A DNA stretch of 64,000 nt from Albidovulum sediminicola (GTDB lineage: Bacteria > Pseudomonadota > Alphaproteobacteria > Rhodobacterales > Rhodobacteraceae): assembly GCF_025751575.1 (NCBI RefSeq), contig NZ_JAOWLA010000009.1, forward strand, positions 1 through 64,000, read 5' to 3'. Position numbers and translations under genes: made by a program. Shown piece by piece: positions 1-64,000 of the stretch. The notes below the pieces were generated by a model that searched no databases, was not told where the DNA came from, and was given only the letters and a program-made list of their open reading frames with translations. Within the stretch, counting starts at the first letter, position 1. The number at the start of each line of letters is the position of its first letter.

Positions 1-178
1 TCATCAGAAGCTCCAGGTCGCAAACCTGCCGCTGCGACAGGTCCCAAGACGGCAACGCCGCCGCCTCGTGCTTCAGCTTCTGGGCGGAATCGTAGGAAAC
101 ATAAAGCTCCGGAATCGGAGCAAGGTTCCCCAACGCGCCTCCGTTCGGGCGCGGCCCCTGGTTCACAGCGTCCTTCAT
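1..178 (-). CDS. Sulfate adenylyltransferase, probably bifunctional with APS kinase (N-terminus only)
   Basis: Partial gene running off the left edge; 59 codons are visible. The readable N-terminus contains LAPIPELYVSYDSAQKLK and then SWDLSQRQVCDLELLM, which I recognise as the start of the roseobacter sulfate adenylyltransferase/adenylylsulfate kinase. That enzyme makes APS and, with its C-terminal kinase, PAPS from sulfate and ATP. The ATG overlaps the stop of the sulfotransferase upstream (ATGA), so the two are translationally coupled. PAPS is the donor for sulfotransferases, so the pairing makes functional sense. Whether the APS-kinase domain is present cannot be seen in this window. Confidence 0.8.
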   Translation of the reverse strand, partial: MKDAVNQGPRPNGGALGNLAPIPELYVSYDSAQKLKHEAAALPSWDLSQRQVCDLELLM

Positions 179-930
179 TGCGCGAAGGCCTCGGCCCGGA
201 GCCGGTGCTTGTGCAGGCGGTCGTAGTGCGGCTTCATGCGCCGGTGCACCTGCTGAACGCGCGGCGGCGTGTTTTCAAGCGTCACATACTTGCGCGTCTG
301 CGGCCTGAGCCCGGTGGAGGCCTTGAGATTCGCGTGGAAGGACCCGCCGTCCCACCAGCTGTACTGGCCCGTATCCGCGCCGGGCTCCCAGGTCAGGGCT
401 TCGGGGATGAAGGGGATCCCGACGCCCTCGCAGAAGGCCCGCGTCATCTCATAGGGCGCTTCGAGCAGATCGTCGCTGTCGATCACCGTCGGCGCCTTGC
501 CGGTCATCGCGCTCAGCAGATCGAAGAGCGCGCGCTGTTCGGGAAAGCCGACCTCGCCCTCATCGAAATCCGGCCACTTGTCGTAAAGCGAGGTGATCGT
601 CTTGGCGGGATCGCGGATCAGGAACGCATGGGTGAAGTTGGACAGAAAGTCCGCATCCCACATGTGGTTGATGTAATGCGGAAAATCCTTGATGAAGACC
701 GGCCGCTTCTCGGCCGCCGCCTTGATGGTTTCCCAGACGCTTTCCAGCGTCAGCCCCGGCGTGGTCTTGTCACCCTCCTTCCAGCGCTGCCACAAAGGCG
801 CCTCGCCCTGGTACCACGCCTCGCCGAAGGGTTCGTGGAAGCATTCCATGTCGCCGCGCTGGCGCATCATCCATTCGAAGGCGGTCGACGTGGACCGCGG
901 GACCGCCCAGAGGGCAACGATCTTGTGCAT
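175..930 (-). CDS. PAPS-dependent sulfotransferase family protein
   Basis: A 251-residue protein starting MHKIVALWAVPRSTSTAFEW. PRSTST fits the 5'-phosphosulfate-binding loop of sulfotransferases, and HAFLIRDPAKTITS about 100 residues later fits the 3'-phosphate-binding strand and helix. These enzymes move sulfuryl from PAPS to a hydroxyl or amine acceptor, and the acceptor here is unknown. The start at 930 has AAAGG about 9 bases upstream. An alternative ATG at 939 overlaps the stop of the preceding gene as ATGA. The gene is followed with an ATGA overlap by the sulfate adenylyltransferase gene, so donor synthesis and transfer are probably co-expressed. The protein is soluble with no signal peptide. 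Confidence 0.8.
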   Translation of the reverse strand: MHKIVALWAVPRSTSTAFEWMMRQRGDMECFHEPFGEAWYQGEAPLWQRWKEGDKTTPGLTLESVWETIKAAAEKRPVFIKDFPHYINHMWDADFLSNFTHAFLIRDPAKTITSLYDKWPDFDEGEVGFPEQRALFDLLSAMTGKAPTVIDSDDLLEAPYEMTRAFCEGVGIPFIPEALTWEPGADTGQYSWWDGGSFHANLKASTGLRPQTRKYVTLENTPPRVQQVHRRMKPHYDRLHKHRLRAEAFAQ

Positions 931-935
931 TCTTG

Positions 936-1772
936 TCATCCTTTCAGCGAGGACAGGAGAGCGCCCTGCCGGGTGGTGGGGGCAATTCCGAGGGTCTTGA
1001 ATATCCGCCAGTAAAGCGCGGTATCGTGGCCGATGACCGGCTTGCCGAGCAGCGCTTCGAGATCGGCCTCCAGATGGACCGGACGCTGCGCGAGCCCGTC
1101 GCCGGCGCGGCGGAAATTGCACATTCCGTTGATCAGGTAGGCGTCGGCATCAGGCGCCTTGTCGGCGACGTATTCGAAGCTCTTGCGGGCCAGATCGCCG
1201 TCGAAGCACCAGTGCATGCCGTCGACCTCTTCCTGGGTTTCAAACCAGCCCTGATCGACGAAGTTGCCGGCCCAGAGGACATCAAAACCGGCCTCCTTCC
1301 AGAAGTTCACCGTTCCCTGCCACCAGCCCGGCCGGTGATAGGCGGCGTTGAGCGCCACCTTCTCGACGTTCATCGCGCGCAGCGCCTCGACCATCGCATA
1401 TCCGGCCATGTGGAACGGCGTCTCGTATTTCTCGCTCAGCATCTCGCAGTGCTGGCGGATGCCTTCGACGCCCAGCCCCGAGGCATGCACCCAGTTCGAT
1501 CCGACCTGGCCACAGACATTGGCGCCGTTGTTTGCCATGCACTGGACGAAATCCTCCATCATGCCGAAGTTCTGCTTCCGCTGGTCCAACTGGTGCCGGT
1601 AATCCGGGACATGCAGCATCCAGCCATGGACGCCGACGGTCTCGGGCGCCATCCGGAGGAAATCCGAAGGGGCGGCGTCCCAATCGATCGGCGGGCAGGT
1701 GAACCCCACCTGGTGGGGGAAAAGCTTGTTCCGGGGAATCGCCCAGTGCTTCGGTTTCTCGTATTTGATCAT
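936..1772 (-). CDS. Asp/Glu racemase superfamily protein (maleate isomerase / arylmalonate decarboxylase-like)
   Basis: A 278-residue protein from ATG 1772, which has GGGAG nine bases upstream; an in-frame ATG at 1838 has only a weak AAAGG. The end region GKPVIGHDTALYWRIFKTLGI resembles the conserved C-terminal strand and helix of the maleate cis-trans isomerase/arylmalonate decarboxylase branch. Cysteines in NVCGQVGSNW and GMCNFRRAG are placed like the two catalytic cysteines of the superfamily. The reaction is therefore likely isomerisation or racemisation of a dicarboxylic or amino acid, with substrate unknown. It is the first gene of the minus-strand set with the sulfotransferase, and its stop overlaps the alternative sulfotransferase start. 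It is divergent from a LysR gene. Confidence 0.62.
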   Translation of the reverse strand: MIKYEKPKHWAIPRNKLFPHQVGFTCPPIDWDAAPSDFLRMAPETVGVHGWMLHVPDYRHQLDQRKQNFGMMEDFVQCMANNGANVCGQVGSNWVHASGLGVEGIRQHCEMLSEKYETPFHMAGYAMVEALRAMNVEKVALNAAYHRPGWWQGTVNFWKEAGFDVLWAGNFVDQGWFETQEEVDGMHWCFDGDLARKSFEYVADKAPDADAYLINGMCNFRRAGDGLAQRPVHLEADLEALLGKPVIGHDTALYWRIFKTLGIAPTTRQGALLSSLKG

Positions 1773-1859
1773 GGATATCCGCTCCCGCAGGTCATCGGCC
1801 TGACGATATTTTTCGCCCTCTGAATGCTCGATATCCATTGCCTTTTGTAGCGATTATCG

Positions 1860-1873
1860 TATCAAAAATGATA
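1860..1873. promoter_or_regulatory. Inverted repeat in the LysR/racemase divergent gap
   Basis: TATCA-AAAA-TGATA is a perfect 5-bp inverted repeat lying in the AT-rich gap between the divergent racemase-like gene and the LysR gene. It touches the LysR start codon at 1873. This is a typical position for an autoregulatory operator. The spacing is T-N12-A, one base off the classical T-N11-A LysR box, so assignment to this LysR protein is an inference. Confidence 0.4.
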
Positions 1874-2790
1874 TGAGTCAGCCACGCTTCCGCATCCCCT
1901 CCTCCAGCACGCTCATCGCGTTCGAAAGCGTCGCGCGCCTGGGTGGCGTCGGACGCGCGGCAGAGGAATTGAACACCTCGCAGTCCGCGATCAGCCGTCA
2001 TCTGAAGCATCTGGAGGATGATCTGGGCGTCCGGCTTTTCGAACGGCTTGGGCGCGGCGTGTCGCTGACCTATGCGGGCAAGACCTACCTGGATGTCGTC
2101 TCCTCGGCGCTCGGAACGCTGACCGCCGCGCGCCAGGCGCTTCGCGCCTCCTCGCGCGATATCACCATCGCTTGCACGCATGAGGTCTCGCACCTGCTGC
2201 TGATGCCGGTGTTCCGGGAGATGCGGCGCGCCATCGGCAGCGATGTGAACGTCAAGATCCTGACCTGCGAATACGATGCGATCCCCGCGATGATCCATGC
2301 CGGGGCGGATATCGTGTTCCGGTATTCCCAGATCCAGCCCGACCGCCACAGCGTTGCCGTGGTGGATGAAAGCTTCGTGCCGGTCGCCTCGCCCTCGTTT
2401 GCAGAGGAGTTCGACGCGATCCTTCGCCGGCCGCCCCCGGATTGGGCAGGGGTGCCGCGCCTGGCGCTAACCAAGAACAACTTTGGCTGGGCGACCTGGG
2501 ACACCTGGTTCGGCGCCCTGGATGCGGTTCCGCCCGCTGCGGCGACGGACACCTATGACAACTACGTCTACCTGCTGGAGGCCGCCGCCGCGGGAATGGG
2601 GTTGGCCCTGGGATGGTCGGGGTTCGTCGACAGGTACGTCGCCTCCGGCGCGCTGGTCAGGGTCACCGACCACCTGATCACGCGGCCGACCAAGCTCTAC
2701 GCCGTCGGCACGCGAAAGGGTGACTTCAACAAGGGCACCCGGAAATGCCTGGACTTTCTTTCAAGCCTGTATGCGCGCCGGGTCGGCTGA
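1873..2790 (+). CDS. LysR-family transcriptional regulator (GcvA-like)
   Basis: A 305-residue LysR-type regulator. Residues about 8-66 form the winged helix, with AAEELNTSQSAISRHLKHLE as the recognition region. Residues about 95-300 form the periplasmic-binding-protein-like effector domain. No clear ribosome-binding site precedes the ATG, which lies inside an inverted repeat, so translation may be weak or leaderless. It is divergent from the racemase/sulfotransferase/adenylyltransferase set and probably controls it. The effector is unknown. Confidence 0.85.
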   Translation: MSQPRFRIPSSSTLIAFESVARLGGVGRAAEELNTSQSAISRHLKHLEDDLGVRLFERLGRGVSLTYAGKTYLDVVSSALGTLTAARQALRASSRDITIACTHEVSHLLLMPVFREMRRAIGSDVNVKILTCEYDAIPAMIHAGADIVFRYSQIQPDRHSVAVVDESFVPVASPSFAEEFDAILRRPPPDWAGVPRLALTKNNFGWATWDTWFGALDAVPPAAATDTYDNYVYLLEAAAAGMGLALGWSGFVDRYVASGALVRVTDHLITRPTKLYAVGTRKGDFNKGTRKCLDFLSSLYARRVG

Positions 2791-2833
2791 CCCGCAGGCT
2801 GCCGGGAACCGGCCTGCGGCGGGCGCGGTAACG

Positions 2834-3727
2834 TCAGGGCTCCACCCCGCCCGCAAAGCCCTTCAACCAGCTGAAAACCACGCCCGGCACCCGCCCCGGC
2901 GAGGGCGGGGCCGACCTGATCAGGTAGTAGTGAAAGGGCGCGGGGAGCGCCTCGCGAAACAGGGCGACCAGGCGGCCTTCGGCAAGCAGCCCGTCGATCA
3001 GGGGCAGCGTCCCTAGGGCAATCCCGTGGCCGCGCATGCAGGCCTCGATCATGAGCGCGGGATCGTCGAACACCCATTCATCGGGGTTTTCGGCCATCCG
3101 GACCCCGGCCAGTTCGCACCAGTTTCGCCACATCCGCGTGTCGCCCTCGTGAAGGATGCGGTTTTCCCGGAGGGTCTTCTCCGGGTCCGCCGCCCCGGCG
3201 GAGGCCATCAGCGCGGGGCTCACGACGGGCATCTGCGTCGCCGCCATCAGCTTCATTCCGTCATGGCCTTCCGGTACGCCATTTCCCCAGATGATCGCGA
3301 TATCGACCTCTTGCAGCAGCTCGGGCCGGTCAAGCGTCACATTGAGGAGCCGGAACGCGACACCGGGATTGGCCAGGGAAAAACGGTCGAGCCGGGGCAG
3401 CAGCCAATGCGCGCAGAACAGCGGCGGGGCGGCGATCGTCACCGTTCCGGAAAGATCGCGGCTCTCGCTGTCCGTCCCGAGCAAGGCGAGATCGGCAAAG
3501 GCGCCCTGCGCCGTCGCGAAGACCGTCTGGCCGCGCCGTGTCAGAACGAGGCCCGAGCGCGTGCGCCGGAACAGGGACGTCCCGAAATAGGTTTCAAGCG
3601 CTTTGACTTCGTGGCTGACCGCACTTTGGGTCAGCGACAGTTCCCGCGCGGCGGCTGAGATGCTGCCATGGCGCGCCGCCGCCTCGAACGCCCGCAGCGG
3701 ATAGAGCGGTGGAAGACGCCGTGCCAT
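2834..3727 (-). CDS. LysR-family transcriptional regulator (GcvA-like)
   Basis: A 297-residue LysR regulator starting MARRLPPLYPLRAFEAAAR. The winged helix spans residues about 5-63, including ARELSLTQSAVSHEVKALE, and is followed by the effector domain with MIEACMRGHGIALGTLPL near the end. The chosen ATG is the one directly before the conserved PLxxLRAFEAAAR opening; the reading frame extends further upstream without homology. It is divergent from the FAD oxidoreductase/GcvT fusion at 3838, with a T-N11-A palindrome in the gap. It is therefore the likely regulator of the dehydrogenase-aldehyde dehydrogenase-racemase operon. Confidence 0.87.
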   Translation of the reverse strand: MARRLPPLYPLRAFEAAARHGSISAAARELSLTQSAVSHEVKALETYFGTSLFRRTRSGLVLTRRGQTVFATAQGAFADLALLGTDSESRDLSGTVTIAAPPLFCAHWLLPRLDRFSLANPGVAFRLLNVTLDRPELLQEVDIAIIWGNGVPEGHDGMKLMAATQMPVVSPALMASAGAADPEKTLRENRILHEGDTRMWRNWCELAGVRMAENPDEWVFDDPALMIEACMRGHGIALGTLPLIDGLLAEGRLVALFREALPAPFHYYLIRSAPPSPGRVPGVVFSWLKGFAGGVEP

Positions 3728-3741
3728 ACCCTGCCCACCCC

Positions 3742-3756
3742 ATGAATCTGGTTCAT
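3742..3756. promoter_or_regulatory. LysR-type operator (T-N11-A palindrome)
   Basis: ATGAA-TCTGG-TTCAT is a perfect inverted repeat containing TGAATCTGGTTCA, which has exact T-N11-A spacing. It sits 15 bases upstream of the LysR start and about 80 bases upstream of the divergent oxidoreductase start, as expected for a LysR recognition site. Confidence 0.6.
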
Positions 3757-3837
3757 ACCCGACATGAGGATTATCCGTTTTTCGAGGGCTCGGGAAGGTT
3801 CCTATGCTGCCGCCGACGACCAAGGTGGAGGCGGATC

Positions 3838-6180
3838 GTGCAGGAGAAAGTCGAAGTCCTCATCATCGGCGGCGGCGCGGTTGGCTGCTCCATCGCCTAT
3901 CACCTGACGAAGAAGGGCTGCCGCGACGTCGTGCTCTGTGAAAAGCACGAATTCGCCTCGGGCGCGACCGCCTTCGCCGCGGGTCATGTCATCCTTTACA
4001 CGCTCGATCCCACCATCAGCCGACTCAATCGCTACGGGGCAGGCCTTTACGCCCGGCTTGAGGCGGAAACCGGCATGTCGCCCGGGTTTCACCCCTGCGG
4101 CAACCTGCGGCTGGCCACTCACCCTGGGCGGCTTGACGAGTTCCGCCGCTATCTGGGGGTCGCCGAGGCCACCGGCGTCGAGGCACAGTTGCTGACACCC
4201 GAGGAGATCGGCGCGCTCTGGCCGCTGATGACGACCAAAGGGGTCCTCGGCGGGCTCTACAACCCCGGGGACGGGCATATCGCCCCTGCCGACCTGACCC
4301 AGAGCCTGGCCGCCGGGGCGCGCAAGGGCGGCGCAAGGCTGCATCGGAACTGCGAGGTCACCGCACTTGTGCCGCACGCGGACGGCTTCTGGCGCGCCGA
4401 GACCTCGATGGGAACGATCCTTGCCCGCCATGTCGTGGCCGCGTCGGGCAACCATGCCCAGCGCGTCGCCGGAATGGTCGGGCTGACCGCGCAATGCGTG
4501 CCCGTGCGGCACCAGTATTTCGTGACCGAGCCTTTGGCGGAACTCGTCGAGCGGCGCCGGGCGGGTCTGCCGGAAATGCCGGTCATGCGCGATCCCGAGG
4601 ATGTTTTCTACTGCCGTCAGGAGGGTGATGCCCTGCTGGTCGGGGCCTATGACGGACGCGGCGAGGCGCGCTTCGTCCAGGACCCGCCCGCCGGGATGGC
4701 CGAGCCCTTCCCCGACGAGATGGAGAAACTCCTGCCCTATCTCGAACGCGCGGTGGAACGGGTGCCCGCACTCGGCAGGGCGGGCGTGCGGCGCGTCGTC
4801 AACTACGCGATGCCCTACACGCCCGATGACCTGCCGACGGTGGGGCCCGCCTTTGGGCGAAAGAACCTCTGGCTCGCCGAGGGCAATCCCTTTGGCATCA
4901 CGCTTGCCGGGGGGATCGGCTGGCAGATGGCGGAGTGGATCCTTGAGGGCGCGCCCTCGATCGACATGGCGTGCTGCGATTCCCGACGCTTTGGCGAATG
5001 GGCGACGCGCGAATGGTCCGCCCGCAAGGTCGAGGAAGCCTATGAGCATACCTACCTCCTGCCCAAGCCGGGCGAGGAGCTGCCAGCGGCGCGCGGGCTG
5101 CGCACGACGCCGCTCCATGACCTGCTGGCCGCGCGGGGCGCGCGCTTCGGCGCCGTCGCCGGATGGGAGCGGCCCAACTGGTACGCGCCCGAAGGGATGC
5201 AAGACGCTCCCTCGTTCTACCGGCCCAACTGGCATGAGGCCGTAGGCCGGGAATGCCGCGCGGCGGCCACCGGTGTCGCGCTTGCGGATGTCAGCCATGG
5301 CGCGCTGATCCGTGTCTCTGGCGCTTGTGCGGAAGGCTTTCTGGCCGGCATCCTCTCGGTCGACCTGCCCGCGCCGGACCATGCCGCGGCAGGCTTTCTT
5401 CTCACCTCGCGGGGCGGGATCGAGGCCGAGGTCACCGTCACGCGGGAGGGCGCGGACCGCTTCATTCTCACGACCTCCGCCGTGGCGGAGCGCCGGGTGC
5501 TCGATGCGCTGCTGAAGTCCGCCCCCATCGGGAACAGCCCGCGGATCGAAAACCTGACCGCGTCCGAAGGCGCGCTCCTCCTTTGCGGGCCGTCCGCACG
5601 GCAGCACTTGCAGAAGGCGACCGGGGCGGCGCTGGAAGACGGAGCCTTCCCGCCCGGCGCGGTACGCGCGATCACCGTCGGCTACGCGCCGGTTCGCGCC
5701 CATCGCTGCAATCCCTTCGGCCTGCCGGGCTATCGGCTCCATGTCCACGCCGACATGCTGCGCCATGTGTTCCTCGCGCTGGAACCGGGCGCCGTCCTCA
5801 TCGGCGCGCGGGCGCTCGAGTCGCTACGACTGGAAAGCGCGGAGCCGACTTGGCCCGCAGAGCTGAATGTCGAGATGCCGCCGCCCACGGCTGCTGGCGC
5901 GCCAGAGACGGCGCAGCAGCTCGTCCACCTTCAGATCGCTGGGGCTGAGACGATGCCGCACGGGGTCGAGCCGGTCCGCGACGGCACCGGGCGGATCGTC
6001 GGGCGCACGACCTCGGCCGGATGGGGGCATCTGGGCAACAAGGCGCTGGCCTTCGCATTGCTCGCCCCCTGGGAGGGCAGGCTGGAAGTTCGCGTCATGG
6101 GCGTCTGGCATCCCGCGGCGCCAACCGACAAAAACCCCGCCGCGATGCGGGACAAGACCAAGGAAAGGGCACTGACATGA
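3838..6180 (+). CDS. FAD-dependent oxidoreductase / GcvT fusion, dimethylglycine-sarcosine dehydrogenase type
   Basis: A 780-residue two-domain enzyme. The N-terminal DAO half begins VEVLIIGGGAVGCSIAYHL (Rossmann FAD site, residues about 4-22). The C-terminal half from about residue 430 is a GcvT/aminomethyltransferase fold that in this family passes the C1 unit to tetrahydrofolate. GTG 3838 is chosen because GGAGG lies six bases upstream and the dinucleotide-binding strand follows at once. Family members oxidatively demethylate N-methylated glycines. Where relatives carry WHAAG with the histidine covalently bound to FAD, this protein reads TAFAAGH, so covalent flavinylation at that position is not possible. 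It is the first gene of an operon, its stop overlapping the aldehyde dehydrogenase start. Confidence 0.8.
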   Translation: MQEKVEVLIIGGGAVGCSIAYHLTKKGCRDVVLCEKHEFASGATAFAAGHVILYTLDPTISRLNRYGAGLYARLEAETGMSPGFHPCGNLRLATHPGRLDEFRRYLGVAEATGVEAQLLTPEEIGALWPLMTTKGVLGGLYNPGDGHIAPADLTQSLAAGARKGGARLHRNCEVTALVPHADGFWRAETSMGTILARHVVAASGNHAQRVAGMVGLTAQCVPVRHQYFVTEPLAELVERRRAGLPEMPVMRDPEDVFYCRQEGDALLVGAYDGRGEARFVQDPPAGMAEPFPDEMEKLLPYLERAVERVPALGRAGVRRVVNYAMPYTPDDLPTVGPAFGRKNLWLAEGNPFGITLAGGIGWQMAEWILEGAPSIDMACCDSRRFGEWATREWSARKVEEAYEHTYLLPKPGEELPAARGLRTTPLHDLLAARGARFGAVAGWERPNWYAPEGMQDAPSFYRPNWHEAVGRECRAAATGVALADVSHGALIRVSGACAEGFLAGILSVDLPAPDHAAAGFLLTSRGGIEAEVTVTREGADRFILTTSAVAERRVLDALLKSAPIGNSPRIENLTASEGALLLCGPSARQHLQKATGAALEDGAFPPGAVRAITVGYAPVRAHRCNPFGLPGYRLHVHADMLRHVFLALEPGAVLIGARALESLRLESAEPTWPAELNVEMPPPTAAGAPETAQQLVHLQIAGAETMPHGVEPVRDGTGRIVGRTTSAGWGHLGNKALAFALLAPWEGRLEVRVMGVWHPAAPTDKNPAAMRDKTKERALT

Positions 6181-7631
6181 GCGCTGCGATGAAGGACTAC
6201 TGGCGGAACTATATTGGCGGGAAATGGGTCGACGGCGCGGCAGGCGGGCGGATCACGCTGCTCGACCCCGCGACGGGCCGGCCGCTCTCCGAAGTGGCGC
6301 GGGCAACGGCGGCCGATGTGGACAGCGCCGTGGCTGCGGCGCGGCGCTGCGTCACGTCGCGCGCGCTGATCGACAAGCGCCCGATGGCGCGCGGCCGCAT
6401 GGTGGCCGAGATCGGCCGCAAGCTGCGCGAACGCTCCGAGGAGATCGCTACGCTCATCTCGCTTGACGCCGGAAAGCGCATCTCGGAGGCGCGCGGCGAG
6501 GTGGAGGGCTCGGCCAAGTATTTCGAGTATTACGGCGGGCTCGCCGCGCAGATCGAAGGCCGTTACATCCCGCTGGGCGATGGCTATGTCGATTACGTGG
6601 TTCCCTACCCCTACGGCGTCAGCGCCCATATCATCCCCTGGAACTTCCCGCTCAACATGATCGCGCGGTCGCTGTCGGCGGCGCTGGCGGCCGGCAACGC
6701 CTGCGTGGTCAAACTGCCCGAACTCGACCCGACAGCAGGCTATGTCCTGGCCGAACTGGCCGAGGAGGTCGGACTGCCGGAAGGCGCGGTGAACCTGATC
6801 TGCGGCTACGGCCACGAGGCGGGCGCGGCGCTCGCCAGCCATTCTGACATCGACCAGATCGTCTTCACCGGTTCGGTCGTCACCGGCCGCAAGGTCGCTC
6901 ATGCCGCCGCCGAAAGCCTGATCCCCGCGGTGCTCGAACTTGGCGGCAAGACCCCGGGTATCGTCTATGGCGACGCGGATCTGGACAACGTCGTGGCCCA
7001 AACCCAGGCGGGCATCTTTTTCAACACCGGCCAGTGTTGCGATACCATGTCACGCCTCGTCGTCCATGACAGCCTCTACGACGAGACGGTGGAACGCCTC
7101 GCCGCCATGGCCGGCGGCCTCAGCATCGGTGCCGGGATGGAGGACCCCGACATCACGCCACTGATATCGGCCGAACAACTCGCCAAGGTCGACACCTACG
7201 CGCAGATCGGCGTTCAGCAAGGCGCCCGGGCGGTGGCGGGCGGCCGCAAACTGGACCGCGAGGGAAATTTCATGGCCCCGACGATCCTGGCCGACGTGTC
7301 CCCCGAAGACCGGGTGAACAAGGAGGAGATCTTTGGCCCGGTGCTCTCGGTCCTGAAGTTCTCCGACCCGCGCGAGGCCTTAGCGATCGCGAACGGCACG
7401 GAATACGGTTTGGCGGCGGTGGTCTTCACCAACGACCTCGACCGGGCGATCTGGACGACGGAGCGGCTGGAGGCGGGACAGGTCCATGTGAACGAATGGG
7501 GCGTCGGCGGTGTCGAGACCCCCTTCGGCGGCTTCAAGAACTCCGGCATCGGCCGAGAAAAAGGCGTCGAAGCGCTGGCGAGCTACTATCAGTCGAAGAA
7601 CGTCGGCATGAAGCGCCTGCAATCCTTCTGA
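6177..7631 (+). CDS. NAD(P)-dependent aldehyde dehydrogenase
   Basis: A 484-residue aldehyde dehydrogenase of the usual family length. IIPWNFPL (oxyanion asparagine), FTGSVVTGR (nucleotide fold), LELGGKTP with the general-base glutamate, and FNTGQCCD with the catalytic cysteine are all present. It resembles betaine-aldehyde dehydrogenases, but substrate cannot be told from sequence. The start overlaps the stop of the FAD oxidoreductase (ATGA), so the two are co-translated. The aldehyde may be the formaldehyde or amino-aldehyde product of that enzyme. Confidence 0.87.
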   Translation: MSAAMKDYWRNYIGGKWVDGAAGGRITLLDPATGRPLSEVARATAADVDSAVAAARRCVTSRALIDKRPMARGRMVAEIGRKLRERSEEIATLISLDAGKRISEARGEVEGSAKYFEYYGGLAAQIEGRYIPLGDGYVDYVVPYPYGVSAHIIPWNFPLNMIARSLSAALAAGNACVVKLPELDPTAGYVLAELAEEVGLPEGAVNLICGYGHEAGAALASHSDIDQIVFTGSVVTGRKVAHAAAESLIPAVLELGGKTPGIVYGDADLDNVVAQTQAGIFFNTGQCCDTMSRLVVHDSLYDETVERLAAMAGGLSIGAGMEDPDITPLISAEQLAKVDTYAQIGVQQGARAVAGGRKLDREGNFMAPTILADVSPEDRVNKEEIFGPVLSVLKFSDPREALAIANGTEYGLAAVVFTNDLDRAIWTTERLEAGQVHVNEWGVGGVETPFGGFKNSGIGREKGVEALASYYQSKNVGMKRLQSF

Positions 7632-7687
7632 TCCATGTGCCGGGCGTTCCGCAAGCGCCCGGCATTTTCCAGAACGAGGAACCGCCG

Positions 7688-8422
7688 TTGATCTACAAGG
7701 CACAGAAAGGCCGTGACATCTATGGCGCCCCGGTCGGCATCATCGTCATGGATTGCGCGATCCCCTACCCGCCCGGCACCCCCGGCAATCCCTCAAGCTT
7801 CGGTTTCCCGGTGCTATACGAAGTCGTGCGCGGCGCCACCATGGACAGCTTGATCTACACGCCCGACTCGCGGCTGGCGGAGCCCTTCCTGGAGGCAGGC
7901 CGCAGGCTCGTCGCCCAAGGGGTGCGCGCGGTCTTCGGCAATTGCGGCTTCATGGTCCTGTTCCAGGAGCGCATGGCCGCCGCGTTGCCGGTGCCGGTCT
8001 TCATGTCGAGCCTCTTGCAACTGCCGCTCGCCGCGCGCGGTCTGGCGCCGGGGCAGTCGGTCGGCATCATCTCGGCCAGCGCGGCCTCTCTGACGGAAAG
8101 GCACATGGAAATCGCGCTCGGGGGGGCCGAAGTCGCCTTCCATATCACCGGGCTCGAAAACCGGCCGGCCTTCAAGGCCGCGGTGCATGATCAATCTGGC
8201 GCGCTCGATTTCGAGGCGGTCGAGGCCGAGGTCGTCGCGGCCGCGCGCGACTTGATTGCCGCACACCCCAAGATCGGCACGCTGCTCTTCGAGTGCACGG
8301 ACCTTCCGCCCTATGCCCATGCGGTGCAGCAGGCGACAGGCCTGCCCGTCTTCGATATCTCCACTCTGATCGGTTTCGGCGCCGCCTCGGTCATGCGCCG
8401 TCGCTTCAGCGGCCACTATTGA
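7688..8422 (+). CDS. Asp/Glu racemase superfamily protein
   Basis: A 244-residue protein. The two cysteine motifs expected for the superfamily are visible in FGNCGFM (about residue 82) and FECTDLPPYA (about residue 202). The start is set at TTG 7688 because GAGGA lies seven bases upstream and the conserved GIIVMD strand follows; no suitable ATG exists. It is third in the operon with the FAD oxidoreductase and aldehyde dehydrogenase. Its end overlaps the convergent LysR gene by 17 bases. The substrate is unknown; a racemase or isomerase step acting on the demethylated product is an inference. Confidence 0.65.
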   Translation: MIYKAQKGRDIYGAPVGIIVMDCAIPYPPGTPGNPSSFGFPVLYEVVRGATMDSLIYTPDSRLAEPFLEAGRRLVAQGVRAVFGNCGFMVLFQERMAAALPVPVFMSSLLQLPLAARGLAPGQSVGIISASAASLTERHMEIALGGAEVAFHITGLENRPAFKAAVHDQSGALDFEAVEAEVVAAARDLIAAHPKIGTLLFECTDLPPYAHAVQQATGLPVFDISTLIGFGAASVMRRRFSGHY

Positions 8423-9347
8423 CGACCGCGCTCCGGGCGCGCTCGGCCTCGACATCGGCGACAAGCCAATCCGCGAAGGCGCGGATCTTGCGGTCACGTT
8501 CGCGATCCGCGCGGTACAGCACCGCCCAGTCGCCGCGCGAGCGCGCCACCAGATCGACCGGCAGCACCAGTTCTCGCCGCCGCAGTTCCTCTTCCGCGAA
8601 GGGACCGTTAAGCATCGCGACCCCGGCGCCGGCGATCGCCATCTCCAACGCCAGCGCGTAGGTATCGACCTTCGTGTAGCGCAACGCCGGGGCATTCTCG
8701 ATGCCGGCGGCCCGGAACCAGTCGCGCCAATCGTTGGGCGCCGAGGACACCTCGATCAACGGCAGGCCGAGGAGGTCGGATGGCGTCACCACCGGGCTCA
8801 GCGCAGCGAGGATCGACGGGCTGCACACCGGATAGAGCGTGCCCTCGAACAGTCTGCGCGCGCGCAGGCTACCCGGCAGGTCACGGTCGACATACATGAT
8901 CGCGATGTCGGTATTGGCCTCGTCGAACCACCATTCCGTGCGCCGCGTGTTCAGCGAAAAGTTAATCTCGGGGTGAGCGGCATGGAAGCGCGAGAGCCGC
9001 GGCGACAGCCAGCGGATCGCCACGGTGACATAGGTCTCGATCCTCAGATCGGCCTCCGGACCGTGCCGCCTGATGATGCCGGCGCCGGTCACCAGCGTCT
9101 CGAGCGCCTGCCGTGCATAGTCGTAGAAGACCCGCCCCTCCTCGGTCAGGGCGACCGAGCGCCCCTCCCGCAGGAAGAGCGCGCAGCCAAGGTCGTCCTC
9201 AAGCTGGCGGACCTGATGGCTGATCGCGACATGCGTCAGGTTGAGCTCATCCGCCGCCTTGCGGAAGCTGCGCAGCCTTGCCGCCGCCTCGAATCCCTTC
9301 AGCGCGTTGAGCGGTGGCAATGAGCGGAATGGCTGGCGTCCATTCAA
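8406..9347 (-). CDS. LysR-family transcriptional regulator (GcvA-like)
   Basis: A 313-residue LysR regulator with winged helix at residues about 8-66 (LNLTHVAISHQVRQLE) and a full effector domain. No in-frame ATG fits, and TTG 9347, seven bases after a G-run, gives the family-typical opening FRSLPPLNALKGFEAAAR. It is divergent from the MttB-family methyltransferase at 9499, with a T-N11-A palindrome between them, and so probably controls that gene. Confidence 0.85.
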   Translation of the reverse strand: MNGRQPFRSLPPLNALKGFEAAARLRSFRKAADELNLTHVAISHQVRQLEDDLGCALFLREGRSVALTEEGRVFYDYARQALETLVTGAGIIRRHGPEADLRIETYVTVAIRWLSPRLSRFHAAHPEINFSLNTRRTEWWFDEANTDIAIMYVDRDLPGSLRARRLFEGTLYPVCSPSILAALSPVVTPSDLLGLPLIEVSSAPNDWRDWFRAAGIENAPALRYTKVDTYALALEMAIAGAGVAMLNGPFAEEELRRRELVLPVDLVARSRGDWAVLYRADRERDRKIRAFADWLVADVEAERARSAVVNSGR

Positions 9348-9393
9348 TGCGCGGCCCCCCCTTGGCTCTCGCCGCCCAGGCCGGCGGCCGGAC

Positions 9394-9412
9394 CGGTAAG
9401 CTGCGGTTACCG
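9394..9412. promoter_or_regulatory. LysR-type operator upstream of MttB-family gene
   Basis: CGGTAA-N7-TTACCG is a perfect 6-bp inverted repeat with T9397 and A9409 exactly 11 bases apart. It lies about 50 bases from the LysR start and about 90 bases upstream of the methyltransferase start, in the divergent gap. Confidence 0.6.
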
Positions 9413-9498
9413 ATCGCCAAAAAACTATCAATTGTAGGAATTTGCGCCAGTCACACAATGCAGATGCGACACGAAACCACAGTGGAAAGGGCGCCGCC

Positions 9499-11088
9499 AT
9501 GAACCAGATGCAAGTGACCGAACCACGGCGCGGCGGGCGCGCGGCGCGCCGTGCCCTGAGGGCGGCACCTGGCGAGTTCGATCTGCGTCCGGTGCGCGGC
9601 GGCATGGAGAACCCCCGCCACTTCCGCCCGCTAAGCGAGACCGACATGGCGCGCATCCACCGGGCCGCGCTTGACGTTTTGGAAACGGTGGGCATCGGCG
9701 ACTGCCTGCCCTCGACGGTCGACTACCTGACCCGGATCGGCTGCATCTACCGCGACGACGGCCGCATCACCTTTCCCCGCGCCCTGGTCGAGGACTACAT
9801 CCCCCGCATCAACCGCGACTTCCTGCTTGCCGGGCGCGATCCGCGTCACGACATGCACATGCAGGCCAGCCGCTTTTACTGCGGCACCGCCGGGGCGACG
9901 GTCAACATGGTCAACCCGCGCACCGGCGCCTATCGCGGCACGACGCTTCACGACCTCTACGACTGTTCGCGCCTGGTCGATACGCTCGACAACATCCACT
10001 TCTTCCAGCGCACCGTGGTCCCGCGCGAGATCGAAGACTTCTTCGAGATGGACTTCAACACCTGCTACGCGAGCCTGGCCGGAACGTCGAAACATGTCGG
10101 CACCAGCTGGGGCGGCGTGCGGCAGCTCGAAGCCTCTCTGGACGTGATGCATCTGCTCGCCGGAAGCGAGAAGGCGTGGCGCGAACGGCCATTCGTGTCG
10201 ATGTCCTGCTGTTTCACGGTCTCGCCGCTGAAATGGGCGGCCGACAGCTGCCTTTGCCTGGAGGTCGGCGCGAAGGCCGGCATGCCGATCATGCTCGTTT
10301 CGCTGGGTCAAGCCGGCGCCACTGGCCCGGCGGCGCTGGCCGGCAACGTGGTGATGATCCTGGCCGAGCTCCTGGCCGGCATGATCTATGTCGACGCGGT
10401 CGCGCCGGGCAATCCGGTGATCCTTGGCTTCTGGCCATTCGTGTCTGACCTACGCACCGGGGCGATGTGCTGCGGCAGCGGCGAACAGGCGCTGCTGACA
10501 GCGGCCTGCGGACAGATGAGCCGGTATTACGGGCTGATTTCGGGGATCCCTGCGGGCATCGCCGACAGCAAGATGCCGGACGCGCAGTCGGGCTACGAAA
10601 AAGGCCTCAACCACGTCGTCACCGCCAATTCCGGCGCCAACCTGATGTATGAGGCGGGCGGAATGGTCGCCTCGCTCATGGGTTTCTCGCTCGAAAGCCT
10701 GGCGATGGACAATGACTCGATCGGGGCGGCGCTGCGCACGGTGCGCGGCATCGACGTGAACGAGGACACCGTTTCGGTCGATGTCATCCGCGAGGTCTGT
10801 CTGGACGGCCCGGGCCATTTCCTCGCCCATGGGCAGACCATGCACCTGATGGAGCGTGATTACGTCTATCCGAAGCTTGGCGACCGGATGAGCCCGAGCG
10901 AGTGGGCCGAAAAGGGCCGCCGGACCGCGCTTGACCGCGCCATCGACCAGGTCGATCAGACGCTTGGCGCGCATTATCCGGAATACATCCCCCGCGCGAT
11001 CGACGAGGCGATCCGCGCGAGATACCCGGTCCTCCTGCCACGCAACCGCATGCGCCCGAACGCCGACTGGCCGCGAACCTGGGGCTGA
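9499..11088 (+). CDS. MttB-superfamily methyltransferase, non-pyrrolysine
   Basis: A 529-residue member of the trimethylamine methyltransferase (MttB) superfamily. The N-terminal RRGGRAARRALRAAP and the C-terminal DGPGHFLAHGQTMHLM are features I recognise from roseobacter members. The frame has no internal TAG, so it lacks the pyrrolysine of archaeal MttB and belongs to the MtgB-like branch, whose studied members demethylate quaternary amines by transfer to a corrinoid protein. GGAAAGGG precedes the ATG. No corrinoid protein or corrinoid:folate methyltransferase gene is nearby. It is monocistronic and divergent from a LysR gene. Confidence 0.82.
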   Translation: MNQMQVTEPRRGGRAARRALRAAPGEFDLRPVRGGMENPRHFRPLSETDMARIHRAALDVLETVGIGDCLPSTVDYLTRIGCIYRDDGRITFPRALVEDYIPRINRDFLLAGRDPRHDMHMQASRFYCGTAGATVNMVNPRTGAYRGTTLHDLYDCSRLVDTLDNIHFFQRTVVPREIEDFFEMDFNTCYASLAGTSKHVGTSWGGVRQLEASLDVMHLLAGSEKAWRERPFVSMSCCFTVSPLKWAADSCLCLEVGAKAGMPIMLVSLGQAGATGPAALAGNVVMILAELLAGMIYVDAVAPGNPVILGFWPFVSDLRTGAMCCGSGEQALLTAACGQMSRYYGLISGIPAGIADSKMPDAQSGYEKGLNHVVTANSGANLMYEAGGMVASLMGFSLESLAMDNDSIGAALRTVRGIDVNEDTVSVDVIREVCLDGPGHFLAHGQTMHLMERDYVYPKLGDRMSPSEWAEKGRRTALDRAIDQVDQTLGAHYPEYIPRAIDEAIRARYPVLLPRNRMRPNADWPRTWG

Positions 11089-11111
11089 GGGTGGCCGCCG
11101 CTGGCCCCGTC

Positions 11112-12167
11112 TCAGGCCGAAGCCCCGGTGATCATTTCGGCGATCAGCGCCGCCGCTCGGTCGACATCGGTTTGCGAGACATCCAGATGGGTGACGATAC
11201 GCAGTATCGACGGCCCCTCGACGTTCACGGCAACGCCCTCCGCTGCAAGCCGGTCTGCCAGCTGCGCGGCCCCTGAACGCGTTGACGAAAGGTCCAGGAA
11301 GACGATGTTGGTCGCGTCCTCCACCGGCGTCACCAGAAGCCCTGGCACTGTCCTCAGCCGCTCCGCGAAACGCCGCGCGTTGGCGTGGTCGATGGCGAGC
11401 CGCTCGATATTGTGGTCGAGCGCGTAGAGGCCCGCCGCCGCCATGATCCCGGACTGGCGCATCGCCCCGCCAAGCCGGTGTTTCCAGGCCAGCGCCTCAT
11501 CGATGAAGTCGGCCGGCCCGGCCAGGACCGCCCCGAACGGGCAGCCCAGCCCCTTCGAAAGATCGATCCAGACGCTGTCGCAGGCATGGGCGAATTCGGC
11601 GGCCGGAACGCCCGCGGCCACGGCGGCATTGAAAAGCCGCGCCCCATCCATGTGCAGGGCGAGCCCGCGCGACCGAGCAAGCCCGGCAAGCTCCGCGATC
11701 GCGGCCTGCGGCCAGATCCGGCCGCCGCCACGGTTGGTGGTCTGCTCGATGCTGATGACGCGGCTGAGGGGCGCACGCGGGCGGGGCGCGCGCAAGAGCG
11801 GCTCGACCTCGGCGGCCCCGAAGATGCCGCTCGCACTCGCGATGGGGCGGACCTGCGCCCCCGCCAACGCCGCGGCGCCCGCCCCTTCCGATCCGAAGAC
11901 ATGTGCGTTGGCCGCGCAGATAATCTCGTCCCCCGGGCGGCAATGCACGAGGAAGGCGATCTGGTTGCACATTGTCCCAGACGGCAGGAACAGGGCCTTC
12001 TCTTGCCCCAGAAGGGCAGCGGTGCGCGCCTCAAGGGCGAGGGTGGTGGGGTCTTCACCCCGCTGTTCGTCGCCGACCTCCGCCTCGGCCATCGCCCGGC
12101 GCATCGCCGGGGAGGGCCGTGTCGCGGTGTCGGATCTGAGATCGACAGTTCGTGATGCGCTGGTCAT
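11112..12167 (-). CDS. Low-specificity L-threonine aldolase family protein
   Basis: A 351-residue fold-type I PLP enzyme. [19 protein letters not shown] at the N-terminus and [13 protein letters not shown] are signatures of threonine aldolases, and the PLP lysine is in [13 protein letters not shown]. The reaction is cleavage of L-threonine or allo-threonine to glycine and acetaldehyde; related enzymes act on other beta-hydroxy amino acids. ATG 12167 has GGGTG just upstream; a GTG at 12191 is possible. It is convergent with the MttB-family gene and lies in the same direction as the BCCT carrier upstream. A link to glycine from betaine breakdown is plausible but not shown. Confidence 0.85.
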
Positions 12168-12271
12168 CGTCACCCGGTTGCTGGTCGCCACGCCCGTCGC
12201 CCGCCATCCAGCGGGCGCGCATGCACGTTTCCTGCGTAGCGGGTTGACCAGACAAGGTCAAAGGCGGCGCG

Positions 12272-13912
12272 TCAGCGGGCTTCGCTCATCAGCCCCCGCA
12301 AGGTCGCCCAGCACATGAGCAGAAGGACCGCCGTGAAGGGCAGCCCGGTCGAAATGACCATTGCCTGCAACGCCCCCAGTCCCCCGCCCACAAGAAGCAC
12401 GATCGCCACGGCGCCCTCGAAGGTGCACCAGAAGACCCGCTGCGGCAGCGGCGCATCGACCTTGCCGCCAGCGGTGATCGTGTCGATCACGAGCGAACCG
12501 GAGTCCGACGAGGTCACGAAGAACACGATGACCAGGATGATGCCGATGACGGAGGTGATCGTGGCAAGCGGCAAGCCTTCCAGCATCGCGAAAAGCGACA
12601 GTTCAGGCACATAGCTGTCGATGACATAGGCCTTCACCGAACTGGCGGTGGGGTCGCTCAGCACCTGATCAATGGCCACGCCGCCGAAGACGGCCATCCA
12701 CAGGACGCAGACGAGCGAGGGGATCAGCAGCACGCAGATGATGAACTCCCTCACCGTGCGCCCGCGCGAGACGCGGGCGATGAACATGCCGACGAAGGGG
12801 GACCAACTGATCCACCAGGCCCAATAGAACGCCGTCCAGCCCTGCATGTAGCTCGTATCCTCGCGTCCGAAGGGGTTCGACAGCGGCACGATCGAGGTCG
12901 CATAGGCGCCGAGGCCACTGATGAAATCGGCAAAGATCGTCGCGGTCGGCCCGGCCAGAAGGACGAAGACGAGAAGCAGCGCCGCGATTGCCATGTTGAT
13001 CTCGGACAGTACCTTCACGCCACCGTCCAGGCCGCGCAACACCGATCCGAGCGCCACCGCGGTGATCACGGTGATCAGCAGCACCTGCACCGTGATGGTG
13101 TTCGGTATCCCGAAGATATGCTCAAGCCCGGCGTTCGCCTGCTGCGCGCCGAAACCAAGCGAGGTCGCCAGCCCGAAGAGCGTCGCGAAGACGGCAAGAA
13201 TGTCGATGACATGGCCCACCCAGCCCCAGATCGCCTCACCGAAGATCGGGTAGAAGGCCGAGCGGATCGTCAGCGGCAACCCCTTGTTGAAGGTAAACAG
13301 AGCAAGCGCAAGCGCCACGATCGCATAGATCGCCCAGGGGTGCAGCCCCCAATGGTAGATCGTCGCGGCAAGGCCCATGTTCCTGGCCGCCTCGACGTTC
13401 TCGGGGATGATCGTGCCATCCTCGGCGATGGGGGAGGCAACGCCGAGCGGCTCTGAGATCGCCATGTGGTAGACCGGCTCCAGCACGCCGAAGAACATCA
13501 GGCCAATGCCCATGCCGGCGGCGAAGAGCATCGCGAACCAGCCCATGTAGCTGTAGTCGGGCTTCGCCTCCTTGCCGCCAAGGCGCACCGCACCCCATGG
13601 GCTGACAATCAGGAACAGGCAGAAGACGACGAAGATATTCGCCGCCCCCAGGAAGAACCAGTCGAAGGTCGAGGTGAGCCAGGGCCGGAGCCAACCGAAG
13701 ACCGAGCCGGCCTGCTCCGGCAAGGCAAGCGCGTAGAAGACGAAGGCCACGATGCTCAGGCCCGAGACGAGGAAGACGGGGTTGTGAACGTCAAAGCCGA
13801 AGGGGCCAAGCTGGCCCTCGATGTTGTCCTGACCGATCATGTAATCGGTGTCGATGAGATCCGCCGCGCCTTCCGGGATGGGGATGCCTTGTGTGCTGTC
13901 CTGTTCGTCCAT
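12272..13912 (-). CDS. BCCT-family (betaine/choline/carnitine) transporter
   Basis: A 546-residue inner-membrane carrier, the usual length for BCCT proteins with about twelve membrane segments. GMGIGLMFFGVLEPVYH and the aromatic WTAFYWAWWISWSPFVG are the family signatures; the tryptophans form the quaternary-ammonium binding box. A strong GAGGAGG lies seven bases before the ATG. The universal stress protein gene starts just upstream in the same direction, a TeaD-like pairing. It is the obvious importer for the methylated-amine enzymes around it; specificity is not readable. Confidence 0.9.
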   Translation of the reverse strand: MDEQDSTQGIPIPEGAADLIDTDYMIGQDNIEGQLGPFGFDVHNPVFLVSGLSIVAFVFYALALPEQAGSVFGWLRPWLTSTFDWFFLGAANIFVVFCLFLIVSPWGAVRLGGKEAKPDYSYMGWFAMLFAAGMGIGLMFFGVLEPVYHMAISEPLGVASPIAEDGTIIPENVEAARNMGLAATIYHWGLHPWAIYAIVALALALFTFNKGLPLTIRSAFYPIFGEAIWGWVGHVIDILAVFATLFGLATSLGFGAQQANAGLEHIFGIPNTITVQVLLITVITAVALGSVLRGLDGGVKVLSEINMAIAALLLVFVLLAGPTATIFADFISGLGAYATSIVPLSNPFGREDTSYMQGWTAFYWAWWISWSPFVGMFIARVSRGRTVREFIICVLLIPSLVCVLWMAVFGGVAIDQVLSDPTASSVKAYVIDSYVPELSLFAMLEGLPLATITSVIGIILVIVFFVTSSDSGSLVIDTITAGGKVDAPLPQRVFWCTFEGAVAIVLLVGGGLGALQAMVISTGLPFTAVLLLMCWATLRGLMSEAR

Positions 13913-13960
13913 GGGGCCGCCTCCTCTCGCAGTGTTCTGTTATCTTCGGTTCCCGGGCCG

Positions 13961-14377
13961 TCAGCCACGCACCAGCATGACCGACACGCGCGAATGCAGC
14001 GCCAGGGTGCCGCCATGTGACGCCCAGATGTAGTCGGTCACATTCGGGACATGCGTGGCCATCACCACCAGATCGGCACCGATCTGCTCGACGGTGTCAT
14101 GCAGGGCCTTGTCGAGTTCCGTGGTCGGGTCGTGATTGATGACCAGATGGGACGTGCCGCGATGGCCATGCCTGTCGGCTTCCGCCTTGGCAAATCCGGA
14201 AAGGAGCGCGGCGACCTCCTCGGGGCGGTGGCCAAGATCGCTGGGTTCCGCGCTGGCGACCCCGACATAGCACACCCGCGCGGAATAAAGCCGCGCGAGA
14301 TCGGCCGCCACCTGGAGCGACGTCGACACCCTGTCCAGATGCCGCAAATCCACGGGAACCATGATGTTGCTGAACAC
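13961..14377 (-). CDS. Universal stress protein (UspA family), paired with BCCT carrier
   Basis: A 138-residue Usp domain protein beginning VFSNIMVPVDL and ending HSRVSVMLVRG. GTG 14377 is chosen because GGGAGG lies five bases upstream, and the longer frame upstream adds a low-complexity tail. The ATP-binding glycine pattern near the end is reduced (WASHGGTLALHSR). It is 48 bases upstream of the BCCT gene on the same strand. Usp proteins coupled to osmolyte carriers, such as TeaD with TeaABC, modulate transport; a similar role here is an inference. Confidence 0.82.
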   Translation of the reverse strand: MFSNIMVPVDLRHLDRVSTSLQVAADLARLYSARVCYVGVASAEPSDLGHRPEEVAALLSGFAKAEADRHGHRGTSHLVINHDPTTELDKALHDTVEQIGADLVVMATHVPNVTDYIWASHGGTLALHSRVSVMLVRG

Positions 14378-15035
14378 TTCGTCCTCCCTTTCGCGCCAGA
14401 ATAAGCGCTCTCCCCTTGGCGCTCTTGACGGGGTTCTCACGGCCCGCGTGCCCGGTTCCGGCCAACAGAACGGGGATAGCCCTGATCCAGCCGGTCGGCA
14501 TGCCTGATGCGATCAAGGACGGGCATGCCTGCCATTGGGCCGTTTGCGGCATCCGCCCATTTTGCGAGCCGCATGTTGTATTATAACAACATTTTCCCCG
14601 ATTAGCCAAATCGGGCGGTCCGGGTGCAGACCGGTGTCGGACTAGCGTGCAACCCAGCCAGCCTGAGCGAAGCGGCCTTCGCGTCTGGCGTGCAGGTGCT
14701 TCACAGGCCCTTGATGTGCTTTTCCGGGGCTTCGGCCACAGCCTCGGATTCAGAGGAGGCGCCAGTCGGAGGGCAGGTTCACGCTCCATCCTGCGACGGC
14801 CACCGTCCACGTCACAGGCAGGCCGAGGCTGACGGCGAAGCGCGCAAGGTGGCGGCGTGCAGGAAATCCGCGGCGGCCGCTTTTTAGGGCAGTCCGGGAG
14901 CCCGTCGAGGGGCTTGGCCGTCGTGGCCTCGACCATCTCCTCGATGACCGGAGATGCCCCACAGCAGACTTCTCAGCCGATCAGCAGCGTGATCGGGCCG
15001 TAACGGGCGGGTTCCTCTTCTTCCGCCCCAAACCG
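14378..15035. other. 658-base gap without convincing gene
   Basis: Holds the promoter region for the Usp-BCCT pair, including the inverted repeat at 14573-14592. Open frames exist on both strands but are arginine/proline-rich and show no family resemblance. A short minus-strand stretch ending at 14976-14978 reads ARYGPITLLIG in the same frame as the Usp gene that stops at 15036. It could be a decayed tail, but is too short to call. No terminator with a clear U-run was found. Confidence 0.4.
14573..14592. promoter_or_regulatory. Perfect palindrome, GntR/FadR-like
   Basis: ATGTTGT-ATTATA-ACAACAT is a perfect 7-bp inverted repeat in a small AT-rich island within GC-rich DNA, about 200 bases upstream of the Usp-BCCT start. 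TTGT-N6-ACAA resembles operators of GntR-family regulators. No GntR gene is in the window. Confidence 0.5.
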
Positions 15036-15488
15036 TCACTTGACGGTAAGGACGGGGCATTTCGCCAGCAGTTCGACGCGATGGGAAACGCCCCCGCGCA
15101 AGGTTGCCTCGATGTTTCCGAGGCCGCGCGAGCCGATGACGATGATGCTGACGCCGTTCTTTTTCGCGACGTCCACGATGGTGCGCGCGACCGGGCCGGT
15201 TTCGACCACCTTGGCGATGTCAGTCGCGCCCTTCGTCCGGGCGATGTCCTCGGCCTCGGAGAGCAACTCGCGCGACAGAAGCTTGATCGCTTCGTACTCG
15301 GCCCCTGCGATCTGCTCCAGTTGCGCGTATTTGCGCAACTCCTCCGATACCTTCGGGGTCTGGCGCGGCCTCAATACCGTCAGGATGAGAAGTTTCGCGT
15401 TGCAAGCCGCCGCGATTTCCGCCGCATATTCAACGGCCTTGAGCGAATGACCGGAGCCATCGACCGCGACCAGAAGCTTCTCAATCAT
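15036..15488 (-). CDS. Universal stress protein (UspA family)
   Basis: A 150-residue Usp domain protein from MIEKLLVAVDGSGHSLKAVE to CPVLTVK. The ATP-binding motif IVIGSRGLGNIEATLRGGVS (G-x2-G-x9-G[S/T]) is intact near residue 115, so ATP binding is likely. ATG 15488 has GGGAGAG upstream at good spacing. It is separated from the other Usp gene by more than 650 bases and is probably its own unit. Role: a cytoplasmic stress-response nucleotide-binding protein of unknown client. Confidence 0.88.
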   Translation of the reverse strand: MIEKLLVAVDGSGHSLKAVEYAAEIAAACNAKLLILTVLRPRQTPKVSEELRKYAQLEQIAGAEYEAIKLLSRELLSEAEDIARTKGATDIAKVVETGPVARTIVDVAKKNGVSIIVIGSRGLGNIEATLRGGVSHRVELLAKCPVLTVK

Positions 15489-15887
15489 TCTCATCTCTCC
15501 CTTGGTGGACAAGCAAGTGGCGGGTCGCCGCACCGACGGCATCGATCGGCCAAAAGCCGAAGGGACCGCGCAAGACGCCCTTCCGGCGCCCCAGCCGAAG
15601 GTACAGCACTTCGCGCATTGAGGTAAACGTCGTTCAGGCACGAACCCAGGTCTTGATCCTCACCGCGGGCTCAGCCGGCTGCCAGGACACCGCCGGGTCG
15701 CATCGCATCCGCCCTGCCGAAGGCCGCTGCGGGAAGGGCCTTGACCGGACGCGGACGAGACCCTACGAAGCGTCACCGACGATGCGCCGATTTGACGTTC
15801 AGATTGCGGGCGCAAAACAAATGCAGCTAAAGCGAAGGTGCATCCGCCCCTTCGACAGACATGCGCAAGAGCGCGATGGAGGTTAAG
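15489..15887. other. Non-coding gap between divergent Usp and ACT-like genes
   Basis: About 400 bases between two divergent starts. Apart from the two ribosome-binding sites I see no convincing promoter, operator, terminator or gene in it. Confidence 0.5.
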
Positions 15888-16214
15888 GTGGCTGACGGCA
15901 ACCATTCACAGACTATTCCGAACTGTCCGATCCCGGTTTCGCAGATCGACGCGACCCGCGCGGGATTTCCAGGAACCGCAGTGACGTTCGAGATCGAGTT
16001 TCTCGTGACCGATCCCTGGTCCGGGCTCGCGGTGATCGCCAGAGCCATGGCCGCGTGCGGCCTCGCGCTCGAAGCACTGCGGTGTTCCGGCGACGGCGCG
16101 ATCCTGTGCCGGGTCGCCGACACCCCCGGTTGCGATCTGGCCCGGCTGGCGCAGGTGCTCGACGGGGCCGAGGACGTCCGCATCTTCCGATGGACCACGG
16201 TCCTGGGATTCTGA
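15888..16214 (+). CDS. Small ACT-like domain protein, function unknown
   Basis: A 108-residue protein from GTG 15888, which has GGAGG five bases upstream. The core runs VTFEIEFLVTDPWSGLAVIARAMAACGL and later ARLAQVLDGAEDVRIFRW, a beta-alpha-beta-beta-alpha-beta order like the ACT small-molecule-binding fold. Stand-alone ACT proteins often sense amino acids. It ends nine bases before the convergent LysR gene. I do not recognise a specific family. Its place in the amine island could mean it binds a product amino acid, which is inference. Confidence 0.5.
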   Translation: MADGNHSQTIPNCPIPVSQIDATRAGFPGTAVTFEIEFLVTDPWSGLAVIARAMAACGLALEALRCSGDGAILCRVADTPGCDLARLAQVLDGAEDVRIFRWTTVLGF

Positions 16215-16223
16215 GGCCCTTGC

Positions 16224-17138
16224 TCAGCGGTTCGGGTACTCCGAGACCGAGATGATCCAGTCCCGCACCAGACAGGCATGCGGCGACAGCGGACGCTCGG
16301 TCGACCACACAAGGTAGATCCCGTTGTCGGTGCGCCAGGCCCATTCCTCTAGTCCGACAAGCAGTTTCCGCTCGATCAGATTGCGAACGATGTGCCGCCA
16401 GCCGAAGGCGAAGCCCTCACCCGCGGCGGCGGCCTGAAGCACAAGGGCGTAGTCGTTCAGCCGGAGGCCCGAGTCCAGATCCTGCCGGACAACGCCGTGG
16501 TGGGCGAACCAATGCGCCCAGGTCGGGCGCACGCGCACCGGCTCCTCCAGGTGGATAAGCCGCTGCTCTGCCATGTCCGCGATGGTTCCGATGCCGCCCG
16601 CGCCCAGCGCGAAGCTCGGACTGACGACGGGAAAGATTACCTCATCCGCGATCCGCGCCGCTGCACAGCCCGGCCAGTCGCCGTCGCCAAGGCGAACGGC
16701 AAGGTCGATATTCTCCGCATCAAGGTCGGGCTCACGGTCGCTGTTTTGCAATCGCAGGTCGATCGCGGGATGGCGCGCGCGCAGATCCGGCAGCTTTGGC
16801 ATCATCCAATAATATGAGAATGCCGAGGAGGCGTTCAGCGTGACATGCTCGTCGCGCCCCATGCGGTGAACGGCCAGAACCGAGGCCTCGATCTCACCCA
16901 GTGCGCGCGAGACATCCGAGTAAAGCCGGTGCCCGGCGCTGGTCAGTTCGACCTTCCGGTGCCCCCGATGGAAGAGTTTTACGCCCAATCCTTCCTCAAG
17001 CTGCTTGATCGCGGCGCTTACGGAGGGTTGCTGGGTGCTCATTTCATCCGCTGCCCTGGTGAAGGAACCAAGCCGCGCCGCTGCCTCGAACACCACGAGG
17101 TTTCGGGAGGAGGAGACGAGTTTCCAGAGCTTTCGCAT
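16224..17138 (-). CDS. LysR-family transcriptional regulator (GcvA-like)
   Basis: A 304-residue LysR regulator. The winged helix is at residues about 12-70 (ADEMSTQQPSVSAAIKQLEE), followed by an effector domain in which WMMPKLPDLRARHPAIDLRL is typical. The ATG has no strong ribosome-binding site. It is divergent from the dimethylglycine dehydrogenase-type gene at 17328, across a 189-base gap, and is its probable regulator. Confidence 0.86.
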   Translation of the reverse strand: MRKLWKLVSSSRNLVVFEAAARLGSFTRAADEMSTQQPSVSAAIKQLEEGLGVKLFHRGHRKVELTSAGHRLYSDVSRALGEIEASVLAVHRMGRDEHVTLNASSAFSYYWMMPKLPDLRARHPAIDLRLQNSDREPDLDAENIDLAVRLGDGDWPGCAAARIADEVIFPVVSPSFALGAGGIGTIADMAEQRLIHLEEPVRVRPTWAHWFAHHGVVRQDLDSGLRLNDYALVLQAAAAGEGFAFGWRHIVRNLIERKLLVGLEEWAWRTDNGIYLVWSTERPLSPHACLVRDWIISVSEYPNR

Positions 17139-17193
17139 AATCTGTTTCTATCTTATCCATCGCCATTTTCAACGGTCACAACCGCCGGTCCAC

Positions 17194-17203
17194 ACCCTAG
17201 GGT
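17194..17203. promoter_or_regulatory. Short palindrome in the LysR/dehydrogenase gap
   Basis: ACCCTAGGGT is a perfect 10-base palindrome between the divergent LysR gene and the FAD oxidoreductase. It has no T-N11-A spacing, so it is a weak candidate for an operator. Confidence 0.25.
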
Positions 17204-17327
17204 CGGTCAGCTTCTGCCAAAGCCGCCGATGGCGGGACGCGCCCGCGCGCCCCTTGTGGCCGCGAAAGCCGACGCCGGGCCCCGAACGCCCTGCACCGCC
17301 ACGAAACTCACGACCTGAGAGGCCACG

Positions 17328-19775
17328 ATGCCCGAGATCATCAAGGAAGAATCCACCGGGCAGAAGGCGCTGCCGAGCCATGCCAAGGTCGTCATCATCG
17401 GCGGCGGCGTCGTCGGCTGCTCGATCCTGTTCCACCTCGCGAAGTTCGGCTGGAAGGATGTCGTTCTGCTGGAGCGCAACGAACTGACCTCCGGCTCGTC
17501 CTGGCACGCGGCGGGCCAGATCCACACGATCAGCTCCGACCCCAATATCTCGCGCCTGCAAAGCTACACGATCGGCCTTTACAAGGAGATCGAGGAGCTC
17601 TCCGGCCAGTCCGTCGGGCTGCACCTGACCGGCGGCTTCTACCTCGCCTCCAACAAGACCTGGTACGACTACCTGAAGCGCGAGCGTTCGAAAGCGCGCT
17701 ACATGGGCCTGAACCAGGAGTTCATATCGCCCAAGGAAGTGGCCGAGCGGCATCCCCTGATTGACCCGAAATACTACTACGCAGCCCTTTGGGACGATCA
17801 GGACGGCGACCTTGATCCTTCGGGCACTACCTATGCCTTCGCCAAGGCCGCACGCCACTATGGCGGCCGTTACTTCACCTACACGCCGGTCACCGCGACG
17901 ACCCAGCGGCCCGATGGCACCTGGGACGTGACCACGCCCAACGGCACCATCAACGCGGAGCATGTGGTGAACTGCGGCGGCCTCTGGGCGCGCGAGGTCG
18001 GCCAGATGGCGGGCCTCAATCTGCCCGTACAGCCGATGGAGCACCATTACCTTTTGACCGAACGGATCGACGCGATCGCCAATGCGGGCAGCCGACTGCC
18101 CTGCGGCTTCGACTATGAGGCGAACCTTTACTTCCGCCAGGAACGCGACGGGATGCTCCTGGGCACTTACGAGCCCAAGGGAACGCCCTGGAAGGTGGAG
18201 GGCACGCCCTGGGACTTCGGGCATGAGCTCTTGCAGCCGGATCTGGAACGGATCGCGGACCGGCTCGAACTTGGCTTCGAGCGCATCCCCGCGCTTGGCA
18301 ATGCCGGCATTCGCCAAGCGATCAACGGCCCCTTCACCTTCGGCCCCGACGGCAACCCGATGATCGGCCCGGTGCCGGGCATGCGCAACTACTGGTGCGC
18401 GGTCGGCGTCATGGCAGGTTTCTGCCAAGGCGGCGGCGTCGGCCTGACGATGGCCGAGTGGATGATCGACGGCGAGCCCTCGATCGACGTCTGGGCCATG
18501 GACGTGGCGCGGTTCGGGGACTGGGCCTCGCCCGACTGGGGCACCATCAAGTCCTGCGAGAACTACGAGCGTCGTTTCGTGATGACCTTCCCGAACGAAA
18601 CGCTGCCAAAGGGCCGCATGCAGCAGACGACCGCGCTTTTCGACCGGCTGACCGCGAAGGGCGCGCGGATGGGGCCGTCCTTCGGACTCGAACACGCGCT
18701 CTGGTTCGCCGACAGCCCCGAGGACGCCTGGGAGGATCCGACCTTCGAGCGCAACCGGTCCTTCGACTATGTCGCGCGCGAGGTGAAGGCCGTGCGCGAG
18801 GGCGTCGCGGGCATCGAGGTCGCGAACTTCGCCAAGCACGAATTCAAGGGCGCCGGCGCGCGGGCCTATCTGGACCGGACCATGGCGGGTTACATCCCGA
18901 AACCCGGCCGCATCGCGCTGTCCCCGATGCTGACCCCGAAGGGCCGGCTTTACGGCGACCTGACCGTGGCCTGCCTTGCCGAGGATCACTTCATGGTCTT
19001 CGGATCGGGCGCGATGCAGGACGCCCACCGCCGCTGGTTCGAAAAGGACCTGCCGGCGGACGTCGCCTATGCGAATGTGACAGCCGATTGGCACGGGGTC
19101 GCGATCTCTGGCCCGAAGTCCCGGGATCTGCTGGCGCGCATCACCCGTGACGATGTCTCCTCCGCGGCCTTCAGGTTCCGCGACACGCGCAAGACCTTCG
19201 TCGGCGGCGTTCCAGTGATCCTCAACCGGATCAGCTTCTCGGGAGAGCTTGGCTATGAGATCTACTGCCGCCCGCAATATCTTCTGAAACTCGCCGAGGC
19301 GATCGAGGAGGCGGGCGCCGATCTTGGCTATCGCTGGTATGGCAACCGCGCGCTGATGTCGCTCAGGCTCGAAAAGGGCTGGGGCGCCTGGGCGCTGGAG
19401 TTCCGGCCGGACTTCAACGCGATCGAATCCGGGCTCGATGTCTTCATCAACTGGAAGAAGGACTTCGTCGGAAAGGAAGCAACCCTGAAGTTCCGGGACG
19501 AGGGTGCCAAACGCAAGCTCGTCACGCTCGCCATCGACAGCGAGATCGACGTGACGGTCGATGAGGCGGTGCTGAAGGACGGCCGCGCGGTCGGATACAT
19601 CACCTCGGGCGGCTACGCGCACCACGTCGGCAAGTCGATGGCGCTGGCCTATGTCGCGGCAGAGCACGCAGCGCCAGGCGCGAAGGTCCAGGTGGAGATG
19701 CTGGGTCAGTTCTACGACGCCGAAGTTCTGGGCGGGCCTGTCTACGACCCGGATGGCACGAAGATGCGTGCGTGA
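17328..19775 (+). CDS. Dimethylglycine/sarcosine dehydrogenase-type FAD oxidoreductase with GcvT domain
   Basis: An 815-residue enzyme. Residues about 20-40 are the Rossmann site (VVIIGGGVVGCSILFHLAKF). TSGSSWHAAGQIHT contains the histidine that binds FAD covalently in dimethylglycine and sarcosine dehydrogenases. The C-terminal third is the folate-binding GcvT fold, with RISFSGELGYEIYCR and LRLEKGWGAWALEF as signatures. Expected reaction: oxidative N-demethylation with transfer of the methylene to tetrahydrofolate. GAGAGG lies five bases before the ATG. It differs from the island's other copy (3838) in keeping the histidine. It is followed after 22 bases by the broken GlxA-type regulator. 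Confidence 0.88.
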   Translation: MPEIIKEESTGQKALPSHAKVVIIGGGVVGCSILFHLAKFGWKDVVLLERNELTSGSSWHAAGQIHTISSDPNISRLQSYTIGLYKEIEELSGQSVGLHLTGGFYLASNKTWYDYLKRERSKARYMGLNQEFISPKEVAERHPLIDPKYYYAALWDDQDGDLDPSGTTYAFAKAARHYGGRYFTYTPVTATTQRPDGTWDVTTPNGTINAEHVVNCGGLWAREVGQMAGLNLPVQPMEHHYLLTERIDAIANAGSRLPCGFDYEANLYFRQERDGMLLGTYEPKGTPWKVEGTPWDFGHELLQPDLERIADRLELGFERIPALGNAGIRQAINGPFTFGPDGNPMIGPVPGMRNYWCAVGVMAGFCQGGGVGLTMAEWMIDGEPSIDVWAMDVARFGDWASPDWGTIKSCENYERRFVMTFPNETLPKGRMQQTTALFDRLTAKGARMGPSFGLEHALWFADSPEDAWEDPTFERNRSFDYVAREVKAVREGVAGIEVANFAKHEFKGAGARAYLDRTMAGYIPKPGRIALSPMLTPKGRLYGDLTVACLAEDHFMVFGSGAMQDAHRRWFEKDLPADVAYANVTADWHGVAISGPKSRDLLARITRDDVSSAAFRFRDTRKTFVGGVPVILNRISFSGELGYEIYCRPQYLLKLAEAIEEAGADLGYRWYGNRALMSLRLEKGWGAWALEFRPDFNAIESGLDVFINWKKDFVGKEATLKFRDEGAKRKLVTLAIDSEIDVTVDEAVLKDGRAVGYITSGGYAHHVGKSMALAYVAAEHAAPGAKVQVEMLGQFYDAEVLGGPVYDPDGTKMRA

Positions 19776-19797
19776 GGCCTGATGGGGGAGACGGGCC

Positions 19798-20801
19798 ATG
19801 ACCAAACCGATGAACATCGCCACGGCGTCCGCCGAGCCGGTTCTTCGGCGCGAACCCAAGCGCTACGTCTTCTTTCTTCTCCGCTCCTTTTCCGCGCTCG
19901 ATCTTTGTGCCGCACTCGACGCCCTGAAGGAGGCGAACAGCTTCGACGGGACCGCGCGCTACACCTGGACGACGCTGAGCGAGGACGGCAACCCGGTCGT
20001 GGCGTCGAACGGGTTGGGTTTCACGGCCGATGGGATGCTTTCGAACCTTGACCGCCGGGACACGGTCATCGTTCTCGGCGGGGACGACTTCGTATCGGCC
20101 GGGACGCTGCCCGTGCAGGCATGGCTGCGCCGCCAAGCCCGCAAGGGCGTGACCGTCGGGGGTCTACGCCGCGCGGCCTTCGTTCTGGCGCGCGCGGGCC
20201 TGCTTGACGACCACGAGACCGCTGCGCATTGGTCCTGCCAGGCCGCGTTGAAGGAGGTCCACCCCGATCTCGAAATCACCCGCGGCGTCTTCCAGATGGG
20301 TGAGGCGCGCTTCACCGGCGCGGGCGGGGCATCGACGCTCGACATCATGATCCATCTCATCAGCCGCGAGCAGGGCACGGATGTCGCCACCTGGGTCGCC
20401 GACCGGCTGGTCTATTCCGCGCACGCTGCGGGCGGCAGGAGCAGACCATCGGCAACAGTTGCCGGCTGGCCAGCCGCAACGACAAGGTCGCGGAAGCCAT
20501 CGGCATCATGACCCGCGAGATCGAATTGCAGACCCGCCCCGAGGCCATCGCGCGGCGGGTCGGCGTTTCCAGCCGGCAGCTTGAGCGTCTTTTCGCGCGG
20601 CACCTCGGCACCTCACCAAAGTCATATCTGACGAAGCTGCGCCTGGAGAAGGCGCGCGCGCTTCTGTTGCAGACCAACATGAAGCTGATCGAGGTCGCCA
20701 TCGCCAGCGGCTTCAACAACCCCGATCATTTCTCTAGGTCCTACCGGCGTCACTTTGGCCTGTCGCCCTGGCTCGAGCGCGGCATCGGCGGCCCTGAGTG
20801 A
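19798..20801 (+). pseudogene. Frameshifted GlxA/GbdR-type AraC-family regulator
   Basis: Two reading frames together make one regulator of about 334 residues. The first starts at 19798 after GGGGGAG and codes the DJ-1/GATase1-like effector domain, from YVFFLLRSFSALDLCAALDA through the expected alpha-helical linker. It then leaves frame near 20430-20445 and stops at 20511. The other frame resumes with EQTIGNSCRLASRNDKVAEA and the AraC DNA-binding domain (AIARRVGVSSRQLERLFARH, then GFNNPDHFSRSYRRHFGLSP). A one-base loss or two-base gain in the GCGGGCGGCAGG tract explains it. GbdR-like proteins of this architecture activate betaine breakdown genes, which fits the position directly after the dehydrogenase. 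True pseudogene or assembly error cannot be separated here. Confidence 0.82.
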
Positions 20802-20838
20802 AACCATCCCTCCGGGCAGCGCCTGGGCGGCCGCGGGG

Positions 20839-21738
20839 CTAGACGCCCAGCAGGGTATCCGACGCGCCGGTGGCGGAAGCCTGAAGCAGCCATTCGGCAA
20901 AGGCGGCCACGTCCGGGTTGCGCGTAGCACCGGGCTCATGGGCCAGGAAATACCCGTAATTGTCCAGCTGATGGCTGCTCAGCCGCCGCAGCCGCCCGTC
21001 CCCCAAATCACGCGCGACCAGCGCGTCGTTCAGGGCGATGCCCTGCCCGTCGATGACCGCCTGCACCCGTACGTTCGGGTCGGCGATCGTCAGCATGTCC
21101 GTCCGGCTTGAATAGCGCAAACCCGCAACCCGGTGCCAATCCGCCCAGGCCCGCGCGCCGCTGCGATCGGCCAGCAGCGTCAAGCGCCCCAGCGCGGCTT
21201 CGAGCCCGAGGTCGTCGATCATCGCAAGTGCCTCGGGCGCGCCGGTTGCAAAGGCCGGGCAGAGGAACAGCGGTCGGATCGCCACATCCGTCCAGTCCCC
21301 GCAGCCCCAACGAATGGCAAGGTCGATACCCTCCGCCCCCAGTTCCGACAGGTCGATCATGGGCTGGATGCGCAGCCGCACGCGGGGATGGGCCTTCATG
21401 AACAGCATCAGCCGCGGCGAGAGCCATCGCGAGGCGAAATAGGTGGTCACCCCGATGGTCACGGGACGCGCCGGAGCCTCGCGCAGGTCGGCGATCCGCG
21501 CCTCGACGGCATCGAACGCCACCCCGAGCGTCATCCAAAGCTCCTGTCCCTTGGGGGTCAGGGAAATGCCGCGGGGAAGCCGGTTGAAAAGCGGGAAACC
21601 AAGGGCGTGTTCAAGCCCACGGATCTGGTGGCTGACGGCGCCCTTGGTCAGGTTGAGCTCTTCCGCCGCGGCCGCAAAGCTTGCGTGACGCGCGACGATG
21701 CTGAAGATGCGCAGACTGTCGTAGTGCTGAAACCGCAT
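20839..21738 (-). CDS. LysR-family transcriptional regulator (GcvA-like)
   Basis: A 299-residue LysR regulator from MRFQHYDSLRIFSIVARHAS. The winged helix is at residues about 5-63 (AEELNLTKGAVSHQIRGLEH), with an effector domain containing GIDLAIRWGCGDW. An ATG 30 bases upstream, at the end of MDGIGKLYGS, is an alternative start. It is divergent from the second MttB-family gene, with an inverted repeat in the gap. Confidence 0.86.
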   Translation of the reverse strand: MRFQHYDSLRIFSIVARHASFAAAAEELNLTKGAVSHQIRGLEHALGFPLFNRLPRGISLTPKGQELWMTLGVAFDAVEARIADLREAPARPVTIGVTTYFASRWLSPRLMLFMKAHPRVRLRIQPMIDLSELGAEGIDLAIRWGCGDWTDVAIRPLFLCPAFATGAPEALAMIDDLGLEAALGRLTLLADRSGARAWADWHRVAGLRYSSRTDMLTIADPNVRVQAVIDGQGIALNDALVARDLGDGRLRRLSSHQLDNYGYFLAHEPGATRNPDVAAFAEWLLQASATGASDTLLGV

Positions 21739-21744
21739 GCTTCC

Positions 21745-21761
21745 GTATAATTTTCCTATAC
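21745..21761. promoter_or_regulatory. LysR-type inverted repeat upstream of second MttB-family gene
   Basis: GTATA-N7-TATAC is a perfect inverted repeat with T-N11-A spacing (T21746 to A21758 and T21748 to A21760). It lies seven bases from the LysR start and contains TATAAT, so it may also overlap a promoter -10 box. Confidence 0.5.
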
Positions 21762-21863
21762 CATCCATGCAATTCGTTTCGCTTGTTCTTGCGGCAGGAC
21801 TGGCTCTACGAACGCCTATACGGGCGCTGCGGCGACCCAGGCCACAGATCGGAGGGTCTAGCA

Positions 21864-23423
21864 TTGCTATCCTCGGAAGGACGCGCAACCCCGCCCACCG
21901 CAACCCCAGGCAGGCGCGGCGGCCGGGCAAGGCGCAGGGCCGGCGATACCGGCCCCACGGCGGCGGGCGCCGTCCGACGCCGGATACCGGCCTGTGAGCT
22001 TCTGGATGCGGAGGCGCTGGCCGCCCTCGAAGAGCAGGCCGACTGGATACTGACCGAGATCGGGATCGAGTTCCGGGGCGATGCGGAGGCGCGGCGGCTC
22101 TTCGCGGCGGCGGGCTGCCGGGTCGAAAACGAACGGGTGCGGTTCCAGCGCGGTCAGGCCGCAGAAATCTGCGCCACGGCCCCGGCGGAGTTCACGCTGC
22201 ACGCCCGCGATCCGCGCCACTCCGTGATCCTTGGCGGCGATCACCTGGTGCTGATGCCGGGCTATGGCTCCCCCTTCGTGACCGACCTCGACCGGGGGCG
22301 GCGCTACGCGGCAATCGAGGATTTTCGCAACTTCGTGAAGCTCGCCTGGATGTCTCCCTGGCTCCAGCACTCTGGCGGCACGGTCTGCGAACCAACCGAC
22401 ATTCCCGTGAACAAGCGCCACCTGGACATGGTCCACGCCCATCTTACGCTGTCGGCCAAGCCCTTCATGGGGGGCGTCACCGCGCCGGAGCGGGCCAGGG
22501 ACTCGATCGAGATGGCGCGGATCGTCTTCGGTGCCGGGTTCGTCGCGGAAAACGCGGTGATGCAGGGCAATATCAACGTCAACTCTCCCCTCGTCTTCGA
22601 CGAGACGATGTCGGGCGCGCTGCGGGTCTATGCCGAGGCCGGGCAATGCGTTTGCGTTTCACCGGCGATCTTCGGTGGCGCGATGGGGCCGGTCACGCCC
22701 GCCGCCATCGCCGCGCAGACCCATGCCGAGGCCATGGCCGGGATCGCCCTGGCGCAGCTCGTGCGTCCGGGCTGCCCCGTCGTCTACGGCAGCTTCCATA
22801 ACACCATGAGCCTGAGATCTGGCGCGCTGACCTTCGGCACGCCCGAGGCGAACCTCGTGACGCTGGCGCTGGGGCAGCTTGGCCGCAGGCTCGGGGTGCC
22901 GGTCCGTTCCGGCGGCGGGCAGATCACCGCGGCGAACGCGGCGGACGGCCAGGCCATGGCGGACAGCACATCGGCCATGTGGGCGACGATCCTGTCGGGC
23001 GCGAACCAGGTCTGGCATGCCGCGGGCTGGCTCGAAGGCGGGCTGACGATGGGCTATGAGAAGTTCGTGATGGACCTCGACTGCTGCGGCGCCATGCTGA
23101 AGCTCGTCGCGGGCATGGCGGTTACGCCCGAGACGCTGACGCGAGAATCCTACCGCGAGGCTGGGCCGGGTGAGAACTTCCTGTCGACCCGGCACACGAC
23201 AGAGCATTTCGCGACCGCGAATTTCCTGCCCGGCATCGCCGAGGCCGGCCCCTACGAGACCTGGGCCGAGGGCGGGCGCCAAGGCGCCGAGGAACGCGCC
23301 AACGCGCGCTGGAAGGCCATGCTCGCCGCCTACGCGCCGCCTGCCATCGACCCCGCAATCGAAGGGGAACTGGGGGCGTTCATCGCCCGGCGCAAGGCGG
23401 CGATGCCAGACGAATGGTACTGA
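21864..23423 (+). CDS. MttB-superfamily methyltransferase, non-pyrrolysine (second copy)
   Basis: A 519-residue MttB-superfamily protein with no in-frame TAG. GPGENFLSTRHTTEHF near the C-terminus matches the conserved end motif of the family, and the barrel core carries MGPVTPAAIAAQTHAEAMAG. The start is set at TTG 21864 because GGAGG lies eight bases upstream; the frame extends 81 bases further to an ATG without a ribosome-binding site. It is diverged from the copy at 9499 and so probably has a different methylamine substrate. It is divergent from a LysR gene and convergent with folE2. No corrinoid partner gene is adjacent. Confidence 0.8.
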   Translation: MLSSEGRATPPTATPGRRGGRARRRAGDTGPTAAGAVRRRIPACELLDAEALAALEEQADWILTEIGIEFRGDAEARRLFAAAGCRVENERVRFQRGQAAEICATAPAEFTLHARDPRHSVILGGDHLVLMPGYGSPFVTDLDRGRRYAAIEDFRNFVKLAWMSPWLQHSGGTVCEPTDIPVNKRHLDMVHAHLTLSAKPFMGGVTAPERARDSIEMARIVFGAGFVAENAVMQGNINVNSPLVFDETMSGALRVYAEAGQCVCVSPAIFGGAMGPVTPAAIAAQTHAEAMAGIALAQLVRPGCPVVYGSFHNTMSLRSGALTFGTPEANLVTLALGQLGRRLGVPVRSGGGQITAANAADGQAMADSTSAMWATILSGANQVWHAAGWLEGGLTMGYEKFVMDLDCCGAMLKLVAGMAVTPETLTRESYREAGPGENFLSTRHTTEHFATANFLPGIAEAGPYETWAEGGRQGAEERANARWKAMLAAYAPPAIDPAIEGELGAFIARRKAAMPDEWY

Positions 23424-23510
23424 GCGAAACGGCACTGGCGCTGGCACCGTCCAGGGCACGCGCTCGCATCACCGGCCAGACCCGCCTGCGGGCCGAGGCC
23501 GCGCCGAATG

Positions 23511-24608
23511 TCAGCCGATCTTGTGAAGCGATGCGAAAAGCCGAGGGTCAATGCTTTCCGAGACGAAGGTCGAACCCTCGGTCAGGACCGAGACCGCATC
23601 ATGCGAATGCAGGCTTTCCTGATGGCTCGCGACGATCCGGAAATCGCCGATCCGCTCATCGGCCAGCAGCCGTTCGGCGAAGCTGCGCGCCGCATCCTCG
23701 ACGAAGATGGGATTGGCCGCGTTCAACTCGGCAAAGGCCTGTTCGTCCTCGCGCTTGACCATGACCTGCGTTTCGGTCGGCACCGCGGCACGGGCCAGGT
23801 CGATCAGATCTTCGTACCAAAGCCGCTTGCCGCCGCTTTCCACCGCCGAAATGCGCGCGACGGAACGCTGCGAATGCGGTGTCGCAAGCTGGCCGCGCGA
23901 CTGGCGGGCATGCTCGGACAGTTCCAGCGAACAGGGGCAGGTCGAGGAATAGACGTAGTCGAGATGGATGATCCGCTTGCGCAGCCCATCACGCTCCACC
24001 AGTTCAAGCGCGATATCGTAATACTGCCAGCCGCTGAGCCCCGAGCGCAGCGAGGCGACGCGCGCGGGGAACGAGAACCGCATCATCAGCCGCGCGTCGA
24101 TGCTGTCATGGTCGCTCTTGTAATCCTCCAGCACCGCCTCCAGCACCGAGAAGGAGAAGGTGCGCTCCGCATGGGCGTAGAAGGACCGCATGATGCGGCT
24201 CATGTTGATGCCCTTCTTCTCGCCGATCAGGCTGACCGTCCCGGTGACGGAGGTTTCCAGCGTGATGTCGCTGCCGTCGCGGGTGTGGAAGCGGATCGGC
24301 AGGCGGAAGTTGGAGATACCGACATGCTGGATCTGCGCCTTGGCCCCGACGATGAGGCTCGACGGGCCGTTCTGCAGGTCCGGCATTGTGACGCGGTAGT
24401 CGGCATCGGCGACGAAGTCGTCGGGATAGACGCGCGAGAGATCGGGGTAGTTCCCGACCTCGCGCCCCGGCAGAAGCCGCGCGATCGCGGGGTCGAGCCG
24501 CGCGACCTCGGTCGGATCCGCGTTCACCGCCCAGCGCCGGAGAAGCCGAAGCGCCTCTTCGGCGTCGGCGCGATCGGGTTCGCGGTCAATCTCGCCCACG
24601 AAGTTCAT
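23511..24608 (-). CDS. folE2: GTP cyclohydrolase IB (FolE2)
   Basis: A 365-residue protein of the FolE2 family, which opens GTP to 7,8-dihydroneopterin triphosphate at the start of folate synthesis and is metal-promiscuous, replacing zinc-dependent FolE when zinc is short. Conserved parts are VGISNFRLPIRF, SLIGEKKGINMSRIMRSFY and the catalytic-cysteine stretch YSSTCPCSLELSEHARQ. ATG 24608 has GGGAG six bases upstream. It lies 96 bases downstream of metZ on the same strand. It may serve the folate demand of C1 metabolism in the island. Confidence 0.92.
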   Translation of the reverse strand: MNFVGEIDREPDRADAEEALRLLRRWAVNADPTEVARLDPAIARLLPGREVGNYPDLSRVYPDDFVADADYRVTMPDLQNGPSSLIVGAKAQIQHVGISNFRLPIRFHTRDGSDITLETSVTGTVSLIGEKKGINMSRIMRSFYAHAERTFSFSVLEAVLEDYKSDHDSIDARLMMRFSFPARVASLRSGLSGWQYYDIALELVERDGLRKRIIHLDYVYSSTCPCSLELSEHARQSRGQLATPHSQRSVARISAVESGGKRLWYEDLIDLARAAVPTETQVMVKREDEQAFAELNAANPIFVEDAARSFAERLLADERIGDFRIVASHQESLHSHDAVSVLTEGSTFVSESIDPRLFASLHKIG

Positions 24609-24684
24609 CGGCATCTCCCAGGCCCAGAGGGGCACGACGTATTATGTGGGTGTGTGGGGTCTCTTGTCCAACCCTACACGAACA

Positions 24685-24703
24685 GTTGCAAATATATTGC
24701 GAC
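24685..24703. promoter_or_regulatory. Imperfect inverted repeat between metZ and folE2
   Basis: GTTGCAA-ATATA-TTGCGAC is a 7-bp inverted repeat with one mismatch, in an AT-rich pocket about 80 bases upstream of the folE2 start and next to the metZ stop. It is a possible operator for folE2. I do not recognise it as a standard Zur box. Confidence 0.35.
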
Positions 24704-24704
24704 G

Positions 24705-25880
24705 TCACACCGCCGCCAAGGCACGGGTCAGATCGGCCAGCAGATCCTCCGGGTCCTCAAGCCCGATCGACAGACGCACCAGACCCGGCGTGATGCCCAG
24801 CAGCACCTTCTGTTCGGCTGGCAGGCGCTGGTGCGTGGTCGTCGCGGGATGGGTGATGATCGACTTCGCGTCGCCAAGGTTGTTGGAGATCGTCACGATC
24901 TCAAGCGCGTTGAGGAAGCGGAACGCGCCCTCCTGCCCGCCCTCGACCTCAAGCGTGACGACGGTGCCGCCAGCGCCCATCTGCTCCATGGCGATCGCGT
25001 GCTGGGCATGGTCCTTGAGCCCGGGATAGATCACGCGGACCAGCTTATCATGGCCGTTCAGCGCCTCGGCGATCGCCAGCGCGGAGGCCGCCTGCTGACG
25101 CACGCGCAGGTCCAGCGTCTCCATCCCCTTGAGCATGACCCAGGCGTTGAACGGGCTCAGCGCCGCGCCGGTGTGCTTCAGATAGGGCTCCAGCACCTTG
25201 CGGATATAGTGTTTTGTTCCGCAGACGATGCCGCCCAGGCAGCGGCCCGACCCGTCGATATGCTTGGTCGCGGAATAGACGACGACATCGGCGCCCAGTT
25301 CGACCGCCTTCGAGAAGGTCGGCGTCGCAAAGACGTTGTCAACGACCACCGTCGCGCCGACCGCATGGGCGATCTCGGCCACCGACTTCACGTCGATGAC
25401 CTCTAGCGTCGGGTTGGAGACCGATTCGAGGAAGACCGCCTTGGTCCCCTCGCGCACCGCGGCGCGCCACTGGTCCAGGTCGGTGCCGTCGACCAGCGTC
25501 ACCTCGACCCCGAAGCGGCCGAGGATTTCGAGGACATAGAGGCAGGACCCGAAGAGCGCGCGGGCCGCGACGACATGGTCCCCGGCCTTCAGCATCGAGG
25601 TCAGCGCGCCGTTGACGGCGGCCATGCCGCTGGCGGTCGCGAAAGCGTCCTCCGTTCCTTCGATCGCGGCCATACGCTCTTCGAAGATGCGCACGGTGGG
25701 GTTGCCGTAGCGGGCATAGATGAACTCGTCCGGCCCGCTCTCGATAAAGCGCGCCTCGGCCTGTTCGGCGCTGTCGTAGACGAAGCCCTGGGTCAGAAAG
25801 ATCGCCTCGGACATCTCGCCATACTGGCTGCGCCGGGCCCCGGCGTGGATCAGTTTGGTGCGCGTCTTCCAGTCAGTCAT
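24705..25880 (-). CDS. metZ: O-succinylhomoserine sulfhydrylase
   Basis: A 391-residue Cys/Met-metabolism PLP enzyme. The PLP lysine lies in YSATKHIDGSGRCLGG; YARYGNPTVRIFEERMAAIE and SVSNPTLEVIDV are family signatures. MetZ makes homocysteine directly from O-succinylhomoserine and sulfide. ATG 25880 is preceded by GGAGGAAC. The leader carries a SAM-II riboswitch and a terminator, which settles the methionine role. folE2 follows on the same strand. Confidence 0.93.
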   Translation of the reverse strand: MTDWKTRTKLIHAGARRSQYGEMSEAIFLTQGFVYDSAEQAEARFIESGPDEFIYARYGNPTVRIFEERMAAIEGTEDAFATASGMAAVNGALTSMLKAGDHVVAARALFGSCLYVLEILGRFGVEVTLVDGTDLDQWRAAVREGTKAVFLESVSNPTLEVIDVKSVAEIAHAVGATVVVDNVFATPTFSKAVELGADVVVYSATKHIDGSGRCLGGIVCGTKHYIRKVLEPYLKHTGAALSPFNAWVMLKGMETLDLRVRQQAASALAIAEALNGHDKLVRVIYPGLKDHAQHAIAMEQMGAGGTVVTLEVEGGQEGAFRFLNALEIVTISNNLGDAKSIITHPATTTHQRLPAEQKVLLGITPGLVRLSIGLEDPEDLLADLTRALAAV

Positions 25881-25894
25881 GGCCGTTCCTCCGG

Positions 25895-25928
25895 CAACAA
25901 AAAAGCCCCCACCGGGACGGGTGGGGGC
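25895..25928 (-). terminator. Intrinsic terminator in metZ leader
   Basis: On the minus strand GCCCCCACC pairs with GGTGGGGGC around a 6-base loop, a perfect 9-bp stem, followed by TTTTTTGTTG. It lies between the SAM-II aptamer and the metZ ribosome-binding site, so it is an attenuator. Confidence 0.85.
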
Positions 25929-25940
25929 CAATGGCCACCG

Positions 25941-25995
25941 ACCTTTTTAGCGGCATGTTTAACGTGGCCCGCAATCCGGTGAACAAATCGCCACA
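25941..25995 (-). ncRNA. SAM-II riboswitch (metA motif) upstream of metZ
   Basis: Minus-strand reading shows GTGGC-GATTTGTT, CCGGATTGC, GCCACGTTAAACA and the closing CGCTAAAAAGG, all features of the SAM-II class. P1 is GTGGC with GCCAC, and a CGG in the loop can meet CCG before CTAAAAAGG for the pseudoknot. It binds S-adenosylmethionine and is expected to lower metZ expression when SAM is plentiful. A terminator follows within 15 bases. Confidence 0.9.
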
Positions 25996-26103
25996 GCAGG
26001 GCGATAGCGCGAAGCGCGCGCAAGGTCAACCGGCTGCCGGGGGGTTGTGGGCCGGCCGGTGTTGGGAGAAAGTCGCGCGACAGACGGAAAAGGAGGTCCC
26101 CCC

Positions 26104-26358
26104 ATGCCCCGTCCCCTGATTGCCCTCGCCCTGACCCTGGCCGCCTGTGCCCCAGCGGGCCAGGCCCCCGAGGTCGGATCGGTCAACTACGCCGGCACGG
26201 CCTATCCGATCCGCGCACTCGCCTCCGACCCGTCGGTCTGGCGCCTTGAGGTCGACGGCCAGGTCGTCACCTGCCGCGCAGCGACCGAGACGGATTGCTA
26301 CTGGTCGCTGCGCGCTTTCCTTCAAAGCCGCGCGGCGCTTGACGATCTGGAGCCTTGA
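26104..26358 (+). CDS. Small predicted lipoprotein, unknown function
   Basis: An 84-residue protein with signal peptide MPRPLIALALTLAAC and a LAAC lipobox, so the mature protein is probably a membrane-anchored lipoprotein of about 70 residues. AAAGGAGG lies a few bases before the ATG. Two further cysteines (VVTCRAATETDCYW) could form a disulfide in the periplasm. I do not recognise a family. It is 66 bases upstream of the glutathione S-transferase gene. Confidence 0.6.
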   Translation: MPRPLIALALTLAACAPAGQAPEVGSVNYAGTAYPIRALASDPSVWRLEVDGQVVTCRAATETDCYWSLRAFLQSRAALDDLEP

Positions 26359-26424
26359 GCGCGTCTGGCGTCACCCCCTTTACCAGACGGCGGGCGTTTG
26401 GCGCCCAAACCCACGGGACCCTGA

Positions 26425-27126
26425 ATGACCGATGCCATCGACGCCTATTTCTGGCCCACCCCCAACGGCTGGAAGCTGACCATCGCGCTGGAGGAGATGG
26501 AGCTGCCCTACCGGCTGCACCTGATCGACATCGACCACGGCGCGCAACACGCACCCGCGTTCCAGAAGATCTCGCCCAACGGGCGCATTCCGGCGATCGT
26601 CGATCCGGACGGCCCCGGCGGCGAGCCGGTATCGATCTTCGAAAGCGGGGCCATCCTGCTCTATCTGGGCCGCAAGACAGGGCGCTTCCTCGGCACGTCC
26701 GAACGGGAGCGACTGCGCGTCCTCGAATGGCTCATGTGGCAGATGGGCGGGCTGGGGCCAATGGCCGGGCAGGCGCATCACTTCCTGCGCGTGGTGCCGC
26801 GCGCGCGTCCCGAACTCGACGCGACCTATTCTCAGGACCGTTACCGCGCCGAAACCGCGCGGCTTTACGCCGTGCTTGACCGGCAACTCGCCCACCATGA
26901 ATTCATCGCGGGCGATTTCCTCTCGGTCGCGGATTTCGCCGCCTGGCCCTGGGCCTCGCAATGGATCCGGCAGGAGCAGGTGCTGGAGGAGATGCCGCAT
27001 GTCGCGCGCTGGCTGCGCCAGTTGGGCGCGCGCCCGGCGCTGCGACGTGGGCGGCTGCTCCATGCTGAACTGCGCAAGGAAAACGCGGCTGAACTGGCTT
27101 ACCGGCGCGAGATCCTCGGCGGTTAA
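26425..27126 (+). CDS. Glutathione S-transferase family protein (YfcG/YghU-like)
   Basis: A 233-residue thioredoxin-fold plus helical-domain protein. FWPTPNGWKLTIALEEM, NGRIPAIVD and FESGAILLYLGRKTGRFLG match the disulfide-bond oxidoreductase (YfcG/YghU) type of bacterial GSTs, which reduce disulfides with glutathione and use a Thr-Pro-Asn motif instead of a catalytic serine. The helical domain ends with FLSVADFAAWPWASQW. GGGA is six bases from the ATG. It converges with yciB. Confidence 0.87.
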   Translation: MTDAIDAYFWPTPNGWKLTIALEEMELPYRLHLIDIDHGAQHAPAFQKISPNGRIPAIVDPDGPGGEPVSIFESGAILLYLGRKTGRFLGTSERERLRVLEWLMWQMGGLGPMAGQAHHFLRVVPRARPELDATYSQDRYRAETARLYAVLDRQLAHHEFIAGDFLSVADFAAWPWASQWIRQEQVLEEMPHVARWLRQLGARPALRRGRLLHAELRKENAAELAYRREILGG

Positions 27127-27134
27127 GGGCGGGC

Positions 27135-27743
27135 TCAGCCGTCCTTCTCTCCGTCCTTGATGCCGTAGCGCTGAAGCAGCCGGCCCTGCGCCATGAAGAA
27201 GACGAAGACAGCGGCGGTCAGGCCGAAGGTCTTGAAGTTCACCCAGGCCTGGTCGGACATCGTGCGCCAGATGACCTCGTTCAGGACCGCAAGGGCGGCG
27301 AAGAACGCGGCCAGGCGGCGGGTCAGGATCATCCAGCCCGCATGCTCCAGCGGCATCACCTCTTCCATCACCAGCGCGAGGTAGGAGGTGCCGCGCAGGA
27401 GCCCGAAGCCCAGAACACCCGCGAAAAGCAGGTAGATCATCGTCGGCTTCATCTTGAAGAAGCGTTCGTCGTTGAACCAGACCGAAAGCCCCCCGAAGAC
27501 GATCACGAGGACAAGCGTCACGATCTGGATCGCGGCGATGCGTCCGGTCAGCCGCCAGAGCACCAGCGTCGCGGCGATCATGAGCGGAATGAAAAGCGCC
27601 GTCGCCAGGATGAAGCCGCCATAGCTGGTGCCGCCAAGGATGACATGGGCGTCCTTGAAGCGCGTGAAGGCCACGAAGAAGGCGAGCACCGGCCCGAATT
27701 CCAGCGCCAGCTTCAGCCACGGGTTGATCTTGCGTCCGGCCAC
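27135..27743 (-). CDS. yciB: Inner membrane septation protein A family (YciB/IspZ)
   Basis: A 202-residue polytopic membrane protein with about five to six hydrophobic segments. LKLALEFGPVLAFFVAF at the start and RLAAFFAALAVLNEVIWRTM with VNFKTFG near the end are YciB signatures. It is linked to cell envelope and division machinery; its biochemical role is unknown. The start is GTG 27743, just after the stop of the DMT transporter gene, so it is probably in the ftsY operon. Confidence 0.92.
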   Translation of the reverse strand: MAGRKINPWLKLALEFGPVLAFFVAFTRFKDAHVILGGTSYGGFILATALFIPLMIAATLVLWRLTGRIAAIQIVTLVLVIVFGGLSVWFNDERFFKMKPTMIYLLFAGVLGFGLLRGTSYLALVMEEVMPLEHAGWMILTRRLAAFFAALAVLNEVIWRTMSDQAWVNFKTFGLTAAVFVFFMAQGRLLQRYGIKDGEKDG

Positions 27744-27746
27744 GTT

Positions 27747-28649
27747 CTACCCCGCCAGTTTCACGACCGCGGCTCCGGCCGCGATCAGGATCATCAGGCC
27801 CAGCCTGCGCGGCCCGACCCCCTCCCCCAGCATCAGCCAGCCGATCAGGGCGGCGAACAGGGTGGAGGTTTCCCGCAATACCGCCGCCTCCCCCACCTTG
27901 TCGAGCCTTGTCGCCAGCATGAAGGTGCCGAAGCTCGCCCAGGCCACGACCGCGCCCACCAGGCCGCGCAGCGCGAGGGCTGGAATCGCCGAGGACGGCA
28001 GGAGGCGCCAGCGCCGCCAGGTCCAGACCGGCATGAAGACGCCGTCGATCAGGAAGAACCAGGCCAGGAAGGTAAAGGGGTCGGCGGTGGCGCGGATACC
28101 GAAGGCGTCATAGGTGGAATAGAGCGCGACGAAGCCCCCGGTCAGGACCGCCAGCAGCAGGGCCGGCGCCAGCGTGTCGCGCCCGAGGGTCAGGGTGCGG
28201 TAATTGTAGGCGGCAAAGCCCCAGATCCCCGTGACCAGGATCGCGACGCCCAGCCATTGGCCGGGCGTGAAGTGTTCGCCCAAAAGCACCCCCGCGCCCA
28301 GCACGGTAAAGAGCGGCGCGGTGCCCCGCACCACCGGATAGACCACCGTGTAGGCACCGCGCGAATAGGTCGCCGCCTGCGCAAGCTTGTATCCGGCATG
28401 GATCACGAAGGCGCCCGCCAGGATCGGCCAGAGGTGTGGCTCGGGCCAGGGCACCAGGAAGAGCGCCATGGGAAGCGCCATGAGCGCGTAGGAGGCATCG
28501 ATCGCCGCGCGCGAGAGCCAAGGGTCGTGGCGCCCCTTCTGCAAGGCCCCGAAGAGCGCGTGTGTGAACGCCGCCCAGAGCGCGAGGCCCATCGCCAGGC
28601 GATGCCCGGCATCGGTCCCTTCGAGCGAAACGAGCCAGTCGCTCAGCAA
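27747..28649 (-). CDS. EamA/DMT-superfamily transporter
   Basis: A 300-residue protein with ten predicted membrane segments in two EamA repeats. VVRGTAPLFTVLGAGVLLGE closes the first repeat and AVLRETSTLFAALIGWLMLGE the second. TTG 28649 gives the opening LLSDWLVSLEGT; ATG 28592 is another possible start. It exports or imports an unknown small metabolite. It lies between ftsY and yciB on the same strand and is coupled to yciB by a four-base gap. Confidence 0.83.
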   Translation of the reverse strand: MLSDWLVSLEGTDAGHRLAMGLALWAAFTHALFGALQKGRHDPWLSRAAIDASYALMALPMALFLVPWPEPHLWPILAGAFVIHAGYKLAQAATYSRGAYTVVYPVVRGTAPLFTVLGAGVLLGEHFTPGQWLGVAILVTGIWGFAAYNYRTLTLGRDTLAPALLLAVLTGGFVALYSTYDAFGIRATADPFTFLAWFFLIDGVFMPVWTWRRWRLLPSSAIPALALRGLVGAVVAWASFGTFMLATRLDKVGEAAVLRETSTLFAALIGWLMLGEGVGPRRLGLMILIAAGAAVVKLAG

Positions 28650-28659
28650 TCGAGACGCG

Positions 28660-28707
28660 CCGGGGGCTCTGCCCCCGGACCCCCGGAGTATTTGCGCCAG
28701 AATGAAG
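28660..28707. repeat. Rhodobacteraceae-type intergenic hairpin repeat, copy 1
   Basis: CCGGGGGC-TCT-GCCCCCGG is an 8-bp perfect stem, followed by ACCCCCGGAGTATTTGCG and an A/G-rich tail. The same layout recurs inverted at 56729-56780. From memory such elements are frequent between genes of this family; their function is not known to me. Confidence 0.6.
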
Positions 28708-28728
28708 AGGCCGGGCCCATCCCGGCCT
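28708..28728 (-). terminator. Stem-loop at the end of ftsY
   Basis: AGGCCGGG-N5-CCCGGCCT is an 8-bp perfect stem directly abutting the ftsY stop codon. It lacks a U-run on the minus strand, so it may be a processing or stability hairpin rather than a strong terminator. Confidence 0.4.
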
Positions 28729-29876
28729 CAGTCGTTCAGCCCGACAAGGGCGCGGGCGAAGTCCTGCGGGTCGAAGGGGGCAAGATCGTCGATCTGTTCG
28801 CCCACGCCGATCGCGTGGATGGGCAGGCCGAAGCGGTCGGCAAGGGCCACGAGAACGCCCCCCTTGGCGGTGCCGTCGAGCTTGGTCATGACCAAGCCCG
28901 ACACATCGGCGAGCTTGCGGAAGGTCTCGACCTGGCTGAGCGCGTTCTGGCCGGTCGTCGCGTCCAGAACCAGCAGCGTGTTGTGCGGGGCGGAGGCGTC
29001 CTTCTTGCGGATGACGCGGACGATCTTTGCCAGTTCCTCCATCAGGTCCTGGCGATTCTGGAGCCGCCCGGCAGTGTCGATCAGGAGCAAGTCAGCGCCG
29101 TCCCGTTCGGCCCGGTCCATCGCGTCGAAGGCGAGGCTCGCGGGGTCCGAGCCCTCGGGCGCGGTCATGACCGGCACGCCCGCGCGGGTGCCCCAGACCT
29201 GCAACTGCTCGACCGCGGCAGCGCGGAAGGTGTCGCCAGCGGCGATCACGACCTTCTTGCCCGCGGCGCGGAACTGGCTCGCCAGCTTGCCGATGGTCGT
29301 GGTCTTGCCCGACCCGTTGACGCCGACCACCAGCACGACCTGCGGCTTTTTCGCGTAAAGCGGCAGCGGGCGGGCGACAGGCTCCATGATCCGGGCGACC
29401 TCGCCCGCCAGGAGGCCCTTGATCTCCGTGACCGAGAGCTTGCGGCCCATCCGGCCCTCCGCCAGGTTGGCGGTCACGCGCAACGCGGTTTCGACCCCCA
29501 TGTCGGCCTGGATCAACACCTCTTCCAGGCTTTCGAGCATCGCGTCGTCCAGCACCCGGCGCGGCTCGGCCGGCTCGGCGCGTCCGAAAAGGCGCCCGAG
29601 GATCCCGGGCTTTTCGGCCAGCGGCGCGGCGGAGGCCGGGACCTCCGAGGGCGGTACGGGAATTTCTGCAGGCGTTGGCACAGGCGCTTCCGTGGGCGGC
29701 TGCGGCTGTTCGCGTGGCGCGGGCGGTGGCGTTTCGATGGGTGCCGCTGGGGGTGCGTTAGGGGGCGTCTCGTCGGGGGCCGCGTCGGGCGCTTCGGCGA
29801 CGATCGCCTCCAGCCCCTCTTCCAGCTTCGAGGAGGATTTGAAGAGCCGTTCCTTCAGTTTCGAGAAAAACGCCAT
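28728..29876 (-). CDS. ftsY: Signal recognition particle receptor FtsY
   Basis: A 382-residue SRP GTPase. Residues about 25-80 are an acidic, proline-rich linker. The NG domain follows with the G1 loop GVNGSGKTTTIGKL, LLIDTAGRLQNR (G3) and MTKLDGTAKGG (G4). FtsY docks SRP-ribosome complexes at the membrane for co-translational insertion of membrane proteins. The N-terminus MAFFSKLKERLFKSS is amphipathic and fits membrane contact. The DMT transporter and yciB genes lie downstream on the same strand. Confidence 0.97.
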   Translation of the reverse strand: MAFFSKLKERLFKSSSKLEEGLEAIVAEAPDAAPDETPPNAPPAAPIETPPPAPREQPQPPTEAPVPTPAEIPVPPSEVPASAAPLAEKPGILGRLFGRAEPAEPRRVLDDAMLESLEEVLIQADMGVETALRVTANLAEGRMGRKLSVTEIKGLLAGEVARIMEPVARPLPLYAKKPQVVLVVGVNGSGKTTTIGKLASQFRAAGKKVVIAAGDTFRAAAVEQLQVWGTRAGVPVMTAPEGSDPASLAFDAMDRAERDGADLLLIDTAGRLQNRQDLMEELAKIVRVIRKKDASAPHNTLLVLDATTGQNALSQVETFRKLADVSGLVMTKLDGTAKGGVLVALADRFGLPIHAIGVGEQIDDLAPFDPQDFARALVGLND

Positions 29877-29966
29877 TGCATACCCCGTCCGTGATTGTCT
29901 CCACCTAGTCTTTTTGGCCCGGGGATGGAAGAGTGGCGCCGTCGTCAGAAAGGACCGGATCCGCAG

Positions 29967-31037
29967 ATGCCCAGGCCACTTGCTGCCAGATTGATCGACC
30001 CGTTCGTCCGTTTCGCGGTGGCGGGCGCTCTGCCGGTGGTCCTGTTGGGGCTGGCCGCGCTATTCGGCGGGGGGTTCGGCCTTTCGGCCTTCCTCTGGAT
30101 CACGGGGGCCACGTTCCTTCTGGACGAGGCGGAAGTGGTGCCGCGCGGGATCATGGGCGGGGCCGAGGACCGGCGCCTGACGCTGTGGCTGCCAGTGACG
30201 CTCGCCGCCGTGCATTTCCTGATGATCCCGCTGGTGCTCTGGTCGCTGACGACACCCGGGCACGGGCTCTGGGGGTGGTTCGCGACCTTCCTCGCCTTCG
30301 GGCTGTGGTTCGGCCAGGTGTCGAACGCCAACGCCCATGAGTTGATCCACAGGAGCGACCGGCGGCTTTTCCGGCTTGGCATGTGGGTCTATATCACGTT
30401 GCTTTTCGGCCACCACACCTCGGCCCACCGCAGGGTCCACCACCGCTTCGTCGCGACCCCGGACGATCCCAACACCGCCCAGCGGGGCGAAAGCTTCTAC
30501 GCCTTCGCGGCCCGTGCCTGGCCCGGCGCGTTCCGCGCGGGCTACGAGATGGAGAAGTTCCTGATGCGGCCGCGTCTGGGGCGGAAGGCCGGCCGCATCA
30601 ACCCCTATGCGATCTATGTCGGCGGGGCGCTGGCGGTCCTCCTGGCGATCGGGGCCGTCTTCGGACTGGCCGGTGTCCTGGTCTGGCTCGCGCTTTGCGC
30701 ACATGCGCAGTCGCAGATCCTCTTGTCGGACTATGTCCAGCACTACGGCTTGCTGCGCAAGACCGGCGCGGACGGCGCGCCGGAACCTGTCGGACCCCAG
30801 CACAGCTGGGATGCGCCGCAGGGCTTCAGCGGGCTTGCGCTTTTGAACGCGAACCGCCACGCGAGCCATCACCTGCGCCCGGGCCTGAGCTTCGCCGAGC
30901 TGGAGCTTTCGCCGGGCGGTCAGGCGCCGCTCCTGCCCCATTCACTGCCAGTGATGGCGACGGCGGCGCTGTTTCCCCGCCTTTGGCGCCGGATCATGGA
31001 CCGCCGTTTGCCGCCGGAAGAACCGCAACGGTTCTGA
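29967..31037 (+). CDS. Alkane 1-monooxygenase (AlkB) family membrane di-iron hydroxylase
   Basis: A 356-residue integral membrane hydroxylase. The histidine motifs HELIHR, HHTSAHRRVHH and NRHASHH, plus the HYG signature in SDYVQHYGLLR, are all present and would hold the di-iron site. AlkB enzymes hydroxylate terminal carbons of alkanes or fatty chains using rubredoxin; no rubredoxin gene is adjacent. Hydrophobic segments lie at residues about 10-110 and 220-260. The start at 29967 has AGGA 12 bases upstream, slightly far; ATG 29925 is an alternative. Confidence 0.88.
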   Translation: MPRPLAARLIDPFVRFAVAGALPVVLLGLAALFGGGFGLSAFLWITGATFLLDEAEVVPRGIMGGAEDRRLTLWLPVTLAAVHFLMIPLVLWSLTTPGHGLWGWFATFLAFGLWFGQVSNANAHELIHRSDRRLFRLGMWVYITLLFGHHTSAHRRVHHRFVATPDDPNTAQRGESFYAFAARAWPGAFRAGYEMEKFLMRPRLGRKAGRINPYAIYVGGALAVLLAIGAVFGLAGVLVWLALCAHAQSQILLSDYVQHYGLLRKTGADGAPEPVGPQHSWDAPQGFSGLALLNANRHASHHLRPGLSFAELELSPGGQAPLLPHSLPVMATAALFPRLWRRIMDRRLPPEEPQRF

Positions 31038-31096
31038 CCCCTTCGCGATGGCGCCGAGGCATGCGATGCTGACGCGACACCAGATTGGAGCTTGCC

Positions 31097-31486
31097 ATGC
31101 GCGGCGCCCTGCTTCTGGCCCTTTTGTCCGGCCCCGCGATGGCCGCCGACGACCTGCCCCTGACCGCCGGGGAGTTCGAGGCGCTCACGACCGGCCGCAC
31201 GATCACCTACTCGAGCGGCGGCACCTATTACGGCACCGAACAGTACCTGCCCGGCCGCCGCGTCATCTGGACCTTCGGCAGCACCTGCCAGGAGGGGACC
31301 TGGGCACCCGACGGGGACATGATCTGCTTCACCTATGAAGACAGAACCGAGCCCTCCTGCTGGCAGTTCCGCCGCCGCGACGGAGGCCTTGCGGCCTGGA
31401 GCGGCGACGACCTTGAGGGCGAGCCGCTGATCTCGACCTACCAGAGCCGGGCGCCGATGGCCTGCGGACCGCAGGTGGGCGTCTGA
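31097..31486 (+). CDS. Hypothetical secreted protein
   Basis: A 129-residue protein with signal peptide MRGALLLALLSGPAMA and likely cleavage before ADDL. The mature part has four cysteines (STCQEG, MICFTY, PSCWQF, MACGPQ) that could form two disulfides, and alternates Y/W/T-rich strands, suggesting a small beta-rich periplasmic domain. ATG 31097 has GGAG six bases upstream. I do not recognise a named family. It ends seven bases before the convergent xseA. Confidence 0.65.
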   Translation: MRGALLLALLSGPAMAADDLPLTAGEFEALTTGRTITYSSGGTYYGTEQYLPGRRVIWTFGSTCQEGTWAPDGDMICFTYEDRTEPSCWQFRRRDGGLAAWSGDDLEGEPLISTYQSRAPMACGPQVGV

Positions 31487-31492
31487 CGCGCG

Positions 31493-32995
31493 CTAGAACA
31501 GGCTGCCCTGGAACGGGGGCGGCTCGTCGCGCGGCTTCTTCGGCTTCGTCCCCCCGCCCGTGACGGCCGACAGGCGACCATCTTGGAACTCGATCTCCAA
31601 GGCCCCGGCCGCCTCGGCCGCCACGCGGGTCGTCAGCACCCCGCCTTCGCCCCGCACCACGGCATAGCCGCGGCGGAGCGTTTCCGTGTAGCCCAGCGTC
31701 TGGCGCATCCGGTCAAGGCCGGCAAGGCGTTCGGACAGGGCATCGAGCTTCTGGCGCAGCGCGGCGGTCTGGCGGGCGCCAAGTTGATCGACCTCGGTGC
31801 GCCGCCGCACGGTATCGCGCCCTGCGTCGCGGGCCAGGCGCGCCAGCGCGGGCGCCAGCCGCTCGGCGCGCTCGGCCAAGAGCCGCCGTTCGCGCCCGAT
31901 GAAGCCCGTCAGCAATCCCGGCTGCATGCGCGCCGCGCTCGCGTTGAAGGCGGCGCGCTTGCGCGTGGCCGCCGCCAGCAGCGCCGGCCCCAGCCGGTCG
32001 GACCAGTTGTCGAAGCGCTGCCGCGCCGGGTCCAAAAGCGCCTCGGGTCGTCCGAGCGCGCGGGCAAGATCCGAAAGGCGCTGCGCACGCTGATCCTGGC
32101 GCAGGCGCGTCGCGCGCACCATCCGCGCGCCCTGCTCGGACGCCCAGGCCAGCAGTTCCATCCGGACCGGCACCGCCATTTCCGCCGCCGCCGTGGGCGT
32201 GGGCGCCCGCCGGTCGGAGGCATGGTCGATCAGCGTCGTGTCCGTCTCATGCCCCACGGCGGAGATTAGCGGGATGCGCGAGGCCGCCGCCGCGCGCACC
32301 ACGATTTCCTCGTTGAAGCCCCAAAGGTCCTCGATCGAGCCGCCGCCCCGCGCGACGATGATCAGGTCGGGGCGCGGCACAGGACCATCCGCAGGCAATT
32401 CGTTGAAGCCCCGGATCGCCGCCGCGACCTCGGGGGCACATTTCTCGCCCTGCACGGCCACCGGCCAGATCAGCACCCGGCGCGGGAAGCGGTCGCGCAA
32501 ACGGTGCAGGATGTCGCGGATCACCGCGCCCGAGGGCGAGGTGACGACCCCGATGACGCCCGGCAGGAACGGGATCGGCTTCTTGCGCGCGGCATCGAAA
32601 AGCCCCTCGGCCGCCAGCGCCGCCTTGCGCTTTTCCAGCATGACCATCAGCGCACCGGCGCCGGCGGGCACCAGATCCTCGACGATCAGCTGATATTTCG
32701 ACTGCCCCGGAAAGGTGGTCAGGCGGCCGATGGCGATGACCTCCATCCCCTCTTCGGGGCGCACGCTCATCCGCGCGGCCTGGCCCTTCCAGCTAACCGC
32801 GGCGATCACCGCGCGGTCGTCCTTGAGGTCGAAGTAAAGATGCCCCGAGGACGGGCGCGACACGCGGGATATCTCGCCCCGCACCCGGACATGGGCGAAT
32901 TCGCCCTCGATCACGCGCTTCACCGCGCCCGAGATTTCAGAGACCGTGTATTCCGGCTGGTTGCCCCGCGGGGCGCTGTCTTCGAGAAGGTCCAT
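31493..32995 (-). CDS. xseA: Exodeoxyribonuclease VII large subunit
   Basis: A 500-residue protein starting MDLLEDSAPRGNQPEYTVSE. The OB-fold lies at residues about 15-110 (RVRGEISRVSRPSSGHLYFDLKDD), and the catalytic part carries VVTSPSGAVIRDI, IIVARGGGSIEDLWGFNEE and SAVGHETDTTLIDHASDRRAPTP, all XseA signatures. A long coiled coil follows at residues about 290-430. It degrades single-stranded DNA with XseB, whose gene is not here. It is divergent from purD with 67 bases between starts. Confidence 0.96.
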   Translation of the reverse strand: MDLLEDSAPRGNQPEYTVSEISGAVKRVIEGEFAHVRVRGEISRVSRPSSGHLYFDLKDDRAVIAAVSWKGQAARMSVRPEEGMEVIAIGRLTTFPGQSKYQLIVEDLVPAGAGALMVMLEKRKAALAAEGLFDAARKKPIPFLPGVIGVVTSPSGAVIRDILHRLRDRFPRRVLIWPVAVQGEKCAPEVAAAIRGFNELPADGPVPRPDLIIVARGGGSIEDLWGFNEEIVVRAAAASRIPLISAVGHETDTTLIDHASDRRAPTPTAAAEMAVPVRMELLAWASEQGARMVRATRLRQDQRAQRLSDLARALGRPEALLDPARQRFDNWSDRLGPALLAAATRKRAAFNASAARMQPGLLTGFIGRERRLLAERAERLAPALARLARDAGRDTVRRRTEVDQLGARQTAALRQKLDALSERLAGLDRMRQTLGYTETLRRGYAVVRGEGGVLTTRVAAEAAGALEIEFQDGRLSAVTGGGTKPKKPRDEPPPFQGSLF

Positions 32996-33062
32996 GGGGC
33001 GCTTGTATCCTGTTGTCCCCCACCTTAGAACGCCCGCGAACGAAGGCCAAGGGAGCGGGCGC

Positions 33063-34325
33063 ATGAACATTCTGATCCTCGGCGGCGGCGGGCGCGAACA
33101 TGCGCTGGCCTGGGCGGTCAAGCAAAACCCGAAGTGCGACCGGCTGATCGTGGCGCCGGGCAATGCCGGGATCGCGGCGATCGCCGAATGCGCCGACATC
33201 GACATCCTGAGCGGCACGACGGTCGTGACCTTTGTCGAGGAAAACGCGATCGATTTCGTGATCGTCGGGCCCGAGGCGCCGCTGGCGGCGGGCGTGGCCG
33301 ACGCGCTGCGCGCCGCCGGTGTGCTGACCTTCGGCCCCTCGGCCGCAGCCGCGCGGCTTGAGGCGTCCAAGTCCTTCACCAAGGAAATCTGCGACGCCTC
33401 CGGCGCGCCGACGGCGGGCTACGCGCGCTTCACCGACAAGGCGACGGCCGTGGATTACGTCCGGCGCACGGGCGCGCCCATCGTGGTCAAGGCCGATGGA
33501 TTGGCCGCGGGCAAGGGCGTCGTCGTCGCCATGACCGAGGACGAGGCGCTGACAGCGCTGGACGACATGTTCGGCGGCAGCTTCGGCGCCGCCGGGGCCG
33601 AGGTCGTGATCGAGGAGTTCATGGAAGGTGAAGAGGCCTCGTTCTTCATCCTCTGCGACGGGACGGACGTGCTGCCGGTGGGCACCGCGCAAGACCACAA
33701 GCGCGTGGGCGAAGGCGACACCGGCCCCAACACCGGCGGCATGGGCGCCTATTCCCCCGCCCCGGTCCTGTCGGACGAAATCGCGCGCCGCGCGCTGGAA
33801 GAGATCGTGAAGCCCACCGTTGCAGAGATGGCGCGCCGTGGCACCCCCTTCCAGGGCGTGCTTTACGCGGGTCTGATGATCAAGGACGGGGCCCCACGGC
33901 TGGTGGAATACAACGTCCGTTTCGGCGACCCCGAATGCCAGGTGCTGATGACGCGGCTGGGCGCGCAGGCGCTCGACCTGATGCTCGCCTGCGCCGAGGG
34001 GCGGCTGGCCGAGGCGCAGGTCAACTGGGCGGCCGACCACGCGCTGACCGTGGTGATGGCGGCCGAGGGCTATCCGGGCGCCTACCGCAAGGGCACGGCG
34101 ATCCGCGGCCTTGATGCGCTGCCGGAGGATTCCTTCCACATGGCCTTCCATGCGGGCACGGCGGAGCGGGACGGCGCGGTCGTCGCGACCGGTGGGCGCG
34201 TCCTGAACGTCACAGCGCGCGGCGCTTCCCTGCGCGAAGCGCGCGAGCGCGCCTACGCGATGGTGGACGCGATCGACTGGCCCGAAGGATTCTGTCGCCG
34301 CGACATCGGCTGGCGCGCGCTCTGA
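33063..34325 (+). CDS. purD: Phosphoribosylamine-glycine ligase
   Basis: A 420-residue ATP-grasp enzyme from MNILILGGGGREHALAWAV. VVKADGLAAGKGVVVA and NTGGMGAYSPAPVL are diagnostic. It makes glycinamide ribonucleotide from phosphoribosylamine, glycine and ATP in purine synthesis. Length is standard. It shares a short divergent promoter gap with xseA. Confidence 0.97.
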   Translation: MNILILGGGGREHALAWAVKQNPKCDRLIVAPGNAGIAAIAECADIDILSGTTVVTFVEENAIDFVIVGPEAPLAAGVADALRAAGVLTFGPSAAAARLEASKSFTKEICDASGAPTAGYARFTDKATAVDYVRRTGAPIVVKADGLAAGKGVVVAMTEDEALTALDDMFGGSFGAAGAEVVIEEFMEGEEASFFILCDGTDVLPVGTAQDHKRVGEGDTGPNTGGMGAYSPAPVLSDEIARRALEEIVKPTVAEMARRGTPFQGVLYAGLMIKDGAPRLVEYNVRFGDPECQVLMTRLGAQALDLMLACAEGRLAEAQVNWAADHALTVVMAAEGYPGAYRKGTAIRGLDALPEDSFHMAFHAGTAERDGAVVATGGRVLNVTARGASLREARERAYAMVDAIDWPEGFCRRDIGWRAL

Positions 34326-34394
34326 GTCCGCGCGATTGTGCGGGCCACAATTTTGTCAGTGGACAAGGGATGGGCGCGGTCCTAGCAGTCTTGC

Positions 34395-35609
34395 ATGAGT
34401 GATCGTCCGACGAGCCGGTTCCTTGTCCGGTCCACCCCACCGCATATCTCGACCCTGATCCTCATTGCGGGCATCTCCGCTCTGTCGATGAACATCTTCC
34501 TGCCGTCGCTTCCGGCGATGGCCCGAACCTTCGACACCGACGCCCATGTCATGAACCTGGCCATCGCGGGCTATCTCGGGGTGAATGCAGCCCTTCAGAT
34601 CCTGATCGGGCCGCTGGCCGACCGGATCGGGCGGCGGCCGGTGATCCTGGGCGGCCTTATCATCTTCGTGCTGGCCACGGTCGGCTGCATCTACGCCCCC
34701 ACGGTCGAAGCCTTCCTTCTTTGCCGCATGGTGCAGGCGGTCGTCGCCGTCTGTTTCGCGGTTTCGCGGGCGATGATCCGCGACATGGTCCCGCCGGAGG
34801 AGGCGGCCTCGATGATCGGCTATGTCACGATGGGCATGGCCATCGTTCCGATGATCGGTCCGGCCATCGGCGGCGAGCTTGACCGCGCCTTCGGGTGGGA
34901 GGCGAGCTTCTGGGCGCTTGCGATCGCGGGGCTGGCGATCACCCTGTTGTGCTGGGCCGACCTGGGCGAAACCCAGACCCATCGTTCAGCCGGGATCGGC
35001 AAGCAAATGCGCGAATACCCCGAGCTTCTGGCCTCGCCCCGGTTCTGGGGCTACTGCATGGCCTCCGCGCTGTGTTCGGGGGCGTTCTTCGCCTATCTGG
35101 GTGGCGCGCCCTTCGTCGGGACCGAGGTCTTTGGCCTTGCCTCCGACACGCTGGGCTATTTCATCGGGGCGCCGGCCATCGGCTATGCGGCGGGCAACTT
35201 CCTGTCGGGTCGCTTTTCGCGCCCGGTCGGGATCGACCGCATGGTGCTTTGGGGCACGCTGATCACGACCGCCGGGACTGCGTTGTCACTGGTCCTGACC
35301 TATGCAGGGTTGACCACCCAATGGACCTTCTTCGGGCTGATGACGCTGGTCGGGCTCGGCAACGGGATGGTCATTCCGAATGCGACCTCCGGCATGCTGT
35401 CGGTCCGGCCCCACCTGGCGGCGACGGCATCGGGTCTGGGGGGCGCGATGATGCTGGGCGGGGGCGCGCTTCTTTCGGCCCTGGCGGGCGCGGTGCTGGC
35501 CCCCGGCACGGGTGCGGCGCCGCTCCAGTGGATCATGGCCCTGACGTCGGCTGCGGCCACCCTCTCCGCGCTCGGCGTGATCGCGCGGCGGCACGCGATC
35601 GGCCGCTAG
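34395..35609 (+). CDS. Bcr/CflA-family MFS drug-efflux transporter
   Basis: A 404-residue carrier with about twelve membrane segments. MNIFLPSLPAMARTF, GPLADRIGRRPVILGG (MFS motif A) and SRAMIRDMVPPEEAASMIGYV are typical of the Bcr/CflA branch. Substrate is unknown. The ATG has no good ribosome-binding site. It lies 69 bases after purD on the same strand and before the ScfR-type regulator. Confidence 0.88.
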   Translation: MSDRPTSRFLVRSTPPHISTLILIAGISALSMNIFLPSLPAMARTFDTDAHVMNLAIAGYLGVNAALQILIGPLADRIGRRPVILGGLIIFVLATVGCIYAPTVEAFLLCRMVQAVVAVCFAVSRAMIRDMVPPEEAASMIGYVTMGMAIVPMIGPAIGGELDRAFGWEASFWALAIAGLAITLLCWADLGETQTHRSAGIGKQMREYPELLASPRFWGYCMASALCSGAFFAYLGGAPFVGTEVFGLASDTLGYFIGAPAIGYAAGNFLSGRFSRPVGIDRMVLWGTLITTAGTALSLVLTYAGLTTQWTFFGLMTLVGLGNGMVIPNATSGMLSVRPHLAATASGLGGAMMLGGGALLSALAGAVLAPGTGAAPLQWIMALTSAAATLSALGVIARRHAIGR

Positions 35610-35625
35610 CCGCTTGCACGGCACT

Positions 35626-35655
35626 TTTGCAAACATTACCGTCCGGGTTGGCAAA
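35626..35655 (+). promoter_or_regulatory. Candidate PccR/ScfR operator
   Basis: TTTGCAAA at 35626-35633 and TTGGCAAA at 35648-35655 lie just upstream of the regulator gene. PccR of Rhodobacter is reported to bind paired TTTGCAAA-type sites, so autoregulation is plausible, though the 14-base spacing here is wider than I recall. Confidence 0.5.
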
Positions 35656-35672
35656 CCCTTCCGGAGCGCGTC

Positions 35673-37067
35673 GTGGCCACGCAGAAACTCTATGCCGGCG
35701 TCAAGCTGCGCGAGACGCGCGCGCGCCTGGGACTGACCCAGCGGGCCTTTGCCCAGAAGCTCGGCGTGTCCCTGCCCTATCTCAACCAGATGGAGAACAA
35801 CCACCGCCCGGTCTCGGCCACCGTCGTCCTGGCCCTGGCAGGCGAGTTCGGCCTTGACGTGACCGAGCTGTCCTCGGGCGATGCCGAACGGATCGTCAGC
35901 GACATGCGCGAGGCCCTGGCCGATCCGGTCTTTGCCGAGCTTGCGCCGCCGCTGGCCGACCTGCGCCTGACCGCCTCGAACGCCCCGGCCTTTGCGCGCG
36001 CCTTCCTGGAATTGCACCGCGCCTACCGGCAAAGCCACGAACGCCTCGCCTCCCTCGACGAGGCACTGGGGCGGGAGGACGCAGCCACCCTCGCCTCCCC
36101 TTGGGAGGAAGTGCGCGACTTCTTCCACTACTGCGACAACTACATCGATGCCGTGGATCATGCCGCGGAACGTTTCGCGGCCCCCGGCGGCAAGCTTGGG
36201 GACCCGGTCGCACGGGCGGTGGAGGCACTGGAGACACGCGGCATCGCCGTCGATTTCGCCGACACCGCCGCGCTGCGCGAAGCCGGCGAGGGGCGGCTGA
36301 CGCTATCGACCCGCGCGGCGGCGCCGACGCAGCGGTTCCAGATCCTGCACCAGCTTGCCCTTGTCACCCATGACGACCTGCTGGAGGCGACGCTGGATCT
36401 TGCCCGTTTCCAGACCGAGGCCGCGCGCGCCATCGCAAAGATCGGGCTCGCCAACTATTTCGCCGGGGCGGCGCTTCTGCCCTATCGCGCCTTCCTTGAG
36501 GCCGCGGAGGAGACCCGGCACGATCTAGAACGCCTGGCTGACCGCTTCGGCGCCTCGATCGAGCAGGTGGCGCACCGGCTCTCGACCATGCAGCGGCCGG
36601 GGCTGAAGGGCATCCCCTTCTTCTTCGTGCGCGTCGACCAGGCCGGCACGATCACCAAGCGGCATTCGGCCACGCGGCTGCAATTCGCCCGGTTCGGCGG
36701 GGCCTGCCCGCTTTGGAACGTGCATCAGGCGTTCGAGACCCCGGGGCGTTTCCTGCGCCAGCTGGCCGAAACGCCCGACGGCGTGCGCTACCTGTGTCTG
36801 GCGCGCGACATTTCGAAATCGGGGGGATCGTTCAACGCGCCGGTGCGCCGCTTCGCCATCGGTCTGGGGTGCGAGATCAGCCACGCCAAGGGGCTGGTCT
36901 ATGCCGACGACCTGGACCTGACGAACGCCCGCGCCTATGAGCCGATCGGCATTTCCTGCCGGATCTGCGAGCGGCGCGGGTGTCATCAGCGATCGGTCCC
37001 GCCGCTGGAACGACGCCTGCGCGTCGATCCCTCGCGGCGGGGACTTCTGCCTTACGAGGTGGAGTGA
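35673..37067 (+). CDS. Short-chain fatty acyl-CoA regulator (ScfR family, PccR-like)
   Basis: A 464-residue XRE-type regulator. The helix-turn-helix is at residues about 8-62 (LTQRAFAQKLGVSLPYLNQM). A ScfR middle domain follows; its ImmA/IrrE-like region reads FQILHQLALVTH instead of a metalloprotease HExxH. The C-terminal DUF2083-type domain ends with a Cys cluster, SCRICERRGCHQR. Family members such as PccR, RamB and MccR sense acyl-CoA and control propionate or acetate use. GTG 35673 has GGAG six bases upstream. No propionyl-CoA carboxylase gene is adjacent, unlike in Rhodobacter. Confidence 0.87.
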   Translation: MATQKLYAGVKLRETRARLGLTQRAFAQKLGVSLPYLNQMENNHRPVSATVVLALAGEFGLDVTELSSGDAERIVSDMREALADPVFAELAPPLADLRLTASNAPAFARAFLELHRAYRQSHERLASLDEALGREDAATLASPWEEVRDFFHYCDNYIDAVDHAAERFAAPGGKLGDPVARAVEALETRGIAVDFADTAALREAGEGRLTLSTRAAAPTQRFQILHQLALVTHDDLLEATLDLARFQTEAARAIAKIGLANYFAGAALLPYRAFLEAAEETRHDLERLADRFGASIEQVAHRLSTMQRPGLKGIPFFFVRVDQAGTITKRHSATRLQFARFGGACPLWNVHQAFETPGRFLRQLAETPDGVRYLCLARDISKSGGSFNAPVRRFAIGLGCEISHAKGLVYADDLDLTNARAYEPIGISCRICERRGCHQRSVPPLERRLRVDPSRRGLLPYEVE

Positions 37068-37083
37068 TTTGGGACGGAATGCC

Positions 37084-37323
37084 TCAGGCGTCGGCCAGCA
37101 TCTTGGCGATTTCATCCTTCAGCGCCGCGCGCTTCTTGCGCATCAGCGTCTCGGTCATCCCGTCAACCGGTTCAACATTGGTCTCGGCCCGGTGCACCTG
37201 CCGGTTAAGGTCGTGGTATTCATCGGCGAGGCGGGCGAAATGGGCGTTGCCAGCCTTCAGGCCGTGGATCTTTTCGGCAAGGCCCGGGAATTCCTCGGCC
37301 AGTTCGTGCGGGGTGTTCGACAT
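37084..37323 (-). CDS. YdcH family (DUF465) protein
   Basis: A 79-residue, charged, helical protein: MSNTPHELAEEFPGLAEKIH, then FARLADEYHDLNRQVHRAE. This is the DUF465/YdcH pattern of short coiled-coil proteins, common in alphaproteobacteria, of unknown function. AAGGAG lies a few bases before the ATG. It converges with the ScfR-type regulator. Confidence 0.88.
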   Translation of the reverse strand: MSNTPHELAEEFPGLAEKIHGLKAGNAHFARLADEYHDLNRQVHRAETNVEPVDGMTETLMRKKRAALKDEIAKMLADA

Positions 37324-37535
37324 CGCGCGCTCCTTTTTGTTCGTGTCTTGGGGGCGATCCTAGGCGGGCCTTGCCCGGTCCACCTTGACACGTATCAAAT
37401 CGCGCACGCCGCGAACGGGCGTCAAAGCGGCGGGGTAACGCTTGCAACCGGGCGGCCATCGGGCCAACTTGCGGCACGATTCCGCCCCGGGGCCGATCCC
37501 GCTTCCGGCCCCAGTTCAGGCCCAGACAAAGACCG

Positions 37536-38666
37536 ATGATCCTTCTCGAAAACGGCCCTCGCGGCGAGCCCGCGCTGTTCGACAGTCCCAGGCGCCTGAT
37601 CCGCGCCGACACCGCCGGCGAGGTCGAGGCCGCGCTTGCGGCGCTGGACGCGGCGCGGGCCGAGGGCGTCTGGCTTGCGGGCTATGCGCGCTACGAGCTT
37701 GGCCATGCGCTGGAGCCGAAGCTGGCGCGGCTGATGCCGGAACAGACCGACGGGCCGCTCCTGCATTTCGGGGTCTATGACGCGCCCACCTCCGCACAGG
37801 ATATTTTGATGCGGGCAACGGCGGAGGCAGGCGGCGCGACCATCGGGCGCGCGACCCCAGCCTGGGGCGCGGCGGAGCACGCGCAGGCGCTTGGCCGCGT
37901 TCAGGACTATATCGCGGCGGGCGATGTCTATCAGGTCAACCTGACCATGCAGATGCGCGCGCCCGTCACCGGCACGCCGCTTGGGCTTTACGGGGCGCTG
38001 CGCCAGCGCCAGACGGTCGCGCACGGTGCCTTCGTGGACCTGCCCGAGGCCCCGGTGATCCTGTCGCGCTCGCCCGAGCTTTTCTTCGCAACAGATGCCC
38101 GAGGCCGGATCGAGACCCACCCCATGAAGGGCACGGCGCCCCGCGCGACGAACCCGGCCCATGACGCGGCGCTGAAGCTCGGGCTTCAGGAAAGCGTCAA
38201 GAACCGCGCCGAGAACCTGATGATCGTTGACCTGCTGCGCAACGACATCTCGCGCATCGCGGAGGTCGGCTCGGTCCGCGTGCCAGCGCTTTTCGCCATC
38301 GAAAGCTATGCGACCGTCCACCAGATGGTCAGCCATGTGACCGGCACCTTGCTGCCCGGCACGACGCCCTCGGGGATCTTTCGCGCGCTCTTTCCCTGCG
38401 GTTCGATCACCGGCGCGCCGAAGATCCGCGCGATGGAGATCATCCATGAGCTGGAGGCAGGCCCCCGCGGCATCTATTGCGGCGCGATCGGCTGGATCGG
38501 GCCGGACGGGTCCTCTGCCTTCAACGTCGCCATCCGCACCATGACGCTTGCGGGCGATGAGGTCGGCTTCGGCGTGGGCGGCGGCATCGTCATAGACTCA
38601 ACCGCCGAAGGCGAATGGGAGGAGGCCCTGTGGAAAGCCCGCTTTGCCGACCTGACACCCGCCTGA
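37536..38666 (+). CDS. pabB: Aminodeoxychorismate synthase component I
   Basis: A 376-residue chorismate-binding enzyme. IAAGDVYQVNLTMQM, HPMKGTAPRATNP, NRAENLMIVDLLRNDISRIA and FPCGSITGAPKIRAMEII are the conserved motifs. It forms 4-amino-4-deoxychorismate for folate synthesis. The short N-terminal domain is the usual reduced form in this group. Its end overlaps the aminotransferase gene by 37 bases, forming a two-gene p-aminobenzoate unit. Confidence 0.93.
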   Translation: MILLENGPRGEPALFDSPRRLIRADTAGEVEAALAALDAARAEGVWLAGYARYELGHALEPKLARLMPEQTDGPLLHFGVYDAPTSAQDILMRATAEAGGATIGRATPAWGAAEHAQALGRVQDYIAAGDVYQVNLTMQMRAPVTGTPLGLYGALRQRQTVAHGAFVDLPEAPVILSRSPELFFATDARGRIETHPMKGTAPRATNPAHDAALKLGLQESVKNRAENLMIVDLLRNDISRIAEVGSVRVPALFAIESYATVHQMVSHVTGTLLPGTTPSGIFRALFPCGSITGAPKIRAMEIIHELEAGPRGIYCGAIGWIGPDGSSAFNVAIRTMTLAGDEVGFGVGGGIVIDSTAEGEWEEALWKARFADLTPA

Positions 38667-39256
38667 TCGAGACCTTCGGCTGGGACGGCACCGGCTTTCG
38701 CCGGCTGGAGGCGCATCTGGCGCGCGCGAAGGCGTCGGCCAGCGTGCTAGGCTTTCGCTGGGACCGGGGCGCAATCGAGGCGGCCTTGGCGACGGTGTCG
38801 GGTCCGGGACCGCTTCGGGTGCGATTGACCATCGGCCAAGCGGGCGACGCCGAGGTCACGACCGGGCCGCTTGCCCCCAATCCGGCGCGCTGGGTGGCGG
38901 GGCTGGCCAGCGCGCGCCTCACGTCCGACGCGCCGCTTCTGCGCCACAAGACAACCGAGCGCGCGCTTTATGACAGCGCCCGCGCGCGCCTGCCAGAGGG
39001 GCTGGACGAGGTGATCTTCCTCAATGAGCGGGGGGAGGTCTGCGAGGGGACGATCACGAATGTCTTCGTCGAGCGGGGCGGCGTCCTTCTGACCCCGCCG
39101 CTTACATCGGGCCTGCTGCCGGGCGTGCTCCGGGCCGAGCTTCTGGCGCAAGGCCGTGCGCGCGAATCGCTGCTGAGCCCCGGCGATCTTCTTGGTGCGC
39201 GGGTCTTTCTGGGCAACGCGCTGCGCGGCCTGATCCCGACACTGGTCATGGGCTGA
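38630..39256 (+). CDS. Class IV aminotransferase, probable aminodeoxychorismate lyase
   Basis: A 208-residue PLP fold-type IV protein beginning at GTG 38630, which has GAGGAGG four bases upstream and lies inside the end of pabB. RLETFGWDGTGF-like opening, HKTTERALYDSARA with the PLP lysine, and NERGEVCEGTITNVFVE are family features. Being fused in expression with pabB, it most likely releases p-aminobenzoate and pyruvate (PabC activity). It is shorter than typical PabC (about 270 residues), as is common for the roseobacter form. Confidence 0.8.
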   Translation: MESPLCRPDTRLIETFGWDGTGFRRLEAHLARAKASASVLGFRWDRGAIEAALATVSGPGPLRVRLTIGQAGDAEVTTGPLAPNPARWVAGLASARLTSDAPLLRHKTTERALYDSARARLPEGLDEVIFLNERGEVCEGTITNVFVERGGVLLTPPLTSGLLPGVLRAELLAQGRARESLLSPGDLLGARVFLGNALRGLIPTLVMG

Positions 39257-39265
39257 GCCGCCCGC

Positions 39266-39799
39266 CTAGGGCCGGCGCTCAGCCAAGGTGGCAATCCGCG
39301 CCTCGATCCGGGCGAAATGCTCCACCAGTTCGCGCTGGCGCAGGGCGTCGAGCTTTTCGTGCAGGCTCATGATCTCAAGCTCCGCCTTGAGGTTGACCTC
39401 GTAGTCATGACCCGCCGCGACGCGGTCCTTCGCGGCCTGCCGGTTCTGCGACATCATGATGACGGGCGCCTGGATCGCCGCGAGCATCGACAAGATCAGG
39501 TTGAGGAAGACGAACGGATAGGGATCGGTGGGCACCGCCAGAATCCAGGCGTTCAGGGCCACCCAGCCGAGAATCACGACCGCGAAGAGGAAGATGAAGC
39601 GCCAGGAACCGCCGAAGGCCGCGACGCGGTCGGCGATCCTCTGACCGAAGGTCAGCCTTTCGTGAAATGCCACGTTGATGTTGCGCGAAATCGCCGCCCG
39701 CGCCGCGATGCGCCGCAGAACACGTTGCTCGCGCTCCGGCAGGTCGTCGTAGCCGCGACTCAGGAGCCGCTCCGCCAGGTCGCGCACCTTCTTGTCCAT
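39266..39799 (-). CDS. DUF1003 membrane protein
   Basis: A 177-residue protein from MDKKVRDLAERLLSRGYDDL. Two hydrophobic segments (FIFLFAVVILGWVALNAWIL and PFVFLNLILSMLAAIQAPVI) and MMSQNRQAAKDRVAAGHDYEVN are the DUF1003 signature. The C-terminal 50 residues form a charged helix, probably a cytoplasmic coiled coil. GGAGG is five bases from the ATG. Function unknown. Confidence 0.87.
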   Translation of the reverse strand: MDKKVRDLAERLLSRGYDDLPEREQRVLRRIAARAAISRNINVAFHERLTFGQRIADRVAAFGGSWRFIFLFAVVILGWVALNAWILAVPTDPYPFVFLNLILSMLAAIQAPVIMMSQNRQAAKDRVAAGHDYEVNLKAELEIMSLHEKLDALRQRELVEHFARIEARIATLAERRP

Positions 39800-39861
39800 C
39801 TTTGCCTCCGCTGCGGATCGGCCGCACGATAGCACGGCCGCCCCCGCAGCGGGACGAATGA

Positions 39862-41517
39862 TCAGCGCTGCGCCGCCGCCCAGCGGGGGCTCAGCCAGGG
39901 TTCGGAATTCGCGGGCGACAGCATGCCCTTGCCCAGGATGTGGTCCGAGGCCTTTTCGCCGACCATGATCGACGGCGCGTTGAGATTGCCGTTGGTGATG
40001 CGCGGGAAGATCGAGCTGTCGGCAAGCCGAAGCCCCTCGACCCCGATCACCCGGCACTCGGGATCGACGACGGCCATCGGGTCGTCGCGCCGGCCCATGC
40101 GCGCGGTGCCGCAGGGGTGATAGGCGCTTTCCGCATGTTCGCGGATGAAGGCGTCGATTTCCGCGTCGCTGGCCACCCCGGCGCCGGGCTGGATCTCGTG
40201 CTTCACGAAGGGCGCGAAGGCGTCCTGCCCGAAGATCTCACGCGTGAGGCGCACGCATTTGCGGAACTCGGCCCAATCGTCGGGATGCGACATGTAGTTG
40301 AAGAAGATCCGCGGCGCGTCCGCCGGATCAGCCGACCGCAGCGTCACCGCGCCGCGCGACTTCGACCGCATCGGCCCGACGTGGGCCTGGAACCCGTGCC
40401 CCTCGGCCGCCGCCTTGCCGTCATAGCGCACGGCGATGGGCAGGAAGTGGTACTGGACGTCGGGATAGTCCACGCCCTTGTCCGAGCGTATGAAGGCGCA
40501 GCTTTCGAACTGGTTCGAGGCGCCGATCCCGCCCCCGGTCAGCAGCCACTGCGCCCCCACCCAAGCCTTGCCGAAAAGGTTCCAGTACTTGTAGAGCGTG
40601 ATCGGCTGGCGCGAGGCGAACTGCATGTAGATCTCCAGGTGATCCTGGAGGTTCGCGCCCACGCCGGGGCGGTCGGCCACGACCGGAATGCCGTGTTCGG
40701 CCAGGTGGCCCGCCGCGCCGATGCCCGACAGCATCAGGATCTTCGGAGAGTTGATGGAGGACGCCGCCAGGATGACCTCGGCCCGCGCCCGGATGACCTC
40801 CATTGCCCCCCCGCGAGAAACCTCGACCCCGATGGCGCGGCCGTTCTCGATCACCACCCGGCGCGCAAAGGCGCGGGTCAGCGTGCAGTTCGGCCGCTTC
40901 AGCGCCGGCTTGAGGTAGGCGTTGGCCGCCGACCAGCGCCGGCCCTTGTAGATCGTCGCCTCCATCGGGCCGAAGCCTTCCTGCTTTTGACCGTTGTAGT
41001 CGGACGTCACCTCATAGCCCGCCTGGCGGCCCGCCTCGACGAAGGCGTGGAAAAGGGGATTGGTGCGGGGCCCGCGCGACACGTGCAAGGGTCCGGAGGT
41101 GCCGCGAAACTCGCCCGGCTCACCGCCGTGCCAGGTTTCCATACGCCGGAAATAGGGCAACACGTCGGCATAGGACCAGCCCGCCGCGCCGCTTTCGGCC
41201 CAATGTTCGAAGTCGCGCGCGTGGCCGCGCACGAAGACCATCCCGTTGATCGAGGACGACCCGCCGATCACCTTTCCGCGCGGCGTGGCAAGCTTGCGCC
41301 CGCCCAGATGCGGCTCGGGTTCGCTGCGGAAGCCCCAGTCGTACATGGGCATGTTCATCGGGTACGACAAAGCGCCGGGCATCTGGATGAAGGGCCCTGC
41401 GTCGGAGCCGCCATGTTCGATCACGATGACCGACCGGCCCGCCTCGCTCAGCCTGTAGGCCATCGCGCATCCTGCCGAGCCCGCCCCGACGATCACATAA
41501 TCCGCTTCCATACTCAC
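39862..41517 (-). CDS. betA: Choline dehydrogenase
   Basis: A 551-residue GMC oxidoreductase. [18 protein letters not shown] binds [23 protein letters not shown] and the active-site HPCGTARMG follow in order. BetA oxidises choline to betaine aldehyde at the membrane. It is third in the operon betI-dehydratase-betA, with four bases after the dehydratase. The next step needs BetB, whose gene is not in this window; the aldehyde dehydrogenase at 6177 is a remote candidate. Confidence 0.93.
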
Positions 41518-41521
41518 GTCC

Positions 41522-42514
41522 CTAATCCTGCTGGGCCAGGATCGCCGCGAAGCGATCGAAGGCCACGTTGCCGCCGGTCACGAAGACCAGCAGGTTTTTT
41601 CCATCGACCGGCAACCGCCCCGAAAGAGCAGCCGCCAGCGCCACCGCGCCCGAGGGTTCGAGCACGAGTTTCAGCCGCTCGAAAGCGAAGCGCATGGCAC
41701 CGCGCACCTCGGCATCGCCGACCGCAAGCCCCCGCACCCCCGCATGGCGGGCCGCAGCAAAGGGCGCTTCGCCCGGCTCCGTCGCCTGGAGGGCATCGCA
41801 GATCGTCGCCCCGCCCGAAGCGACGCGGCGACGCTCCCCCGCCGCCAACGACTGGCCCATGCCGTCGTAGCCCTCGGGCTCGACCGCGATCACGCGCGCC
41901 TGCGGATCGGCATGGTGAAAGGCCAGAGACACGCCCCCGATCAGGCCGCCGCCGCCCACCGGACAGGCAACGACATCCGCCCTTGCGCCGAACGCCACCA
42001 GTTGCTCTAGCGCCTCCAGCGCGGCACCTGCCTGTCCCGCGACGATCGCCGGATCGTCGAACGGGTGCAGAAGCACCAGCCCCTCGGCGGCCGCGATCTC
42101 CCGCGCCAGCGCCGAGGCGGCTTCTTCCCGTGGGCGGTCTCCGTGATGGGAGAGGACGACGCGGGCGCCCAAGGCCTCGGTCGCGCGGCGCTTGGCCTCG
42201 GGCGCATCGACCGGCATCACGATCGTCACGGGCACGCCCTCGGCCTGGCCCGCTGCCGCCAGACCTTGCGCGAAATTGCCCGAGGAATAGGCGACCACCC
42301 CGGCCCGCCGCTCCTCCGGCGAAAGCCGCGTGAGCCGCCAGGTCGCCCCGCGGATCTTGAAGGAGCCCGCGGTTTGCAGGCTTTCCGCCTTGACGAAGGC
42401 GGCGGCCGCGCCGGTCGCCTCCGCCAGGGCGGGCACGGCGATCAGGGGCGTGCGCTGCGTGCGCTCGCGGGTCGTGGCAAAGGCCGCGGCAAGCTCTGCG
42501 GGTGTGGGGATCAT
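41522..42514 (-). CDS. Threonine/serine dehydratase family PLP enzyme
   Basis: A 330-residue fold-type II PLP enzyme. The PLP lysine is in SFKIRGA (about residue 53), the phosphate cup is GGGGLIGG, and [14 protein letters not shown] is typical of serine/threonine dehydratases and serine racemases. Expected product is a 2-oxo acid plus ammonia. It lies between betI and betA, three bases after betI, replacing the betB or betC genes usual there. It could drain serine formed from betaine-derived glycine, which is inference. Confidence 0.85.
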
Positions 42515-42517
42515 GCG

Positions 42518-43120
42518 TCAACCATGCGCCGGGGGCTCATCGTGCTCACCCCTCAGTTCAAGTTCGATGTAGGACATGACCTTTTCGACCGCGGCCGAGG
42601 CATCCTGGGGCGTGACCTTCAGGGCCTCACGCAGGTAGACGCCGTCGATCAGCGCGCCCACATGCCGTGCGACGCCGTCGGCACGCGCACCGATCAGCGG
42701 GCGCAGTTCGTGACAGAGGTTGGAGTGCAGCCGCCGGTGGTAAATCGACAAGAGCCGCTTGGCCTCCGGCACCGTCTGGGCAAGCACGTAGAAATTCAGC
42801 CACGCCCCGATCACCTCGCGCCGGAAGTTGGCGGTCGAGAAACTGGCGCGCACGATCCCGGCGATGCGGCCCCGGTTCCCCTCGGCCACGGCCAGCGCCC
42901 CGCGCACCTCTGCCCCGTAAAGCGTCAGGATGTGGCGCATCGCCGCCAGGAAGATCTGTTCCTTCGAGCCGAAATAGTGATGCGCCAGCGCCGAGGACAT
43001 CCCCGCGCGCTTGGCGATCTGGCTGACCGTCACGTCGAGCGAACCGGTGCGCCCGATCTCGACGATCGTCGCCTTCACCAGCGCTTCCTTGCGAATCGGC
43101 TCCATCCCGATCTTGGGCAT
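42518..43120 (-). CDS. betI: Transcriptional repressor BetI
   Basis: A 200-residue TetR-family repressor from MPKIGMEPIRKEALVKATI. IAKRAGMSSALAHHYFGSKE is the DNA-recognition part and RREVIGAWLNFYVLAQ lies in the ligand domain; both match BetI, which releases DNA when choline is bound. ATG 43120 has AGGAGG upstream. A BetI-like operator is 43 bases upstream and a second guards choX on the other strand. Confidence 0.93.
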   Translation of the reverse strand: MPKIGMEPIRKEALVKATIVEIGRTGSLDVTVSQIAKRAGMSSALAHHYFGSKEQIFLAAMRHILTLYGAEVRGALAVAEGNRGRIAGIVRASFSTANFRREVIGAWLNFYVLAQTVPEAKRLLSIYHRRLHSNLCHELRPLIGARADGVARHVGALIDGVYLREALKVTPQDASAAVEKVMSYIELELRGEHDEPPAHG

Positions 43121-43162
43121 TTTCACGCTCCTCCTGTCCTCCAAGGGCTACAAGAGCGTTTG

Positions 43163-43178
43163 TTGACTCGTCAATCAA
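43163..43178. promoter_or_regulatory. BetI operator in front of betI
   Basis: TTGACTCGTCAATCAA includes the perfect inverted repeat TTGAC-TC-GTCAA; its other strand, TTGATTGACGAGTCAA, resembles the BetI box of E. coli (TTGATTGGACGTTCAA). It is followed by GAAAA, as in the second copy. Confidence 0.75.
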
Positions 43179-43299
43179 GAAAAATCGTGCCCGCAGGCTC
43201 CGGGTTCCCACGTTGCCCCCCTTCGCGTAGTCTTGGGCTGCGCCCCGCTGCCGGGGCGTGAAACATTTCGCTTGCCAAACTTGGCCAAGGTGCGGTTAA

Positions 43300-43315
43300 T
43301 TGACGCGCCAATCAA
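43300..43315. promoter_or_regulatory. BetI operator in front of choXWV
   Basis: TTGACGCGCCAATCAA matches the betI-side operator at 14 of 16 positions and is also followed by GAAAA. It lies 18 bases upstream of the choX start, so a bound repressor would block the promoter. Confidence 0.75.
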
Positions 43316-43333
43316 GAAAACAGGGAGTACCTG

Positions 43334-44260
43334 ATGACCCTTCGTTCGATCCTGCTTGCCGGCGCCGCCCTTGCCGCCGCGACCCCCGCACTTTCCGAAG
43401 GCTGCGACAGCGTCACCTTCTCCGATGTCGGCTGGACCGACATCACTGCGACAACCGCGGTGACGGCCACGATCCTTGATGCGCTCGGCTATGAGACCGA
43501 CGTGAAGGTGCTGTCGGTCCCGGTGACCTACACCGGCCTTGCCGAAGGCGACATCGACGTGTTCCTCGGCAACTGGATGCCGACGATGGAGGCGGACATC
43601 GCCCCCTACCGCGACGCGGGCACTGTGGACACGGTCCGTGTGAACCTGGTCGGCGCGAAATACACGCTGGCCACGAACGAGGCCGGGGCCGCGATGGGCA
43701 TCGCCGACTTTGCCGACATCGCCGCGAACAAGGATGCGCTGGAGGGCCAGATCTACGGGATCGAGCCGGGCAACGACGGCAACCGCCTGATACTCGACAT
43801 GATCGGGTCGAACGCCTTCGGGCTTGAGGGCTTCGACGTCGTCGAAAGCTCCGAACAGGGGATGCTGGCCGAGGTCGAGAAGCACAACGACGACAACAAG
43901 CCGATCATCTTCCTGGGCTGGGAACCCCACCCGATGAACGCCAACTACAAGATGACCTATCTGTCGGGCGGTGACGACTGGTTCGGCCCGAACTTCGGCG
44001 GCGCGGAAGTCCACACCAACGTGCGGGCGGGCTATATCACCGAATGTGCGAACACCGGCAAGTTGCTGTCGAACCTGGAATTCTCGCTGGCCATGGAAAA
44101 CGAGATCATGGGCGCGATCCTGAACGACGGCGAGGAGCCGGGCGATGCCGCCAAGGCCTGGCTGGCCGCCAATCAGGACGTGCTTGGCCCCTGGCTCGAC
44201 GGGGTGACCACGAAGGATGGCGGCGACGCCATGGCGGCCGTCACGGCGGCGCTTCAGTAA
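43334..44260 (+). CDS. choX: Choline ABC transporter substrate-binding protein
   Basis: A 308-residue periplasmic protein with signal peptide MTLRSILLAGAALAAATPALS. The aromatic cage of ChoX is recognisable: VGWTDITAT (Trp and Asp), GNWMPTM (Trp), AKYTLA (Tyr) and LGWEPHPMN (Trp). This points to choline rather than glycine betaine. It is first in the choXWV operon, with a BetI operator immediately upstream, and is followed by a strong stem-loop. Confidence 0.93.
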   Translation: MTLRSILLAGAALAAATPALSEGCDSVTFSDVGWTDITATTAVTATILDALGYETDVKVLSVPVTYTGLAEGDIDVFLGNWMPTMEADIAPYRDAGTVDTVRVNLVGAKYTLATNEAGAAMGIADFADIAANKDALEGQIYGIEPGNDGNRLILDMIGSNAFGLEGFDVVESSEQGMLAEVEKHNDDNKPIIFLGWEPHPMNANYKMTYLSGGDDWFGPNFGGAEVHTNVRAGYITECANTGKLLSNLEFSLAMENEIMGAILNDGEEPGDAAKAWLAANQDVLGPWLDGVTTKDGGDAMAAVTAALQ

Positions 44261-44287
44261 GGTCCTGCCGGGGCGAAGGCCCCGACC

Positions 44288-44318
44288 GGCGGCGGCGACC
44301 GCAGAAGTCGCCGCCGCC
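44288..44318 (+). other. Strong stem-loop between choX and choW
   Basis: GGCGGCGGCGAC-N7-GTCGCCGCCGCC is a perfect 12-bp stem without a following U-run. Such hairpins after binding-protein genes usually protect the upstream mRNA, giving more binding protein than permease. Confidence 0.7.
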
Positions 44319-44351
44319 CAATGGCCGTGAACGGATAATCGGGGGACAATC

Positions 44352-45212
44352 ATGGACTGGCTGACCAAGATCTGGCTGGGAATCGTCACGGACGAAAAGA
44401 TCCCTGTGGGCAAGCTCGCCAAGGCGATCTTCGACTGGATGAAGGCCAATCTGAAATGGCTGTTCGACGGCATCGCGGAGATGATGGAAAAACTCATCGC
44501 CGCCATCCTGTGGTGCCTTGAGGCACCCCATCCCTTTATCCTGATCGCCCTGGCGGTGGCGCTGACATGGTATCTGCAACGCCGCTGGAAGGTCTGCGTG
44601 CTCGTCGGCCTGGGGTTCCTCTTCATCCTCGACCAGGGCTACTGGGACGAGACGATGGAGAGCCTGACGCTCATCCTCTCCTCCTGCGTCGTTTGCATGG
44701 GCGTGGGCGTGCCCATCGGCATCGCAGCGGCCCACCGGCCGCGGCTTTACGCCGCGATGCAGCCGATCCTCGACCTGATGCAGACGCTGCCAACCTTCGT
44801 CTACCTGATCCCGGCGATCGTCTTCTTCGGGCTGGGCATGGTGCCCGGGCTGATCGCCACGGTGATCTTCGTGGTTCCCGCGCCGATCCGGTTGACCCAC
44901 CTGGGGGTCTCCAATACGCCCACGGCCCTGATCGAGGCGCTGACCGCCTTCGGCGCCACCAAGCGGCAGGTGCTGATCAAGGCGGAACTGCCCTACGCCC
45001 TGCCCCAGATCATGGCCGGGCTGAACCAGACCATCATGCTCTCGCTGTCCATGGTGGTGATCGCGGCGCTGGTCGGGGCCGACGGGCTGGGGGTGCCGGT
45101 CGTGCGCGCCCTGAACTCGGTCAATACGGCGCTGGGATTCGAATCCGGTTTCGTCATCGTGGTCGTGGCCATCGTCCTTGACCGCATGCTGCGCAAGGGA
45201 GACGCGAAATGA
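44352..45212 (+). CDS. choW: Choline ABC transporter permease
   Basis: A 286-residue inner-membrane permease with about six hydrophobic segments. The EAA-loop lies in IEALTAFGATKRQVLIKAEL, and MQTLPTFVYLIPAIVFFGLG is typical for ProW/ChoW. It forms the channel of the choline importer. Its stop overlaps the choV start by four bases. Confidence 0.93.
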   Translation: MDWLTKIWLGIVTDEKIPVGKLAKAIFDWMKANLKWLFDGIAEMMEKLIAAILWCLEAPHPFILIALAVALTWYLQRRWKVCVLVGLGFLFILDQGYWDETMESLTLILSSCVVCMGVGVPIGIAAAHRPRLYAAMQPILDLMQTLPTFVYLIPAIVFFGLGMVPGLIATVIFVVPAPIRLTHLGVSNTPTALIEALTAFGATKRQVLIKAELPYALPQIMAGLNQTIMLSLSMVVIAALVGADGLGVPVVRALNSVNTALGFESGFVIVVVAIVLDRMLRKGDAK

Positions 45213-46252
45213 ACGCCGCGCCCGAAATCGCCGTCGAGTTCGACAAGGTCAACATCGTCTTCGGCGATCACCCAGAACGCGCCCTGCCGCTGATGGACCA
45301 GGGGCTTTCCCGCTCCGAGATCCAACAGAAGACCGGGCAGATCCTGGGCGTCCACGACTGCTCTCTCACCGTCGCGAAGGGAGAGATCCTGGTGCTGATG
45401 GGCCTGTCCGGCTCGGGTAAGTCGACGCTCCTGCGGGCGGTCAACGGGCTGAACCCCGTCTGCCGGGGGGCGGTCACCGTTCATGACGACGGCTGGAGCT
45501 GCGAGATCGGAAGCGCCGGGCGCGAAGACCTGCTGAAGGTGCGCCGGGAATGCGTGGCGATGGTCTTTCAGCAGTTCGGCCTGCTTCCCTGGCGCACCGT
45601 GCGCGAAAACGTGGGCCTCGGACTCGAACTCGCGGGGATGGAGCCCGCGCAGATGCGCGAGCGCGTTGATGCGCAACTGGCGCTGGTCGGCTTGTCGGAA
45701 CGCGCCGACGCCAAGGTGGGCGAGCTTTCGGGCGGCATGCAGCAGCGCGTGGGCCTGGCCCGCGCCTTCGTCACCGAAGCGCCGATCCTGCTGATGGACG
45801 AGCCCTTCTCGGCCCTCGACCCGCTGATCCGTACCCGGCTTCAGGACGAATTGCTGGAGCTTCAGCAGAAGCTTCAGCGCACGATCATCTTCGTCAGCCA
45901 CGACCTCGACGAGGCCTTCAAGATCGGCAACCGCATCGCACTGATGGAGGGCGGGCGCATCGTCCAGTGCGGCACCGCGCGGGAGATCATCGCGAACCCG
46001 GTTTCGGACTACGTCGCCGATTTCGTGAACCACATGAACCCGCTCTCGGTCCTGACCGCACGCGATGCGGTCGAACCGACGCCGAACGCCATTCCCACCG
46101 CCGGGCGCACCGACATCGACACGCCCATCAAGGACGTGATGGCCCAGCTCAAGGACGAGACGCGCGCGCTCGAGGTGGTCGAACACGGGCAGATCGTCGG
46201 GCAGGTGTCGCGCCGTACCGTCATCGCCCGGCTCTTGGACCCGCGCGGCTAA
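45209..46252 (+). CDS. choV: Choline ABC transporter ATP-binding protein
   Basis: A 347-residue ABC ATPase. Walker A is GLSGSGKST (about residue 70), the signature LSGGMQQRVG, Walker B LLMDEPFSALD. The N-terminal extension RALPLMDQGLSRSEIQQKTG is characteristic of ChoV. The C-terminal 50 residues look like half of a CBS domain. It overlaps choW by ATGA. Energises choline uptake. Confidence 0.94.
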   Translation: MNAAPEIAVEFDKVNIVFGDHPERALPLMDQGLSRSEIQQKTGQILGVHDCSLTVAKGEILVLMGLSGSGKSTLLRAVNGLNPVCRGAVTVHDDGWSCEIGSAGREDLLKVRRECVAMVFQQFGLLPWRTVRENVGLGLELAGMEPAQMRERVDAQLALVGLSERADAKVGELSGGMQQRVGLARAFVTEAPILLMDEPFSALDPLIRTRLQDELLELQQKLQRTIIFVSHDLDEAFKIGNRIALMEGGRIVQCGTAREIIANPVSDYVADFVNHMNPLSVLTARDAVEPTPNAIPTAGRTDIDTPIKDVMAQLKDETRALEVVEHGQIVGQVSRRTVIARLLDPRG

Positions 46253-46267
46253 GACGGGACAGGCCGG

Positions 46268-47173
46268 CTAAAGCCGCGCCGCCTCGGGGGCGGGCGGCGT
46301 CACGCGGCGGCGCAAGCGCGCCTCGCGGTATGTCATGTAGCTGATCGCGCCGATGATCATGCCGCCCCCGGCCAAGACATAGGGATCGACCGCCTCGCCG
46401 AATGCGAGCGCGCCCATCAGCGTCGCCCAGACAAGTTGCAGGAAGGTCACCGGCTGCGTCACCGTCAACGGCGCCGCCGCGAAGGCCCGCGTCATGGTGT
46501 AATGGCCAAGGGTTGCGAAGACCGCCACGATGCCGAGCCAAAAGAGTTGCTCCATCGTCGGCGTGATCCAGACCACGGCGGCGAAGGGCGCAAGGCCGAT
46601 CGTCACGGTCAGAGACAGGAAGGCCACCAGCGCTACAGGCCGCACCATGCCCGAAAGCTGCTTGGCAAGCAGGTAGGAGGTGCCGAAGAACACCGCCGCG
46701 CCCAGTTGCGCCCAGTGGCCTGGCGTGATCTCCCTCAGGCCCGGGCGCAGCACCACGATCGCACCCAGAAGCGCGACCCCGATCGCGGCGATCCGCCTGA
46801 GCGCGATCTGCTCGCCCAGGAACAGCGCCGCCCCGGCGGTTACCACGATCGGGTTGAGGTAGCCGATCGCCGTCACCTCCGCCAACGGGATGCGAGCCAT
46901 GGCGAAGAACCACAGCATCACGGCCATCGTGTGCAGCGCGCCCCGGCCCAGGACCAGCGGCAGGGCCGCGCGCGGCAGCCCCGTGCGGACCGCCAGCACC
47001 AGCGAAGGCGCCAGGAACAGAAGGCCGAACGCAAAGCGGATGAAAGCGCCTTCGGCCGCCGGAAGATCGGTGCCAAGGTGCCGGACCGTTGCGGTCACGG
47101 CAACGAAGCTCAGCCCGGTCACGAACATCCAGGCGATCCCCGCCAGGGGGCTGTTGGCATCAGAGGACGACAT
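46268..47173 (-). CDS. EamA/DMT-superfamily transporter
   Basis: A 301-residue protein with ten hydrophobic segments in two EamA repeats. GRGALHTMAVMLWFFAMARI and LTVTQPVTFLQLVWATLMGAL close the repeats. Related proteins export metabolites such as S-adenosylmethionine or amino acids, but the cargo is unknown. It is convergent with choV (15 bases apart). ATG 47173 is chosen from an upstream alternative at 47191; neither has a strong ribosome-binding site. Confidence 0.87.
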   Translation of the reverse strand: MSSSDANSPLAGIAWMFVTGLSFVAVTATVRHLGTDLPAAEGAFIRFAFGLLFLAPSLVLAVRTGLPRAALPLVLGRGALHTMAVMLWFFAMARIPLAEVTAIGYLNPIVVTAGAALFLGEQIALRRIAAIGVALLGAIVVLRPGLREITPGHWAQLGAAVFFGTSYLLAKQLSGMVRPVALVAFLSLTVTIGLAPFAAVVWITPTMEQLFWLGIVAVFATLGHYTMTRAFAAAPLTVTQPVTFLQLVWATLMGALAFGEAVDPYVLAGGGMIIGAISYMTYREARLRRRVTPPAPEAARL

Positions 47174-47209
47174 GGCGCGACATGACAGCAAAAGCGCGGG
47201 GGCCGCAAG

Positions 47210-47812
47210 TCACCCCGTCGCAAGCCGCCACGCGATCGACCACATGACGAGCGCGATCAGAAGGTCAAGCAGCCGCCACGCCCCGGGCCTAGCGAAGAGC
47301 GGCTGCAAAAGCCGCGCGCCGTAGCCCAGCGTAAAGAAGAAGAGGAAAGAGGCTGCTGCGGCCCCGAGCCCGAAAGCCACCCCCTGGCCCGGATACTGCG
47401 CCGAGACCGCCCCCAGGAAGACCACCGTGTCCAGCCAGGCGTGCGGATTGAGCCAGGTCATGGCCGCGACCGTCGCAAGGGTCGGCAGCAAAGCCGCCCC
47501 GCTGGAGCCGTCCACGCGCAGCGCCTGCCCGCCACGCCAGGCCTGCCAGGCCGCCCGCGCGCCGTAGGCGATCAGGAAGCAGGTGCCGCCCCAAAGCAGC
47601 GCCGGACCGAGCCATGGCGTGGCGTCGCGGGCCAGGCCGAAGCTTGAAACGCCAATCCCGATCAGCAGCGAGTCCGAGACCGCGCAAAAGAGGACCACCG
47701 CGAAGACATGCTCCCGCCGCAGCCCCTGCCGCAGCACCAAGGCGTTCTGGGCGCCGATCGCGAGGATCAGCCCGAGCCCAAGCTGGAAGCCGGCGATGAA
47801 GGGCGCTTGCAT
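47210..47812 (-). CDS. LysE/ArgO-family amino acid exporter
   Basis: A 200-residue membrane protein with six hydrophobic segments. LGLILAIGAQNALVLRQGL and TWLNPHAWLDTVVFLG are the LysE/ArgO signatures. It probably exports basic amino acids, classically arginine or lysine, in exchange for protons. It lies on the same strand as the DMT transporter, 36 bases upstream. No LysG/ArgP regulator gene is adjacent. Confidence 0.9.
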   Translation of the reverse strand: MQAPFIAGFQLGLGLILAIGAQNALVLRQGLRREHVFAVVLFCAVSDSLLIGIGVSSFGLARDATPWLGPALLWGGTCFLIAYGARAAWQAWRGGQALRVDGSSGAALLPTLATVAAMTWLNPHAWLDTVVFLGAVSAQYPGQGVAFGLGAAAASFLFFFTLGYGARLLQPLFARPGAWRLLDLLIALVMWSIAWRLATG

Positions 47813-47924
47813 GTGATCCCCTGAAAACCTACCCGCCCCGGGGCCCGGACCGACTTGCGCCGCCGCTACCCCCAAACTGAAACGGGGCCGTCGCCGGCCC
47901 CGCTCGATCGTCCTGTCCGCGCGC

Positions 47925-48668
47925 TTACGCCAGTTGGGCGGCGACCTCGTCGGGAACGTCGAAGTTGTGGGTCACGGTCTGCACGTCGTCATCCTCTTCG
48001 AGCAGGTCGACCAGGCGCATCAGCTTCTGCGCGGTCTCCAGGTCGACGACGGTGCGGCTTTGCGGCTTCCAGATCAGCTTGGACTCGGTCGACTCGCCCA
48101 GGATCTCCTCCAGCTTGTCGGAGACCGCCGACAGGTCCTCGACCTGGCAGTAGATCCAGTGGCCGTCCTCGTCGGATTCGACATCGTCGGCGCCTGCGTC
48201 GAGCGCCGCCATCATCACCGTGTCGGCATCACCGGCAGAGGCGGGGTAGGAAATCTCGCCCACCCGGTCGAAGCTGTGGCTGACCGAGCCGGTCTGGCCG
48301 AGGTTGCCGCCGCACTTCGTGAAGTAGCTGCGTACGTTCGACGCGGTGCGGTTCAGGTTGTCGGTCATCGCCTCGACGATGATCGCGATCCCGTTGACGC
48401 CGTAACCCTCGTAGCGGATTTCGGTATAGTCCTCGGCATCGCCGCCCAGCGATTTCTTGATCGCGCGGTCGATTACGTCCTTCGGGCAGGACACGGCCTT
48501 GGCCGCCTTTACCGCCAGGCGCAGGCGTGGGTTCTTGTCCGGGTCAGGGTCACCCATCTTCGCGGCGACGGTGATTTCCTTCGCCAGTTTCGAAAACAGC
48601 TTCGAGCGTGCCGCATCCTGCCGCCCCTTGCGGTGCTGGATGTTGGCCCATTTTGAATGGCCCGCCAT
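47925..48668 (-). CDS. YebC/PmpR family protein
   Basis: A 247-residue protein starting [20 protein letters not shown]. This opening and [18 protein letters not shown] are YebC signatures. The family has been described as transcription regulators and, more recently, as ribosome-associated factors easing stalls at proline runs. Length is standard. GGAGAAGG lies just before the ATG. Confidence 0.95.
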
Positions 48669-48816
48669 GACCTTCTCCGTCGGAATTTCTCGCGCGCCTC
48701 TATATGTCAGGCAGGAGGGGGGCCGCAACCCCGCTGAGCACGCGCGCCGCTGCACCCCCGGCTCGGCCCTTGCCCGGAACCCCGGGGACGGGTTCTATGG
48801 GGGCAGGAGGCGCCTG

Positions 48817-50586
48817 ATGTCCCAAGATCAGATCATTCTTTTCGCCCTCTTCGCGCTGGTCTTCGCGGCGCTGATCTCGGGGCGGTGGCGCTACGACGCG
48901 GTGGCCTTCGCCGCGCTTCTGGCGGGCGTCCTTCTGGGTGTCGTGCCCGCCGCCTCGGCGTTCGAGGGGTTCGGCCATCCCGCGACCCTGGTCGTCGCGC
49001 TTGTCCTCGTGGTCTCCGCCGGGCTGACGCGGGCGGGCGTGGTGATGATGATCACACGCCGCTTCATCCGGCCCGGCCGAAAACTAGGGGGCCATATCGC
49101 GATGATGGGCGCGATCGGCGGCGTGCTGTCGGCCTTCATGAACAATGTCGCGGCCCTGGCGATCCTGATGCCCGTCGATGTCTCCTCGGCCCGGCAGGAG
49201 GGCCGCGCGCCAGGGCGCTCGCTGATGCCGCTTTCCTTCGCGACAATCCTCGGGGGGATGGTCACGCTGATCGGCACGCCGCCCAACATCATCGTTGCCG
49301 CCATCCGGCAGGATGCCCTGGGCGCCTCGTTTTCGATGTTCGACTTCAGCCCCGTCGGCAGCGTGGTCGCGCTGGCGGGGCTCGTGTTCGTCGCGCTGAT
49401 CGGTTGGCGCATGATCCCCGCCCGCGAAGAGCGCGCGGCCCCGGCGGAACTTTCCGCCTTCGTGGCCGAGCTGGTGATCCCGGACGACGCCAGGATCGCG
49501 GGCAAACCGCTCGGCGCGCTCCAGGAAGAGGCCGACCGCGCGGGCGCCATCCTGGTGGCGGTCATCCGCGACGGGCGCGCGCGGCGCAGCCCCACGGCGG
49601 AGATGGAGCTTCTTGCCGGTGACGTCATCCGGCTTGAGGCCGGGTCAGAGGCGCTGGACACGCTCCGGGCGGGGCTGGGCCTCGACTTCGCCGATCACCG
49701 CCGCAAGCACTACCTCGAGGCTGAAAAGGCAGGGCTCGTCCTGGTGCAGGCCGCCGTGCCGGCGGGCGCCCGGATCGTCGGCAAGAGCGCGGAATCGGTC
49801 GGGCTGATCTGGCGCCGAGGCACGGCGCTGATGGGGATCTCGCGGCAGGGCCGCGCGGTCAGCGGACCGCTGCGCAAGGCCACGATCCGCGCGGGCGACG
49901 TGCTGCTGCTTCTGGCGCCCCGCGACAGTGCCGCGCGGGTCATCGACTGGCTGGGCTGCCTTCCAATGGCCGAGGGCAACCGCCCCGTGACCCGCCCGGA
50001 CCAGACCGCCGCGGCGGTCGGCATCTTCGCCTTGGCGGTCCTTGCGGCGAGCCTTGGGTTTGTGGATCTGCCCGTGGCGCTGGGCTGCGTCGTGGCGGGC
50101 TACGTGGGTTATCGCATCCTGCCGCTGGCCGAGGTCTATGACCAGATCGAGTGGCCGGTCATCGTTCTGCTGGGCTCCATGATCCCGCTGGGCGCGGCGC
50201 TGGAAACCTCCGGCGGCACGGAACTGATCGCATCCGGCCTGATCCGGCTCAGTGCGGGGGCGCCCGCATGGGTCGCGGTCGGGCTCCTGATGGTGGTCAC
50301 GATGACGCTCTCGGATGTGCTCAACAACACCGCGACCGCGATCGTGGCCGCCCCGGTGGGAATCGCGATGGCCGAAGCCCTGGGCGCATCGCCCGACCCG
50401 TTCCTGATGGCGGTCGCGGTCGCTGCGTCCTGCGCGTTCCTCACCCCCATCGGCCACAAGAACAACATGCTGATCCTTGGCCCCGGCCAATATCACTTCG
50501 GGGACTACTGGCGCATGGGCCTGCCGCTGGAGGTGATCGTCATCGCGGTGGGCCTGCCCGCCATTCTGGTCTTCTGGCCGCTCTGA
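48817..50586 (+). CDS. SLC13/DASS-type transporter with two TrkA-C domains
   Basis: A 589-residue membrane protein. The first hydrophobic block (residues about 5-210) includes AFMNNVAALAILMPVDV and GTPPNIIVA. Two RCK_C/TrkA-C domains occupy residues about 220-390 (IAGKPLGALQEEADRAGAIL; IVGKSAESVGLIWRRG). The second membrane block includes SDVLNNTATAIVAAPVGIA. The architecture matches DASS-family anion symporters for sulfate or dicarboxylates. AGGAGG is six bases from the ATG. It converges on a second such gene, with six bases between stops. Confidence 0.87.
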   Translation: MSQDQIILFALFALVFAALISGRWRYDAVAFAALLAGVLLGVVPAASAFEGFGHPATLVVALVLVVSAGLTRAGVVMMITRRFIRPGRKLGGHIAMMGAIGGVLSAFMNNVAALAILMPVDVSSARQEGRAPGRSLMPLSFATILGGMVTLIGTPPNIIVAAIRQDALGASFSMFDFSPVGSVVALAGLVFVALIGWRMIPAREERAAPAELSAFVAELVIPDDARIAGKPLGALQEEADRAGAILVAVIRDGRARRSPTAEMELLAGDVIRLEAGSEALDTLRAGLGLDFADHRRKHYLEAEKAGLVLVQAAVPAGARIVGKSAESVGLIWRRGTALMGISRQGRAVSGPLRKATIRAGDVLLLLAPRDSAARVIDWLGCLPMAEGNRPVTRPDQTAAAVGIFALAVLAASLGFVDLPVALGCVVAGYVGYRILPLAEVYDQIEWPVIVLLGSMIPLGAALETSGGTELIASGLIRLSAGAPAWVAVGLLMVVTMTLSDVLNNTATAIVAAPVGIAMAEALGASPDPFLMAVAVAASCAFLTPIGHKNNMLILGPGQYHFGDYWRMGLPLEVIVIAVGLPAILVFWPL

Positions 50587-50592
50587 GGCGGC

Positions 50593-52371
50593 TCAGAAGT
50601 CGTAAAGCAGCGGCACGACGATCGTGCAGACCATGGCCGAGATCAGGTTCATCGGCAGGCCGAAGCGGACGAAGTCGGTGAAGCGATAGCCGCCGGGGCC
50701 GTAGACCAGCGTGTTTGTCTGGTAGCCGATCGGCGTGGCGAATGCCGCCGAGGCGCCGATCATCACGGTCACGATCAGCGGCCGCGCATCGACGCCCATC
50801 GTCTGCGCCAGGCCGATGACGACCGGGGTGATGATCACCGCGACCGCGTTGTTGGAGATGATCTCGGTCAGGACCGAGGTCGCGACATAGACGCAGAAGA
50901 CCAGCGCGAAGGGTGGCAGGTCCTGAAGGATGGGCGCGGCACGGGTCACGACCATGTCGACCGCGCCCGAATGCTCCAGCCCGCCCCCCACCGCCAGCAT
51001 CCCGAACAAAAGCCCCAGAAGCCGCCCATCGACAGAGGCAAAGGCCTCGTCCGCGTCGATGCAGCCGGTGACAAGCACGATGGCGACGCCCACGAAGGCC
51101 AAAAGCTGAATGGGCGCGATGTCGAGCGCGGCCAGAAGCACCACGCCGGCAAGCACGGCGATCACGATGGGCGCATGCCCGCGCCGGTAGGCGCGCTGGG
51201 ACGGGCGGCCCACATCGACAAGCTCCATGTCGGAGGCCAGGCGGGAAATATCCTCGGGCGCGCCTTCCAGCAGAAGCGTGTCGCCCACCTGCACGATCAG
51301 GTCGTCAAGCTGGCGGCCGATGTTCTGGTTCCGGCGGTGGACCGCCAGCGGATAGACCCCGTAGCGCCGCCGCAGGCGCATCGAGCCCAGGGACCGGCCG
51401 ACCATGTGGCAGCCCTGGGTGATCAGGACCTCCACCGTTTCGGTCTGGACCGAGGACAGCTTGTCCACCATGCGGACCTGCTTGCTGGACTGAAGGCCCA
51501 GGATCTCGGACATCGGCGTGCGCAGGACGACCCGGTCGCCCGCCTGCAACTGGACCGAGCGCAGATCCCGCCGCAACGAAAGATCGCCGCGCAGCACATC
51601 GACCACGCGCACGTTACCACGCTTGAAGATGTCGACCTCGTCCAACGTCTGGCCCAGAAGCTCGGACTCCTCCGGCACCGCGACCTCGGTGAAGAACTTC
51701 ATCTTCGAGCGATCGGCCAACAGGGCCGACATCGAATCCCGCGTCGGCAGAAGCCTGCGCGAAAAGATCCCGATATAGGTGAGCCCCGCGATCGCCACGC
51801 AGATCCCGAGCGGCGTGATCTCGAAGATCCCGAAGGGCTGAAGCCCCCGTGCGCGGGCCACGCCATCGACGACAAGGTTGGTGGAGGTGCCGATCATCGT
51901 GATCGTCCCGCCGAGGATCGTCATGTAGCTGAGCGGGATCAGCATCTTCGAGGGCGCCACCGCAAGCTTCTTCGACAGCGTGATGAAGATCGGGATCATC
52001 ACGACGACAAGCGGCGTGTTGTTCACGACGGCCGAAAGCCCGGTCACCAGCAGCCCTACGCTGACCAGCGTGCGGACCGGGTGTTTTTCGACATTCCGGG
52101 CCGCGACCGTGCTCAGCGTTTCGAGGGCCCCGGTCCGGACCAGCGCGCCGACGATGATGAACATGGCCGCGATTGTCCAGGGCGCGTTGTTCGACAGCAC
52201 CGCCTCGACATCGGCGTAGGGAAGGATGCCCAGTACCAGCATCACCGCCGCGCCGCCGATCGCCACGACCTCGACCGGAAAGGTTTCGCGAACGAACATG
52301 ATGAGCATCGCAAGAAGGATACCCATGGAAATGAAGGCTTCTGCGGTTTGGGGAAGATCGAGGTCGAACAT
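50593..52371 (-). CDS. SLC13/DASS-type transporter with two TrkA-C domains (second copy)
   Basis: A 592-residue relative of the convergent neighbour. TGLSAVVNNTPLVVVMIPIF and GTSTNLVVDGVARARGL form the first anion-binding half. TrkA-C domains lie at residues about 220-370. EIISNNAVAVIITPVVIGLA is the mirrored second half. GGAG precedes the tandem ATGs at 52374 and 52371. The inverted pair could have arisen by duplication, but the sequences are well diverged. Confidence 0.87.
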   Translation of the reverse strand: MFDLDLPQTAEAFISMGILLAMLIMFVRETFPVEVVAIGGAAVMLVLGILPYADVEAVLSNNAPWTIAAMFIIVGALVRTGALETLSTVAARNVEKHPVRTLVSVGLLVTGLSAVVNNTPLVVVMIPIFITLSKKLAVAPSKMLIPLSYMTILGGTITMIGTSTNLVVDGVARARGLQPFGIFEITPLGICVAIAGLTYIGIFSRRLLPTRDSMSALLADRSKMKFFTEVAVPEESELLGQTLDEVDIFKRGNVRVVDVLRGDLSLRRDLRSVQLQAGDRVVLRTPMSEILGLQSSKQVRMVDKLSSVQTETVEVLITQGCHMVGRSLGSMRLRRRYGVYPLAVHRRNQNIGRQLDDLIVQVGDTLLLEGAPEDISRLASDMELVDVGRPSQRAYRRGHAPIVIAVLAGVVLLAALDIAPIQLLAFVGVAIVLVTGCIDADEAFASVDGRLLGLLFGMLAVGGGLEHSGAVDMVVTRAAPILQDLPPFALVFCVYVATSVLTEIISNNAVAVIITPVVIGLAQTMGVDARPLIVTVMIGASAAFATPIGYQTNTLVYGPGGYRFTDFVRFGLPMNLISAMVCTIVVPLLYDF

Positions 52372-52443
52372 CATGTCTCCGGACCGTATGGCTTGAGCCA
52401 TACAGAAACGCGAAGCGCAATCAAGCGCGCTCGTCTCAATTGC

Positions 52444-53256
52444 TCACGGGAAGGCTTGTTCAAGCCGGCCGCCGAGCCGGATCATGCGGATCTTTTGCGC
52501 AAGCCCCGTCCGGTCATCGGTTTCGACATAGACGCCCGACAGCGTCGCCTCACCATTCGCGGGGCTGAAGCGTTCCTTGACCATGCCGGTGACGAAGCGG
52601 CGCATGGGCTCCAGCTTCTCCATCCCGATCACGGAATTGTAGTCGCCGCACATCCCCGCATCGGTGAGGTAACCGGTTCCACCCAGCAGCACCTGCGCGT
52701 CCCCGGTCGGCACATGGGTGTGGGTGCCCACCACCAGGCTCGCGCGTCCGTCGCACCAGTGGCCCACGGCCATCTTCTCGCTCGTCGCCTCGGCGTGGAA
52801 ATCGACGATGGCCGCCTGCACCGCGCCGCCAAGGGGATGGGCGCGCAGGACGGAATCGAGGGCCGAGAACGGATCGTCGAAGGGGCGCTTCATGAAGACC
52901 TGGCCCAGCGCCTGCGCGACCAGGACCTTCTGCCCGCCCGCCGCGGTGAAGACCCGCGCGCCCTTGCCCGGCGCGGTACGGGCGTAGTTCAGCGGTCTCA
53001 GGATGCGCGGCTCATTCTCGATGAAGGACAGCATATCCTTCTGGTCGAAGGCGTGGTCGCCCAGCGTCACGCAATCGGCCCCGGCCGTCAGCAGCGCCTT
53101 GGCGTGTTCGGCCGAAAGCCCCGCGCCGGAGGTGGCATTTTCCCCGTTCACCACGACGAAGTCGAGGCCCCAGTCCGCCCGGAGCGCCTTGAGCCGCCCC
53201 GAGACCGCCGCGCGGCCCGCGCGGCCCATCACATCGCCAAGAAAAAGAAGTTTCAT
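52444..53256 (-). CDS. YmdB-family metallophosphoesterase
   Basis: A 270-residue calcineurin-like phosphodiesterase starting MKLLFLGDVMGRAGRAAVSG. GDVMGR, VVVNGENATSG, TLGDHAFDQKD and VGTHTHVPTGDAQVL provide the metal ligands. YmdB of Bacillus hydrolyses 2',3'-cyclic nucleotides. In alphaproteobacteria it commonly follows the 5-formyl-THF cyclo-ligase gene, as here. Same strand as mgtE and the cyclo-ligase. Confidence 0.92.
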   Translation of the reverse strand: MKLLFLGDVMGRAGRAAVSGRLKALRADWGLDFVVVNGENATSGAGLSAEHAKALLTAGADCVTLGDHAFDQKDMLSFIENEPRILRPLNYARTAPGKGARVFTAAGGQKVLVAQALGQVFMKRPFDDPFSALDSVLRAHPLGGAVQAAIVDFHAEATSEKMAVGHWCDGRASLVVGTHTHVPTGDAQVLLGGTGYLTDAGMCGDYNSVIGMEKLEPMRRFVTGMVKERFSPANGEATLSGVYVETDDRTGLAQKIRMIRLGGRLEQAFP

Positions 53257-53345
53257 GCCCCCTGACTAAGGCCGCCGTCACGGAAGGGCAAGCGTGCTTC
53301 GCCTGTCCCGGCGAGGACGGCCGGGACAGCGACGGGACGTGGGGA

Positions 53346-53900
53346 TCACCGGACCGGGGCGAAGACCTCCGCCTCGGTCACGATCAGGTCGAGCGGCTGG
53401 TCGGTCGGCTCGATCGGCACCTCGGCGACCTCCTGCGCGGCGAAGGCGAAGCCGATGGCGGTCACAGGCCCGCGCGCCCGCAGACCTTCGAGCGTGCGGT
53501 CGTAGAAGCCGCCGCCGTAGCCCAGGCGGAAGCCGCGCCGGTCGAAGGCCAGAAGCGGCACCACCAGAACCTGCGGCTCGACCCAATCGCCGCTTTCGGG
53601 GATCAGCGCGCCGAACTCTCCGGCCACCATGATCGCGCCGGGATGCCACTCGCGGAACTTCAGCGGCGTTCCGGCGCCCAGGATCACGGGCACGCCGACG
53701 GGGCCGCCATGGGCCGCCATCGCGGGTAGGCAGTCGATCTCGGTCCGCATCGGCATATAGCCCGCCAGCGTCTTGCCCGTATGTTCGGCGAGGACGCCGA
53801 TCAGCCGCGCCCCGTCTTCGGGCCTGCGCGCGGCAAAAGCCGCCTTGCGCCGCGCAAAGGCCTCTGTCCGCGCGGCCTGCTTGATTTCAGTCAGGGTCAT
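53346..53900 (-). CDS. 5-formyltetrahydrofolate cyclo-ligase
   Basis: A 184-residue protein. The ATP and folate site motif FDRRGFRLGYGGGFYDRTLE is diagnostic, preceded by VPLLA. It converts 5-formyl-THF to 5,10-methenyl-THF, returning folate to the C1 pool. Its ATG overlaps the stop of mgtE (ATGA). Confidence 0.95.
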   Translation of the reverse strand: MTLTEIKQAARTEAFARRKAAFAARRPEDGARLIGVLAEHTGKTLAGYMPMRTEIDCLPAMAAHGGPVGVPVILGAGTPLKFREWHPGAIMVAGEFGALIPESGDWVEPQVLVVPLLAFDRRGFRLGYGGGFYDRTLEGLRARGPVTAIGFAFAAQEVAEVPIEPTDQPLDLIVTEAEVFAPVR

Positions 53901-55282
53901 AGAAGGATCACCGTCGCCAGTCCGAGAAACACGAAGAAGCCCACGACATCCGTCATCGTGGTCACGAAAGTTCCCGACGCCAGTGCCGGGTCAAGGTCGA
54001 AGCGGTCGAGCGTCAAGGGCACCAGGATGCCCGAAAGCGCCGCGACCACGAGGTTGATGACCATCGCCGCCCCCAGGACGCCGCCCAGCACCCAGGAGCC
54101 GAAGGCAAGGTAGCCTACCATGCCCATGATCAGCGCGAAGAGGACGCCGTTGATGGCGCCCACCATCGCCTCGCGCCGCACCACGCGGCCCGCGTTCGAG
54201 CTCGTCAGGTCCTTGGTCGCCAGCGCCCGCACCGCGACGGTCAGCGACTGGGTTCCGGCATTGCCGCCCATCGAGGCCACGATCGGCATCAGCACCGCAA
54301 GCGCCACCAATGCCTCGATCGTGTGGGAGAAAAGCGAGATCACGAGCGCCGCAATATTGGCGGTGAAAAGGTTCACCAGAAGCCAGGGCGCGCGCTGGCG
54401 CACGGTGTCGATGACCCCGTCCGAGATCGCGCTTTCCTCGCCCACGCCTGCCAGGCGCAGCACGTCTTCCTCGTGCTCCTCGTCCAGCACGGCCATGGCG
54501 TCGTCGATGGTGATGACGCCGACTAGCCGCCCGTCGCCGTCCACCACGGGGGCGGAGATCAGGTGGTACTGGTTGAACGCATAGGCCACGTCGCCTTCTT
54601 CGTCGAAGACTTCGATGGCGCGGAAACTGTCCTCGGAAATGTCGCGAAGCTGGACGCTGCGCCTGGAGGACAGAAGCTTGCCCAGCGTCACATAGCCCAC
54701 CGGATGCCAGCGCGGATCGACCAGGATCACATGATAGAACTGATCGGGAAGCTCCTCTGCCGTCCGCAGGAAGTCGATCGCGTCGCCCACCGTCCAGTCT
54801 TCCGGCGCGGTCACGACCTCGCGCTGCATCAAGCGGCCGGCGGAGTATTCGGGATAGGTCAGCGACTGTTCGACTGCTGCGCGGTCGCTTTCCTCCAGCG
54901 CGCCCAGGATGCGTTCCTGCTGCGGTTCCTCAAGGTCTTCCAGAAGGTCGACGACATCGTCGGAATCAAGCTCGCGCACCGCCTCGGTCAGAACCTCGAC
55001 CGGCAGTGCCTCGATCACCTCCTCGCGGATGGAGTCGCCCAGTTCCGAAAGGATCTCCCCGTCGATGCCGCGTGACCAGAGCGACAGCAGCGCGGCGCGG
55101 TCTTGGGATCCGATCTGTTCGAAAAGGTCGGCGATGTCGGCCGCGTGGAGCGGCTCCATCAGCGCGTCGATGCGGGCGGCATCCCCCGCCTCGACCGCAT
55201 CGAGGATCGCGTTCACGACCTTCTGGTCGAGCGCGTATTCGTCCTCATCGCGGTCAAGCTCGGTTTCTTGCGCGTCCGTCAT
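53897..55282 (-). CDS. mgtE: Magnesium transporter MgtE
   Basis: A 461-residue Mg2+ channel. The acidic helical MgtE_N domain is at residues about 20-135 (VDLLEDLEEPQQERIL), then paired CBS domains at about 140-265, then five membrane segments from about 290. MPIVASMGGNAGTQSLTVAVRALA is the conserved pore region. GAGGGGAAC lies before the ATG. It is first in the mgtE-cyclo-ligase-ymdB set. Confidence 0.95.
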   Translation of the reverse strand: MTDAQETELDRDEDEYALDQKVVNAILDAVEAGDAARIDALMEPLHAADIADLFEQIGSQDRAALLSLWSRGIDGEILSELGDSIREEVIEALPVEVLTEAVRELDSDDVVDLLEDLEEPQQERILGALEESDRAAVEQSLTYPEYSAGRLMQREVVTAPEDWTVGDAIDFLRTAEELPDQFYHVILVDPRWHPVGYVTLGKLLSSRRSVQLRDISEDSFRAIEVFDEEGDVAYAFNQYHLISAPVVDGDGRLVGVITIDDAMAVLDEEHEEDVLRLAGVGEESAISDGVIDTVRQRAPWLLVNLFTANIAALVISLFSHTIEALVALAVLMPIVASMGGNAGTQSLTVAVRALATKDLTSSNAGRVVRREAMVGAINGVLFALIMGMVGYLAFGSWVLGGVLGAAMVINLVVAALSGILVPLTLDRFDLDPALASGTFVTTMTDVVGFFVFLGLATVILL

Positions 55283-55431
55283 TCCGTTCCCCTCGTGATT
55301 ACGGCGACATTATCGGAAGCACTTTCAAAGAAACAGGGGCAAAGGGCGGATTCCCCCGCGTGCTGCCTGCGTTTAGACTGCGCGCACGACAGACCGATGA
55401 CAGCAGCGACAGGAAGGGAAACGGGGACCAC

Positions 55432-56715
55432 ATGGCGGACCTTCTACTAGGCCAGACCCTGCGCTTCGCGGGCAACCCGACGACCGAAGGACCGGAGGCC
55501 GGGCGTCATTCCGCGCGCGGTGGCGTCCTGATCGAGGCGGGCCGCATCGCCGCGGTGGGCGAGGCCGACGACCTGCGCCGCGCGCATCCCGGGGCGCGCG
55601 TGACCGATTACGGCGATGCGCTGATCTCGGCCGGTTTCATCGACGCCCATGCGCATTATCCGCAGACCGCGATGATCGCGAGCTGGGGCAAGCGGCTCAT
55701 CGACTGGCTGAACAGCTACACCTTCCCCGAGGAAATGCGCTTCTCCGATCCAGCCTACGCGGCCGGAATCGCGCGAACCTATTTCGATTTGACGATCGCG
55801 AACGGCACGACGACGGTCTGTTCCTATTGCACGATCCACCCCGAAAGCGTCGAGGCCTTCTTCGAGGAGGCCCGGCGGCGCGGGGCGCGCGCCTATGCCG
55901 GAAAGACCTGCATGGACCGCAACGCCCCCGAGGGCCTCCGCGACACGCCGCAATCGGCCTATGACGACAGCAAGCGCCTGCGTGACCGCTGGCATGGGGT
56001 GGAACGGCTGAACTACGTTCTCACCCCGCGCTTTTCGCCCACATCGAGCGAAGCGCAACTCGAAGCGCTCGGCGCGCTCTGGGCCGAAAGCCCGGGGCTT
56101 CTCATGCAGACGCACCTCTCCGAACAGACCGACGAGGTCGCCTGGGTCCGCGCGCTCTTCCCAACCGCACGCGACTACCTCGATACCTACGAACGCTTCG
56201 GCCTGCTGGGCCCCGGCGCGCTTTATGGCCACGCGATCTATCTTGAGCCGCGCGAGCACGCCCGGTTGAAGGACGTGGACGCAAGCCTGATCCATTGCCC
56301 GACCTCGAATACCTTCATCGGATCGGGGCTCTTCGACATGGACGGGATGACGCGCGGCGGCTACCGGGTGGGGCTCGCCACCGACACCGGCGGCGGGTCC
56401 AGCTTCTCGATGCTGCGAACGATTGCCGCCGCCTACGAGGTCGCGCAACTCCGTCACCGCGCGCTCCACCCGGCCGAGCTTTGGTGGCTGGCCACCCAAG
56501 GGTCTGCCCGCGCGCTGCGGGCCGAAGACCGGATCGGCAACCTCGCCCCGGGGATGGAGGCGGACATTGCGGTGATCGACCTCGCCTCCACCCCGGCCAT
56601 CGCCCAGCGCGCGGCCCGCGCCGGCGACATCTGGGAGGCGCTCTTTCCCACCATCATGATGGGCGACGACCGCGCGATCCGCGCCGTCTGGATCAACGGC
56701 AAGCCGGTCCTTTAG
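55432..56715 (+). CDS. guaD: Guanine deaminase
   Basis: A 427-residue amidohydrolase from MADLLLGQTLRFAGNP. Metal ligands lie in GFIDAHAHYPQTAM, MQTHLSEQ, YGHAIYL and ATDTGGGSSFSML; SYTFPEEMRF is specific for guanine deaminases. It converts guanine to xanthine. ATG 55432 has GGGGA upstream. It is convergent with the 8-oxoguanine deaminase gene, giving a purine-salvage pair. Confidence 0.93.
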   Translation: MADLLLGQTLRFAGNPTTEGPEAGRHSARGGVLIEAGRIAAVGEADDLRRAHPGARVTDYGDALISAGFIDAHAHYPQTAMIASWGKRLIDWLNSYTFPEEMRFSDPAYAAGIARTYFDLTIANGTTTVCSYCTIHPESVEAFFEEARRRGARAYAGKTCMDRNAPEGLRDTPQSAYDDSKRLRDRWHGVERLNYVLTPRFSPTSSEAQLEALGALWAESPGLLMQTHLSEQTDEVAWVRALFPTARDYLDTYERFGLLGPGALYGHAIYLEPREHARLKDVDASLIHCPTSNTFIGSGLFDMDGMTRGGYRVGLATDTGGGSSFSMLRTIAAAYEVAQLRHRALHPAELWWLATQGSARALRAEDRIGNLAPGMEADIAVIDLASTPAIAQRAARAGDIWEALFPTIMMGDDRAIRAVWINGKPVL

Positions 56716-56728
56716 CGCCTGCATCCCT

Positions 56729-56780
56729 TCTTCTTTTCGCAAATATCCTCGGGGGGTGCGGGGGGCAGACAGCCCCCCGC
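56729..56780. repeat. Rhodobacteraceae-type intergenic hairpin repeat, copy 2
   Basis: GCGGGGGGC-N5-GCCCCCCGC is a 9-bp perfect stem joined to GGATATTTGCG and an A/G-rich tail on the minus strand. It has the same order as the copy at 28660-28707 but is inverted. It fills the gap between the convergent guaD and 8-oxoguanine deaminase genes. Confidence 0.6.
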
Positions 56781-56790
56781 CGTACCTGGC

Positions 56791-58128
56791 TTACCCCGCC
56801 AGCCGCCGCGCCAGCCGGTTCTGCGTTTCGATCACCCGCGCCATGTCAACGGTCACGACCTGCCCGCCGCGCACGACCGGTCGCCCCTCGACGAAAAGAT
56901 CTCGCACCCGCGTGGGTCCGCACAGGACGAGCGCCGCCACCGGGTCCCAGGCCCCCGCCGCCTCGATGCCCGAGACATCCCAGATCGCGATATCCGCCCG
57001 CTTTCCGGGCTCCAGCGATCCGCAATCGTCCCGACCGAGCACTTTCGCCCCGCCAAGCGTCGCAATCTCCAGCGCCTCGCGCGCGCTCATCGCATTGGCC
57101 CCGCGCGCCACCCGCTGCAGTAACATCGCCTGGCGGGCCTCGCCGATCAGGTTGCCCGCGTCGTTGGAGGCCGACCCGTCCACCCCCAACCCGACCTTCA
57201 CGCCGCGATCGCGCATCGCCCGAACCGGGGCTATCCCGGACCCAAGGCGGCAGTTGGAACAGGGGCAGTGCGCGACCCCGGTCCCGGTGCGCGCGAAAAG
57301 GTCGATCTCGGTCGTGTCGAGCTTCACGCAATGCGCGTGCCAAACGTCGGCGCCCGTCCAGCCCAGATCCTCGGCGTATTGACCCGGACGGCAGCCGAAC
57401 TGGGCCAAAGAATAGGCGATATCCTCGTCATTCTCGGCCAGATGGGTGTGGAGCATCACACCCTTGTCGCGCGCCAGAACGGCGGCCTCCCGCATCAGAT
57501 CGCGGCTGACCGAGAAGGGCGAACAGGGCGCCAGCCCCACCCGCACCATCGCCCCGGGTGCCGGATCGTGGAACGCATCCACCACGCGTTCCATGTCCTT
57601 CAGGATCGCGGGCTCCGCTTCGACCAGCGCGTCGGGCGGCAGGCCGCCCGCGCTTTCGCCGATCGACATCGCGCCCCGCGTGGGATGGAAGCGCATCCCG
57701 ATCTCGCGCGCCGCATCGATCGTGTCCTCAAGCCGCGCACCGTTCGGGTAAAGGTAGAGGTGATCCGAGGTCAGCGTGCAGCCCGACAGCGCCAGTTCCG
57801 CCAGCCCCACCAGGGCGGAGACCCGCATCTCTTCCGGGCCGAAGCGCGACCAGATCGGGTAAAGCGTCTTCAGCCAGCCGAACAGGAGCGCATCCTGCCC
57901 GCCCGGCACCGCGCGGGTCAGCGTCTGGTAAAGATGGTGATGCGTGTTCACCAGGCCCGGCGTGACGACCGCGCCCCGCGCCTCGATCACCGTCCCGGTC
58001 GTGGTCAGCCCCTGGCCCACCGCCACGATCACGCCGTCGCGGATCAGGACATCGCCCCCGGTGATCTCGCGCCGGGCCGCGTCCATGGTGACGACGGTAT
58101 CGGCATTTCGGATCAGACTCTCAGCCAT
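56791..58128 (-). CDS. 8-oxoguanine deaminase (amidohydrolase family)
   Basis: A 445-residue amidohydrolase from MAESLIRNADTVVTMDAARR. Metal-site motifs are NTHHHLYQTLTRAVPG, MLHTHLAEND, AHCVKLD and GLGVDGSASND. HCPCSNCRLGSGIAPVR separates the 8-oxoguanine deaminase/hydroxychloroatrazine ethylaminohydrolase branch from other members. It probably turns 8-oxoguanine into uric acid. ATG 58128 is chosen because the conserved beta-strand domain starts there. Confidence 0.83.
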   Translation of the reverse strand: MAESLIRNADTVVTMDAARREITGGDVLIRDGVIVAVGQGLTTTGTVIEARGAVVTPGLVNTHHHLYQTLTRAVPGGQDALLFGWLKTLYPIWSRFGPEEMRVSALVGLAELALSGCTLTSDHLYLYPNGARLEDTIDAAREIGMRFHPTRGAMSIGESAGGLPPDALVEAEPAILKDMERVVDAFHDPAPGAMVRVGLAPCSPFSVSRDLMREAAVLARDKGVMLHTHLAENDEDIAYSLAQFGCRPGQYAEDLGWTGADVWHAHCVKLDTTEIDLFARTGTGVAHCPCSNCRLGSGIAPVRAMRDRGVKVGLGVDGSASNDAGNLIGEARQAMLLQRVARGANAMSAREALEIATLGGAKVLGRDDCGSLEPGKRADIAIWDVSGIEAAGAWDPVAALVLCGPTRVRDLFVEGRPVVRGGQVVTVDMARVIETQNRLARRLAG

Positions 58129-58279
58129 GCGTTCCCCCTGTTGGCCACCCCTTCGGCGGATCGGGAACGGCCGGGCGACAGAAGGGGGAAGGACTCGCCC
58201 CGGCCCGCGCAGCCTAGGGCAGAACGCCGCTACCAGCCAGCCCCGCGCGGCGAAAACACTTTCGTCCGGGTCGCGAAGA

Positions 58280-59086
58280 TCAACCGGCGAGCGCCCGCAA
58301 GGCCTCTGCATGAACCTGTGCGTTCGCGGCGGCGATCACGCGCCCGCCCGCATGCGCGGGCCCGCCCTGCCAGTCGGTAACGATGCCGCCAGCGGCCTCG
58401 ATCACCGCGATCGGCGCCTGGATGTCATAGGCGGAAAGCCCCGCCTCGATCACCAGGTCGATCTGCCCGGCGGCAAGCAGCGCGTAGGCGTAGCAATCCA
58501 TCCCGTAGCGCGTCAGACGGGCCTCGGCCGCGACACGGCGGAAGGCCGCGCCCTCTTCGGGCGTGCCGACCTCGGGGAAGGTCGTGAACAGGACCGCCTC
58601 CGACAGGGGGCGGGGGGGGCGCGCGCGCAGCGCCCGCTGGCCTGCGGGGCCCGACAGTTCCGCCAGGCCCAGACCGCCGATGAACCGCTCACCGATATAG
58701 GGCTGGTCGATCACGCCCAGCACCGGGCCGGAGGGGTCGGAGACCGCGATCAGCACCCCCCAGGTCGGCGTCCCCGACATATAGGCGCGGGTCCCGTCGA
58801 TCGGGTCGAGAACCCAGGTCAGCCCCGATGTGCCGTCCCGCCGCCCGAATTCCTCGCCGAAGATCGCGTCGTCGGGCCGAAGCTCCGCCAGAAGCGCGCG
58901 CATCGCCAGTTCCGCAGCGCGGTCGGCCTCCGTCACCGGGTCGAAACCCGATGCCCCCTTGCTTTCGACCGAGAGCGCGGCAGAGCGGAAATGGGCCAGC
59001 GTCTCGCGCCGGGCCACATCGGCCAGGCGATGGGCCGCGTCGATGAGCGTGCGGCGCTCTTCATCGGACAAGGACAAGGACGGCAT
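58280..59086 (-). CDS. hisN: Histidinol-phosphatase, inositol-monophosphatase type (HisN)
   Basis: A 268-residue member of the Mg-dependent inositol monophosphatase family. GEEFGRRDG and WVLDPIDGTRAYMSG carry the metal ligands, and SAYDIQAPIAVIEAAGGIV closes the fold. The SGTPTWGVLIA region matches the HisN subgroup that completes histidine synthesis by removing phosphate from histidinol phosphate. Inositol or nucleotide phosphatase activity is an alternative. Confidence 0.85.
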   Translation of the reverse strand: MPSLSLSDEERRTLIDAAHRLADVARRETLAHFRSAALSVESKGASGFDPVTEADRAAELAMRALLAELRPDDAIFGEEFGRRDGTSGLTWVLDPIDGTRAYMSGTPTWGVLIAVSDPSGPVLGVIDQPYIGERFIGGLGLAELSGPAGQRALRARPPRPLSEAVLFTTFPEVGTPEEGAAFRRVAAEARLTRYGMDCYAYALLAAGQIDLVIEAGLSAYDIQAPIAVIEAAGGIVTDWQGGPAHAGGRVIAAANAQVHAEALRALAG

Positions 59087-59148
59087 GGAACCCCCGGCGC
59101 TGCGATGTCTCGGGGGTAGCCATGCCGACCGTCAAGGTCAATGGCCCC

Positions 59149-59511
59149 TCAGGCGGCGTCGGACAGGACCTTGGCCAGATCGAAGAGCCGCCGGCGCTGC
59201 GGCTCGGGGATGGCGTAGTAGGACCGCACGAGCAGCATCGCCTCCTTGTCCGCAAGGATATCGCCGCCGACCTCGTCCGTCGGCGCGACGCCGGAGTCCA
59301 GCCCCTCGAAGAAGAAGCTGATCGGAACCGAGAGCGCCTCCGCGATATCCCAAAGGCGGGACGCGGAGATGCGGTTCATCCCGGTTTCGTATTTCTGGAT
59401 CTGCTGGAACTTGATGCCGACCTTCTCGGCAAGCTGTTGCTGGGTCATGCCCACCATCCAGCGGCGATGCCGCACGCGCTTGCCGACATGAACGTCAACG
59501 GGATGCTTCAT
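59149..59511 (-). CDS. XRE-family helix-turn-helix regulator
   Basis: A 120-residue regulator. The HTH is at residues about 10-65 (WMVGMTQQQLAEKVGIKFQQ, then IQKYETGMNRISASRLWDIA). A C-terminal helix (YYAIPEPQRRRLFDLAKVLS) is typical of the small alphaproteobacterial XRE proteins. The target is unknown. It lies 62 bases upstream of hisN on the same strand. Confidence 0.87.
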   Translation of the reverse strand: MKHPVDVHVGKRVRHRRWMVGMTQQQLAEKVGIKFQQIQKYETGMNRISASRLWDIAEALSVPISFFFEGLDSGVAPTDEVGGDILADKEAMLLVRSYYAIPEPQRRRLFDLAKVLSDAA

Positions 59512-59844
59512 GGTCCTCTCCGTTTCCCCATCATGCGCCCTACACGGCGCCTTTCTATTGCCCGGAAAATTTGCGCATCACGAAATGCCGAAGGTCGATA
59601 ATCTGGATGCCGCCCTGACGCATTGTTCTCGTGTCTGAGGGGAATTCGGCCCGCGAAGCCTTGGCGAGGGCATCGCAGGACTACCCGGATACGCGCTCAC
59701 CTAACACCAATTCCCGCAGAAGGAGACTAACATCCTGTCATTAATATGGCAAACGCTTTGGGGCCGTCCGTCCCTGCCCTGCGCAAAGCGCCTCTGGACC
59801 TTTGCGAAACGCCCCGGCAAGGTCTGCTCAACCGAGGAGGCACC
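59512..59844. other. 333-base divergent intergenic region
   Basis: Gap between the divergent XRE regulator and quinone oxidoreductase genes. No protein-coding gene, tRNA or strong hairpin is convincing. It is more AT-rich around 59560-59600 and 59730-59750, which is compatible with promoters on both sides. Confidence 0.45.
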
Positions 59845-60810
59845 ATGAAGAGTTTCCAGATCACCGCGTACGGGTCCGCCCCGATACTTGTCGATGCGGA
59901 CCTGCCCGAACCCGCTGCGGGCGAGGTGCGGATCAGGGTCGCGGCCTGCGGGCTGAACTTCGCGGACCTCCTGATGTCCGAGGGTACCTACCAGGACAGC
60001 CCCACCCCGCCCTTCGCCCTGGGGATGGAGCTTTCGGGCACCGTCGAAAAGTTGGGACCGGGCGTGACCGCCCCGGCGGTCGGCACACGGGTCGCGGCAT
60101 TTGCCGGGTCCGGCGGGCTGGCGGACTATGTCTGCGTGCCGGCCGGGTCCTGCGTGCCGCTCCCCGATTCCATGCCCTTCGACCACGCCGCGGCCTTTCT
60201 GGTCGCCTACGGCACGAGCCATCTGGCGCTCAGCCACCGCGCGCGACTGGCTGCCGGTGAAACGCTTCTGGTGCTTGGCGCGGCGGGCGGCGTCGGGCTG
60301 ACCGCGGTCGAGATCGGAAAGCTCATGGGCGCGCGCGTCATCGCCGTCGCCCGCGGGCAGGACAAGCTGGCCGTTGCAAAACAGGCCGGGGCCGATCACC
60401 TGATCGACGCGGGCGCCGATCTGCGGAGCGAGGTCAAGGCGCTCGGCGGGGCCGATGTCGTCTACGACGCGGTGGGCGGCGACCTGTTCCAGGCGGCGAT
60501 GCGGGCCACGCGGCCGGACGGGCGGCTTCTGGCCATCGGCTTCGCCTCCGGCAAGGTGCCGCAGGTGCCCGCCAACCACCTCCTGGTCAAGAACCTGTCG
60601 CTGATCGGATTCTACTGGGGCGGCTACCTGAAGTTCCGCCCCGACCTGCTGACGGCATCGCTGGCCACACTTCTGGGCTGGTACGCCGAGGGGCGACTGC
60701 ATCCGCATGTCAGCCATGTCCTGCCGCTGGAGCGGGCCGCCGAGGGGCTCGCGCTCTTGCGCGACCGGCGCTCGACTGGAAAGGTCGTGATTCAGATCAC
60801 GCAGCAGTAG
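59845..60810 (+). CDS. NADPH:quinone oxidoreductase family zinc-independent MDR
   Basis: A 321-residue medium-chain dehydrogenase/reductase. CGLNFADLLMSEGTYQD, then the nucleotide site LVLGAAGGVGLTAVEIGKLM and the quinone-reductase-type VYDAVGGDLFQAAMR are visible; zinc ligands of alcohol dehydrogenases are missing. It likely reduces quinones or enoyl compounds with NADPH. GAGGAGG is four bases from ATG 59845. It ends 19 bases inside the convergent LysR gene. Confidence 0.88.
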   Translation: MKSFQITAYGSAPILVDADLPEPAAGEVRIRVAACGLNFADLLMSEGTYQDSPTPPFALGMELSGTVEKLGPGVTAPAVGTRVAAFAGSGGLADYVCVPAGSCVPLPDSMPFDHAAAFLVAYGTSHLALSHRARLAAGETLLVLGAAGGVGLTAVEIGKLMGARVIAVARGQDKLAVAKQAGADHLIDAGADLRSEVKALGGADVVYDAVGGDLFQAAMRATRPDGRLLAIGFASGKVPQVPANHLLVKNLSLIGFYWGGYLKFRPDLLTASLATLLGWYAEGRLHPHVSHVLPLERAAEGLALLRDRRSTGKVVIQITQQ

Positions 60811-61649
60811 GCCAAGCGCAGTTCGTCCTTCAGGGCCTCGACCACGGGGCCCTTTTCGGCGCCCGCGTCGTAAAGCCCGATGCGCACCAGCCCCAGCGGC
60901 GGCAGCCCCCCGGCATCGCCGATATCGACCGACCCGCTGGGCAGCGCCCCGCGCATCCTGACCGAGACCGCCAGATCAGCCGCCACCATCGCCATGACGG
61001 CCTCGTTCGAGCGGCCGCTGAATCCCATCTCCCAGGGGATGCCCGCGTCATCGAGCGCGGCCTGCGCGATCGCGCGAAAGCGGCAGATCTCCTCGAACCC
61101 CAGGCGCAAGGGGCGGTTCTGCCCGGCGATGCCCCCTTCGACGCCGATCCAGACCAGGTCGCGCGCCGCCAGTTCCTCTCCCCCCGGCGCGATGACCTCC
61201 TCCGTCGTCAGCATGAGGTCGAGTTCGCCGCGCGCGAAGGCCTCGTGCATCAGGTTCGTGAAGGAGGACATCAGGTTGATCCGCACCCGCGGGTAAAGCG
61301 CCGCGAAACGGCCGAGAATGCGCGGGATCGCCGGGTAGACGATGTCATGGGGCACACCCAGCCGAAGCTCGCCCTCGAAACCCGCATCGGTCAGGCGGCT
61401 CAGCGCCTCGTCGTTCAGTTCCAGCATGCGCCGCGCATAGCCCAGAAGCTGCTCGCCCTCGGGCGTCAGGGTCAGTTTGCGCGCGGCGCGCACGAAGAAA
61501 TCCCGTCCGAGCGATTGTTCCAGCCGCTTGATCTGCATCGAGACAGCCGATTGCGTAAGGTTCAGCAAACCCGCCGCGCGCGTCACGCCGCCGGTTTCGG
61601 CGACGGTCGCGAAGGCCCGGAGCGCGGTGAGGTCCAGGTTTCTTGGCAT
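60792..61649 (-). CDS. LysR-family transcriptional regulator
   Basis: A 285-residue LysR regulator from MPRNLDLTALRAFATVAETG. The winged helix is at residues about 4-62 (GLLNLTQSAVSMQIKRLEQS). The effector domain includes LRLGVPHDIVYPAIPRILGR. It is a different subgroup from the GcvA-like regulators on the left. The start lacks a strong ribosome-binding site; an alternative lies 33 bases upstream. It is divergent from the DUF1127 gene. Confidence 0.87.
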   Translation of the reverse strand: MPRNLDLTALRAFATVAETGGVTRAAGLLNLTQSAVSMQIKRLEQSLGRDFFVRAARKLTLTPEGEQLLGYARRMLELNDEALSRLTDAGFEGELRLGVPHDIVYPAIPRILGRFAALYPRVRINLMSSFTNLMHEAFARGELDLMLTTEEVIAPGGEELAARDLVWIGVEGGIAGQNRPLRLGFEEICRFRAIAQAALDDAGIPWEMGFSGRSNEAVMAMVAADLAVSVRMRGALPSGSVDIGDAGGLPPLGLVRIGLYDAGAEKGPVVEALKDELRLAYCCVI

Positions 61650-61683
61650 ATCAAAATCCGTGATGATTTCTACAACCAACATT

Positions 61684-61696
61684 CATTTCCAAAATG
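61684..61696. promoter_or_regulatory. Inverted repeat in the LysR/DUF1127 gap
   Basis: CATTT-CCA-AAATG is a perfect 5-bp inverted repeat in an AT-rich gap between the divergent LysR and DUF1127 genes. Candidate LysR operator. Confidence 0.35.
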
Positions 61697-61767
61697 GATC
61701 ACATGCGGCGATATATATCAAGAGCAATCATGAAGCTCGCCCAAACAATCATGAACGGAGATGCATT

Positions 61768-62013
61768 ATGGAACATGCCGCCACCTGCCCCGCCGCTTGC
61801 CCGGATGCCGCCCGCCAGAATGTCCGCCCGAATGCGCGCTCGCCCCTTCGGCTCCTTCAACGCCTGCGTCGGACCCTTGCCTTCGCAAGGACCCGTCGTT
61901 CTCTGGCCGATCTGGAGCCGCACCTCTTGAGGGACATCGGAATCACCCCGGAACAGGCGCGCGCCGAACGGGGCCGGCCGGTCTGGGACGTGCCGAAAAA
62001 CTGGCTGAGGTAA
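61768..62013 (+). CDS. DUF1127 domain protein
   Basis: An 81-residue protein whose C-terminal half, RRTLAFARTRRSLADLEPHLLRDIGITPEQARAE, follows the DUF1127 pattern (arginine-rich helix, then LxDIGIxxxxAxxE). DUF1127 proteins of alphaproteobacteria are small RNA-binding or phosphate/C1-linked regulators. The N-terminus is Ala/Cys/Pro-rich with three cysteines. GGAG is seven bases before ATG 61768. Confidence 0.85.
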   Translation: MEHAATCPAACPDAARQNVRPNARSPLRLLQRLRRTLAFARTRRSLADLEPHLLRDIGITPEQARAERGRPVWDVPKNWLR

Positions 62014-62125
62014 TTCATCGGAAACGGCCGGAAAAGCTTGAAATTGACGGGCCGCTTCCCGATATTTCCCTGCGAGGGGTGCCTCGCGAGGGGCGCCACC
62101 AAAGGAAACGCAGCAGGAGGCTTTG

Positions 62126-62905
62126 ATGGCTGACTTCAATACGATCGGCGTAGGCCGCGCGAGAACCGGCACGCTTGCGATCGACGAAGGGCTTCGCGCC
62201 CATATGAACAAGGTCTACGGCCTGATGTCCGTAGGGATGGTCCTGACGGCAGCCGCGGCCTGGGCAATCGGCGGGCTGACCGTGACGACCGACCCCGCGA
62301 ACGCGGCCGCGCAGATTGGCGCGACCCGCTATCTGACCGATTTAGGCGTCACGCTTTACGCATCGCCGCTCAAATGGGTCGTGATGTTCTTGCCGCTGAT
62401 CATGGTCTTCGCCTTCGGCGCGATGATCAACCGTATCTCCTCGGCGGCGGCACAGCTGTTCTTCTACACCTTCGCCGCGGCGATGGGCGTGTCGATCAGC
62501 TGGATCTTTGCCGTCTACACCGGCGTTTCGGTCGTGCAGACCTTCCTGATCACCGCGATCGCCTTCGCGGGCCTCTCGCTTTGGGGCTACACGACGAAGA
62601 AGGACATCTCGGGCTGGGGTTCGTTCCTGATCATGGGCGTGATCGGCCTTCTGGTCGCCTCGATCGTGAACATCTTCCTCGCCTCTTCGGCGATGCAGTT
62701 CGCGATCTCGGCCCTTGGCCTTCTGATCTTCGCGGGCCTGACCGCCTACGACACGCAGAAGATCAAGAACACCTACATCGCCCACGCCCATCACGGCGAC
62801 AGCGAATGGCTGGCGAAGTCGGCGATCATGGGGGCGCTGAACCTCTATCTCGACTTCATCAACATGTTCATGTTCCTCCTGCAGTTCCTCGGCAATCGCG
62901 AGTGA
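62126..62905 (+). CDS. Bax inhibitor-1/YccA family membrane protein
   Basis: A 259-residue protein with seven hydrophobic segments. HMNKVYGLMSVGMVLTAAAA opens the domain and GLTAYDTQKIKNTY with ALNLYLDFINMFMFLLQF ends it, the BI-1 (UPF0005) signature. Relatives are pH-dependent calcium leak channels; the bacterial role is unclear. AGGAGG is five bases before ATG 62126. A clear terminator follows. Confidence 0.93.
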   Translation: MADFNTIGVGRARTGTLAIDEGLRAHMNKVYGLMSVGMVLTAAAAWAIGGLTVTTDPANAAAQIGATRYLTDLGVTLYASPLKWVVMFLPLIMVFAFGAMINRISSAAAQLFFYTFAAAMGVSISWIFAVYTGVSVVQTFLITAIAFAGLSLWGYTTKKDISGWGSFLIMGVIGLLVASIVNIFLASSAMQFAISALGLLIFAGLTAYDTQKIKNTYIAHAHHGDSEWLAKSAIMGALNLYLDFINMFMFLLQFLGNRE

Positions 62906-62926
62906 TCTGAGGTTTCGGAAATGTCG

Positions 62927-62954
62927 AAGGGCCGGGGATTTCCCCGGCCCTTTT
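62927..62954 (+). terminator. Intrinsic terminator after the Bax inhibitor-1 gene
   Basis: AAGGGCCGGGG-N4-CCCCGGCCCTT is an 11-bp perfect stem followed by TTTTCGTTT, about 20 bases after the stop codon. Confidence 0.88.
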
Positions 62955-63042
62955 CGTTTGTACGCCCGGCGCGCGGGCGGCCAGGCAAAGAAAAAGCCGC
63001 GCTTGCGGCGCGGCCCTTGGACGTCCTACGGGACGGCAGATC

Positions 63043-63210
63043 TTACTTGATCTTGCCTTCCTTGTATTCGACATGCTCACGCTTGACCGGGTCGTACTTA
63101 CGCACAACCATCTTTTCGGTCATGGTGCGGGCATTCTTCTTGGTCACATAGAAGTGCCCGGTGCCCGCCGTCGAGTTCAGACGGATCTTGATCGTCGTCG
63201 GCTTCGCCAT
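63043..63210 (-). CDS. rpmG: 50S ribosomal protein L33
   Basis: A 55-residue protein, [20 protein letters not shown] to [10 protein letters not shown], typical of cysteine-free L33 from alphaproteobacteria. GGAGAAC lies before the ATG. The metal-binding CxxC pairs of other L33 forms are absent, so this is the zinc-independent type. Confidence 0.97.
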
Positions 63211-63371
63211 TGTCGTTCTCCTGCTTCGGACATCGCCCGAACGGCGCAGCCCGCAAATCTCTTGAAGCCCGCCTTTTACGGATGGCGGCGGCAGAGTCAA
63301 CAGACAAAGCGCGGGAAAGGCGACGCTTTGAAGGCTACCGTTGCCGCCCTCCTTAACCGAAGGGCAGAAAT

Positions 63372-63769
63372 GCGCGGAGAACCTGTAAGCCGGATTCTGT
63401 CCAAGGGGCGAACCCCTCTGGATGACCATTCCTCTCGGCCCGCCGTTACCGACGCGCTCAAGCTGCCAACCCGGGCCTCTCGGGCTGAAGCGTCCCTGCG
63501 GGCGGTCTCCGTTGCCGGACCGGCCCCCGCGCGAGGCCCCTATTTGGCATTGCTCCCGGTGGGGCTTGCCGTGCCGTCCCTGTTGCCAGGTCCGCGGTGG
63601 GCTCTTACCCCACCGTTTCACCCTTACCCGCGCGGACGCGGGCGGTTTCATCTCTGTGGCGCTTTCCCTCGGGTTTCCCCGGCCGGGCGTTACCCGGCAC
63701 CGTTGCCTCATGGAGTCCGGACTTTCCTCGCGGGACTCGCGCCCCCCGCGGTCATCCGGTCCTCCGCGC
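63372..63769 (-). ncRNA. rnpB: RNase P RNA (class A)
   Basis: Minus-strand sequence contains GAGGAAAGTCCGGACTCC near the 5' end and ACAGAATCCGGCTTACAG near the 3' end, both universal RNase P RNA parts. The ends GCGCGGAGGACC (63769-63758) and GGTTCTCCGCGC (63383-63372) pair as a 12-bp P1 helix with one G-U, which defines the limits. It is the catalytic subunit that trims tRNA 5' leaders. About 398 nt long. Confidence 0.97.
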
Positions 63770-63778
63770 GAGGCTCAG

Positions 63779-64000
63779 TTAGGCGCGCGTGCGCCCGCCG
63801 TCAACGGGAAAGCGCGCGGCAAGGTCCGCCATCATCGCGCGGTCCTCTGGCGCCTCCGGGCCGCTGGCCCGGGGGCGGAAGCGCAGGCGGAAGGCAGCAA
63901 GCAGCGCTTCGGGCGCCAGATCGGGATAACCGAAGCCACGGGCCGAGGTCGCGAAGTCCGCCGTGTCGTCGCCCGCCCCCGGCCAGACCGACAGGCCCTG
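63779..64000 (-). CDS. N-acetylmuramoyl-L-alanine amidase, AmpD type (C-terminus only)
   Basis: The last 73 residues of a gene entering from the right edge. FGYPDLAPEALLAAFRLRFRP followed by EDRAMMADLAARFP looks like the C-terminal peptidoglycan-binding-like helices of roseobacter AmpD-type amidases. AmpD cleaves anhydro-muropeptides in cell-wall recycling. The catalytic zinc part is outside the window. The stop lies nine bases from the predicted 5' end of rnpB, on the same strand. Confidence 0.6.
   Translation of the reverse strand, partial: QGLSVWPGAGDDTADFATSARGFGYPDLAPEALLAAFRLRFRPRASGPEAPEDRAMMADLAARFPVDGGRTRA

Follow-up and report, generated by a model that had tools for sequence, protein, structure and literature searches.

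In Ruegeria pomeroyi, MtgBCD(E) is described as a dual methionine synthase and glycine betaine demethylase, with genetic evidence that glycine betaine demethylation depends on MtgC and MtgD (available portion of PMC12478193). Eubacterium limosum shares MtqC, MtqA and RamQ among the quaternary-amine proteins MtpB, MtcB and MtyB (consulted sections of PMC8604678). In the pyrrolysine-containing TMA methyltransferase MttB, Thr111 and Gly372 are reported to hydrogen-bond the corrinoid (PMC9842639, in part), and the accessible text of PMC13390433 has Mgd participating in homarine catabolism. Among the papers listed for MttB in Rhodobacteraceae/Roseobacter and for homarine operons, we found no substrate for either of the two MttB proteins considered here, designated W1 and W2.

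Genes of the window (the whole 64,000-nucleotide stretch analyzed, positions 1-64,000) were identified by Pfam profile matches and are listed with their presumed partners from elsewhere in the genome in the table. A sequence-only reading had proposed an island of LysR-linked enzyme modules for amine demethylation with two MttB proteins and no corrinoid partner. Pfam confirmed both MttB genes, both DAO-GcvT fusions, the aldehyde dehydrogenase (ALDH), the BCCT carrier and the threonine aldolase; of the two racemase-like proteins proposed, the Asp/Glu racemase-family protein stood and the Amdase-like protein fell just short of its cut-off. Each of the five LysR genes diverges from one neighbor. 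The proposed LysR-linked modules with non-pyrrolysine MttB homologs and FAD/folate enzymes are supported, and their structure is kept in other genomes. Both MttB proteins are, by Pfam and residues, PF06253 methyltransferase subunits of the predicted non-pyrrolysine kind: their frames hold no internal stop, amber included, and Ile occupies pyrrolysine column 334. Both fusions combine DAO, FAO_M, GCV_T and GCV_T_C domains; among the 25 NCBIfam models listed for each, none reached its cut-off. The best models for the ALDH were betaine-aldehyde dehydrogenases, also below cut-off (TIGR01804, 430 bits versus 669). Base composition is weak evidence for an island (66.1% G+C at positions 1-23500 versus 67.5% in the remaining window). 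Both MttB genes look accessory, judged by weak or absent matches in the sole congener of the family sample (G099), where W1 finds its best match at 51% identity and W2 finds none at E ≤ 1e-200.

Features of the window and of the proposed corrinoid hub elsewhere in the genome
Feature	Position	Strand	Evidence or relation
Amdase-like protein	936-1838	-	25.0 bits, slightly below cut-off 25.9
LysR gene	1873		divergent from 936
LysR2, cassette 1 regulator gene	2834-3727	-	PF00126/PF03466; divergent from 3838
DAO-GcvT fusion 1 (FAD oxidoreductase + folate-binding aminomethyltransferase domain)	3838-6180	+	PF01266 231 bits, PF01571 145 bits
Aldehyde dehydrogenase (ALDH)	6189-7631	+	PF00171 506 bits
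Asp/Glu racemase-family protein, PRK07475 type	7637-8422	+	PF01177; NF005679 269 bits
LysR3	8406-9320	-	divergent from MttB W1 (9499)
MttB W1, non-pyrrolysine, clade B	9499-11088	+	PF06253 331 bits; tree, residues
GntG/low-specificity threonine-aldolase-type PLP enzyme (Beta_elim_lyase)	11112-12191	-	PF01212; NF041359 365 bits
BCCT betaine/choline-type carrier	12272-13912	-	PF02028 599 bits
LysR4	16224-17138	-	divergent from DAO-GcvT 2 (17328)
DAO-GcvT fusion 2	17328-19775	+	PF01266 234 bits, PF01571 194 bits, PF08669 76 bits
GbdR-like (DJ-1/PfpI + AraC) regulator, two frames	19798-20801 (19798-20511, 20508-20801)	+	NF052371, frame translation
LysR5	20839-21738	-	divergent from MttB W2 (21864)
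MttB W2, non-pyrrolysine, clade A (large clade including MtgB)	21864-23423	+	PF06253 698 bits; tree
MtgC, stand-alone corrinoid protein	C44:8647-9339		PF02310 92.7 bits
MtgD, corrinoid:folate methyltransferase	L015:9979-10938 (C66)		NF005719 410 bits, above cut-off 259
RamA-type activase	C44:71073		PF14574 (RACo_C_ter), one copy in genome
DUF1638 protein	near MtgC		PF07796 114 bits
MtgE, homocysteine subunit	near MtgC		NF005718 602 bits, cut-off 338

As the earlier reading had it, the window (C70:1-64000) contains no match to PF02310 (corrinoid-binding) or PF00809 (corrinoid:folate). The missing partner it treated as a puzzle was found elsewhere in the same genome, where MtgC, MtgD, RamA, DUF1638 and MtgE are all encoded; a complete corrinoid set of this kind is one half of what that reading had itself said would count against it, the other half being co-regulation with these genes. 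Over 4.13 Mb, this genome carries 14 near-full-length MttB homologs versus a single MtgC. Its three PF02310 matches comprise that stand-alone MtgC and two methylmalonyl-CoA mutase-family proteins. MtgC has the GDIHDIGKN corrinoid-binding motif, and structure 7xcn includes an archaeal MttC to which it is similar (7xcn_M, 134 bits); it falls under the NCBIfam cut-offs for MtgC (NF047996, 197 bits versus 370). The two PF00809 matches are MtgD and a dihydropteroate synthase. The gene adjoining MtgD, in the MetF2 position (L015:10954-11877), scored 26 bits with TIGR00676 versus a cut-off of 294 and matched no Pfam family. For the activase the best NCBIfam model was AcsV (388 bits, below the cut-off of 800). 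Matches to PF02574, PF00809 and PF02310 all sit in separate genes, and the genome thus has no whole MetH.

Presence of MttB and MtgC was compared across 292 genomes of the order. Both were present in 262 and neither in 25, with MttB alone in three and MtgC alone in two, giving concordance in 287 (Fisher p 1.2e-30, overstated as the genomes are related). The MtgC cut-off (E < 1e-100) was chosen after inspection of the match list, in which no best match fell between E 1.8e-110 and 1.3e-31. Genome-wide MttB, W1 and W2 scores denote presence, not copy number (best five, three and three candidates per genome, respectively), and in the cross-tables MttB-lacking G260, G261, G269, G273, G276, G281 and G287 and MtgC-lacking G470, G525 and G535 were identified by elimination. 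Among genomes with a W1-type match (E ≤ 1e-170), 69 of 72 have MtgC, and the three without it are 71-85% complete; at 90% completeness or above the figure is 65/65, which alone gives P 0.022. MtgC likewise accompanies W2 orthologs in seven of eight genomes, the exception being 79% complete. Two of the three MttB-only genomes, G039 and G149, are near-complete and have an uninterrupted MttB match with neither a strong MtgC nor a RamA match. Their orphan MttB proteins belong to types other than W1 and W2 (C3 and C22a) and are more diverged than a congener's.

On the observed gene content, single-copy partners, co-occurrence and conserved cassettes, W1 and W2 are very probably substrate-specific methyltransferase subunits on one shared corrinoid-dependent demethylation hub. 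In the order of steps that we infer, each MttB would answer to a LysR regulator of its own and would strip a single methyl from its methylated-amine substrate, presumably of the quaternary amine/betaine class. The acceptor for both would be the genome's only stand-alone corrinoid protein, MtgC, held in its reduced state by the RamA-type activase. MtgD would then pass the methyl group from MtgC to tetrahydrofolate, with oxidation by the putative MetF-like protein to follow, and MtgC/MtgD together with MtgE would also serve methionine synthesis. Subsequent N-methyl groups would leave as methylene-folate through the DAO-GcvT fusions, and the carbon skeleton may be processed by the ALDH. The amine action of W1 and W2 is itself presumed. 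Points that weigh against this reading are the near-complete genomes G039 and G149, the sub-cut-off NCBIfam scores of MtgC and the activase, and the residues of W1 at two corrinoid-contact columns (see below).

Conserved neighbors define a W1 cassette. Counterparts were counted as tblastn matches (E ≤ 1e-25) in fetched loci, because a gene caller based on codon usage handled two loci (L052, L054) poorly. In all four other W1 loci (L035-L038), W1 is accompanied by DAO-GcvT 1 (54-82% identity), ALDH (72-95%) and two LysR genes, the counterparts of LysR2 (49-76%) and LysR3 (62-90%). The racemase-family protein, present in only one of the four (L035), was rejected as cassette core, as were the threonine aldolase and BCCT carrier, both absent from the fetched DNA of L035-L038. 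W1 orthologs in other genomes are 69-93% identical. W1 itself shares 28% identity with each of MtgB and pyrrolysine MttB, and its clade in the tree built here (W1, C11b, C15 and C13) contains no characterized member. Alignment with pyrrolysine MttB showed that W1 retains Gly110 and Tyr364 and has Ala and Leu at the columns of Thr111 and Gly372, the two positions that hydrogen-bond the corrinoid. TIGR02369 scored W1 (358 bits) above W2 (232 bits), both under the cut-off of 525. AlphaFold2 modeled W1 with low confidence (mean pLDDT 57.9; alignment of 7 sequences). A stop codon falls within roughly 30 of the 74 alignments of the W1 search, most of which presumably overrun the gene end.

Orthologs of W2 are rare (7/393 other genomes; 64-72% identity). 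A LysR gene (46-54% identical to LysR5) occurs in all seven loci and a stand-alone GcvT lies downstream of W2 in six, two of these being partial matches. Against NCBIfam this GcvT scored best with the GcvT and TMAO demethylase models and lower with DMSP demethylase, all below cut-off. The window has no stand-alone GcvT with W2, the sole match being the GcvT half of DAO-GcvT 2 (28%). By phmmer, W2 matched 4yyc (517 bits) and MtgB 2qne (383 bits), and over the printed part of the alignment it is 41% identical to MtgB 9yce (W1, 28%), too little for substrate assignment. Between DAO-GcvT 2 and LysR5, the DJ-1-like gene at 19798 and the ORF at 20508 look like halves of one frameshifted GbdR-like regulator, scoring 163 and 91 bits with NF052371 (cut-off 480). 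As an enzyme the DJ-1-like gene was rejected, since by NCBIfam and frame translation it resembles the regulator's front half.

The position of this GbdR-like regulator between DAO-GcvT 2 and LysR5, together with the placement of W2 in the MtgB clade, could mean that W2 and DAO-GcvT 2 form an ordinary glycine-betaine pathway (MtgB, dimethylglycine dehydrogenase and GbdR) and that only W1 differs. We consider this unlikely: several homologs of the same genome resemble MtgB at least as closely as W2 does (C3, 43%; C16, 42%), and C3-like proteins turned up in G014, G066, G291 and G039, in contrast to the rarity of W2 orthologs. There is little likelihood, moreover, that one or both window MttB proteins are relics or non-catalytic proteins no longer in use as enzymes. 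Decay may occur in this genome, as indicated by a decayed MttB remnant at C11:11643 and the two-frame regulator; W2 has Asn at column 338, where most aligned homologs have Lys, and a W2 ortholog match in G299 crosses two stop codons. However, neither window MttB match is interrupted by a stop, orthologs of both retain the same neighbors elsewhere, and the Asn is a lineage feature because it is common to the four W2 orthologs in the tree and to C1, C22a and C11a of the same genome. Transfer from W1 or W2 to a non-corrinoid acceptor, such as folate on a GcvT-type partner, is highly improbable despite the GcvT genes following W2 orthologs and the orphan MttB of G039 and G149, given the near-complete concordance of MttB with MtgC, the lack of a stand-alone GcvT beside W2 here, the different and more diverged types of the orphans, and the methylation of free corrinoid or a corrinoid protein by the MttB superfamily as characterized by 2021 (consulted sections of PMC8604678).

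LysR-MttB-(DAO-)GcvT units may be mobile plug-in cassettes, devoid of a corrinoid gene of their own and functional only where the host supplies the MtgC/MtgD/RamA hub. We advance this tentatively, along with the proposal that clade B comprises separate uncharacterized demethylases acting on substrates other than glycine betaine, with flavin/folate enzymes finishing demethylation. MttB-like matches occur in 187 plasmid records (118 Sinorhizobium) versus 15 with an MtgC match of at least 60% identity, and a Roseovarius plasmid typed as conjugative carries a LysR-MttB-FAD oxidoreductase unit flanked by recombinase genes. Against this, at least two very large records (CP090106.1 and NZ_CP104127.1; 3.5-3.7 Mb) carry both MttB and MtgC. 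Were the shared-hub reading correct, a single B12 hub with single-enzyme cassettes would make many methylated nitrogen compounds usable by this bacterium, linking their turnover to the supply of B12. For substrate searches, the 14 MttB homologs, and clade B in particular, form a defined list of enzymes.

Among known systems, dimethylglycine/sarcosine dehydrogenase-type proteins have the same domain architecture as the DAO-GcvT fusions of the window. W1 and W2 share sequence kinship with pyrrolysine MttB (7xcl/7xcm/7xcn; PMC9842639, in part), from which the Ile at column 334 and the uninterrupted frames set them apart. The arrangement resembles MtgBCD(E) of R. pomeroyi DSS-3 as presented in the available portion of PMC12478193: the PF06253 subunits are encoded away from the stand-alone MtgC, the pterin-binding MtgD adjoins a putative MetF-like gene, MtgE, RamA and DUF1638 are present, and there is no whole MetH. 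For genomes of this kind that portion cites as many as seven PF06253 genes, versus 14 near-full-length genes here, and it makes no mention of W1 or its cassette. Like E. limosum in the consulted sections of PMC8604678, this genome combines several separately encoded MttB homologs with a single corrinoid protein and a single corrinoid:THF methyltransferase. E. limosum, however, is an acetogen, whereas the hub described here, by analogy with R. pomeroyi, would also make methionine, and the cassettes here include FAD-folate enzymes.

The corrinoid partner and folate methyltransferase that the sequence-only reading reported as missing are encoded elsewhere in the A. sediminicola genome (4.13 Mb, 99.98% complete, 70 contigs, with the window spanning positions 1-64,000 of contig C70). 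A PF02310 profile search matched three proteins, two of the methylmalonyl-CoA mutase family and one a stand-alone corrinoid protein of 230 residues, MtgC. In NCBIfam it matches best the models of MtgC, of MtbC and of related corrinoid proteins, each time with a score under the cut-off. It carries the motif GDIHDIGKN and can be aligned with the corrinoid protein that serves archaeal MttB in structure 7xcn. Near it on C44 lie a DUF1638 (PF07796) gene and an MtgE gene for the homocysteine subunit (602 bits against a cut-off of 338), and the same contig holds the genome's single RACo_C_ter activase (RamA), for which the best NCBIfam model, AcsV, scored under its cut-off. A PF00809 search returned dihydropteroate synthase and, on C66, an MtgD-type methyltransferase (410 bits versus a cut-off of 259), adjoined by a PF13769 protein and by one matching MetF weakly (26 bits, cut-off 294). 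No whole MetH was seen in the PF02574, PF00809 and PF02310 searches of this genome because the matches fall in separate genes. The alternative already allowed for, that partners lie elsewhere, is the better supported one. Other elements of that reading held: every named gene was found in place, five LysR genes each diverge from a neighbor, and the two MttB-superfamily proteins, W1 and W2, lack internal stops and have isoleucine at the pyrrolysine column.

Coordinates of discussed features (C, contig of the A. sediminicola genome, G000; L, fetched locus)
Feature	Location	Source
W1, MttB-superfamily gene	9499-11088	window
W2, MttB-superfamily gene	21864-23423	window
GbdR-like regulator gene	19798-20801	window
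MtgC gene	C44:8647-9339	G000
Activase gene	C44:71073	G000
Decayed MttB remnant, PF06253 match	L028:7644-7775 (G000:C11:11643-11774)	G000
Homolog of PF02574 protein	C33:18731	G000
C22a-type MttB locus	L018:8791-12105; L056:4992-10320	
C1-type MttB locus	L021:8379-15537	
C3-type MttB locus	L017:2939-10445	
LysR-MttB-FAD oxidoreductase unit	L071 (NZ_CP031599.1:114464-129921)	Roseovarius indicus plasmid

Of the 15 rows from a PF06253 search of the genome, 14 are near-full-length proteins. The other, a match of 44 positions, belongs to a decayed MttB remnant in which 57 residues share 58% identity with the C1 homolog and a second piece matches more weakly; it lies beside what, from the protein start, we take to be a pyruvate kinase gene. 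With a single MtgC, there are therefore 14 methyltransferase subunits per stand-alone corrinoid protein. C22a-type MttB genes are followed by haem-NO-binding (PF07700) and GGDEF genes; homologs of all three also cluster, with one further ORF between, in genome G149, which has no strong MtgC or RamA match. The C1-type gene is neighbored by an Amdase-family gene (PF17645) and presumably by two hydantoinase subunit genes, and the C3-type gene stands after what appears to be a phosphate-uptake and PhoU/PhoB-like set.

A FastTree phylogeny was built from 32 sequences: the 14 proteins, three solved structures and 15 relatives. It places W2, together with MtgB (9yce) and 4yyc, in a large clade A. Clade B unites W1 with C11b, C15, C13 and a second protein of Ruegeria atlantica; the four A. 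sediminicola members share 39-50% identity with one another and 21-29% with clade A and pyrrolysine MttB. C6 stands far apart from the rest (15-23%). Each of the four clade B genes of A. sediminicola has a flavoenzyme gene nearby: DAO-GcvT in the case of W1, C11b and C15, an FMN oxidoreductase in that of C13. Among 11 fetched loci of the W1 sister group, nine have a DAO-GcvT match within the DNA retrieved, six of these with a PF02574 methyltransferase as well. This homocysteine S-methyltransferase family gene sits among the DAO-GcvT/MttB genes at L057, L058, L059, L061, L063 and L066; A. sediminicola has a 55% homolog in another part of its genome. At the MttB positions named in the available portion of PMC9842639, W1 retains Gly110 and Tyr364, while its residue 111 is Ala and its residue 372 Leu. 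W2 retains Gly372, with Tyr, Gly and Trp at positions 110, 111 and 364, respectively. Both have the aligned dimerisation region (396-452).

Both window cassettes recur. W1 orthologs are rare, with four loci in genome_contigs at 69-93% identity (the nearest named being Defluviimonas salinarum, 93%) and none in 393 other family genomes, where no match exceeded 54%. LysR2, DAO-GcvT 1, the aldehyde dehydrogenase and LysR3 accompany W1 at all four loci, rearranged in one (L038); the racemase occurs at one, and threonine aldolase and BCCT at none within the fetched DNA. W2 orthologs occur in 7 of the 393 (64-72% identity), the match in G299 spanning two stop codons. LysR5 precedes the W2 ortholog at 7/7 loci, and a stand-alone GcvT follows at six. 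Two of these six are partial matches, and the GcvT of L049 served as the query. At the remaining locus the contig stops ~1 kb beyond the W2 gene. A GcvT without an oxidoreductase half lies 3' of W2-type MttB at L048, L049, L051, L052, L053, L054 and L069. None was found beside W2 in the window, where DAO-GcvT 2 lies 2 kb upstream, past LysR5 and a GbdR-like regulator. The regulator gene is split over two frames into a front half and an AraC half, reflecting either a frameshift in the organism or a draft-sequence error. Neither W1 nor W2 has an ortholog in G099, the sole congener in the family sample.

MttB-like genes also occur in 187 plasmid records (E <= 1e-20), 118 of them Sinorhizobium. 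MtgC at >=60% identity is found in 15 of 129 plasmid records with any match, and both genes occur on at least two records of very large size (CP090106.1, NZ_CP104127.1). In Roseovarius indicus, a plasmid classed as conjugative carries a LysR-MttB-FAD oxidoreductase unit flanked by tyrosine recombinase genes. The R. pomeroyi megaplasmid has LysR, MttB, aminotransferase and two FAD oxidoreductase genes, and a Leisingera plasmid has the order LysR/MttB/aminomethyltransferase, as in W2 loci.

Across 292 genomes of the order, PF06253 was present in 265 and MtgC (E < 1e-100) in 264: both in 262, MttB only in 3, MtgC only in 2 and neither in 25 (Fisher p 1.2e-30, a value that treats related genomes as if they were independent). 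Beyond the cut-off, 26 genomes gave MtgC matches of 1.3e-31 to 6.6e-27, taken to be MetH domains, and two gave none. One MttB-only genome, G291, has RamA and 340 contigs, so its MtgC may be unassembled. The others, G039 and G149, each have a single intact MttB and neither a strong MtgC nor RamA. The G039 protein is 74% identical to C3 (78% for congener G066) and that of G149 66% to C22a (83% for the homolog in congener G014). On one comparison each, this divergence fits loss of constraint after partner loss; a changed role is also possible. In 394 family genomes, W1-type matches (E <= 1e-170) occurred in 72, of which 69 had MtgC (E <= 1e-60); the exceptions, G341, G470 and G525, are 71-85% complete. 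At >=90% completeness and <=5% contamination, MtgC accompanied W1-type matches in 65/65 genomes (versus 329/347, P 0.022). MtgC is present in seven of eight W2-bearing genomes, A. sediminicola included, the exception (G535) being 79% complete.

Most likely, W1 and W2 would take a methyl group from substrate and pass it to MtgC, from which MtgD would form methyl-folate for oxidation, with DAO-GcvT then demethylating the MttB product. What was observed is which genes are present and in how many copies, how they co-occur and the cassettes they form; that W1 and W2 depend on MtgC/MtgD, the order of the steps and the class of substrate are inferred. A limited literature search turned up no earlier account of the 14-to-1 array, of the co-occurrence table and its exceptions, of either conserved cassette or of the clade lacking characterized members. 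In the available portion of PMC8604678, one Eubacterium limosum MtqC is methylated by three MttB homologs. The hub gene set here is that described for Ruegeria pomeroyi in the accessible part of PMC12478193, in which others showed MtgC/MtgD dependence for glycine betaine: analysis of mutants established that methionine synthesis and growth on this compound each require both proteins. For multiple PF06253 genes (up to seven), the same part suggests a role on other methylated compounds. The window arrangement is real, conserved and well organized, and this published system accounts for it.
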